From Chitinophagaceae bacterium (lineage in GTDB: Bacteria > Bacteroidota > Bacteroidia > Chitinophagales > Chitinophagaceae): a stretch of DNA of 36,552 bases. The notes under the pieces were generated by a model. That model saw nothing but the letters and a program-made list of their open reading frames with translations. It had not been told where the DNA came from and made no database searches. The first letter of the stretch is position 1, and every line of letters starts with the position of its first letter. Position numbers and translations under genes: made by a program. Shown here piece by piece: positions 1 through 36,552 of this stretch. The stretch spans positions 1 through 36,552 of the forward strand of contig CANCPA010000021.1 in the NCBI GenBank assembly GCA_947379895.1, in the 5' to 3' direction.

Positions 1-806
1 TCAGACAGTTTAGAGAAGACCGCACGCCCTTTATTAGCTTTATCATCGAATCGGGTATTATTCCTGGTATTAAAGTAGATAAAGGGGAGAAAAAAATGGC
101 GGGGCATTATGGTGAAATGATTACAGAGGGTATTGATGGATTAGAAGAAAGGTTAACTGAATATGCTCTGCTCGGCGCACGATTTGCAAAATGGCGTTTT
201 GAAATCATCATTGATAACTATATTCCAAGTAGAGGCTGCATTGATGCAAATGCGTATACCATAGCTAGATTTGCAGCAATTTGTCAGGAGGTGGGACTAG
301 TTCCGATTATTGAACCGGAAGTCATGATGACGGGCGAGCATACTATTTCAAGATTCTACGACGTTACCAAAGACGTGCTTCACTCAGTTTTCAATCAGTT
401 ATATAAACAGGGAGTCCTATTAGAAGGTATTATCTTAAAACCCAATATGGTAATTTCGGGTATGCAATGTCCTTCACAGGCCACTGTAATCGAAGTTGCC
501 GAGGCCACTATCAATTGTATGTTACAAACAGTTCCGGCAGCAGTTCAGGGTATTGCTTTTTTGTCGGGTGGTCAATCCTGCAAATTAGCATCTGAACATT
601 TAAATGAAATCAACAAAACAATGACTCATAAAGTTCCGTGGGCATTGACATTCTCCTATTCACGTGCCATTCTGTTGCCTGTATTGGAAATTTGGAAGGG
701 TAAGCATGACAATATTGAAATTGCACAATGCGAATTGCTACACAGAGTCATTTGCAATTATGCTGCAAGAAGAGGAGATTATAGTACCACACTTGAACGG
801 GCATAG
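1..806 (+). CDS. class I fructose-bisphosphate aldolase (5' truncated by window edge)
   Basis: The enzyme cleaves fructose-1,6-bisphosphate to dihydroxyacetone phosphate and glyceraldehyde-3-phosphate through a lysine Schiff base, in cytoplasmic glycolysis/gluconeogenesis. The open frame continues upstream of the first ATG (position 96) to the window edge. It encodes FISFIIESGIIPGIKVDKGE before that ATG, the conserved 'GI-PGIKVDKG' block of the family, so the ATG is internal and the true start lies outside the window. Further family blocks are FAKWRF, VPIIEPEVMMTGEHTI and the Schiff-base lysine context ILKPNMVISG. Near the C-terminus is a phosphate-binding-type segment, FLSGGQS. The frame is intact to the TAG stop. 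The next gene, on the same strand, starts 52 bp later with no clear terminator between them. Class I rather than class II is certain from these motifs. Confidence 0.95.
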   Translation, partial: RQFREDRTPFISFIIESGIIPGIKVDKGEKKMAGHYGEMITEGIDGLEERLTEYALLGARFAKWRFEIIIDNYIPSRGCIDANAYTIARFAAICQEVGLVPIIEPEVMMTGEHTISRFYDVTKDVLHSVFNQLYKQGVLLEGIILKPNMVISGMQCPSQATVIEVAEATINCMLQTVPAAVQGIAFLSGGQSCKLASEHLNEINKTMTHKVPWALTFSYSRAILLPVLEIWKGKHDNIEIAQCELLHRVICNYAARRGDYSTTLERA

Positions 807-858
807 TCTCTTTAAATTATCAAATCCATTTTATTAATTAACTTTTAATTATTGGAAA

Positions 859-1386
859 ATGAAAATTAAATTTATCGTAACATTCTTTTTGTTTAGTATT
901 TGTTTATTCAACAGTGCACACGCTCAACTTGATGTCAACTTTAATATTGGTTTACAACCTGCATGGGGCCCTGTAGGATATGATAGAGTTGAAAATTATT
1001 ATTTGCCTGATATTGAAACCTATTATAACCTGTCAAGTCATCAATATACTTATCTGGTAAATGGACATTGGGTATCCGCCTATTCGCTTCCCCAAAATTG
1101 TAGAAACTATGATTTATTTAAAAGTCACAAAGTAGTGATGAATGTCAAGAAACCTTATTTAAATCATGCCGTCAATCGTATTAGATATGCTAGTTTTCGA
1201 AATAAACATGATCAAGCAGCTATTCGGTCTAGTAGAGATAGACGTTATTTTGAAAATAAAAGCCATCCAAAACACAATGAATGGGAAAATAATGGTCATG
1301 ACAACAGAAATAAGAATGATGGCAATAAAGGCCATAGAAATGAGGAACAAAGAGAAAGTAAAGAGAATGGTAATCATGACAGATAA
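859..1386 (+). CDS. secreted hypothetical protein with charged Asn/His-rich tail
   Basis: This is a 175-residue protein with a clear type I signal peptide (residues 1-22, ending AHA before Gln), so it is exported to the periplasm or outside. The core has an aromatic motif QPAWGPVGYDRVENYYLPDI followed by YLVNGHWV. Small Bacteroidota secreted proteins share this arrangement, but I know of no biochemical function for them. The last ~70 residues are low-complexity and rich in N, H, K, R and E, and probably disordered. It converges with the L,D-transpeptidase gene (85 bp between stops). Open frames inside the tail on the other strand and in the +1 frame come from compositional bias. The function is not recognised. 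Confidence 0.75.
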   Translation: MKIKFIVTFFLFSICLFNSAHAQLDVNFNIGLQPAWGPVGYDRVENYYLPDIETYYNLSSHQYTYLVNGHWVSAYSLPQNCRNYDLFKSHKVVMNVKKPYLNHAVNRIRYASFRNKHDQAAIRSSRDRRYFENKSHPKHNEWENNGHDNRNKNDGNKGHRNEEQRESKENGNHDR

Positions 1387-1471
1387 TTCTACAGCAGAAG
1401 TGGGGAATTAAATTAAGCCATTACCATAAACTTAGGTACTTTAATTTCAAAATTATTATAATCAAATCCCT

Positions 1472-2182
1472 TTATCCAAATGCCGATAATTTGCAATATT
1501 TAGCATCGGGATAATACATATACACACAAGAACCTTCTTTTATATAATTGATAATTGGCTGACATAGTTCCTCAGGTACCGCAGGGCATCCCTGACTTCT
1601 GCCTAATCGACCACAACTCTTAATGAATGATGCACTCACATAAGTAGCTCCATGCATCACAATGCCTCTACTTTCGGCGCCATCATTAATGCCTCTTTCC
1701 AATCCCTTTAAGCGCATCGATATTCCGTGATTGCCAACATAAGTTTCTGCAGTTGAATAAAAGCCTAAACTCGATTTGAAGGAATTCAATTTGTTTGCAA
1801 ATGAAACAGCATACTCATTTCCAGAGTTTCTACCATGAGCCACATACGTATTAAAAACTACGATTGCCTTATCTACATCTATTATATAGAGTCTTTTGGC
1901 GTTTGAGGACTGCGAAAAATCAATGATTGTCAATAATCCCGACCTTAGCAATTGCTTGTTTTTATTGAGTAAAGTCCATCCCGAAATTGCCTTGTCAAAC
2001 ACAATTCTCTTTAAGCCGATATTGGAAAGAAGTAATTGATCATACAATTTCGGATAATCGGATGTTTGATTTGTTCGAAATGCACTTGAACGATTATTAA
2101 AATCAGAATTGCCCCTTGTTCCCACTAATACAAGTAAGAGTATAAAGCTGATGCGTAAGAAACTATAAAATTGTTTTGGCAT
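1472..2182 (-). CDS. murein L,D-transpeptidase catalytic domain protein (YkuD_2 type)
   Basis: A 236-residue exported protein with an N-terminal hydrophobic signal/anchor at about residues 7-22. The catalytic region carries HGATYVS (His177) and GRSQGCPAVP (Cys199). These match the H-x-G ... S-x-G-C signature of L,D-transpeptidases, in the variant with C-P-A-V-P instead of C-I-R-M that is typical of the YkuD_2 branch. Such enzymes form or exchange 3-3 peptidoglycan cross-links or attach proteins to the wall; the exact substrate here is unknown. The gene is divergent from the YihY gene (151 bp apart), and a perfect 14-bp palindrome sits 25 bp upstream of its ATG. A second, unrelated L,D-transpeptidase (YcbB type) lies at 17832-19448. 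Confidence 0.88.
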   Translation of the reverse strand: MPKQFYSFLRISFILLLVLVGTRGNSDFNNRSSAFRTNQTSDYPKLYDQLLLSNIGLKRIVFDKAISGWTLLNKNKQLLRSGLLTIIDFSQSSNAKRLYIIDVDKAIVVFNTYVAHGRNSGNEYAVSFANKLNSFKSSLGFYSTAETYVGNHGISMRLKGLERGINDGAESRGIVMHGATYVSASFIKSCGRLGRSQGCPAVPEELCQPIINYIKEGSCVYMYYPDAKYCKLSAFG

Positions 2183-2206
2183 TATATTAATTTGATGAAA
2201 ATATTT

Positions 2207-2220
2207 TTTGTATATACAAA
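2207..2220. promoter_or_regulatory. perfect 14-bp palindrome, possible operator
   Basis: TTTGTATATACAAA is its own reverse complement. It lies 25 bp upstream of the L,D-transpeptidase start, in the divergent intergenic region shared with the YihY gene. Position and symmetry suggest a dimeric regulator site, but AT-rich palindromes also arise by chance. No regulator is identified. Confidence 0.35.
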
Positions 2221-2278
2221 TATGAAGCCAAGCTTAAAAGCTAAATGTTAATAAAGTGAATAAGGGGAGAGAATCTGT

Positions 2279-2286
2279 TAAATTTG
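2279..2286 (+). promoter_or_regulatory. possible Bacteroidota -7 promoter box for the YihY gene
   Basis: TAAATTTG fits the Bacteroidota -7 consensus TAnnTTTG and lies 48 bp upstream of the ATG at 2334. No convincing -33 TTTG partner is visible at the usual spacing, so the call is weak. Confidence 0.25.
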
Positions 2287-2333
2287 CACTTATTGATACA
2301 CTATATAGTTAAGTACTCTATTAATAAAAAGTA

Positions 2334-3275
2334 ATGAAAAAAAAACTAACAGACATTTGGAGCATTCTAATGGAATCTTTTAAGAATTTTTCGGAAAATA
2401 AATCCATGAGGATGAGCGCCGCTTTAGCCTATTACACGGTATTCTCCCTTGCACCGATGTTGATAGTCATCATAAGCCTATGTGACATATTTTATGGCAG
2501 GGAAGCAATTGAAGGGAGTATTTATGGGCAAATTAAAGGGTTTGTTGGCGACGCTCCTGCACTTCAAATTGAATTGATCATACGAAATGCTACTACATCA
2601 AATGATAATTTATGGGCGTCATGTATAGGAGGAATTTCCTTAATATTAGCAGCAACAGGGATCTTTTCTGAAATTCAAGATTCAATCAATGAAATATGGC
2701 GACTAAAGGCAAAGCCTAAAAAAGGGTGGGTAAAAGTGATAGTAAATAGGGTTCTCAGTTTTTCGATGGTAGTAAGCCTCAGTTTTATCTTGATGATTTC
2801 GTTAGTAGTCAATTCTGTTATGGATATGATTGGCAACCAATTATTGAAATTCATGCCCGAAATAACGCTTTATTTGGCAAAAGGATTCAATTTGCTATTG
2901 ACGTTTATAACCATAAGTATTCTGTTTGCAGTCATATTCAAGGTGTTGCCTGATGCACGTATAAAATGGCGTGATGTATTTGTGGGTGCCATCACTACTG
3001 CCTTGCTATTTGTTTCGGGCAAGTTTGCCATCGGATTTTATTTGGGCAGCAAGCATATTGGCAATACTTACGGTGCCGCAGGTTCGTTGATTGTAATATT
3101 GTTGTGGGTATATTATTCGGCAGCAATCCTATATTTTGGTGCCACTTTTACTAGAGTTTATGCGCGCTATAAAGGTCATGACATTTATCCAAATGATTAT
3201 GCAGTATGGATTAAAGAAGTGGAATTGGAAAGCAAGGACTCTATACAGTCGGGCAAGAACGAGACTGAAAAATGA
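2334..3275 (+). CDS. YihY/virulence factor BrkB family membrane protein
   Basis: A 313-residue integral inner-membrane protein. Residues ~25-45 carry the family opening 'MSAALAYYTVFSLAPMLIVI', followed by about five more hydrophobic segments. Other family blocks are FSEIQDSINEIWRL, VLPDARIKWRDVFVGA and the G-rich final helix TYGAAGSLIVILLWVYYSAAILYFGA, then ATFTRVYA. Length and motif order match UPF0761/BrkB proteins. Their function is unsettled, despite the old labels 'ribonuclease BN' (since withdrawn for this family) and 'serum resistance'. It is the sole gene of its transcription unit, divergent from the L,D-transpeptidase. Confidence 0.92.
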   Translation: MKKKLTDIWSILMESFKNFSENKSMRMSAALAYYTVFSLAPMLIVIISLCDIFYGREAIEGSIYGQIKGFVGDAPALQIELIIRNATTSNDNLWASCIGGISLILAATGIFSEIQDSINEIWRLKAKPKKGWVKVIVNRVLSFSMVVSLSFILMISLVVNSVMDMIGNQLLKFMPEITLYLAKGFNLLLTFITISILFAVIFKVLPDARIKWRDVFVGAITTALLFVSGKFAIGFYLGSKHIGNTYGAAGSLIVILLWVYYSAAILYFGATFTRVYARYKGHDIYPNDYAVWIKEVELESKDSIQSGKNETEK

Positions 3276-3380
3276 ATGATATAAATGTAAATTAACACGC
3301 TTACTTGCGAAACATTCTGAACTATTTATTAATATTCCATTTCTTTTGCAATTGAATAACGACTTTAATTATCTTCCTTT

Positions 3381-4163
3381 ATGATGTCGAATAAGGCAAG
3401 TTTTCCAACCATACTTCACAAAGAAGTGGCAGAAATTATAAGAGACTATTTTTTAAAAAATTCACTTGTTGACACAGTCTTGTTAGTAAATTCATGTGCT
3501 AGAGGTAAAGCAGTACCTGAGAGTGACTTGGATTTTGCAATTTTAGTAAAGCCAGACACTACTAAAGAAGAAATAAAAATTATGGAGCAAAGTTGGTGTG
3601 ATTACACTCTTAACCAAAAAAGCATTTTGAAATTTAAAAATTCTCATCAATTCGCTCATATTCATTTAGATATAATTGAAGGGATTTACACACCTCAAAA
3701 AATAGAAATAGGGGAGCCCATTGATTATTTTGAAATTGAGATTGGAAATCAAATTTGTTATTCAGCTCCAATGGGAAATATAGGAGACTATTTTATAGCA
3801 CTAAAAAGCAGATGGTTGCCTTATTATAATGAGGAACTTAGGATACAACGCTTAACAATGGTTAAAAACGCCTGTGAATATGATATAGAACATATTCCTA
3901 TTTTCGTAAAGCGAGATTTATACTTTCAAGCTTTTGATATTTTGTACAAGGCTTTACATGAATATTTACAGGCACTATTTATAGCAAATAAAATGTATCC
4001 TATCGCATATAACAAATGGATTAAAGACCAAGTTGCTAATCAATTGGATAATCCTATTTTATATAGTCAACTTTGTTCAATCCTATCTATATCGAATTTT
4101 GAGGGTAATGATATAATTGATAATTCGAGAAAACTGAAAGAGCTATTAAATGATTTAAGATAA
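3381..4163 (+). CDS. nucleotidyltransferase-fold protein (Pol beta superfamily)
   Basis: A 260-residue cytoplasmic protein. Residues ~36-57 read NSCARGKAVPESDLDFAILV, a Pol beta-type signature with the metal-binding D-x-D in SDLDF. A third acidic residue is available in HIHLDII (~residue 97). The usual G-S pair before the helix is replaced by N-S. The C-terminal ~130 residues are helical and may be a KNTase_C/HEPN-like partner domain fused to the transferase. Candidates include an aminoglycoside-type nucleotidyltransferase relative or an MNT-type antitoxin-like AMPylator; the sequence does not decide between them. There is no adjacent HEPN gene, so a classical MNT/HEPN toxin-antitoxin pair is not supported. 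It starts ATG-ATG, and either codon could be used. Confidence 0.75.
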   Translation: MMSNKASFPTILHKEVAEIIRDYFLKNSLVDTVLLVNSCARGKAVPESDLDFAILVKPDTTKEEIKIMEQSWCDYTLNQKSILKFKNSHQFAHIHLDIIEGIYTPQKIEIGEPIDYFEIEIGNQICYSAPMGNIGDYFIALKSRWLPYYNEELRIQRLTMVKNACEYDIEHIPIFVKRDLYFQAFDILYKALHEYLQALFIANKMYPIAYNKWIKDQVANQLDNPILYSQLCSILSISNFEGNDIIDNSRKLKELLNDLR

Positions 4164-4763
4164 ATTGTATTTTATACCCGCTGAAATATAGTTAATATTT
4201 ACTTCCTATTAAAAAGGGTTACACTCAGTTTCAAGCTATAAATTTCTATTTATAAAGTATTGCCACAGAATACATTGTAAATAGACCTTTTTCATAAGTA
4301 TTGCAGTAAAATAGTTTATAAATAGACCCATTCCATAAGTATTGCAGTAGAATAGTGTATAAATAAGTTCATTCTATAACTATTGCTGTAGAATAGTTTA
4401 GGAATAGCACCATATTATAAGTATTGCCGTAGAATAGTTTAGGAATAGACCCATTTCATAACTAATGCTGTAGAACTAGTTAGGGAATAGAAATCTTTAA
4501 AATCTAAAATCAATTACATAAGGTTGAGTTGAAAAGAATTGAGAAAAAGTCAATTGTGTTACCAGTATTTTTTCAATTTTTTATTGACAATTTTATTTCA
4601 GTAGAGACATTACAACAATAATACCCCATAAGAAGACACAAAATGACTAATTTTTCGATTTATTTTTATTTATTTTGGTTAAACAAATATAAAAGACCAT
4701 TTATATCTAGAAATAGGTAGATTGCAGAGTTACAAAATTTTGTAATCTTAAAAATTTGTCGTC
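4164..4763. other. 600-bp intergenic region
   Basis: Apart from the 41-bp tandem array at 4252-4495, I see no gene, tRNA or strong terminator here. The part from 4500 to 4763 is strongly AT-rich and should contain the promoter of the gene at 4764. No exact TAnnTTTG box was found in it. Confidence 0.6.
4252..4495. repeat. 41-bp tandem repeat array, six degenerate units
   Basis: Six head-to-tail copies start at about 4252, 4294, 4335, 4376, 4417 and 4458. The spacing is 42, 41, 41, 41 and 41 bp. The core reads ATAAGTATTGC-GTAGAATAG then TTTA-GAATAGACCCATT. Units differ by several substitutions but keep register. No conserved reading frame or internal hairpin is obvious. The array lies 269 bp upstream of the uncharacterised gene at 4764. 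Confidence 0.9.
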
Positions 4764-5720
4764 ATGTTAAAAATTTGGTCTTTTGAGAGTAATCCTTTTT
4801 TAAATGTTTCAAAGAAAAATTTTAAAAAAGCAGTCAAAATTTCTTCCTACACCGATGCCCAATTATTTGCTAGAAAAGCAGATGCATTCTTCGGGCCTCT
4901 TTATTTGTCTTATCACGTATTTCACCTCGCCTTAGTGGCAGCCTACAATACTTGGAAGGCACAAGGTGGAACATTAAAAGGTTCTACAGCTTTAGTGGAA
5001 ATTAAATTAGCCCAACTTAGTCCAGGGAAAATTGGTGAATGGGATTTATCAATTCAAGGTGTATTTAAGAAGAAAACACCCGGATACATTGCAATTCTGC
5101 CGAATGGTCATAAACCCTTTCAAACAGGGGATAAATTAATGCGAATTAATGCCATTCAACAATTAAAAACAAATTTAACGGGAATTGTAGCCTTAGTCGC
5201 AGTATTAACAGATGTTACCACATTTTACGATGAAATTGTAAGTGCAAACACTACACAGCAAGGTAGTAAAGGCACAAAATTTTCTTATAGTGCCTCAGTT
5301 TTGTTAATCATAAAAACTACTATGGAGGAACTCTATGCTATTTTAGGTGATTGTATGAGACATTTCAAGACAAATCCTGTAGAAGTTAGAACTCTTTTTG
5401 ATTTGGAAACAATCAGGAGCCAAAAACAATCTGTTTTTACGGGCCTCGTACCTATAAATGGGCATACGATGATTGTAGAACGTACATTACTGCCTACCGA
5501 TTCATTCGATGCAATTGTGGATGGTGATACTTATCTTAGTTTTTATCGGGCAATTAATCGGGAAGATAGTTCGAATGGTTACACAATAATCACAGTAGAT
5601 ACGATGACAAATAGGACAATACTTGGTAGTGATTTTAAACTTGATGTTGCCAATAAATATTTGTGTGTAGTAAATACATCAACAATTGTTGCAGGGCATT
5701 ATGAACTAAACTTTAGCTAA
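4764..5720 (+). CDS. uncharacterised 318-residue protein (family A/B, copy A)
   Basis: I do not recognise a functional domain. There is no signal peptide and no transmembrane segment, so it is probably cytoplasmic. Residues ~90-135 carry the motif ILPNGHKPF--G...INAIQQL. This aligns with LFPNG-APF--G...MDAVQTL of the 319-residue protein at 25262-26221, which is a diverged paralogue. The similarity extends through FYDE (vs FYDA) in the middle, and both end in a predicted beta-rich C-terminal third. In shape: an N-terminal segment, a helical centre (~140-210), then a beta-rich end that could be a sandwich-like fold. It is preceded by a 41-bp tandem array and followed by a perfect hairpin and the histidine kinase gene, 87 bp downstream on the same strand. 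Confidence 0.8.
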   Translation: MLKIWSFESNPFLNVSKKNFKKAVKISSYTDAQLFARKADAFFGPLYLSYHVFHLALVAAYNTWKAQGGTLKGSTALVEIKLAQLSPGKIGEWDLSIQGVFKKKTPGYIAILPNGHKPFQTGDKLMRINAIQQLKTNLTGIVALVAVLTDVTTFYDEIVSANTTQQGSKGTKFSYSASVLLIIKTTMEELYAILGDCMRHFKTNPVEVRTLFDLETIRSQKQSVFTGLVPINGHTMIVERTLLPTDSFDAIVDGDTYLSFYRAINREDSSNGYTIITVDTMTNRTILGSDFKLDVANKYLCVVNTSTIVAGHYELNFS

Positions 5721-5744
5721 TTTTAAAAGGTTAATGGTTAATTA

Positions 5745-5794
5745 TTAATGGTTAATTGTTAATGTATAATTTATCATTAACAATTAACCATTAA
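5745..5794. terminator. perfect 20-bp inverted repeat with 10-nt loop
   Basis: The arm TTAATGGTTAATTGTTAATG (5745-5764) is exactly complementary to 5775-5794. It is purely intergenic, 24 bp after the stop of copy A and 14 bp before the kinase ATG. A further partial copy of the arm sits at 5731-5744. It could terminate or attenuate transcription of copy A, or be a repeat insertion. The stem is almost all A-T pairs and no clean U-tract follows. Confidence 0.55.
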
Positions 5795-5807
5795 TTAAAT
5801 TATAAAA

Positions 5808-7790
5808 ATGAAGTCATCTAAATCTTTTTTGAGAATAAGGATTATCTATGTAGCCACAACTGTTTTTTTGGTTGCCCTCTCTGTATATACCTTTATTCAG
5901 ATAAAAAATTTGACGGATACATCTGAGTTAATAAACCACACAAATCAAGTTACACAATCACTTCAAAAAATTTCTACAGATATTATTTTAGCGGAGAGCA
6001 GTAAAAGGGGATTTCTATTATCAGGCGACTCTATACATTTAAGAAAAAGAGATTCAGCCCTTACTAAACTTTTTTCAGAACGTTCACTATTATTTCAACT
6101 TGTAAGTGATAATACGCAACAATTAAAGAATCTCTCGATTCTAGATAGTGCAATTCAAAAGAAAGTAATGAGTATCCGCGATATTCCTAATTCACAAGCG
6201 TTCCTCCTTTCGAGGCCATTTACACAACCTAATATAAAATACTCTGTAAAATCGATGGATTATGTGAGGCTTAATATAGATGTAATGATAGCCGAAGAGT
6301 CATTGTTATTGGCACATAGGACGGTTGAGTATAGTAATCAATCATTTATGACCCCAATTTTCATGATTGTCTTTTTTTTAGGGGCACTCATCATCTTGTG
6401 GGCATCTTACCTCAAAATTACGGCTGCACTTAAAGATGCACATGAATTACAAAATAAATTGACTATTCAAAATATAGGCATTGAAAATCGTTCTCAAGAA
6501 CTGATTATCGCCAATCAAAAACTTCAATTTGAAAGTAGAGAAAAAGAAAATCGGGCGGCAGAATTAGTAATAGCAAATGCTAACCTATTGCTTGAAAGTA
6601 ATGAGAAAGAAAAACGCTCAAAAGAATTAGTAATTGCGAACGCAAACTTGTTACATGAAAGTACTGAAAAAGAAAAACGTTCAGCCGAATTGATGATTGC
6701 AAATGCTAAACTATTATTTGAAAGTACGGAGAAAGAAAATCGTTCTTCTGAATTGATAATTGCAAATAGAAAGTTGTTGTATGAAAGTACGGAGAAGGAA
6801 AATCGGTCTGCTGAATTATTGGTTGCAAATAAAAAGTTGTTGCACGAGAGTACTGAAAAAGAAAATAGAGCAGCAGAATTAGTCATTGCCAATTCAAAGT
6901 TATTGTATGAAAGTAATGAAAATGAGAATCGTTCGGCAGAATTAGTGATAGCAAATGCAAACTTATTACATGAAAGTAAAGAGAAAGAAAGCCGAGCTGC
7001 TGAATTGGTAATTGCCAATTTAGAATTGGCATATCAAATAGAAGAAAAAGAAAAGCGTGCAGAGGAACTGATGAATACAAATAAAGAATTACAGTTGTTT
7101 GCACAAATCGCAAGTCATGATTTGCAGGAACCACTTAGGAAGATTCAGATGTTTGCCTCAAGGATAAAAGAAAAAGAAGTCCCGAATTTTTCTGATACAG
7201 GAAAGGCACATTTTGAAGTGATACAAAATGCAGCGGAAAGAATGCAAATTCTAATACAGGATTTAATAGCTTATGCACAAACAAATAATGAAGAAAGGAA
7301 GTTTGAAAATATTAACTTAAATGAAATTATCAATGATGTCATTAAAGAACTTAGTGAAGTGATTGCTGAAAAAGGTGCAACAATTGAACTCGGTGAATTT
7401 TGTTACGCAAGCATCATTCCCTTTCAGTTCAGTCAATTAATGAATAACCTTATTTCAAATGCATTAAAATTTTCTAATCCTGAGGTTCCCTGCATTATTA
7501 AGATTTTTAGTAGGATAGAAAAGGGCGATAAAAACATAAGTACAAAGCTTTGTCCTAAGAAAAAATACTGTCATATTACATTCTCCGACAATGGTATTGG
7601 CTTTGATACTGTTTACAATGAAAAAATATTTGAAATATTTCAACGCCTACATGGCAAAGAAGTATATATAGGCACAGGCATTGGTCTAGCTATTGTGAAA
7701 AAAATTATAGACAATCACAATGGACTCATCACGGCTGTTGGCAAACCAAACGAAGGCGCCACGTTTGATATTTATTTACCCATAAATTGA
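5808..7790 (+). CDS. CHASE3-type sensor histidine kinase with long coiled-coil repeat
   Basis: A 660-residue membrane sensor kinase. TM1 is at ~11-33. A helical periplasmic region (~35-180) contains SSKRGFLLSGD, typical of CHASE3 domains. TM2 is at ~181-203. From residue 236 to 424 there are nine consecutive 21-residue repeats with core ES-EKENRSAEL-IAN, three heptads each, forming a long signalling coiled coil. The HisKA domain has the phospho-acceptor His437 in SHDLQEPLRK. The ATPase domain shows the N-box NNLISNALKFSN, the G1 box DNGIGFD and the G2 box GTGIGLAIVKK, all intact. It autophosphorylates and should pass phosphate to the response regulator that begins 5 bp after its stop. The input ligand is unknown. 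Confidence 0.93.
   Translation: MKSSKSFLRIRIIYVATTVFLVALSVYTFIQIKNLTDTSELINHTNQVTQSLQKISTDIILAESSKRGFLLSGDSIHLRKRDSALTKLFSERSLLFQLVSDNTQQLKNLSILDSAIQKKVMSIRDIPNSQAFLLSRPFTQPNIKYSVKSMDYVRLNIDVMIAEESLLLAHRTVEYSNQSFMTPIFMIVFFLGALIILWASYLKITAALKDAHELQNKLTIQNIGIENRSQELIIANQKLQFESREKENRAAELVIANANLLLESNEKEKRSKELVIANANLLHESTEKEKRSAELMIANAKLLFESTEKENRSSELIIANRKLLYESTEKENRSAELLVANKKLLHESTEKENRAAELVIANSKLLYESNENENRSAELVIANANLLHESKEKESRAAELVIANLELAYQIEEKEKRAEELMNTNKELQLFAQIASHDLQEPLRKIQMFASRIKEKEVPNFSDTGKAHFEVIQNAAERMQILIQDLIAYAQTNNEERKFENINLNEIINDVIKELSEVIAEKGATIELGEFCYASIIPFQFSQLMNNLISNALKFSNPEVPCIIKIFSRIEKGDKNISTKLCPKKKYCHITFSDNGIGFDTVYNEKIFEIFQRLHGKEVYIGTGIGLAIVKKIIDNHNGLITAVGKPNEGATFDIYLPIN
6513..7079 (+). 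repeat. nine 63-bp in-frame repeats within the kinase gene
   Basis: Each 63-bp unit encodes a 21-residue block starting at an AAT (Asn) codon: 6513, 6576, 6639, 6702, 6765, 6828, 6891, 6954 and 7017. Amino acids are better conserved than third positions, so protein-level selection acts on the repeat. A long open frame on the opposite strand across this region is a by-product of the repeat. Confidence 0.92.
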
Positions 7791-7795
7791 ATGAA

Positions 7796-8251
7796 ATGAG
7801 CAATTACTACAAAACACTAAATGTGTTGCTTGCTGATGACGATGAAAACGATCGTATGAATTTTAAAGAAGCCTTAGAAGAATCAAAGATGGAAACGTCT
7901 CTTGTTTCAGTAAATGATGGTGTAGCATTGATGGAATATCTGATGCGAGAGGATATCGAACTGCCAAAATTATTATTTCTCGATTTGAATATGCCACGTA
8001 AAAGTGGGATGGAATGTTTGAAGGAAATTAAGAGTATCACGAAATTAAGAGACATCGTAATTGCTATTTATTCGACTTCTTCATCAGAGAAAGATATTGA
8101 AGATACTTTTTATAGTGGGGCAAATGTGTATATGAGAAAGCCAAATGATTTTGGAAAATTAAAGGAGTTATTGAATAAGATAGTCACATCAGTTAATGTT
8201 TATAGTGATCCTCCATTCAATATTGCGAATTTCTTATTGAAAATCATGTAA
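7796..8251 (+). CDS. CheY-like response regulator (single receiver domain)
   Basis: A 151-residue receiver domain with no output domain. The acidic pocket DDD is at residues 14-16, the phospho-acceptor is Asp63 (LFLDLNMPRKSG), the switch Ser/Thr is around residues 93-95 (YSTSS), and the conserved Lys is 115 (MRKPN). It resembles the Rcp1-like regulators found beside CHASE3 or phytochrome-type kinases. I chose ATG 7796. The earlier in-frame TTG at 7787 would overlap the kinase stop by 4 bp and add only three residues. It is almost certainly co-transcribed with, and phosphorylated by, the upstream kinase. Signalling is then probably by protein-protein contact, since no DNA-binding domain is present. 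Confidence 0.93.
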   Translation: MSNYYKTLNVLLADDDENDRMNFKEALEESKMETSLVSVNDGVALMEYLMREDIELPKLLFLDLNMPRKSGMECLKEIKSITKLRDIVIAIYSTSSSEKDIEDTFYSGANVYMRKPNDFGKLKELLNKIVTSVNVYSDPPFNIANFLLKIM

Positions 8252-8291
8252 GTTCAGTAAGGGGAGAGTAATAATTAATTGATTTTATGAA

Positions 8292-8336
8292 TTAAGATAG
8301 GCAGTTACCTTATCAGGAACTGCCTATCTTAATATT
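8292..8336. terminator. bidirectional rho-independent terminator
   Basis: TTAAGATAGGCAGTT (8292-8306) pairs perfectly with 8318-8332, giving a 15-bp stem and an 11-nt loop flanked by A/T runs. It lies between the convergent response regulator (+) and iron permease (-) genes, so it can serve both. Confidence 0.8.
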
Positions 8337-8406
8337 TTTAGATTTTGTGAATTGTTTACTTTTCTTAATTCAAAATCTTTTATTGCTGACTCGAAATACT
8401 CAATTT

Positions 8407-8805
8407 TTAATCGGACTTTTCTTCTTTTGCTAGTTCAATTAATTCTTCATATTCCTTAGAAAGTTCTGCTGTTTCGTGCTCTGTCCTTTCTTCAATACTA
8501 ATGAATTTATTATTTGCGTCTGCATGTGATGCTATTAATTCATTCACCTTTAAATGAAGAGAAGCAGAAAACCGATTGAATGATTTTTGTATTACAAATA
8601 AGGTAAGAAAAGTAAGTCCTAGAATTAAATCGCCAATTTTATCGTGAACTGAATATTGTGCAAATTCTTTACTACACAGCCAATAAATTACTGTAAAAAA
8701 TGCAAGGATAAAAGTTATTGGATTACCTAATATTAAATTTGCAATTGAAGTTAGCTTTTCAAAACTAATTTCTAAATGCCTATATAATTTCTTGATGTTC
8801 TTCAA
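8407..8805 (-). CDS. low-affinity iron permease family protein
   Basis: A 132-residue membrane protein with two hydrophobic helices (~27-47 and ~58-76). The pattern GNPITFILAFFTVIYWL then DKIGDLILGLTFLTLFVIQKSFNR, followed by LHLKVNELIASH, is characteristic of the bacterial Iron_permease (PF04120) family, named after yeast Fet4. Transport activity in bacteria is poorly documented. The C-terminal ~40 residues are acidic and probably a cytoplasmic coiled coil. It is the third gene of a minus-strand operon: its start overlaps the end of the DUF2061 gene by 26 bp, which implies translational coupling. Confidence 0.88.
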   Translation of the reverse strand: MKNIKKLYRHLEISFEKLTSIANLILGNPITFILAFFTVIYWLCSKEFAQYSVHDKIGDLILGLTFLTLFVIQKSFNRFSASLHLKVNELIASHADANNKFISIEERTEHETAELSKEYEELIELAKEEKSD

Positions 8806-9061
8806 CTTTTAAATTCTTTTTATAGATTATTCTACCCCATTTTACATTGTTCCAATATCGTTCATGAAGATAATAGGCAAAAGAAGTATAGATATTACTT
8901 ACAATTAAAAATTTGATAGTAACATTAATCTGCTTAGTGAAAAAATAGATGAATAAAAAATCAAGAACAATAATAATAAGTCGATAGGAAATAGTTTTGA
9001 CTAATGATCTTTGATATTTTTCTTTTGCTCTATGTGTATGTGGGAGTAGTCTTTCTATCAT
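8780..9061 (-). CDS. DUF2061 family small membrane protein
   Basis: A 93-residue protein starting at the ATG at 9061, whose ATGA overlaps the stop of the universal stress protein gene. A longer frame reading back to 9190 runs inside that gene and is not used. The motif RSLVKTISYRLIIIVLDFLFIYFFT, followed by YLHERYWNNVKWG, is the DUF2061 signature: two short membrane helices and a terminal H-E-R-x-W. The function is unknown. The family is often found near sulfate-assimilation or stress genes. Here it is sandwiched in an operon between a universal stress protein and an iron permease. Confidence 0.85.
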   Translation of the reverse strand: MIERLLPHTHRAKEKYQRSLVKTISYRLIIIVLDFLFIYFFTKQINVTIKFLIVSNIYTSFAYYLHERYWNNVKWGRIIYKKNLKVEEHQEII

Positions 9062-9528
9062 TTTTTTGAAGGTACTATTAATATGGGAATAGACGAATGT
9101 CGGATTACTTTTTCTGCAACACTCCCAATTAAAAAGAGTTCGACACCTGTTCTGCCATGTGTACCTAATACAATTAAATTGGCCTTCCATTTCTTTGCAA
9201 CCGTTAAAATTTCTTCTTCAGGTGTACCATCAACAATATATGAAGTCACTTGATGCTCGCTGAAAATAGTTTCAATGAAATGTTGATGTATACGTTCGAA
9301 ATTTTTCTTTTGACCGTTTTCAATTTCACTTTCCGTCATTACATCTTCATTCATTCCCATCCCCATTCCCATGATATCGTTGTTCAACATAATAATAGGT
9401 CTTTCAACTACACTTACTAAAGCAACTCCTGAATGCATTTGTTCTACATATTGTAGTGCTGCAATTGCCACATTTTTCGATTCAGGCTCATTGTCTATTG
9501 CAATGAGTATCCTTTGAATATTATTCAT
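9058..9528 (-). CDS. universal stress protein (UspA family)
   Basis: A 156-residue cytoplasmic protein. The start is placed at the ATG at 9528, giving MNNIQRILIAIDNEPESK, the canonical UspA opening. An upstream extension to 9639 is hydrophobic nonsense. The C-terminal ATP-binding motif GTHGRTGVELFLIGSVAEKV fits G-x2-G-x9-G-S, so it is probably an ATP-binding Usp. A Met/Gly-rich insertion (MGMGMGMNED) lies near the middle. It is the first gene of the operon usp-DUF2061-iron permease. A palindrome at 9603-9632, 75 bp upstream, could be its control site. Confidence 0.92.
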   Translation of the reverse strand: MNNIQRILIAIDNEPESKNVAIAALQYVEQMHSGVALVSVVERPIIMLNNDIMGMGMGMNEDVMTESEIENGQKKNFERIHQHFIETIFSEHQVTSYIVDGTPEEEILTVAKKWKANLIVLGTHGRTGVELFLIGSVAEKVIRHSSIPILIVPSKK

Positions 9529-9602
9529 AAAAACAATTTTTAAATTTAATAATTTATTTGGAAGAAAAATGGTTGATACTGAGATAAATACAAGGGTAAT
9601 TA

Positions 9603-9632
9603 GATTTGACAACTTTTTATAATTGTCAAATC
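9603..9632. promoter_or_regulatory. inverted repeat upstream of the usp operon
   Basis: GATTTGACAA (9603-9612) and TTGTCAAATC (9623-9632) are perfect complements separated by 10 bp. The centre-to-centre distance of 20 bp, two helical turns, suits a dimeric regulator. The site is 75-104 bp upstream of the usp start and downstream of the YceI gene on the same strand. A weak terminator for YceI is the alternative, but no U-tract follows on the minus strand. Confidence 0.45.
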
Positions 9633-9738
9633 CTAACAAGTCAACTTGATTGAATTCTTGTTATTTTAATACCCTCTATATTCTATTGTTTCTTCAAAAA
9701 GTTTGTAGGCTATTTAGATTCAATATTAATAGTAATTA

Positions 9739-10308
9739 CTACTTTTCTAATTCCATTTTAGAATCTTGTTTCGTCATATTTGTCAACTCTAATTCGCATG
9801 ATATCTTAACTTCATCACTGACCATAAATCCACCTTTTTCTATTGCAGAATTCCAGATAAGTCCAAAATCTCCTCTGTTAATGATTCCTGTAATTGAGAA
9901 TCCGGCTTTTTCGTTTCCCCATGAATCAGTAATAATACCACCAAATTCAGCATTAAGTTTAATATTTTGTGTTATTCCGTTAATACTCAAATCTCCCCAT
10001 AAATCATAATTTTCATCCTCATTTGGCGAAATCATTGTGCTTGCTAAAAACGTTATTTGTTTATGGTTTTCTAAATCAAAAAAGTCAGCACTTTTTAAAT
10101 GTTCGTCACGCTTTTCATCACCTGTAGATATTGAATCAGTATCAATCCATAAATCTATTTCTACTGTTGTAAAATCCTTTCCAGATGTATAGATGCTTGC
10201 ATCAAACACTTTAAAGTTTCCTTTTACATGAGCAATCATTAAATGCCTTACTTTAAACTCAATTGAACTGTGCATTTGGTCAATCGACCACTTTGTTTCT
10301 TTTTTCAT
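9739..10308 (-). CDS. YceI family protein
   Basis: A 189-residue protein with the lipocalin-like YceI fold that binds polyisoprenoid or similar hydrophobic ligands. Characteristic parts are WSIDQMHSSIEFKVRHLMIAHVKGNF at the N-terminus, the central DEHLKSADFFD and ITFLAS, then GDLSINGITQ and NRGDFGLIW toward the C-terminus. No signal peptide is visible: the protein begins MKKETKWSID. It is therefore probably cytoplasmic, like many Bacteroidota YceI paralogues and unlike periplasmic E. coli YceI. The run of minus-strand stress genes continues on both sides. Confidence 0.93.
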   Translation of the reverse strand: MKKETKWSIDQMHSSIEFKVRHLMIAHVKGNFKVFDASIYTSGKDFTTVEIDLWIDTDSISTGDEKRDEHLKSADFFDLENHKQITFLASTMISPNEDENYDLWGDLSINGITQNIKLNAEFGGIITDSWGNEKAGFSITGIINRGDFGLIWNSAIEKGGFMVSDEVKISCELELTNMTKQDSKMELEK

Positions 10309-10384
10309 TGTTACTATTTTTATTTTTTAAAAACTAAATTGAAATATCTATTTATGTTTTATAAGGATTAACCGATATTAAAAA

Positions 10385-10765
10385 CTATTGCTTAAGACAA
10401 TTTATTACATCAATTTCTGATTTGTCTTTTTTAATTTCTTGTCGAAGCAATGTAAACAAGCTCATATAAATATTGGCCATCCAAACCAATGCAAATATTG
10501 ATATCAAATAACCTGTCCAATTAATAGTGAGTAATTTGAAGTCCGTTACCCAAATGAAAAAAAGTGATATATAATGGCTAAAACAATACTCACATGTAAA
10601 TAGATAAAAGAATTTCCTTTTAAAACTATTATGGCAATTCCTACTTCTTTCAATACAATAAGTACGTGGCTCACGAAATATTTCTTCATTAGTTACTGTC
10701 CAAACGATACAAGCTATTGGGATTGGTAAAATGAAAAGCCATAGAAGCTGATTTGCAATGTCCAT
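10385..10765 (-). CDS. hypothetical membrane protein with Cys/His cluster
   Basis: A 126-residue protein with hydrophobic segments at ~6-24, ~55-73 and ~82-105. Two cysteines in RTYCIERSRNC and a C-E-Y-C-F-S-H motif at the start of the second helix could bind a metal or form a disulfide. I cannot assign a named family. The C-x-x-C-x-S/H motif before a helix loosely recalls DUF1360-like membrane proteins. Its position inside the stress island suggests an envelope-related role, but that is inference only. Confidence 0.65.
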   Translation of the reverse strand: MDIANQLLWLFILPIPIACIVWTVTNEEIFREPRTYCIERSRNCHNSFKRKFFYLFTCEYCFSHYISLFFIWVTDFKLLTINWTGYLISIFALVWMANIYMSLFTLLRQEIKKDKSEIDVINCLKQ

Positions 10766-10810
10766 TATTTAAGTATTGATGAGGAATTTTGAAATAATGA
10801 ATTATTTTAG

Positions 10811-11104
10811 TTAATGCCAATAGCCAAGTACCCAATGTAAACCCCTCGGTCGTTGTTGCCAATATCCCTGAGAATAGGCTCTCCCCGCTAAATGTTTGTG
10901 CCAATAACCATTACTATGAGTGTATAAATGGTTATTTCGATTCCAAATCCAATTTCCTTCAATCCATACATCATTTTCGTTTATTTTAGGAGGACGCTTC
11001 ACTTCTTCAAAACAAGGTACTTCTGCAACATGTCCTTCTGCTAAACACCCTACAAATAAATATAGTATGATAAAAATGAGGATAGCAATTAGCCACTTTG
11101 TCAT
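10811..11104 (-). CDS. YXWGXW-type repeat lipoprotein (copy 1)
   Basis: A 97-residue predicted lipoprotein: a hydrophobic N-terminus ends in the lipobox LFVGC (Cys19). The mature part has aromatic-rich repeats WIEGNWIWN, NGYWHKH and GYWQQRPRGLHWVLGYWH, with Trp/Tyr-Gly spacing like the YXWGXW repeat family of envelope proteins. About half its residues match the next gene upstream (11261-11554), in the same order and with the same length, so the two are a tandem duplication. The molecular function is unknown. Confidence 0.82.
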   Translation of the reverse strand: MTKWLIAILIFIILYLFVGCLAEGHVAEVPCFEEVKRPPKINENDVWIEGNWIWNRNNHLYTHSNGYWHKHLAGRAYSQGYWQQRPRGLHWVLGYWH

Positions 11105-11260
11105 TATAAATAATTTTTCTCTGTTGTGTTAAATGTTTGAATATTAGTTTAAAAAGGATTTTTTTTTTTTCAAGAAGGTATAATAATTTTTAGTAAATGA
11201 TTTATCCGATAATTGGTCTATTCGTAATCTAATTGAAGACATTATATTTTTTTCTTTTTC

Positions 11261-11554
11261 TTAATGCCATCTTCCAGGCACCCACCGTTTACCTTTTGGA
11301 CTTTTTTGCCAGAAACCTTGTGAGTACTGTCTTCCTATTATTGGTTTTCTCCAACTTCCGTTATCATGATGGTAAGCATGATCATGTCTATTCCAATTCC
11401 AATTACCTTCTATCCAGATATGTGCTACAGTCGGTTGTGGAGGACGTGGCATTTCAATATAAGAAGGTTCCTCTGAAATATATCCTGCACCTAGACAACC
11501 GCTAAAGAATATGAGAAGTGAAGATAAACTGATAACTATAAGTAAACTTTTCAT
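11261..11554 (-). CDS. YXWGXW-type repeat lipoprotein (copy 2)
   Basis: A 97-residue paralogue of the gene at 10811-11104. It has the lipobox FFSGC (Cys19), then the shared skeleton PRPP...WIEGNWNWNRHDHAYHH, GRQYSQGFWQ and a terminal GRWH. His-rich stretches (HDHAYHHD) could chelate metal. The spacer between the two copies (11105-11260) is AT-rich with a long T-run and shows no gene. The two copies appear to be anchored in the membrane facing the periplasm. Whether they differ in role cannot be told from sequence. Confidence 0.82.
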   Translation of the reverse strand: MKSLLIVISLSSLLIFFSGCLGAGYISEEPSYIEMPRPPQPTVAHIWIEGNWNWNRHDHAYHHDNGSWRKPIIGRQYSQGFWQKSPKGKRWVPGRWH

Positions 11555-11598
11555 TATATGATTTTTTTTTACTAAAGAATTAGCGAGTACAGAAAATG

Positions 11599-11630
11599 AA
11601 ATAGTGGGAGTTTAATTACTCCCACTATTT
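11599..11630 (-). terminator. terminator after the BON-domain gene
   Basis: AAATAGTGGGAGT (11599-11611) pairs perfectly with 11618-11630, giving a 13-bp stem and a 6-nt loop. It begins 2 bp past the stop codon of the minus-strand BON gene (last base 11632). The U-tract on the minus strand is imperfect (TTCATTTT). Confidence 0.75.
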
Positions 11631-11631
11631 A

Positions 11632-12300
11632 TTAAAACTTTAATCTATCGTAAACTATTTCTAGCTTATTATCAACATTCCAAACTCCAGGAGCATTCCA
11701 AGCGATTCTTGCAGCTTCATCTTTTTGATATAAAGAGCTAACAGTTCCTGTAAGAGTTACTCTGTTTCCTATAACATTTACCATGATATTCTGAGTGCTT
11801 ACTGACCAATTTCTTGCAAGTGCATTTTCAATTTCGTCCCTTTCAACCTCATCTTGAGTTTGTAAATTGATAATAACATTGTTTATCACACCTTTTACTC
11901 CAGGTTGTTTAACTGCAGCTGCTTTTGCCGCTACTTTTTGATAGTTCCATTCAAGTTCTCCTTCTAGAGTTACCCAACCATCTTCAACTTTCACTTTCAA
12001 GGTGTCATTAGGTACATCCCAATTCCATTTAAAGGCACTCAATATTTCTGTTGCAATTCTGTTGTCATCAATAAAACTAGTGTCACCAAAGTCAACAACA
12101 ATTTTTTCAACAACAGCCTTTACACCTGCAACCCTTTTAGCAGCATCCTCTGCTTCTGTTTTCTTTGAATAGTTGTTTACAGTTCCTGTTAAGGTAACAA
12201 CTCCATCTTTACATGTTACGCCAATTTCAGCGGCATTTAGTAAGGGTTCCCACTTAATTGCATCTTGTACATCTTTTTGTAATTCTTCGTTACTTTTCAT
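11632..12300 (-). CDS. triple BON-domain protein
   Basis: A 222-residue protein made of three BON modules at about residues 3-72, 78-150 and 155-222. Each has the pattern I--AL-W...V---DGVVTLTGTV...A---A..PGVK-V-N-. BON domains (as in OsmY) bind phospholipid or membranes and are linked to osmotic-shock protection. OsmY is periplasmic, but this protein has no signal peptide (MKSNEELQKDVQDAIKW), so it is probably cytoplasmic. The aromatic N/K-W-x-V motif at the start of each domain is conserved. A palindrome lies 18 bp upstream of the start. Confidence 0.92.
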   Translation of the reverse strand: MKSNEELQKDVQDAIKWEPLLNAAEIGVTCKDGVVTLTGTVNNYSKKTEAEDAAKRVAGVKAVVEKIVVDFGDTSFIDDNRIATEILSAFKWNWDVPNDTLKVKVEDGWVTLEGELEWNYQKVAAKAAAVKQPGVKGVINNVIINLQTQDEVERDEIENALARNWSVSTQNIMVNVIGNRVTLTGTVSSLYQKDEAARIAWNAPGVWNVDNKLEIVYDRLKF

Positions 12301-12317
12301 TTGTTTCTATTTTTAGC

Positions 12318-12335
12318 TGTGATTGAATTATCACA
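12318..12335. promoter_or_regulatory. TGTGAT-N6-ATCACA palindrome upstream of the BON gene
   Basis: Two perfect 6-bp half-sites are centred 26 bp upstream of the BON start. The site resembles CRP/FNR-family operators, but the gap between the TGTGA and TCACA cores is 8 rather than the E. coli 6. No CRP-like regulator is in the window. A position this close to the start would suit repression. Confidence 0.35.
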
Positions 12336-12477
12336 ACATTTTTTTTAGTTTAAATTTGACTATTATTTGCTACCCAATATTTTCAATTTGAGGACTTGTT
12401 TAAATCAATAATTTAAAAAGGAATAACTGATTTGTTAGTAAAGTATTGTTTATTACTTTTAGCTTTAAACTTGTCTT

Positions 12478-12873
12478 TTAACCGAGAAAACTCCAATAGT
12501 CATATACCTTTTCCCAATGAATATTGGTATCTGGCCAATGTTCCATATCGAAACCAGGAGCAAGTTCTAACGTTTCCTTTTTCTGGTTGAAAACAAAAAG
12601 TTTTTTTTCTGCATCAACTTGAAGTAGCCCAAATGGTATGGCAAAATATTTTGTTGCAATGCCAAGGAATCCCCCAAATTCTATGATGTAATAATCAATT
12701 TTTCCTGTGATTATATCAATCATGATGTTGATGATTGTACCTATATGTTCATCTTCAAGATTGTGAACTTCATCACCAATTATCGAGGTGGCTGTTAAGT
12801 ACTGTAAAGGTCGATTTCTTGCGGGGCCTTCATGGTTAATGCCCGATAAGTTGTCTTCTGTTAATCTGCTCAT
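12478..12873 (-). CDS. PRC-barrel domain protein
   Basis: A 131-residue protein. Residues ~24-95 form a PRC-barrel: LTATSIIGDEVHNLEDEHIGTI, then IDIITGKIDYYIIEFGGFLGI and YFAIPFGLLQVD. This small beta-barrel occurs in photosynthetic reaction-centre H subunits and RimM, and as stand-alone stress-associated proteins. It has no signal peptide. The C-terminal 25 residues, containing W-P-D-T-N and ending DYWSFLG, are typical of the stand-alone type. It lies between the SDR and BON genes on the same strand. Confidence 0.88.
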   Translation of the reverse strand: MSRLTEDNLSGINHEGPARNRPLQYLTATSIIGDEVHNLEDEHIGTIINIMIDIITGKIDYYIIEFGGFLGIATKYFAIPFGLLQVDAEKKLFVFNQKKETLELAPGFDMEHWPDTNIHWEKVYDYWSFLG

Positions 12874-12989
12874 TGTATTTTTTTTATAATTTTTAAATAG
12901 TTTACCTCAATTGAAATTTAGAAGGAAATTTTTAGCCTTTCTTATTGTAATGAACAACTACAATTACCTTCTAACGTGCCACGTATTAG

Positions 12990-13733
12990 TTACAATGTTA
13001 GATAGCCACCGTCAATAGGATAATAGCCGCCTGAAGCATAAGATGCCGCATCCGAACTTAACCAAATAACTAAAGATGCTACTTCGTCAGGCTTTCCTAA
13101 TCTACCTATTGGATGTTTTATAGCCAATTCAGCTTTAGTCTTATTATCCAACTTATTTAACAAGGGAGTGTTTATAAACCCTGGTGCAACACAATTAATT
13201 CTGATACCTTTTGAAGAATATTCTATTGCAGCATTTTGTGTTAGACCAACTACTCCGTGTTTTGCAGCTACATAACCACTAAATGATCCAAAACCTACTT
13301 CACCTAGGATTGATGCAGTATTTACAATTACCCCACCTCTTTGAATCAACATCTGTTCTATTTCGAATTTCATACAGTAAAAAATTCCATTGAGATTTAC
13401 ACTGATTACTTTTTCAAACCCTTCAATACTCATATCTGCAATAGGATTAATTTCACCTAAAATACCTGCATTGTTAAATGCTATGTCTATTTTTCCATAC
13501 ATATCAATCGATTGTTTTATCAACTGAGCGCATTCGATAGCAATACTCACGTCAGTCTGAAAAAAACAAGCTTCTCCACCTGCTTCAATGATTTTAGAAA
13601 CTGTATCATTATTACTTATATCAGATATGATTACTTTGGCTCCATTTGCTGCATAAGCCAGCGCAGTTGCTTGTCCAATTCCTGACCCTCCACCTGTTAC
13701 TAAGGCTACTTTTCCTTCGAACAACTTTTTCAT
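12990..13733 (-). CDS. SDR family NAD(P)-dependent oxidoreductase
   Basis: A 247-residue classical short-chain dehydrogenase. The cofactor motif TGGGSGIG is at 13-20 and NNAG at 87-90. The catalytic residues are Ser141, Tyr154 and Lys158 (SGYVAAK), and the family motif PGFINTPLL follows at ~184. An Asp at the end of beta-2 (ISDIS) favours NAD+ over NADP+. The substrate is unknown; glucose 1-dehydrogenase and 3-oxoacyl-ACP reductase labels are both commonly given to such proteins. It is flanked by stress genes on the same strand. Confidence 0.93.
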   Translation of the reverse strand: MKKLFEGKVALVTGGGSGIGQATALAYAANGAKVIISDISNNDTVSKIIEAGGEACFFQTDVSIAIECAQLIKQSIDMYGKIDIAFNNAGILGEINPIADMSIEGFEKVISVNLNGIFYCMKFEIEQMLIQRGGVIVNTASILGEVGFGSFSGYVAAKHGVVGLTQNAAIEYSSKGIRINCVAPGFINTPLLNKLDNKTKAELAIKHPIGRLGKPDEVASLVIWLSSDAASYASGGYYPIDGGYLTL

Positions 13734-13866
13734 TTTAATAATTTTATTTCTTAGAATTAATTATTATGCAAAACTCCTTGTCATTAGGTCTTGAAATATT
13801 ACACAATTCATTTTATGTTTTACAATATTCATAGTTTACTCGTTATTTATTAAGTTGAAGTTAGAT

Positions 13867-14223
13867 TTATTCAGAGGCTAATTCCCATAGCCATTGTGCC
13901 ATCTGTTCATTTAATGATGGAAGCTGCATCACCATTAAATTAAATCCGGTTTTACTCATCATCCAGTCAATTTCGAGTGCCCCAATTTGCGGATTATAGA
14001 GGTATATTTTTTTGAAGTGATGTCGGCTATCAATACCCAATAAATTGCATACTCTCAAAGAACGTTGTAATGATTCAATGATTATCTCAGTTTTAAATTG
14101 TCCTGTAAAAGACAAATTTTTAATTGAATAAATCAACTTAGAATTATAAAATACATCCTCCAAACCCCAAGACGCAAATTGATGCCTACAAGCAGGTACA
14201 CGAACAATATTGATTGTTTTCAT
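13867..14223 (-). CDS. hypothetical protein co-transcribed with dnaJ-like gene
   Basis: A 118-residue soluble protein that begins 19 bp after the stop of the DnaJ-like gene on the same strand, so the two are probably one operon. In E. coli cbpA is followed by its modulator cbpM, but this sequence shows no MerR-like CbpM features. The resemblance is positional only. Segments such as HHFKKIYLYNPQIGALEIDWMMS look like a small alpha/beta fold. I do not recognise the family. Confidence 0.65.
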   Translation of the reverse strand: MKTINIVRVPACRHQFASWGLEDVFYNSKLIYSIKNLSFTGQFKTEIIIESLQRSLRVCNLLGIDSRHHFKKIYLYNPQIGALEIDWMMSKTGFNLMVMQLPSLNEQMAQWLWELASE

Positions 14224-14242
14224 ACTTTTTTAATTAACCTAT

Positions 14243-15139
14243 TTACAATTTAATAAAGAGTTTTTGAAGCGATTCAAATGAATTTCTTTGCAATTCTGTC
14301 AAATTTTCTGGTATAACAATTTGTAATTGAATATAAAGATTGCCATATTCATTCAATTTCCCATAAACAGGCATTCCCTTTCCTTTAAGGCGAATACTTT
14401 TCCCATTTTGTGCTCCTTCGATAACTTTTATTTTTACTAAGTCTGTTAGCGTATTTATAATAACTTCTCCTCCTAAGACTGCAGTAAATAAATCGATACT
14501 TTGTGACATATAAATGTCGTCCCCCTTACGCAAAAATTGACTATTAACTTTAGTTCTGATTTTTACTATTAAATCTCCATTTAATTCTGGTGAACTGCCT
14601 TTTCCTCCCTTTCTTTTTATATTCAATAACTGACCATCAAATGAGCCAGGCTTAGTTGTAATCCTAAGCTTCTCATTTTCCAATTGTATAATTCTACTAG
14701 TTCCTTTAAAAGCTTCGTCTAATGTAATTTCCATCTCTGTTTCATAATTCTCTCCTATAAAATCTGTGGTTCGATTTCTTCTACTCCCATTTTTACTAGA
14801 CCTACTTGAAAAAAATTGTTCGAAGAAATCCGAAAAATCATTCCCTTCGTTTCCAAATTCATGTCCATAATCTCCACTCTCATTTCCTCTTCTTTCATTT
14901 CTGAAACTTTCATTCTTTGCCCAATTCACGCCTAATTCGTCATATTTTTTTCTCTTATCAGGGTCACTTAAAACTTCATTAGCCTCGTTAGCAGCTTTGA
15001 ATTTTTCTTCTGACTGAATATTGTCCGGATTTTTATCAGGATGATATTTTATAGCTAATGCTCTGTAAGCCTTTTTTATTTCAGCTTGTGTAGCATTTTT
15101 TTCAACACCTAAAACTTTATAATAATCCTTGTAGTCCAC
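14243..15139 (-). CDS. DnaJ-family co-chaperone, CbpA-like (type II)
   Basis: A 298-residue J-domain protein. The J domain is at residues 4-70 with HPD at 33-35 (KYHPDKNPD). A Gly/Asn/Phe-rich linker (~80-125) follows, then two C-terminal substrate-binding beta domains ([15 protein letters not shown], ...[35 protein letters not shown]). It lacks the CxxCxGxG zinc repeats, so it is CbpA/type II rather than DnaJ proper. It stimulates DnaK ATPase and presents clients. The start codon is GTG (15139-15137), which gives the standard [12 protein letters not shown] opening. The next gene on the strand is the small unknown at 13867. Confidence 0.93.
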
Positions 15140-15244
15140 TTTAATTAATTCAATTTAAAACTTCAAATGGTCTTATTTGAAAATCAATGAATACTAATTG
15201 CATTGTTTCCGTTTCTGTCCATTAAAAAATAGAACATATTTTAA

Positions 15245-15571
15245 TTAATCACCTCTATCTTCTTCAAGATTATCATGATTATCCCCACCTAAACTGTAAT
15301 AGTTATTTTCTTCATCTTCACTACCAGTTTCTTCTTCCTCATCATCTAATTCAGCACCCGGTATATCCAAATCATCACCTGATTCATCATTTTCAATTTC
15401 CTTATTATTTTTTGAATATGACTTATCACTTTTCGAATTTATTTTTCTTTTAGATATATCTTCAGGGTCAACACTTTCCTCTACTTCATTATTGTCAAAA
15501 ATGTCTTCATTTAGTGGATGAGATAATCCATCAAAATGTTCTTTCTGACTTACTAAATTTCGATTTTTCAT
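15245..15571 (-). CDS. acidic disordered Bacteroidota protein
   Basis: A 108-residue, very acidic protein whose C-terminal half is mostly D, E, N and G. Its best-conserved-looking part is DIPGAELDDEEEETGSEDEE followed by NNYYSLGGDNH, which I recall as recurrent in small Bacteroidota hypotheticals. It is probably intrinsically disordered, with no signal peptide or membrane segment. It lies upstream of the DnaJ-like gene in the stress island. The function is unknown. Confidence 0.75.
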   Translation of the reverse strand: MKNRNLVSQKEHFDGLSHPLNEDIFDNNEVEESVDPEDISKRKINSKSDKSYSKNNKEIENDESGDDLDIPGAELDDEEEETGSEDEENNYYSLGGDNHDNLEEDRGD

Positions 15572-15711
15572 TTTCTTTTAATTTTATGATTCAAATATTA
15601 TAAAATTAGCGAGCATGAACTTTACGTCAATAATGATTGTTATTAAAACCTTACATTATGTCTTAATTTAATCATTTTTTTAAGTTCAAAAAAGCTTATT
15701 ATTCGTTTTTT

Positions 15712-15936
15712 CTATTTGCTATTTAAATCCGTTTCTAATATCCTTTTTCGTTCCTTATATTCTTCAGTTGTCATTTGTCCCATTGCGTAACGTTGTTGAA
15801 GAATGTCAAGTGGGGAATCTTTCTTTTTTCGTTGTCCTGGAACATCATAGGGAGTAACGAATATCCAAAATATAAGAAACATCCATAGCAGCCACCAAAT
15901 TAGATTCATACCCCAGTAATAATCGTTGAAATACAT
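15712..15936 (-). CDS. SHOCT-domain small membrane protein
   Basis: A 74-residue protein with one N-terminal membrane helix (~9-27, WGMNLIWWLLWMFLIFWIFV). A C-terminal SHOCT motif follows at ~43-72: SPLDILQQRYAMGQMTTEEYKERKRIL. SHOCT domains are short two-helix oligomerisation modules at the ends of membrane or stress proteins. The protein is probably anchored with its C-terminus in the cytoplasm. It is the only gene between the acidic protein and the outer-membrane barrel gene on this strand. Confidence 0.88.
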   Translation of the reverse strand: MYFNDYYWGMNLIWWLLWMFLIFWIFVTPYDVPGQRKKKDSPLDILQQRYAMGQMTTEEYKERKRILETDLNSK

Positions 15937-16194
15937 TTTTAATAATTTAAGTTAAATGAGAAAAAGTTATTTGTTGTATGCTTTGTTATTGCTTAATAGG
16001 TTTTTCTTTGATGATTACAAATAATAGAATAACAAAACCAAGTAATAATATTATTTGCAGTTACTTTTTTACGAATTATTTAAATAATACTTAATGTTCC
16101 TTTTCTTTCAGTGTGTTAAAAACTTCTAAATAGCAAGATGCTATAATTTGCATCAGTTTATATCTTAAATAACTGATTGAACTGTTTACACAAT

Positions 16195-16698
16195 CTATAG
16201 CTTTAAAGTCAAGCCAACTTTGCCGCCTGAGAATGCATTGCCTCCACCAAATTCAAGGTTGATACCAAATTTTTTATTGAAATAATATCTTCCTCCAATT
16301 TGTGCACCTAAGCCTAATCCGGAACTATGGTTACCATAATAACTTGCATCTGGTGAAGACCAATTGTAAAATCCTAAATTTAGTCCTGCATAAAAATCAA
16401 ATTGAGAAGGTATTAATAAGATATTATTGAAATGATAATTTGCATTTGCAGAAATCCCCGTAATATTTCTTTTATAGTAATACTGCCCCCAATATTCATT
16501 ATAGGAGCGAAATGATAATTCGCCTCCAATACTAACATTTCTAATAGCACCATATTCAACACCCAAATAAACGGGAGTGCCATATTCGGATAAACCAACT
16601 CCTATATTTAACTGTGCATGCCCAATTGAAACATTCCCTTGGCAAAATGCATTTCGTCCTAATAATGATAATGCGATCAACAAACAAATTCTTTTCAT
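16195..16698 (-). CDS. outer-membrane beta-barrel protein
   Basis: A 167-residue exported protein with a signal peptide at ~1-19 (ending AFCQ). Alternating aromatic/Gly-rich strands follow (IGVGLSEYGTPVYLGVEYGAI, GISANANYHFN, FDFYAGLNLGFYNW, LGLGAQIGGRYYFNKKFGINLEFGG). The end VGLTLKL resembles a terminal strand. The size fits an 8-stranded OmpA/OmpX-like barrel. No ligand is inferred. It is monocistronic by spacing (237 bp to the AraC-type gene). Confidence 0.85.
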   Translation of the reverse strand: MKRICLLIALSLLGRNAFCQGNVSIGHAQLNIGVGLSEYGTPVYLGVEYGAIRNVSIGGELSFRSYNEYWGQYYYKRNITGISANANYHFNNILLIPSQFDFYAGLNLGFYNWSSPDASYYGNHSSGLGLGAQIGGRYYFNKKFGINLEFGGGNAFSGGKVGLTLKL

Positions 16699-16935
16699 AC
16701 TAATAATTAATGATGATTATTATTCCTTCCCTCTTTTTTTTTGATGAGGGTAGATTCTTATTAAAAAGTGTTGAAACTTGAAATTTATTAATGTATCTAA
16801 TCTTATTAAAGAAAGTCATACAATTTTGATTAATTAAATCTCAACAAGTAATTCAACTGCTTTTTTGATAATGTAAAGGTGGGGAGCAATTGGAGTTTGA
16901 TTATTACACAATTTAAAAGATTATTTTCAAGATTA

Positions 16936-17493
16936 CTAGTTTTTGTTGTTTTTATCTTTTTTAACCTTCAGTCCTTTAAAAAATTGAGGTGTAACACCTG
17001 TTTCTTTTTTGAATTGAGTGCTAAAATGTGCAACACTTGAATAGTTTAATCTAAATGCAATGTCACTAAAACTCATTCCTTCGTATAAAATATATTCCTT
17101 TATTTTCTCTATTTTGTGATTAATGATATAGCGTTCTATTGAAATACCTGTTGCTTCCATAAAAAGTAAAGTCAGTTTTTGATAGTTATAGTTCAATTTA
17201 TTACTTATATAATCCGAATGGCTTTGTTTTGGTAATTCATCCGCATAATGTATCATTTCAATAATTACCAACTTTGCTTTATCAATAAGTTGTGCATTTT
17301 TATCTTCCATCAATTCGAGTCCATGTTTTAAAAGTGCTGTTGATAATGCAATACGATCACTTTTAGTGATAGTTCCAATTATTTCTATTTCTCCTAAATT
17401 GATTGTACCATATTCTATATTCAAGTTTTCTAGCTGTTGCTTAACTATCATTTTGCAACGTATACAGACCATATATTTTATAAATAATTTCAT
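16936..17493 (-). CDS. AraC-family transcriptional regulator with N-terminal Cys motif
   Basis: A 185-residue protein. The C-terminal ~100 residues form an AraC-type double helix-turn-helix (ISIERYIINHKIEKIKEYIL, then SFSDIAFRLNYSSVAHFSTQFKKETGVTPQFFK). The N-terminus has IKYMVCIRCKMIVKQQLENLN, a C-x-x-C metal-binding-type motif in an HMA-like ferredoxin fold. This architecture is a Bacteroidota-specific AraC subgroup that could sense a metal or redox state. It is the only DNA-binding regulator within the stress island and so the best candidate controller of the neighbouring genes; that link is inference. Confidence 0.88.
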   Translation of the reverse strand: MKLFIKYMVCIRCKMIVKQQLENLNIEYGTINLGEIEIIGTITKSDRIALSTALLKHGLELMEDKNAQLIDKAKLVIIEMIHYADELPKQSHSDYISNKLNYNYQKLTLLFMEATGISIERYIINHKIEKIKEYILYEGMSFSDIAFRLNYSSVAHFSTQFKKETGVTPQFFKGLKVKKDKNNKN

Positions 17494-17619
17494 CGTTATT
17501 ATTTTTCTTGCAACCTAGTTTATTTGTATGAAGAATGGTGATAAGAATTTTACTTTTTTACCTCTACATGAATTATTAATTCATATTCATTAGTAAGTGG
17601 TAAATAATGAATTATTTGG

Positions 17620-17775
17620 CTAATAGTGCTTCATTCCTTCTCGTTGTTCCCTTCTTTGCTTGTGTTCCGATGGAAAATGTCTAGTCCTTTCTGAATGAAA
17701 GTAGGGGACACAACTAATTAATATTGAACTTGTAAAAATTACTACAATAAGCACTGCTAATATATTCTTTTTCAT
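17620..17775 (-). CDS. 51-residue predicted lipoprotein
   Basis: A short frame from the ATG at 17775 to the TAG ending at 17620. It encodes MKKNILAVLIVVIFTSS, then ILIS-C with the lipobox Cys at residue 22, and a basic tail VPYFHSERTRHFPSEHKQRR. The lysine start, hydrophobic core and lipobox make a bacterial lipoprotein likely despite the small size. The mature part is only 30 residues and strongly basic, rich in Arg, Lys and His. It lies between the AraC-type gene and the YcbB-like gene on the same strand. The function is unknown. Confidence 0.6.
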   Translation of the reverse strand: MKKNILAVLIVVIFTSSILISCVPYFHSERTRHFPSEHKQRREQREGMKHY

Positions 17776-17831
17776 TTAAATAAGCGTTGTAAATCTAGAA
17801 ATATTAATTTTCTAGATTATTTGAATTGATT

Positions 17832-19448
17832 CTAATTAATATCAATTAATTTTTCTTGCATCTTTTTATCGAGTCCATAAATGTCTTCTCTAAAATTGAT
17901 AGTTCCCGATACATCAACCCATGCTGTAAAGTATTTAATAATGACTTGAACATGTGGTTTTGCATCTACCCATATTTCTTTTGTTTGATTCATTAGTGAT
18001 AAAATTGAATCGGCAGTATAAATAGGTTGCCGCCGTAAAAGGAACTTAGCTAATCCAGATGGGTTGCCAATACGGATACACCCATGACTAAAGGATCTTT
18101 TCGAATTTAAGAAAGCATCCTTATTAGGTGTATCATGAAGATAAATATTGTATTTGTTTGGAAATAGGAACTTTACTTTTCCAAGGGCATTGTTCAAACC
18201 GGGTTTTTGTCTTATTTCGGGTATTTGTCCGTTGTATTTCACCACTTCCATATTATGCTTTGTAAGATAATTTCTGTTTCTATTCATGGCAGGCATTACT
18301 TCATTTTTCGTGATGCTAGTAGGAACATTCCAATAGGGACTGAATACGATATAACGTATGTTTTCCGAAAATATAACTGTATTATGAGCTTCAGTACCAA
18401 CGATTACAGGCATCGAAAAACTATATTTTCCTGAATCATATACACGTAATTTATATTCAGGGATATTCACTACTATTCTGTCTTTCATAGAAGTATCTGA
18501 AGGCATCCATCGTGCCCTTTCCATATTAATTAAAATTTTGGTAATCAGTTTTTGAAGGGAAATATTTAATTTTTTAGTTGTTAAACTCCCTATCTTACCC
18601 GTTTCAGGAAGTCCAAACCTATGCTGAAAATTCTTTACAGCTAAAACCATTGAAGGGTTAAATTGTATTGAGGTATCTAGTTCCTTATAATCTCCTAACA
18701 AAAACAACCTGTTTTTAATAATTGGCAAAACGCTGCTACTATCACCAATTTTATAAGTACAATTTACTTTTATTGAATCCCATTTGAAATTGTTTTGAAG
18801 ATTTTGATATTTTGCTAATTGCTTTTCTAATAACCGATATTGACGATTTATTGGCTCCTCTCTTTTTGTATTAGTGCCCCTGCCATCCACCAAAGAATCT
18901 AGAATCTCTATGATATTTAATTTTTTCCGAGGAATATACCATCCTAGTTGACTCGCATTTAATTCACTGCCATGATAAGTCTTTGTTGCATACCTAAAAT
19001 ATTGTCCTGTAAGTAACAGTTCTACTTTTTTTGTGATACTATCTTTTATACCCTTTTTGGAATCAATATTTTCTAAAAGTCTTTCATATAAATATTGAAG
19101 TTGAGTATTGTAAATGGAACTGTCATCAAGATTAGTAATTAATTCGTTTTGGAGATTATAAAAGTTATGTGCCTGTAATGTCATTCCATTCGTATCGAAC
19201 CAAGCAAATTTAAAATTACGTTGTGTATAAAAATCGAAATATTCCGAATGATATTTTATTATTGAGTCTTGCTTTGAAATGAAATTTTCCAGATAATTAC
19301 TATCTAAAAAAAGATGATTATCATTTGATTTCGATTGAATGCTTTTTACATGTACACTTTTGAAAATCAAAAAAGAGATAACAAAAATAAATAGGCTGAT
19401 TAATACAATTTGGATTGGTGAAATTATGTTTGATATATTTATTCTCAT
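17832..19448 (-). CDS. YcbB-like L,D-transpeptidase
   Basis: A 538-residue envelope enzyme with an N-terminal membrane anchor at ~12-30. A scaffold region (~50-230) is followed by a peptidoglycan-binding-type domain (~236-296, VKNFQHRFGLPETGKIGSLT). The YkuD catalytic domain (~325-480) carries the catalytic Cys around residue 457 in SFSHGCIRIGNP. INMERARWMP before the catalytic domain is characteristic of the YcbB/LdtD family. Such enzymes make 3-3 cross-links in peptidoglycan and support growth under envelope stress or beta-lactams. Length and domain order are normal. It belongs to the minus-strand stress island. Confidence 0.93.
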   Translation of the reverse strand: MRINISNIISPIQIVLISLFIFVISFLIFKSVHVKSIQSKSNDNHLFLDSNYLENFISKQDSIIKYHSEYFDFYTQRNFKFAWFDTNGMTLQAHNFYNLQNELITNLDDSSIYNTQLQYLYERLLENIDSKKGIKDSITKKVELLLTGQYFRYATKTYHGSELNASQLGWYIPRKKLNIIEILDSLVDGRGTNTKREEPINRQYRLLEKQLAKYQNLQNNFKWDSIKVNCTYKIGDSSSVLPIIKNRLFLLGDYKELDTSIQFNPSMVLAVKNFQHRFGLPETGKIGSLTTKKLNISLQKLITKILINMERARWMPSDTSMKDRIVVNIPEYKLRVYDSGKYSFSMPVIVGTEAHNTVIFSENIRYIVFSPYWNVPTSITKNEVMPAMNRNRNYLTKHNMEVVKYNGQIPEIRQKPGLNNALGKVKFLFPNKYNIYLHDTPNKDAFLNSKRSFSHGCIRIGNPSGLAKFLLRRQPIYTADSILSLMNQTKEIWVDAKPHVQVIIKYFTAWVDVSGTINFREDIYGLDKKMQEKLIDIN

Positions 19449-19537
19449 TTTTTGATATCTGATGCTTTAGCCATTCATTTAAAAATGAAGCCAACAGAAT
19501 ACCGCAAAATTGCCTATTTATGCCATTATTAATATTA

Positions 19538-19595
19538 CAGGACTGAATGTAAAAGTATCAAAATTCACAGTTTGTTACTTTTGCATTCAGTCCTG
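19538..19595. terminator. 20-bp stem inverted repeat
   Basis: The arms at 19538-19557 (CAGGACTGAATGTAAAAGTA) and 19576-19595 pair with a single G-U wobble around an 18-nt loop. It lies between the heme-binding gene (stop at 19710) and the YcbB-like gene (start 19448), both minus strand. A T-run follows on the plus strand rather than the minus strand, so it could be a terminator used poorly or an unrelated palindromic repeat. Confidence 0.55.
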
Positions 19596-19709
19596 TTTTA
19601 TACGTACCGTGGAAAGCTTTTACCTGATTTATAATTTTCTAGCACCTATAGTACTATTTGTTATCACTTAATTTGTACTAGGGGGAGATGAGTAAGTAGC
19701 ATTAATCAG

Positions 19710-20162
19710 TTAAAACTTCATAAGATTATTGCCAAAAATAGCTAACTCATTATCCTGCTTAATTGCATCATTTGGACCCATTTTTCCTTTTCGTCCACTC
19801 ACTCCAATTCCACCTATTACTTTCCCTAGTTTATCTGTTATAATAACGCCTCCTGTGAATCCTGAGAAATTATCGTCCGTCCAATTTCGCATATCAAAAT
19901 CTACTTCTTTCTCATTTTTTGGGAAGGAAGCCCATTGAATCGTGTCACGTTGACCAACAACAGCCGAATAGGCTTTTGATTGTGCCAGTTTTATACTTGC
20001 GGGAACCACTCCATCCATCGCACAAAATGCGATTAATCGTCCCACTGCATCGGTAACTGCTACTGCAACTGGCATGCCTCCGTCAATACTTGCTTCAGTA
20101 ACGACTGCATTTACGATTTCCATAGCTTCTTTGCTTGAAATACTCGAAATAATAATTGGCAT
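19710..20162 (-). CDS. GlcG/HbpS-like heme-binding protein (DUF336)
   Basis: A 150-residue protein with the GlcG/HbpS fold: ISSKEAMEIVNAVVTEASIDGGMPVAVAVTDAVGRLIAFCAMDG, then ASIKLAQSKAYSAV, and GGVIITD--GKVIGGIGVSG. HbpS-type proteins bind heme and act as extracellular redox sensors; other members (GlcG, PduO C-terminal domain) bind corrinoid or small ligands. There is no signal peptide here, so it is probably cytoplasmic. The usual C-terminal DE--A--G pattern appears as DAIKQDNELAIFG. It is possibly an oxidative/heme-stress member of the island. Confidence 0.9.
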   Translation of the reverse strand: MPIIISSISSKEAMEIVNAVVTEASIDGGMPVAVAVTDAVGRLIAFCAMDGVVPASIKLAQSKAYSAVVGQRDTIQWASFPKNEKEVDFDMRNWTDDNFSGFTGGVIITDKLGKVIGGIGVSGRKGKMGPNDAIKQDNELAIFGNNLMKF

Positions 20163-20387
20163 TTTCTAAATTTTAAATTGTGAATTAATTTTTGTCCTAC
20201 TCAGTTGCATTACCCAAATGAAATTAAATGAAAATTAAAGATTATTAAGTTTTTATTTCAAAAAATGCCAGATTTAATGATTGTAAATACTATAAATCCT
20301 TGTGCTTCTTCATGAAACTTTATTTTGTTCTTTATGGTAAAACATTCTGACTAGTTGCTAATTTGTTATCAAAGAATTTTATTTAAT

Positions 20388-21602
20388 CTATTTGTGAATC
20401 AAATTTTTGTACCTTACTAATGCCTCCATAAAATAATAATCTCCAAAGGAACAAGGCACATCCGTATTCTCTGTTTTGTGATAATATTGAGTACAATTTA
20501 ATAGCAAACAATTCGTGCCTTTTCCTTCTGAAAAATAAGGGGCTTGACAAAGAGATGTCAACATTTTTTCTGCTTCGGTAAGATAATGCTGTTGTTGTTT
20601 TGCATCTTTCAAATAGCTTTGCATCTCTATTAGAGCCGAACAAACCACTGCCGAGGCACTCGCATCCCGATGGTTAAGCGGCGACTGAAAATCCCAATTT
20701 GCTACATAGTCTTTTGGTAGATGATTAATAAAGTAATCACTCACACGCATCGCCTTTTCCAAATATTGCTCATCTTTTGTAATTCGGTAAGCAGTCACTA
20801 ATCCATAAATCATCCAAGCATGTCCCCTCGACCAAGTACTCGAATCGACATCTCCCTGCAATTGTCCCTGATTCAACATTTTTCCTGATGATTTATCATA
20901 GCGTACTATATGAAAACTGCCACCATCGTTTCTAATTAAATCTCGATATGAATGGGCAATATGTGACAAACATCGCTCATATCTTGTTGGATCACCACCG
21001 TTTTGTGATGACCAAAATAGAAGTTCCAAATTCATCATGATATCTATCACAACAGGAACCGAATTTGGAAGGGGCTTGTCATCCCAATCAGAGGTATATA
21101 ATCCAATGTTTGGCAAATACCTTTTATCCATTGTATTAGCAGCAGTCAATAATACCTCTTTGTAATTTTTGCAGATGGAATCATTTGGCAATAATCGATA
21201 ACCGTTTCCAAAGCTGCAACCAAAACGAAAGCCTAAGTCGTGGGTTTTGGTATTAAATTTTTCTGCATCAATTCCTTTTGTCCATTTGATAGCCCAATCC
21301 TTAAAGCGTTGTTCTTTACTCAATTCGTACGCCCGCCACAAACAACCGGGATAGAAACCACTCGTCCAATCTGTTGATTTTTTGAGTTTCCACGTTAAAT
21401 CTTTTGTCGCATAAGTGGGATACAATAATGGATCTTTTACTTCGTCAACAGATTTTGCCAAATAATCTAAGGACTTGTTAATGGCATTTTCTACCAAACC
21501 ATCAAGTTGATTCGTTTTACAAGTCGATGAATGAAAAACACAGCACCCATTAAATAATAGGCAAATCAAACTAGCAACAATAAGATGGAATATCTTTTTC
21601 AT
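20388..21602 (-). CDS. GH88 unsaturated glucuronyl hydrolase, lipoprotein
   Basis: A 404-residue enzyme. The ATG at 21602 is preferred over a TTG three codons upstream because it gives MKKIFHLIVASLICLLFNGC, a lipoprotein signal with its Cys at residue 20. Family GH88 hydrates the 4,5-unsaturated uronic acid left by polysaccharide lyases. Visible motifs are TSGFYPGCLW, THDLGFRFG (first conserved Asp), VVIDIMMNLELLFW (second conserved Asp), SSTWSRGHAWMIYG and DASASAVVCSALIE. It was probably attached to the outer membrane or periplasmic face. It sits next to the heparinase II-like lyase on the same strand, the expected partner, though 410 bp of repeats separate them. Confidence 0.93.
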   Translation of the reverse strand: MKKIFHLIVASLICLLFNGCCVFHSSTCKTNQLDGLVENAINKSLDYLAKSVDEVKDPLLYPTYATKDLTWKLKKSTDWTSGFYPGCLWRAYELSKEQRFKDWAIKWTKGIDAEKFNTKTHDLGFRFGCSFGNGYRLLPNDSICKNYKEVLLTAANTMDKRYLPNIGLYTSDWDDKPLPNSVPVVIDIMMNLELLFWSSQNGGDPTRYERCLSHIAHSYRDLIRNDGGSFHIVRYDKSSGKMLNQGQLQGDVDSSTWSRGHAWMIYGLVTAYRITKDEQYLEKAMRVSDYFINHLPKDYVANWDFQSPLNHRDASASAVVCSALIEMQSYLKDAKQQQHYLTEAEKMLTSLCQAPYFSEGKGTNCLLLNCTQYYHKTENTDVPCSFGDYYFMEALVRYKNLIHK

Positions 21603-22012
21603 ATCAAACAATCATTTTTTATTTTTCTAACAGAAGACTTAAAGGCAAATTTAAGTTTCTATTTTTCTGTTATTACTTAGGAGATTTTACCACAATGAAC
21701 ACAAATGTTTTTACAAAGATGCACAAGGATTTATTATTTATAGTAACTCAGATTCAACTATTTTGTTAGAAAACTTAGTGTTCCTTGCCTTTTTCCTTGT
21801 TTACTCTGTGGTAAAACCTCCTGAGTAGTAACCTTTTTCTTTATTCTTTGTGCATCTTAGCGACTTCGAGTCTTCGTGTTGAAAAAAAACTTAGCCTCCT
21901 TTTTCATAAATAGATTTCTTTTCAATGTGATCTTCTTTTCAATAAAATATAGAAAAAACTATGTGTTTCTAAGTAAACCTAATAGACCAATGTTGTAGCC
22001 TTTTTCCCCTTT
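21603..22012. repeat. 410-bp spacer with large imperfect inverted repeat
   Basis: The left arm TTACTTAGGAGATTTTACCACA (21673-21694) pairs with TGTGGTAAAACCTCCTGAGTAG (21806-21827), with inner partial pairing and a ~110-nt loop. A further block, GCGACTTCGAGTCTTCGTGT (21860-21879), recurs at 26612-26631. Such 'CCACA...CACAAAG' hairpins are dispersed non-coding repeats in many environmental Bacteroidota. No gene is seen in this stretch. Confidence 0.75.
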
Positions 22013-24319
22013 TTATTTTGTGCTAAAACCAATTGGTGTCAAACTAAAACGTCCTCCTTTACTCTCTATATAAACGGTTCCAGCACTATCCTTTACGCTG
22101 ATGTTTTTCGTCGTTGAACTGCTTTTGAATTTCCATTCTCCGGCCTTCAAATCGGCAATCAATACCTTATAATCTTTATTTGAATCTCCAATAGTAAAGG
22201 CGATTTCCTTGTCATTTTTGTCTAGAGACAATTGTTGTGCAACTATCCTGTTATTGATAGCAACCGCTAAATAATTCCCCTTTTCCGCATAAGACTTTGT
22301 AACAGCATAGGAAGTAGGAGAGGGCTTTGCATCCATTACCTGTATTACATTCAGGAAGTTATCCGATTTTGATGCTTGTTTTGGCGACAATTCTATTCTC
22401 CACCTACCTGCATCCTCTTGTGTTACAGAACCCCAATTCTTTCCATCTACCCAATATTCTTTACCCTCTCCACCAATTGATTCAATGTTTTGATTATTCA
22501 TTTCCGGTAGCAGAATGTCATCTTGCAGCTTTCCATTTCGGCCATTATTCGTATTCTCCACTATAATCTTTCCATTCTTAATAGTAGGTTCATTTTGTGC
22601 ATGTAATAACCACGACTTTTTGAAACTTGCATTCGTCGAAACCACTTTATCCATCACTATCAATGCACCCGGAATCGCCTCGTTTTTAAGATTTAGGAAC
22701 ACAAAACTCCTCCTCACCGTATCAACTTTTGCCGGATAGATAGCCACATTCTTAGGCACATTATAACAGGGAGTCATATCGCCTTTCAGGTACGAGTAAT
22801 CAGGCATAACTCCTTCAGAAATTTCAGTTGCCATGATTTGTGCATTCTTTCCCCCTGCAATCATTTGTTGACTCGTACTCCATGCTTTATTATTGAATGA
22901 AAACTGTCCACCATCTCTTGATTTGGTTTTTTTGTTCCAACCTTCTAAGGGAGTAGGTTCGTTAGGATCTAGAATCAATAATGAATTATGTGCCACCGTG
23001 CGGATATAATAATTGATATAATCCTCCTTTCCCCATCCGTTTTCTTCCTCTTTTCCCTGATAGATACCCGCATCAATAGCAAGATGTCCTTTGTAGTAAA
23101 TACTGAAGTGGCCATCATCAAGATGCACATGATTTCTCGCATTATACTCCCTCATATTCATCAAGACTACCAAGGCATTTGAGTTGTAATCCTTCCTATC
23201 CAAATCCCATTTTGTTCGAGCAATCATGATACCGGAAGGAGAGGGGAAAAAGCGTGTCAATCCCAAATAATCAAAAGGCTTTGAAGGGATAGTTGGATTA
23301 TAATATATAAAAGCTCGAGCACTCAATACTTCAAGTCTGTTCAATTTCAATTTCGCATACGATTGTAGAAACCCATCTTTTGATAGGGATGCTGCAAGAG
23401 GAATAAACTGTTGATACAAATCGCCCATGTCTATATGATTGTGACAATCTCCCTCGGGCATGCCATCCATATCTGTTTTTTGAGGAATTTGTGCATAAAT
23501 ATCACGAAATGTGACCGCACTATTTTCGGAACTATAAGGGTTTAACCCTACTTTATCTAATATAAAAGCCTGCAATATTTCGTTACCATAACGAACATGC
23601 AGGTACTGACTTCCCTGATGAAAAGCACCTGATTTGTACATGAGATTTCTAGAGGGGGCAAAACTATCGATCTGTTCTTTATACTCAGTATCAAAAATAG
23701 TAGGGTCTTCATCATGAATTGCAAGGCCCATTGCTAAGAAAACAGTGGGTGCCATTTCACAATAATGTCCTGTGAGGTATTCTTTTTTTACTTTAGTAAA
23801 AGGACAGTATTCCCCTAGGCAGCAAACCCGTTTTAATTCCATTGCTAAGACTGTTTTATCCTCATTACTTAACAAAGGATAGCACCAATCATATACCAAA
23901 GCAGCGCCGAATACTGCCTCATAAGCCCACGAATTACCTTCATAGCCACTTAATTTATTAATAGAGGGCAAATAAGATTTCGCAAGTTTAATGGCGCTCA
24001 ATCCTGCCTCTTTTTCATGTTCGGGATCCACTAAATAGGAAAGTGCTAGTGCCTCCATTTTTTGTCGGATAGCCTCTTTAGGATTACCATCTGCCGAAAC
24101 GCCGTCTGTAGAATAGGTACGTTGTTGATTGAATGCCTCTCTAATAGCAGCAAAATCAGGACTCGACATCCGTTGTTTGATATCGGCAAGTTCACTTTGC
24201 TTGACCAATAATCTGGGATGTGAAGGCAATTGTATGGGTTTTGTTGCAACTATAGTTGATTGTGCTATTGCCAAGCTAACCATAAAAGAGGCACAAGTGC
24301 CTACTATAAATCCTTTCAT
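22013..24319 (-). CDS. heparinase II-like polysaccharide lyase (alginate/GAG lyase superfamily)
   Basis: A 768-residue secreted enzyme with a signal peptide at ~1-19 (MVSLAIAQ). An N-terminal alpha-toroid (~30-380) includes HPRLLVKQSELADIKQRM, GHYCEMAP and HQGSQYLHVRYG, candidate His/Tyr catalytic residues. A central beta-sheet domain has ARNHVHLDDGHFSIYYKG, then AIDAGIYQG and TVAHNSLLILDPNE. The NH-HLD-G-F-IYYKG block is that of heparinase II-type lyases (PL21-like). Such enzymes cleave uronic-acid polysaccharides by beta-elimination and leave unsaturated ends for GH88, encoded just downstream. The substrate (heparan, chondroitin, alginate or another uronan) cannot be fixed from sequence. 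Confidence 0.88.
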   Translation of the reverse strand: MKGFIVGTCASFMVSLAIAQSTIVATKPIQLPSHPRLLVKQSELADIKQRMSSPDFAAIREAFNQQRTYSTDGVSADGNPKEAIRQKMEALALSYLVDPEHEKEAGLSAIKLAKSYLPSINKLSGYEGNSWAYEAVFGAALVYDWCYPLLSNEDKTVLAMELKRVCCLGEYCPFTKVKKEYLTGHYCEMAPTVFLAMGLAIHDEDPTIFDTEYKEQIDSFAPSRNLMYKSGAFHQGSQYLHVRYGNEILQAFILDKVGLNPYSSENSAVTFRDIYAQIPQKTDMDGMPEGDCHNHIDMGDLYQQFIPLAASLSKDGFLQSYAKLKLNRLEVLSARAFIYYNPTIPSKPFDYLGLTRFFPSPSGIMIARTKWDLDRKDYNSNALVVLMNMREYNARNHVHLDDGHFSIYYKGHLAIDAGIYQGKEEENGWGKEDYINYYIRTVAHNSLLILDPNEPTPLEGWNKKTKSRDGGQFSFNNKAWSTSQQMIAGGKNAQIMATEISEGVMPDYSYLKGDMTPCYNVPKNVAIYPAKVDTVRRSFVFLNLKNEAIPGALIVMDKVVSTNASFKKSWLLHAQNEPTIKNGKIIVENTNNGRNGKLQDDILLPEMNNQNIESIGGEGKEYWVDGKNWGSVTQEDAGRWRIELSPKQASKSDNFLNVIQVMDAKPSPTSYAVTKSYAEKGNYLAVAINNRIVAQQLSLDKNDKEIAFTIGDSNKDYKVLIADLKAGEWKFKSSSTTKNISVKDSAGTVYIESKGGRFSLTPIGFSTK

Positions 24320-24688
24320 TTTTTCTTTTTTAATTCAATAAATAGTTTGCAATAATGGAGAGGAAATAAGAAACAGGGTTTATTTCAAGACTAGTATAAC
24401 TTGTGGCGTAAGACTGCAATCGATTCATAAAACCTTTTCTATGTGAGTGTGTTGACTAGACAGCTGCCCTAAAAGTTTAAAAAGGAAACTAATTTTTCCA
24501 ATGATTAAAAAGTATTTCTAGCAATTCCATGCAAGGTCAATTATGAAAGTAAAGACACTATTTATGAAAGTTTTGTAGGATTATGTTTTAAATGATAACA
24601 AAATGCTGAATCATCCTTTCAGATTGAGGCAGATATTAGATGCTATCAAGTTTTTAGAGAAGACAGTTTTTACAATAAAAAAAGCTTG

Positions 24689-25010
24689 CTCGAGTGTCAT
24701 CCCGCAGGGATCTTTAACACAATAAACAGTTCTTTAATTTTGAGTTAGATCCCTATGGGATGACAGCTCGAGTAAAACAAAATAGCTGATTTCTTCGTCT
24801 TTTAAATGCATTATCCCATGTTTCAAAAAAGATGTCAGCAGTTTGTCGAAATCGGTTTGAATTGTAATAGTCACATACACTTCGACAAGCTGCTAATGAC
24901 ATCTTATAAATTGTAATGGACTCATTGATAATCAACCTGTCAGACTGAGGCTCTCGAAGTCGGGTCGAATGGTTATAGTTGCTTGCACTTCGATAAACTC
25001 AGTGTGACAG
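24689..25010. repeat. cluster of three different REP-like inverted repeats
   Basis: Element 1: CTCGAG-TGTCATCCC-CAGGGATCT (24689-24713) pairs with 24748-24772. Element 2: GATGTCAGCAGTTTGTCGAA (24831-24850) pairs with 24879-24903, one arm having a 2-base bulge. Element 3: CTGTCAGACTGAG...TCGAAGT (24937-24960) pairs with ACTTCGATAAACTCAGTGTG (24987-25006) through ACAG at 25010. Arms are 22-25 bp with moderate mismatch and loops are 26-35 nt. They resemble repetitive extragenic palindromes common in Bacteroidota genomes. They are non-coding. Confidence 0.85.
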
Positions 25011-25112
25011 TCTTGCTGATATTCGTAACCAACTGCAATGTCATCTCAAAAAACTTAAGAAACTATCATTACTGCCTCAGTGTGACAGTCTCGTTGATAT
25101 TCGTTACCAACT
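24998..25112 (+). repeat. 37-bp direct repeat, 78 bp apart
   Basis: CTCAGTGTGACAGTC followed by T-GCTGATATTCGTAACCAACT at 24998-25034 recurs at 25076-25112 with three or four substitutions. The copies share the right arm of REP-like element 3, so this looks like a partial duplication of that element. Confidence 0.75.
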
Positions 25113-25151
25113 AAAACGACTATCAATTTTAGGCAGTCGAAGGCTAAAATT

Positions 25152-25184
25152 GAAAAGAGGCTTTATTCAAAAAATAAAACCTCT
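25152..25184 (-). terminator. rho-independent terminator of the family A/B copy B gene
   Basis: AGAGGCTTTATT (25156-25167) pairs with AATAAAACCTCT (25173-25184) with one mismatch and a 5-nt loop. On the minus strand the stem is followed by TTTT (25152-25155), as expected for a terminator of the minus-strand gene ending at 25262. An adjacent 10-bp hairpin (25123-25132 with 25144-25153) overlaps it by two bases. Confidence 0.7.
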
Positions 25185-25261
25185 CTTGTATCCTAACAAA
25201 AATGAACAAACCTAAAACTTAATACCTAATACCTACAACTTAATACTTACAACGTACAACT

Positions 25262-26221
25262 CTACAACACTTTAACCCTACATTTTCCTAACGTGTGTAA
25301 ATCGGCATTCATTACCTTTAAGAACGTCTGAGTGGCAGGATCACCGCAATTACTCAATAATCTTGTGACAGTTGCCATTCCGGGTACTTCAATATAAAGG
25401 AGACTAATAACCCCTGTTCTAATATCGGTTAAGAAAAAGCGTAATGGCGCAGTGGTTAAATTTGTGAACTGCAACTCTTGAGTGTCAGGGTTCGCAAATG
25501 TGCGGGTGAAAACATTTTTTGTTTTCATTGGATTTACACTTACTATGAAACTTTTTTGCAATTTTCTACGCATTGCAGCCTCATCATAATACTTTGCAAC
25601 AAACATCGGTGTTTTGTAATAAAAGTCAATGAGTTTACCAAAGTTCCCTTCCATAACATCACATAACTCCTTCCTTGCAAATTCAACTGCCATACTATCA
25701 TTATAGGTTGATTTTTTCGATGTATCTTTTGTATTAAATGCTAACGTCATTGCATCGTAAAAAGCCTGAATTACAATTTTAATAGTCGCAAGGCTAGCAT
25801 CAGCACCGATTGACTTTAATAAAGTTTGAACGGCATCCATTTTATGTTGTTGCTTACCTATTGTAAAAGGTGCATTACCGTTAGGAAACAATACATTGTA
25901 TTCAATAGACTCCACTTTATACACATGCTTAATTTCTGTTTGCCATTCATCTAATGTGATTGGCATTCCGGTTTCTAACTCCTTGAAAGTGGCAACTTTG
26001 CCTCCTTGTTTATCTTTTTGACTTAAAAAGTCGCCCTCTGCTGTTTCAAGGTTAGTTACTTTAGATGCAATAAGGTCATAACAGGTCTTAGCAATTGGCG
26101 ATGTGGCACTATCTATAAAAAGACTATCGCGATGTTGTTTGCCAATAAAGATGGCTAAGGGATAGTTGCCTCTTGTGGCGGCTTCAAATGGGTTTTTGAA
26201 AATACTCCTTTTTTTAGACAT
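25262..26221 (-). CDS. uncharacterised 319-residue protein (family A/B, copy B)
   Basis: The diverged paralogue of the protein at 4764-5720. It has nearly identical length, a similar N-terminus (S-F--NPF), and a central LFPNGNAPFTIGKQQHKMDAVQTLL aligning with ILPNGHKPFQTG and the following INAIQQL. It also shares FYDA (vs FYDE) and a beta-rich C-terminus. There is no signal peptide, membrane helix or catalytic motif I can name. A related family occurs in Bacteroidota, to my recollection, without known function. It is monocistronic and followed by a terminator and the REP-like cluster. Upstream lie 1.26 kb of non-coding DNA that contain the second 41-bp tandem array. Confidence 0.8.
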   Translation of the reverse strand: MSKKRSIFKNPFEAATRGNYPLAIFIGKQHRDSLFIDSATSPIAKTCYDLIASKVTNLETAEGDFLSQKDKQGGKVATFKELETGMPITLDEWQTEIKHVYKVESIEYNVLFPNGNAPFTIGKQQHKMDAVQTLLKSIGADASLATIKIVIQAFYDAMTLAFNTKDTSKKSTYNDSMAVEFARKELCDVMEGNFGKLIDFYYKTPMFVAKYYDEAAMRRKLQKSFIVSVNPMKTKNVFTRTFANPDTQELQFTNLTTAPLRFFLTDIRTGVISLLYIEVPGMATVTRLLSNCGDPATQTFLKVMNADLHTLGKCRVKVL

Positions 26222-26532
26222 AATTCTAGATTAAAATTGTTAAACTAATTAATAAATCTTTGGAACTAAGAAAACGAGGAGGTTGTGTGTGAGAATCCTT
26301 ATTTAGATAATTGAGTGACTAAAGTACAGGTATAATTTGAGTTAATGGTAAATACTTTGAAATAACAAACAAAAAACGGAAATATTTTCTAACAATGTGC
26401 TTTATTTAACATTTGCTGGAAATGATGCCTTGATTTAAAAAATAACCACAGGGATTTAGGAACGTAAATTTAATTACTCACCTTTCGCATAGATTGAATC
26501 AAATGTTTTTTTGTCTTTTTTTTATTTCTATA

Positions 26533-26635
26533 GCCACAAAGAGACTAAGTCGCAAAGGCACTAATTTCTTTAAAGCATATCATAAGTATCAATACTTCAT
26601 TTTTTCTTTCTGCTACTTTGAGTATTTGTGTTGAA
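26533..26635. repeat. degenerate CCACAAAG-type dispersed repeat
   Basis: Left block GCCACAAAGAGACTAAGTCG (26533-26552), continuing CAAAGGCAC; right block GCTACTTTGAGTATTTGTGT (26612-26631). The right block matches 20 of 24 positions of 21860-21883, so it is a second copy of the same repeat family. The arms pair only partially. Confidence 0.65.
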
Positions 26636-26929
26636 GAATATTAATTAGACTTAATATCCTTTATTAATTGTTGCGTAATCTGGGTTTAACAATAAGAAGT
26701 AATCCAATCACTTTTATGTAAAAAAAAATAATTTTATTTTAATTAAGTTCCTCATTCATATTATAGGAAAGTAAATCTTGAAAATTAGGGTTTTTGTTAA
26801 AGTCATACTCTGTTTTGATTCAAACTGACAATTATCTCTTATGTTTTTTGGACTATTTGATATTTATTTTGACTTTAACTAAAAAACAAACTGCATCTTA
26901 ATTCAAATAATTGACTTTGAGTAGATGTT

Positions 26930-27134
26930 AATTGCAAAATCAAAAAAGTGTTTGACTTTAAGCATTTGTTATTTGCAAAATGAAAAAAGCATTTGATTTT
27001 GAGCACTTGCTATTTGCAAAATGGAAAAAGCGTTTGATTTTGAGCACTTGCTATTTGCAAAATGGAAAAAGTGTTTGATTTTGAGCACTTGTTATTTGCA
27101 AAATCAAAAAAGCGTTTGACTTTGAGCAATTCTT
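26930..27134. repeat. 41-bp tandem repeat array, five units
   Basis: Units begin at 26930, 26971, 27012, 27053 and 27094, exactly 41 bp apart. The core reads ATTTGCAAAATGGAAAAAG followed by CGTTTGATTTTGAGCACTTG. A decayed half-unit precedes it (26911-26929). Units are much more alike than in the array at 4252-4495, so it is younger or better maintained. No frame runs through it. Confidence 0.92.
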
Positions 27135-27478
27135 TGTAGCAGGCGGGTAAAGTTGTTTGATTTTGGTTAAATTGCAATATTTTTTTTACTCAGTCAAATG
27201 AATGAATCCTTTTGGAGGAATTGACAATCGAAAAACAAGGGGAAATTCGTGTTGGAAATTAAATTAAAATAAATGTCGAATCACTTAAAGCAATTCCTAT
27301 ATTTGTTTCATGTTTAGAGTGAATATCTGAAAGAAAGGCTATCCGGTTGAGAAGACTTCCTGGACATAAAAATATAGATATTGGCTTTTTTGTGTTGTGA
27401 GGGATGAAGTATCTAGATAAGTAACTGAAAGTCCATGACAAGAGTCATGAACTAGCACCCCGATTATCGGTGAGTTGA

Positions 27479-27793
27479 TTATTTGTTAGTGTATTCATGA
27501 GCTAGTTTGGGCCAAAGTGCCATATCCTTTCCATATGGTGGATTACAATATACCCTACCCAACCAATCTTTTGTCAGTCCATTATCTTCTATTGTGAAAT
27601 TATTGAGAGCATGAAGAAACGGGGCATCAATTGGGCTACAAGGGTCTAAATCAAATATTCCAAGTTTTTTAACCAATTCAGGAGGAGTTAACCATTCTAC
27701 TTTTGTTAATTCCGACCGTTCAAATGAAGTATCTATTTTTATATTTTGATCTAAAGTGAGATCAAAAGTTGATAAACCAATTTTTTGATCAAC
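27479..27793 (-). pseudogene. remnant of phage-type DNA N6-adenine methyltransferase (Dam)
   Basis: Open frame without an ATG from 27793 to the stop at 27479. It encodes TKVEWLTPPELVKKLGIFDL then DPCSP, DNGLTKDW-GRVYCNPPYG and WPKLAHEY. This is the characteristic N-terminal two-thirds of phage Dam methylases: E-W-x-T-P, DPC and the catalytic NPPY. The protein stops ~18 residues after NPPYG, where full-length relatives continue for another ~50-70 residues. The start is also missing. It is therefore a truncated, probably inactive fragment and marks an old phage or plasmid insertion. A second methylase fragment lies across the neighbouring transposon. Confidence 0.78.
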
Positions 27794-27881
27794 TTAAACA
27801 TAAAAAGAACGATGAATTAATAATAAATCATATTATATCTACTACCTTTCCAAACTTTAATCGGTGACATACTTGATAAAG

Positions 27882-28518
27882 TAAATCCCGTTAGGGATTA
27901 AATATTGGTAGGAGACAAACAATAAAATGCACTAAGTTCCTTAGGAACGACATATAATAAACATATTATGGCAAATACATATACTCAACTTTACATACAA
28001 TTTGTTTATGCAGTAAAATTTAGGACTGGCTTAATTCAAGCATCTTGGAAAGATGAATTTTACAAATATTCAACTGGAATCATTCAAAAGAACAAACATA
28101 AACTAATTGCCATAAATGGCATGCCTGACCATGTTCATATCCTAATTGGAATTAACCCAATACAATCAATTTCAGACTTAATGAAAGATGTTAAAGGATG
28201 TTCTTCAAAATGGATAAATGAAAAGGGATTTCTCAAGCAAAAGTTTGAATGGCAGGACGGATATGGAGCATTTTCATATGGAAAATCGCAAGTTGATGCT
28301 GTTATCAAGTATATAAACAATCAAGAAGTACATCATAAAAGATTAACCTTCAGAGAAGAATATCTAGCATTTTTACAAAAGTTTGAAATTGATTACAAAG
28401 AAGAATTTATATTCAAAGAGCTCATTTAGTCAATGAATTTGATATGTCGTCCCATACGGGACTTATCGGTTATTATTATTATGATTCCTACAAATATTTA
28501 ATCCCTTCCGGGATTTTA
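27882..28518 (+). mobile_element. REP-associated IS200-like element with paired hairpin ends
   Basis: The transposase gene (27968-28429) is flanked by ~85-bp ends in inverted orientation. Left: hairpin AATCCC-GTTA-GGGATT (27884-27899) then TAAATATTGGTAGGA, and inner hairpin GTTCC-TTA-GGAAC (27936-27948) then GACATAT. Right, as the reverse complement: hairpin AATCCC-TTCC-GGGATT (28500-28515), TCCTACAAATATTTA, and inner hairpin GTCCC-ATAC-GGGAC (28449-28462) next to ATATGTC. This is the organisation of a transposase bracketed by REP hairpins, as in RAYT elements. It is 637 bp long. Confidence 0.82.
27968..28429 (+). CDS. tnpA: IS200/IS605-type Y1 transposase, RAYT-like
   Basis: A 153-residue HUH single-strand transposase. 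The metal-binding HUH motif is HVH in NGMPDHVHILIGI (~residues 55-58). The catalytic tyrosine is likely the one in GAFSYGKSQVDAVIKYINNQ (~residue 101), which also carries the conserved Q-VD--IKYI-NQ--HH helix. It nicks and rejoins single-stranded DNA at hairpin ends, which are present on both sides of the gene. The frame is complete, so the element may still be active. There is no accessory TnpB gene, which fits IS200 or RAYT rather than IS605. Confidence 0.92.
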   Translation: MANTYTQLYIQFVYAVKFRTGLIQASWKDEFYKYSTGIIQKNKHKLIAINGMPDHVHILIGINPIQSISDLMKDVKGCSSKWINEKGFLKQKFEWQDGYGAFSYGKSQVDAVIKYINNQEVHHKRLTFREEYLAFLQKFEIDYKEEFIFKELI

Positions 28519-28558
28519 TCGAAGTAGTATCATAAGCGCACCTTTATAAAATGGCTAA

Positions 28559-29290
28559 ATCTTTCAAGCAATAATAAACGTTAACAAAGGTGATTGGGAT
28601 AAGTCACATGGTTTTAAATCTGATAATGATTTTAATCGCAATTGGCTTTCAGTTGTTAGAAATAAGATGAAAGAAAACGGTACTATCTGGATAAGTGGCA
28701 CCCACCACAACATCTTTAGCATTGGGCAGATGCTTACAGAATTAGATTTTAAGATTTTGAATGTAATCACATGGCAAAAGACAAATCCCCCACCAAACTT
28801 CTCTTGTAGATTCTTTACCCATTCCACCGAGCAGATTATATGGGCAAGAAAATGTGAGAAAGTACCGCATTACTTCAATTACGAGTTGATGAAGGAATTG
28901 AACGAAGGCAAACAAATGAAAGATGTTTGGGCAATGCCTGCAATAACCCCTTGGGAAAAGAAGTGTGGTAAACACCCCACACAAAAGCCATTGGCAGTAT
29001 TAACTCGTTGCATATTAGCATCCACTCAACCAAATGCGTGGATACTTGACCCATTTACAGGAGGTAGCACAACAGGGATTGCTGCAAACTTATTGGGTAG
29101 GCGTTTTTTAGGTATAGACAAAGAGGAAGACTTTTTGAAAATAAGTATTGCTCGCAAACACGAAATAGAAAACAACAACACCGCTGCTTTATATAAACAG
29201 AAACTAAACGGCTTTAAATCGAAGAATCAATTAGAATTATACTTAGCGAATGAGCCAAAAGCAGACTATGGGAATGAGTTGGAGTTTTAA
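28559..29290 (+). pseudogene. 5'-truncated N4/N6 DNA methyltransferase
   Basis: The open frame from 28559 has no ATG until 28667, yet homology-bearing sequence begins before it (INVNKGDWDKSHGFKSDNDF). The region shows NGTIWISGTHHNIFSIGQML, NPPPNFSCRFFTHSTE, KHPTQKPLAVLTR and the AdoMet motif LDPFTGGSTTGIAA. In beta-class DNA methylases of this type the catalytic (D/S)PP(Y/F) motif IV sits ~40 residues upstream of 'NKGDWDK' and is absent here. The product is therefore an N-terminally truncated, catalytically dead relic. The break falls near 28575, just beyond the end of the RAYT element (28518). Reinitiation at ATG 28667 would give 207 residues. Confidence 0.82.
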
Positions 29291-29294
29291 GTAA

Positions 29295-29486
29295 TTAAGC
29301 GGGAACTAGTTCATTCAGGAATAATGTCCAAACAAGTCCTCTTGCATCAGAATCTTTAGGAAACCAAGAAGTTGGAGTAACAATATCGTGTGGGTCTAGT
29401 TTTTTAAGTCGTTCAACAGCTTCTTTAAGTTCTGGCTTAACTATATTTTCAATCTCAGAAACAAAAACTTGATAATTATTTATAAT
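29295..29486 (-). pseudogene. 63-residue C-terminal gene fragment
   Basis: A frame with no start codon, entered after a stop at 29487. It ends naturally at 29295, and its content looks coding: EIENIVKPELKEAVERLKKL, DPHDIVTPTSWFPKDSDARG, then LVWTLFLNELVPA. It is probably the 3' end of a gene whose front part was lost when the mobile region decayed. I do not recognise the family. It is convergent with the methylase fragment, with 4 bp between the stops. Confidence 0.45.
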
Positions 29487-29929
29487 TCAAAAGAGTCCAT
29501 AATTTTTAATTTGCACAAATGTAAGGTTTCTTTCAATTTATACTTCGGTGAAAAATTAGGCAGCAATTCCCCTCACAATTACTCGTTAAATCAGGGTGTC
29601 GCTGCTGAACGTGGCCCCCCCCGTTACCGCTCGTCAAATCAGGGTGTCGCTGCCGCACGTGTCCTCATGTGTGGCATAATAATCAACTTTTAATTATGGG
29701 TTATCAAGTTTTCTTGTTATCAACGAGATGACTTTAGCGAAAACACACGTGAGGAAACGTTCGGTAGCAGCGAAGAATGTAGCGAAGGTCGAAGCGAATT
29801 GGAGATTTATGTCCTGTAGTGGTGCTTTTTTCGCTTACTCTAACTCATCAACAAAAAGAAATTTATTTATTTTTTATTTCAGGTGTAACATTTAATTTCC
29901 ATCTACGTTTAACATTGACAAGTGTATTT
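29487..29929. other. 443-bp non-coding region with GC-rich repeats
   Basis: Contains a 32-bp direct repeat and an inverted copy (29582-29771, listed separately) and a run of eight C residues (29614-29621). The remaining ~150 bp must carry the sigma-factor promoter. No gene was found in it. Confidence 0.6.
29582..29771. repeat. GC-rich direct plus inverted repeat
   Basis: CTCGTTAAATCAGGGTGTCG (29582-29601), continuing CTGCTGAACGTG to 29613, recurs at 29630-29661 with four substitutions and a 48-bp period. The second copy continues into CGCACGTGTCCTCATGTGTG (29655-29674). Its inverse occurs at 29744-29771 as CACACGTGAGGAAACGTTCG then GTAGCAGCGA. Base composition is clearly higher in G+C than the flanks, suggesting an acquired repeat element. 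Confidence 0.75.
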
Positions 29930-30430
29930 ATGACCGAAAGAGAATATAATAGTTGTGTGACTGATTACGCTGATAATGTGTATCGCTTTATCGTAAAAAA
30001 TTTACGACATGAAGAGGACGCAAATGATGTTGTACAAACTGCATTTGAAAAGCTATGGCGTAATAGAGAACAGGTTGACGCTGACAAGAGTAAAACATAT
30101 TTGTTTACAGTTGCCTATAACCTAATGATTGATCACATTCGAAAAAATAAGCGAGTAACACTTAAAGATAATTTTACTGATTCCTCAGCATACGTTCATC
30201 AGAATAGCGAGAAAAATACACAGATGATTTTGAGAGAAGCATTGAACAGATTGAATGATACGCAGAAAAGTTTAGTGTTATTAAAAGACTATGAAGGGTA
30301 TAGCTATGAGGAAATTGGACAGATAACTGGACTTAACGAATCGCAGGTAAAAGTGTATTTGCATAGGGCAAGAATCACATTGAGAAATTACTTGGTTAGC
30401 ATGGATCATGTGATGACCATTAATAATTGA
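29930..30430 (+). CDS. ECF-type RNA polymerase sigma factor (sigma-70 family)
   Basis: A 166-residue sigma factor. I place the start at ATG 29930 (MTEREYNSCVTDYADNVYRF); the frame extends to 29819 but reads as non-family residues. Region 2 is YADNVYRFIVKNLRHEEDANDVVQTAFEKLWRNR with the D-AND-VQ-AF-KLW motif. Region 4 is LNRLNDTQKSLVLLKDYEGYSYEEIGQITGLNESQVKVYLHRAR. The linker is short. It is followed 33 bp later by an anti-sigma-like membrane protein, the expected partner. It directs transcription of an unknown regulon, probably including the outer-membrane barrel gene downstream. Confidence 0.93.
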   Translation: MTEREYNSCVTDYADNVYRFIVKNLRHEEDANDVVQTAFEKLWRNREQVDADKSKTYLFTVAYNLMIDHIRKNKRVTLKDNFTDSSAYVHQNSEKNTQMILREALNRLNDTQKSLVLLKDYEGYSYEEIGQITGLNESQVKVYLHRARITLRNYLVSMDHVMTINN

Positions 30431-30463
30431 GAATTAATTGTATAATAGGATTATTCTAAATAA

Positions 30464-31624
30464 ATGAGTTTAAATAAAAAACATATTGACAGAGAGAATT
30501 ACGAGGAATTTTTCCTTCTGTATATCGACAATGAATTGTCCGATACAGAGAAGAAAGCTGTTGATTACTTTTTGAGTCAAAATCCTGACTTGCTAGCCGA
30601 ATTAAACTCGTTGAAGGAGGTGGTACTAATTCCCGAAACTTCTACCCACTTTAATAAGAAATTGTTATTGAAAGAGGATGAAAAGGCCATCAATACCCAT
30701 AACTATGAAGAAAGATTTCTTCTGTATATAGATGATGAATTGGATACGGTAAGTAAAAGTGACGTGGAAACTTTTGTGTTGCAGCATCCTGCCCTTCAAA
30801 ATGTATTTACAGGATTAAAACAATCCAAAGTTGAGGCTGAAACAATTGAATTTCCCTATAAAAATAAGCTGTACAAAAAGGACAAAAAAGTTGTCTATAT
30901 GCGATGGCTTTTTTTAGCAGCAGCGGCAGTATTTATTGGGTTGTGTTATAATGTGATGATTGGACTTTTTGCCGGATCTAAAAATGGATTAACAAAAGAA
31001 GTGGTTACTAATAAGCCCACTACACAACAAGAAAAAAAGAATGAAATTGTGGGAATACCTACAAAAAACGTAGCTAATAATAGTAGAAAAGTAGTTCTAA
31101 TAAAGCATCCTCTTAGTGTAAAGAAGGATGGGAATAGTAGATTTTACAATAAAGGACTCGTACATCAACAGACTATACAATTGAAAAATTTAAAAAATAT
31201 TGATGACAATGGAATTAAGAATACTAGCAATGGTGAAGTATCTGTGAAAGTTAATTTGACAGAAATGCCTATTGAATTGCGGCCTATAAAAGATAGTAGT
31301 GCACTCGTAGTTGTACAGTTACCTGAAAAAACAAATCTAAGTACCCAAATTGTCGAGTTTAAAAAGGATAATAGTCAATCTGTAAAGGTGGAAAATGTCA
31401 ATACGGGATTGCCAAATAATGAAATGGTTAAAACTGCATTATATAAGACAAGTGATATTCCTGAGGAACATGAAAGTATTGCAATATGTAATGTTGAGAT
31501 CAGTAAAGATAAGTTAAGAGGGCTGTTTAAGCCGCTCTCATCGCTTATGGTAAAGATTAATATCAAAGACAATTCAAAAAATGGTTTTTTGGGTTCTGTA
31601 TTGAAAACGATTAATAGACTTTAG
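30464..31624 (+). CDS. anti-sigma-factor-like membrane protein with duplicated N-terminal domain
   Basis: A 386-residue inner-membrane protein. The cytoplasmic N-terminus has two copies of one module: NYEEFFLLYIDNELSDTEKK then FLSQNPDLL (~8-45), and NYEERFLLYIDDELDTVSKS then FVLQHPALQ (~77-115). Each resembles the helix pair by which anti-sigma factors bind ECF sigma factors. One membrane helix follows at ~148-168. The periplasmic part is ~215 residues, Lys/Asn/Thr-rich, with no domain I recognise. Its position just after the sigma gene supports a role in sequestering that sigma factor. Confidence 0.85.
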   Translation: MSLNKKHIDRENYEEFFLLYIDNELSDTEKKAVDYFLSQNPDLLAELNSLKEVVLIPETSTHFNKKLLLKEDEKAINTHNYEERFLLYIDDELDTVSKSDVETFVLQHPALQNVFTGLKQSKVEAETIEFPYKNKLYKKDKKVVYMRWLFLAAAAVFIGLCYNVMIGLFAGSKNGLTKEVVTNKPTTQQEKKNEIVGIPTKNVANNSRKVVLIKHPLSVKKDGNSRFYNKGLVHQQTIQLKNLKNIDDNGIKNTSNGEVSVKVNLTEMPIELRPIKDSSALVVVQLPEKTNLSTQIVEFKKDNSQSVKVENVNTGLPNNEMVKTALYKTSDIPEEHESIAICNVEISKDKLRGLFKPLSSLMVKINIKDNSKNGFLGSVLKTINRL

Positions 31625-31630
31625 GAGGAA

Positions 31631-31700
31631 GTATTACGTTGTAGGTTATACGTTGTAGGTTATACGTTTTAAGTATTACGTTATAAGTATTTAGTTGTAT
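31631..31700 (+). repeat. short-word repeat after a stop codon
   Basis: Five degenerate copies of GTATTACGTTGTAGGTTATAC-type words follow directly after the TAG at 31624. Similar word runs follow the stop codons at 32682 (32693-32735) and 25262 (25211-25260, on the other strand). Confidence 0.65.
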
Positions 31701-31809
31701 AATTAATTCATTTAGAATCTTTAAAAATTACTAAAAGAAGTCTATAATCAGAAGATTATAACATTCATTTTAAAAAAAACAGTAAATAAACGAAAAAAAT
31801 AAAAATAAA

Positions 31810-32682
31810 ATGATGATGAAAAAAACATGGGTATTAATGGGAATTTTTAGTTTGACTGCAATTGCTAGTTTTAGCCAGTCTGATAGTTCAAAGCAAGTAG
31901 AGAAAATTGATACGACAAAAGTGGGTAGTATTACAATTATTACCCAAAAGAAAGGCGGAGGCAAGTCAACGGAAAAGGGGGATAATAATTTCAATATTCA
32001 CATTAATTTTGATAGTAGTCACAAGCATAAGTCAGAAAACAGTAATACAAATTGGCTAGTATTTGATTTAGGTTTTGCAAATTACAGAGACAATACAGAT
32101 TACGTTAGTGCGTTATCAAATGGATTTATCAATTCAAAAAGACCTGTAAATGCTAGTAATATGACATTGAATACGGGAAAGTCATCAAATGTTAATTTGT
32201 GGTTGTTTATGAAGAAAAACAACCTTGTAAAAAAGGTCGTTGATCTAAAGTATGGACTTGGATTAGAGATGTACAACTTCAGGTTTGATAATAGTGTTAG
32301 CTATAGAAATGAACCGACTTCGACTGTCTTTTTAGATTCAGTTAGTTTTTCGAAGAATAAATTGTACGTTGGTTATCTTACCATTCCTTTAATGATTAAT
32401 ATCAATGCTAATCCAAGTAAAAAAGATGGACTTCGATTTAGTGCAGGTTTGAGTGCAGGCTATTTAGTCGGTCATCACATGAAACAGATTAGTAGTGAAC
32501 GTGGAAAAGTGAAGTATTATGGCAATTTCAACTTAAATCCTTGGCGATTGGCAGCAGTTGCGGAGATTGGTCTAGGCCCCATAAAACTTTATGGAAGTTA
32601 TAGTCTCAACGCCTTACATAACGAAAATGCTGGCATAAAACAGTATCCTTATGCTGTAGGCATTCGCTTTAGTAAATGGTAG
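31810..32682 (+). CDS. outer-membrane beta-barrel (PorT-like) protein
   Basis: A 290-residue exported protein with a signal peptide (MMMKKTWVLMGIFSLTAIASFS, cleavage ~22-23). A charged Ser/Lys/Gly linker (~25-75) follows, then a C-terminal barrel of alternating strands (NWLVFDLGFANY, LYVGYLTIPLMINI, GLRFSAGLSAGYLVG, WRLAAVAEIGLGPIKLYGSYSLN). It ends with the classic C-terminal aromatic signal (YAVGIRFSKW). It is the third gene of the sigma / anti-sigma unit, so it is probably controlled by the sigma factor. The 'porin/PorT' label reflects the fold only. Confidence 0.87.
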   Translation: MMMKKTWVLMGIFSLTAIASFSQSDSSKQVEKIDTTKVGSITIITQKKGGGKSTEKGDNNFNIHINFDSSHKHKSENSNTNWLVFDLGFANYRDNTDYVSALSNGFINSKRPVNASNMTLNTGKSSNVNLWLFMKKNNLVKKVVDLKYGLGLEMYNFRFDNSVSYRNEPTSTVFLDSVSFSKNKLYVGYLTIPLMININANPSKKDGLRFSAGLSAGYLVGHHMKQISSERGKVKYYGNFNLNPWRLAAVAEIGLGPIKLYGSYSLNALHNENAGIKQYPYAVGIRFSKW

Positions 32683-32782
32683 TCGAAAGGAAGTTTTAAG
32701 TAGTAAGTAATAGGTTGTACGTAAAAGGTAATTGGTAAAAGGAGTAAAGTTTATGGAAAATGTTTTAATTGCAATATTTTGT

Positions 32783-35011
32783 TTATTCAACTAATATTTT
32801 GCCGTCGAACAATACCGTATAATTTCCTTTGAATGAATACGTTTTCCCTTTCACTTCAATTGTATTTATCGCATAATTGTCAAAATTGCTATTCCGCTGA
32901 ATAACAATCAAAGGTTTATTATCGTAAAGAATATTGACAACTGTATATCTAGCATCATTTTGTAGCAACTCTATATTTTTTACCGAGGAATACGCATCTA
33001 AGGTTATTTCGGCATTTGCGTCATATTTACCATGCAACTCAACAACGTTTACAAAGGATTGGTTTCGTCCCTGCTTGCGAATTATCAAGGCAGGTTCCCT
33101 TCTCAAATTCAGGTTCGGGTCATTAGCACCGATTCGGGTAAAAAACAAACTCGTACTATCATCCGTCAAGGAAGAAATGGTATAAAAAGTATTTTCATTT
33201 AGAAATGAAAATTGCGTTATTGGATGACCTATAATATTTGCCTCTGCCTCTTTCCATAGATGTTGATAGCCATTCGCATTGCCAAAAGTTGCCTGATTAT
33301 TTAATTGGGAATAGTATTTGAAATTTGTTTTCATTAATGTGCCAATGTAATGAAAAGGCAAATCGTATTGATGTTGATTATTGGAAAGGGTATTGAAAAC
33401 ATCCACAATCAAGGGCTTATTGTGGGTTGGTAAATTCAACATATATAGAGTCCTTTGCATTCTTACTCCTCCATAAGCATTATCATCAAAGGCACTTACA
33501 ACCTCTACTCCACTTTTTGAAATGAATTCGTTGTTAATATTACTTAAAAGCAGATTGGAATGATGCTTTTGACTTACCTCTTCCTTACCGTTAAAATTAC
33601 TTTTTTCATCAACTACAACCGTGTTGTGAGAGATAGTCTGTTTGGAATAACTCTCCGTTTCGGGTAAATATTTACCGCCTAACTTCTGCTCAATATTTAC
33701 AAAACGGGCAGCGCCATAGTCAGTTAATATTTCATTCTTCCCATCATATAAGTTGATATTCAGTTTGTCGTAATGACCGTGACTCAATCCATGAGCGGAA
33801 TATTTATAGATAAGCGAAACTAGACTATCACCTTTACCACTACGCAATACGCTGATGCCCCCTTCGTCGCCTTTTGCGCCATCCTTAAATTCAATGGGTT
33901 TATAGGCATAATAATCATTGGAAACCTTTCTCTTATTCAAAAAATCGGAAATGCCCGCCCCCCCGCTACTCAGTGTCACTCTTTTTTGCATTCGTGCAAT
34001 AGGAAGTAGGCTAGTATCAACTCCAAATACATTCCAAGCAATATCCAAAGCCTCGACTATTTCGTAGCAGGTAACATTTTTTTCTTTCACTGCATCATTA
34101 AAACTATAAAACTCACCCCTGAGATTTGTTTGTTGCAGTGCATTCGTCAATGTCTTTTGCAAAACATTATTCCGTCGATTAAATACTTTTAAGGCTGGAT
34201 TATAATGTTGTAATGCATTGGCAAAAAAGTAAAGAGGCAATATGGCATAGCGAGTGTAATAGGGTCCCTCTGTATAGTAACCATCTGGAGATAGCAATCC
34301 ATCAATATTAGCTAAATAACCACTCTTACCATCTTTATGTTTACCATAAAGTGCCATGTCCACATAGGCTTTGTTGTCTGTTGCAATTCCTACAATTCCT
34401 ACCGCAGCAGTTGACCAAAGTGCATGGTTATGAATCCAACTAAACCAAGGTTCCAAATCATTGGTAAAGAATTCAATTTCAGGTTTGAATGCTCCGTCTG
34501 CAATTATTTTTCGCTCCTGAGGAGTTAAGTAACTATAAATTCCATCAAAAGCCAATCCCGTGAAGACAAGCCAATTGGCATCATTTAATGCTTGATAAAA
34601 TATTCGCCCAGGACATACAGTTCCGCTTGACTGTGGATGATTCTTTAGTGTAGGAATCAGTTTGGCATATTTAAAAAACAAGGTCTTTGTCAGTTCAGCA
34701 TACTTCGATTCTCCTGTAATCTGATACAGTAAAGAACTATTAAACATCAATCTGTAATTCCCTTTGTGCCTTTCATAATTATATCCCCCTTCAAGACCTT
34801 CAGGAATAGGCACGTCAACATCTTTTCCTATCCATTCATCCACACTGTTCTTGATGTTGTCAAATGATTCTTTTAGTAAGGGATTATTAGGCAGTGACTT
34901 TCTGATTAATTCATAATCCTGAGAAGTATTATAAGTAATCGGATGTTGTTGTGCAATAATTGGTGCTGTAATAAAAAAGAGGAATACTATTCGTAATAAA
35001 ATATGGCGCAT
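32783..35011 (-). CDS. alginate lyase / heparinase II-III family polysaccharide lyase
   Basis: A 742-residue secreted enzyme with a signal peptide (~1-20, ending AQQ). The alpha-toroid N-terminal domain has GNYRLMFNSSLLYQITGE, then CPGRIFYQALNDANWLV, WIHNHALWSTAAVG (Asn-His candidate catalytic pair) and GYYTEGPYYTRYA (Tyr). The C-terminal beta-sandwich has GLSHGHYDKLNINLYD, then DYGAAR and SHNTVVVD. These match the PL17/heparinase II-III superfamily; the PL subfamily is not certain. It would cut uronate polymers by beta-elimination, exo- or endo-acting. It lies next to the GH3 gene (132 bp) on the same strand and shares the theme of the GH88/lyase pair at 20-24 kb. Confidence 0.88.
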   Translation of the reverse strand: MRHILLRIVFLFFITAPIIAQQHPITYNTSQDYELIRKSLPNNPLLKESFDNIKNSVDEWIGKDVDVPIPEGLEGGYNYERHKGNYRLMFNSSLLYQITGESKYAELTKTLFFKYAKLIPTLKNHPQSSGTVCPGRIFYQALNDANWLVFTGLAFDGIYSYLTPQERKIIADGAFKPEIEFFTNDLEPWFSWIHNHALWSTAAVGIVGIATDNKAYVDMALYGKHKDGKSGYLANIDGLLSPDGYYTEGPYYTRYAILPLYFFANALQHYNPALKVFNRRNNVLQKTLTNALQQTNLRGEFYSFNDAVKEKNVTCYEIVEALDIAWNVFGVDTSLLPIARMQKRVTLSSGGAGISDFLNKRKVSNDYYAYKPIEFKDGAKGDEGGISVLRSGKGDSLVSLIYKYSAHGLSHGHYDKLNINLYDGKNEILTDYGAARFVNIEQKLGGKYLPETESYSKQTISHNTVVVDEKSNFNGKEEVSQKHHSNLLLSNINNEFISKSGVEVVSAFDDNAYGGVRMQRTLYMLNLPTHNKPLIVDVFNTLSNNQHQYDLPFHYIGTLMKTNFKYYSQLNNQATFGNANGYQHLWKEAEANIIGHPITQFSFLNENTFYTISSLTDDSTSLFFTRIGANDPNLNLRREPALIIRKQGRNQSFVNVVELHGKYDANAEITLDAYSSVKNIELLQNDARYTVVNILYDNKPLIVIQRNSNFDNYAINTIEVKGKTYSFKGNYTVLFDGKILVE

Positions 35012-35143
35012 CGTTATTGTTGTTAAATTAATTAAATATCAGTTTTGTAATGGTAATTCAGAAATGGTGTTATTAAATCGCAATCATGTTTTTAATATCA
35101 ATAACTTAGATTAGTTGCATTTAGAATTAATAATGTAATCTAT

Positions 35144-36552
35144 TTACAAATTCACCCCTGCTTTTAATTGTATTGCCCTAGATGAACCTCCAACTTCAAT
35201 GGTATAGGCACCTAGTTCAGTATCCCAATTCTTTTTTGTTTCATTATAATACTGAAAAGCCTCTTTATTAAGCGATATGGTAACAGTTTTAGATTCATTC
35301 GGCTTTAAGAATACCTTTTGAAAGCCCTTTAATTCTTTATCAGCCCGTTCAATAGAAGACTTGTCCTTATGAATATATAATTGTGCAACTTCACTTCCAT
35401 CAACATTTCCAGTATTTGTTATAGTAAAGGTTGCGGTAAATGTATTTCCTATGCCCTTGACTAACTTCAAATTTTTGTAAGAAAAGGTGGTATAAGAAAG
35501 TCCATGACCGAAAGCAAACTGAGGTTCTACTTTATAAGTATCATAATACCGATAGCCGACAAAGATGCCTTCACGATAAACAGCCACTCCATTTTTGCCG
35601 GGATAGTCACCCAATTTATGTGCAGGTACATCTTCCAAAACTTTAGGGAATGTGACAGGCAATTTTCCTGAAGGATTAATCTTGCCGAAGATGACTTCTG
35701 CTAAGGCAGTACCGCCTTCCATTCCGCCATACCAAGCTTCGATAATTCCTTTTGTTTGACCAATCCATTGAGTCATATCAATCGGGCCACCCCCAACTAA
35801 AACGACAATTGTATTAGGATTTACAGCCTCAACAGCCTTAATTAATTCATCTTGTCCGAATGGCATTTGCATGTTTGGTTTGTCAACTGCTTCAGCATCC
35901 ATAATTCTATTATCCCAGTCATTTTTATAGCCATGCGTCCAACCGCCAACAATAATGGCAACATCCGATTTTTTGGCTGCCTCCACAGCTTCGGCAATTA
36001 ATTGTGGATTTGCCACTTCATTTTGGGCAATTCGATACCCCTCTGCACAATTAAATACGATGTCCTTTGCTAATTTCTTTAAACCATCTAAGGGTGTTAT
36101 CTCATATAAAGCCTTCACTTGTGAACTTCCCCCACCCATTGAGTTTTTGCGGTTTGCATTTGCTCCTATGACTGCTATCGACTTTATTTTATTTAGTTTT
36201 AATGGAAGGATTGAGGCTTCATTCTTCAATAATACTATTGATTCTTCCGCCACCTTTTTTGCTGTAGCAATATGTGCTTCCGACCCATATTCTCCATTTG
36301 AGTCTTTCGTAAATGCACTCGATTTATATAGAACACGTAAAATTCTTCTTACTTTATCATCTATCAAACTAACATGTACTTTGCCATTCTTGACCAATGC
36401 AATAACAGTATCTCCTAAATAAAACTTAGAAAAAGATAACGGAGGTTGACCAATATCGCTACCCATTTCCAAATCAGTACCATAGTTTATTGCCTCCATT
36501 GTATTATGAACGGCTCCCCAATCACTCATCAAAACACCCTTAAATCCCCATT
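35144..36552 (-). CDS. glycoside hydrolase family 3 (beta-glucosidase-like), 5' end outside window
   Basis: The frame runs through the right window edge (WGFKGVLMSDWGAVHNTMEA, reading back to base 36550), so the first ATG in the window is internal. The catalytic nucleophile Asp is in MSDW. The rest of the protein is the GH3 C-terminal domain (VVLVGGGPIDMTQW, IEAWYGGMEGG, NPSGKLPVTFPK). The fibronectin type III-like end follows (FAFGHGLSYTTFSYKNL, SEVAQLYI, ELKGFQKVFL). The acid/base residue could lie in the C-domain. It hydrolyses beta-linked sugars; the specific sugar is unknown. It may finish off oligosaccharides from the lyase encoded next to it. Confidence 0.93.
   Translation of the reverse strand, partial: WGFKGVLMSDWGAVHNTMEAINYGTDLEMGSDIGQPPLSFSKFYLGDTVIALVKNGKVHVSLIDDKVRRILRVLYKSSAFTKDSNGEYGSEAHIATAKKVAEESIVLLKNEASILPLKLNKIKSIAVIGANANRKNSMGGGSSQVKALYEITPLDGLKKLAKDIVFNCAEGYRIAQNEVANPQLIAEAVEAAKKSDVAIIVGGWTHGYKNDWDNRIMDAEAVDKPNMQMPFGQDELIKAVEAVNPNTIVVLVGGGPIDMTQWIGQTKGIIEAWYGGMEGGTALAEVIFGKINPSGKLPVTFPKVLEDVPAHKLGDYPGKNGVAVYREGIFVGYRYYDTYKVEPQFAFGHGLSYTTFSYKNLKLVKGIGNTFTATFTITNTGNVDGSEVAQLYIHKDKSSIERADKELKGFQKVFLKPNESKTVTISLNKEAFQYYNETKKNWDTELGAYTIEVGGSSRAIQLKAGVNL

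Follow-up and report, generated by a model that had tools for sequence, protein, structure and literature searches.

A new protein family encoded beside dyad-symmetric tandem DNA arrays with a period of 41 or 42 bp

Genes of a new protein family in the Chitinophagales, and in one further order of the phylum, almost always lie next to tandem DNA arrays whose period is locked to 41 or 42 bp, whose units are often dyad-symmetric and whose unit sequence is nearly free. We tentatively favour, at rather less than even confidence, the view that gene and adjacent array form a two-part module in which the protein reads the phase and shape of the array and spreads arrays to other sites. Such a module would work like a REP/RAYT system without being one.

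Results

Two paralogues and their arrays

The DNA analysed here, termed the window, is the entire contig C21 (36,552 bp) of a genome of 5.32 Mb in 401 contigs. An earlier note, made from the letters of the window, had drawn attention to two open reading frames of 318 and 319 residues; both are present, each preceded by an array.

4764..5720, + strand: family member A, 318 aa (open reading frame, sequence comparison, structure model)
4255..4481, no strand: array A, upstream of gene A with a gap of 282 bp to the start codon; period 41 bp, 5.5 units
25262..26221, - strand: family member B, 319 aa (open reading frame, sequence comparison)
26911..27128, no strand: array B, upstream of gene B with a gap of 689 bp to the start codon; period 41 bp, 5.3 units

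The description of A and B as diverged paralogues holds, as the proteins are homologous, displaying 24% identity across 237 aligned residues (E 3e-15). TRF assigns both arrays a period of 41, with 5.5 copies at 79% matches for array A and 5.3 copies at 88% matches for array B, and the two consensus units bear no relation to one another. The presence of period-41 arrays with unrelated units before both genes is thus as had been claimed, but the gaps of 269 and ~710 bp are replaced by the measured 282 and 689 bp. Taken by themselves, arrays A and B display weak dyads (z 1.1 and 0.2). The core AAATAGACCYATTYCAT is common to array A and the period-42 array of L009, an 82%-identical paralogue of gene A. 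Array B resembles the array upstream of L018 on contig C67, an 81%-identical paralogue of gene B, and is related to a solo array on C63.

The genome encodes 12 full-length copies of the family, in addition to fragments and a distant pair. An array of 41 or 42 bp lies directly upstream of 11 of the 12 copies, while the upstream array of the twelfth, L017, is decayed but gives peaks in autocorrelation at 82 and 41. Starting 73 bp beyond an array picked blind as a control (L044) is a gene for a 322-aa distant homologue (hhalign 96% probability, E 1.7e-9), which has a 63%-identical paralogue on C60, likewise with a 41-bp array. The close relatives found among named records are encoded in Chitinophagaceae MAGs. 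At one locus (L011:6874-7298) the reading frame of the family gene extends through a 42-bp array, to give an open frame of 500 residues.

Gene-array linkage in the genus

Of the 65 genus genes with ≥700 bp of DNA upstream, 58 have an array of this period class within 700 bp, and inclusion of gene B, whose array end is 689 bp off, brings the count to 59/65. The corresponding value for control genes of the same genome is 11/463 (Fisher p ~1e-59, odds ratio ~400). The linkage is far above chance, and the coincidence that the earlier note allowed for, having only two cases to hand, can be set aside. These data also bear out its proposal of an undescribed family tied to phased tandem DNA, homologues being rich in upstream arrays of 40-42 bp. 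That note had staked its proposal on such an excess among homologues and on the alignment of the two proteins, and both were found.

Most exceptions to the linkage carry decayed 41/42 arrays. Clear peaks at 41/82 or 42/84 are evident in L017, L079, L100, L110 and L116, though TRF reports no array at these loci, and L071, also devoid of a TRF array, displays a weak peak at 41. No 41/42 peaks were detected in L090, L122, L125 and L129, of which L125 and L129 have <300 bp of upstream DNA. The downstream flanks of the genus genes contain no array (0/74), and neither a recurring neighbour gene nor a conserved operon partner of the family was found in the genus.

Wider distribution and the side of the array

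A profile search of 398 genomes sampled from the order recovered family members in 31 of them, belonging to 13 of 166 genera, in most cases accompanied by 41/42-bp arrays or by weaker 41/42 periodicity. In genus g147, represented by four near-complete genomes, an upstream array is present at 23 of 25 loci. The phylum sample contained one family-bearing genome outside the order, and homologues of the N-terminal domain occur in 25 of the 150 genomes of the taxonomic family (f29) to which that genome belongs. In this other order all of the homologues read (20/20; 19 loci and L303) have a 41/42 periodicity immediately 3' of the gene, although some of these periodicities are decayed (identity 0.52-0.83); a further homologue, L305 in G569, has no TRF array. 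The protein family is large, with up to 19 matches per genome in two orders, near-complete genomes included. A phage or plasmid origin was dropped because phages, plasmids and viral contigs contained no match to the family.

The 3' location of the array in another order shows that it is not a promoter feature but a partner co-inherited with the gene. The upstream location described in the earlier note consequently stands for the Chitinophagales but not as an essential trait, arrays being 3' of the gene in the other order and solo elsewhere. This bears on the proposal that the array is a cis-regulatory operator of the adjacent family gene, which we consider very unlikely. While the array is indeed upstream at most Chitinophagales loci, the operator model does not account for the 3' arrays of the other order or for solo arrays, which often lie between the 3' ends of convergent genes, and the protein is not tracked by the unit sequence.

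Period and symmetry of the arrays

TRF gave the gene-linked arrays of the genus a short period of 41 in 22 cases and 42 in 44, the sole exception being one reported at 118. Coding repeats were rejected as an explanation, since the 41-bp period of 22 arrays is no multiple of 3. The units are contiguous, without unique spacers. At L153, L248, L249 and L250 in G344 the array end is conserved, comprising a short hairpin and then a T8 run, and is terminator-like.

Ungapped dyads in the consensus units were scored against shuffled units (p<0.05), and exceeded them in frequency in all groups examined. By this measure dyads are present in 29/66 arrays of the genus, 12/22 of g147, 13/13 of the G344 solo arrays, 8/16 arrays of other families and 16/20 of the other order; background arrays of the window's own genome gave 7/15. 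A dyad in a tandem array creates a second dyad half a period on, so that dyad centres recur every 20.5-21 bp, and, as the period is locked to about four helical turns, these centres would lie on one face of the helix. The earlier suggestion that a putative cooperative protein binds the array would fit dyads at each half period.

Folding of the units is much more favourable than that of column-permuted controls, with both strands behaving alike: sense and antisense fold energies do not differ (p=0.63). Within the dyads, G-T and A-C mismatches are about equal (333/392 and 57/62). The equivalence of the strands and of the two mismatch classes argues for selection on DNA and not on a transcript. 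An RNA system, in which a transcript of the array would form a string of hairpins and, with the protein bound to it, a ribonucleoprotein, might be suggested by the self-complementarity of the units, the location of some arrays 30-50 bp from the start codon, the terminator-like hairpin and T8 at the end of several G344 arrays, and the f29 array just 3' of the gene. Such a system would not, however, explain the lock at 41/42 nt, and there is no excess of G-U pairs. The hairpin reading was set aside because there is no strand bias and no Rfam match in the window, and we regard it as quite unlikely.

Freedom of the unit sequence

Unit identity between paralogues is mostly near the shuffled baseline (0.43), and is low even for some proteins that are 85-88% identical. 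Thus L062 and L074, 88%-identical paralogues in one genome, have unrelated units. By contrast, nearly all protein pairs of >65% identity have arrays of equal period, one exception being gene A and L009 (82% identical, 41 vs 42). An element that retains period and symmetry while its sequence is almost unconstrained is the opposite of an ordinary binding site.

A sequence-specific binder whose specificity changes fast, with units particular to each paralogue and with array and solo arrays serving as operator, partition or anchoring sites, would be an alternative explanation, although an unlikely one. Unit cores are sometimes common to close paralogues (A/L009, B/L018, L010/L013/L061), the solo arrays of g147 at one orthologous locus match the gene-linked unit type of that genome, and dyads suit a dimer. 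The unrelated units of L062 and L074 are difficult to reconcile with such a binder, as is the protein itself, in which neither an HTH nor any other DNA-binding domain was detected. In protein pairs whose arrays have diverged, the amino-acid differences are scattered along the chain with no clear hypervariable stretch, and a hypervariable recognition segment was therefore rejected.

In the two-part module that we tentatively favour, the protein would assemble on its own array in dimeric or oligomeric form, recognizing phase and dyad or hairpin shape over sequence, and the protein-array complex would keep arrays homogeneous and allow them to spread in trans. The more specific proposition that the protein recognizes helical period and dyad shape, not sequence, builds and homogenizes the array and seeds copies elsewhere is one that we hold to be doubtful. 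If the linked protein does read phase and shape, it would be recognizing DNA in a new way, and the arrays would constitute a new class of dispersed repeat in bacteria, one that has its own gene.

The protein

AlphaFold2 returned a confident model (pLDDT 87, 88.6 for the N-terminal domain) displaying two ~58-residue helices with shorter helices, followed by a β-domain. In member A the N-terminal bundle of long helices spans residues ~1-220 and the C-terminal β-sandwich or jelly-roll-like domain residues ~220-318. The N-terminal domain is the conserved core, as the f29 members have little else.

Searches of Pfam, NCBIfam, PHROGs, PADLOC and PDB sequences gave no match above chance, and neither a DNA-binding domain nor a catalytic motif was recognized. 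Candidates from Pfam, NCBIfam and PADLOC, such as CvfB_WH, Meiotic_rec114, Integrase_1 and PtuA, were rejected as chance-level matches seen in one or two members each (Integrase_1, E 0.0098, 1/12 members). The only invariant residues in A2 are W93, L144 and Q222. A conserved acidic or His set was not seen, and no HxH/Tyr set was found across 77 sequences. The median pI of 8.9 is only mildly basic.

The β-domain resembles PirA (Z 10.2 over 94 residues, 14% identity) and the Ena pilus jelly roll (Z 9.1 at an rmsd of 7.1), a resemblance in fold only. Matches of the helical domain to McpS, LemA, BAR and Tc/AHL coiled coils were rejected as reflecting no more than a common helix arrangement. HTH, Rep or ParB domains were not found by sequence, nor among the fold matches listed, which are weak.

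Solo and background arrays

Solo arrays resembling the gene-linked ones occur at about a dozen places in the window's own genome and at many in G344, where five such arrays lie within 200 kb. In the genomes lacking the family that were sampled, no such arrays were present in 200 kb of G017 or 69 kb of G005, a small sample, so that arrays may also exist in genomes lacking such genes. When orthologous sites were compared across three close relatives of G344, the solo array was in some cases missing, in some present and in some built of a different unit type, demonstrating gain, loss or replacement between close species. At the L251 site, the one locus checked, the solo unit type is that found upstream of the genome's own family gene. 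Some of the G344 solo copies have several hundred bp of flank in common and may therefore move as larger units. Dispersal of arrays would, in the module proposed here, be driven by the protein; solo arrays may also have been left behind when genes were lost, or have been copied by ordinary recombination. A ~130-bp dispersed repeat, distinct from the 41-bp arrays, is present in many intergenic regions of G344 (L248-L255, L180-L184).

Intergenic arrays of ~42 bp other than the gene-linked ones occur at 10-15 per 800 kb. Period-42 background arrays (also 63 and 84) were observed beside unrelated genes at L020:8869-9064, L024:9715-9920, L039:5578-5765 and other control loci; several are dyad-symmetric, and one set is found again at several sites of the genome. 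Such arrays lend some substance to the notion that those beside the family are ordinary minisatellites piling up in the intergenic DNA of these genomes. This explanation is highly improbable in view of the odds ratio for linkage, the restriction to two periods, the retention of linkage across orders while the side of the array flips, and the presence of dyads in all groups.

Relation to known systems

The attC sites of integrons are imperfect dyads of variable sequence whose shape is kept. The array dyads are similar in that sequence varies while shape is retained; they differ from the attC/IntI system in their strict tandem period and in the lack of a tyrosine recombinase and of gene cassettes. 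Like the arrays, CRISPR repeats are regular, frequently palindromic in part and located beside a gene dedicated to them, but here the units abut, with no unique spacers and periods of 41/42 only, and no cas genes were present among the ten window genes scanned. Iterons and parS sites resemble the arrays as phased DNA repeats beside the gene of their protein (here with dyads spaced at ~21 bp). They differ in that the present arrays are chromosomal, have no Rep, ParB or HTH protein that could be found, belong to many paralogues per genome and contain units that drift between close homologues.

REP/REPIN elements and RAYT comprise palindromic extragenic repeats with a dedicated gene (PMC3116915). 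Likeness to the present arrays extends to extragenic palindromes beside a gene, copies in trans, repeat types that differ by paralogue and some tandem clusters. RAYT, however, has a Y1/HUH tyrosine transposase, whereas the family described here has neither a Pfam match nor a conserved His/Tyr set, and the arrays are contiguous, with a fixed 41/42-bp period and barely conserved unit sequence. REP heads are GTAG/CGTC-tagged and 20-40 bp in length; no common head was seen by eye in the units. In layout REP/RAYT is the closest analogue; the module is not, however, a member of that system since the RAYT transposase is absent. Searches of open-access text revealed nothing on such arrays and, as no known family or system fits, the module is, within that literature, taken to be new in kind.

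Other repeats near the family genes

AT-rich repeats of 7, 14 or 21 bp lie right behind the stop codons of genes A and B (window positions 5718-5769 and 25208-25261) and of L018 (L018:8570-8670). Genus-wide, such repeats follow 24 of 77 family genes and 43 of 502 controls, a modest excess. In the window, a 63-bp in-frame repeat of ~8 copies (6530-7020) is located within a CHASE3/HisKA/HATPase histidine kinase (5808-7790), where it probably lengthens a coiled coil.
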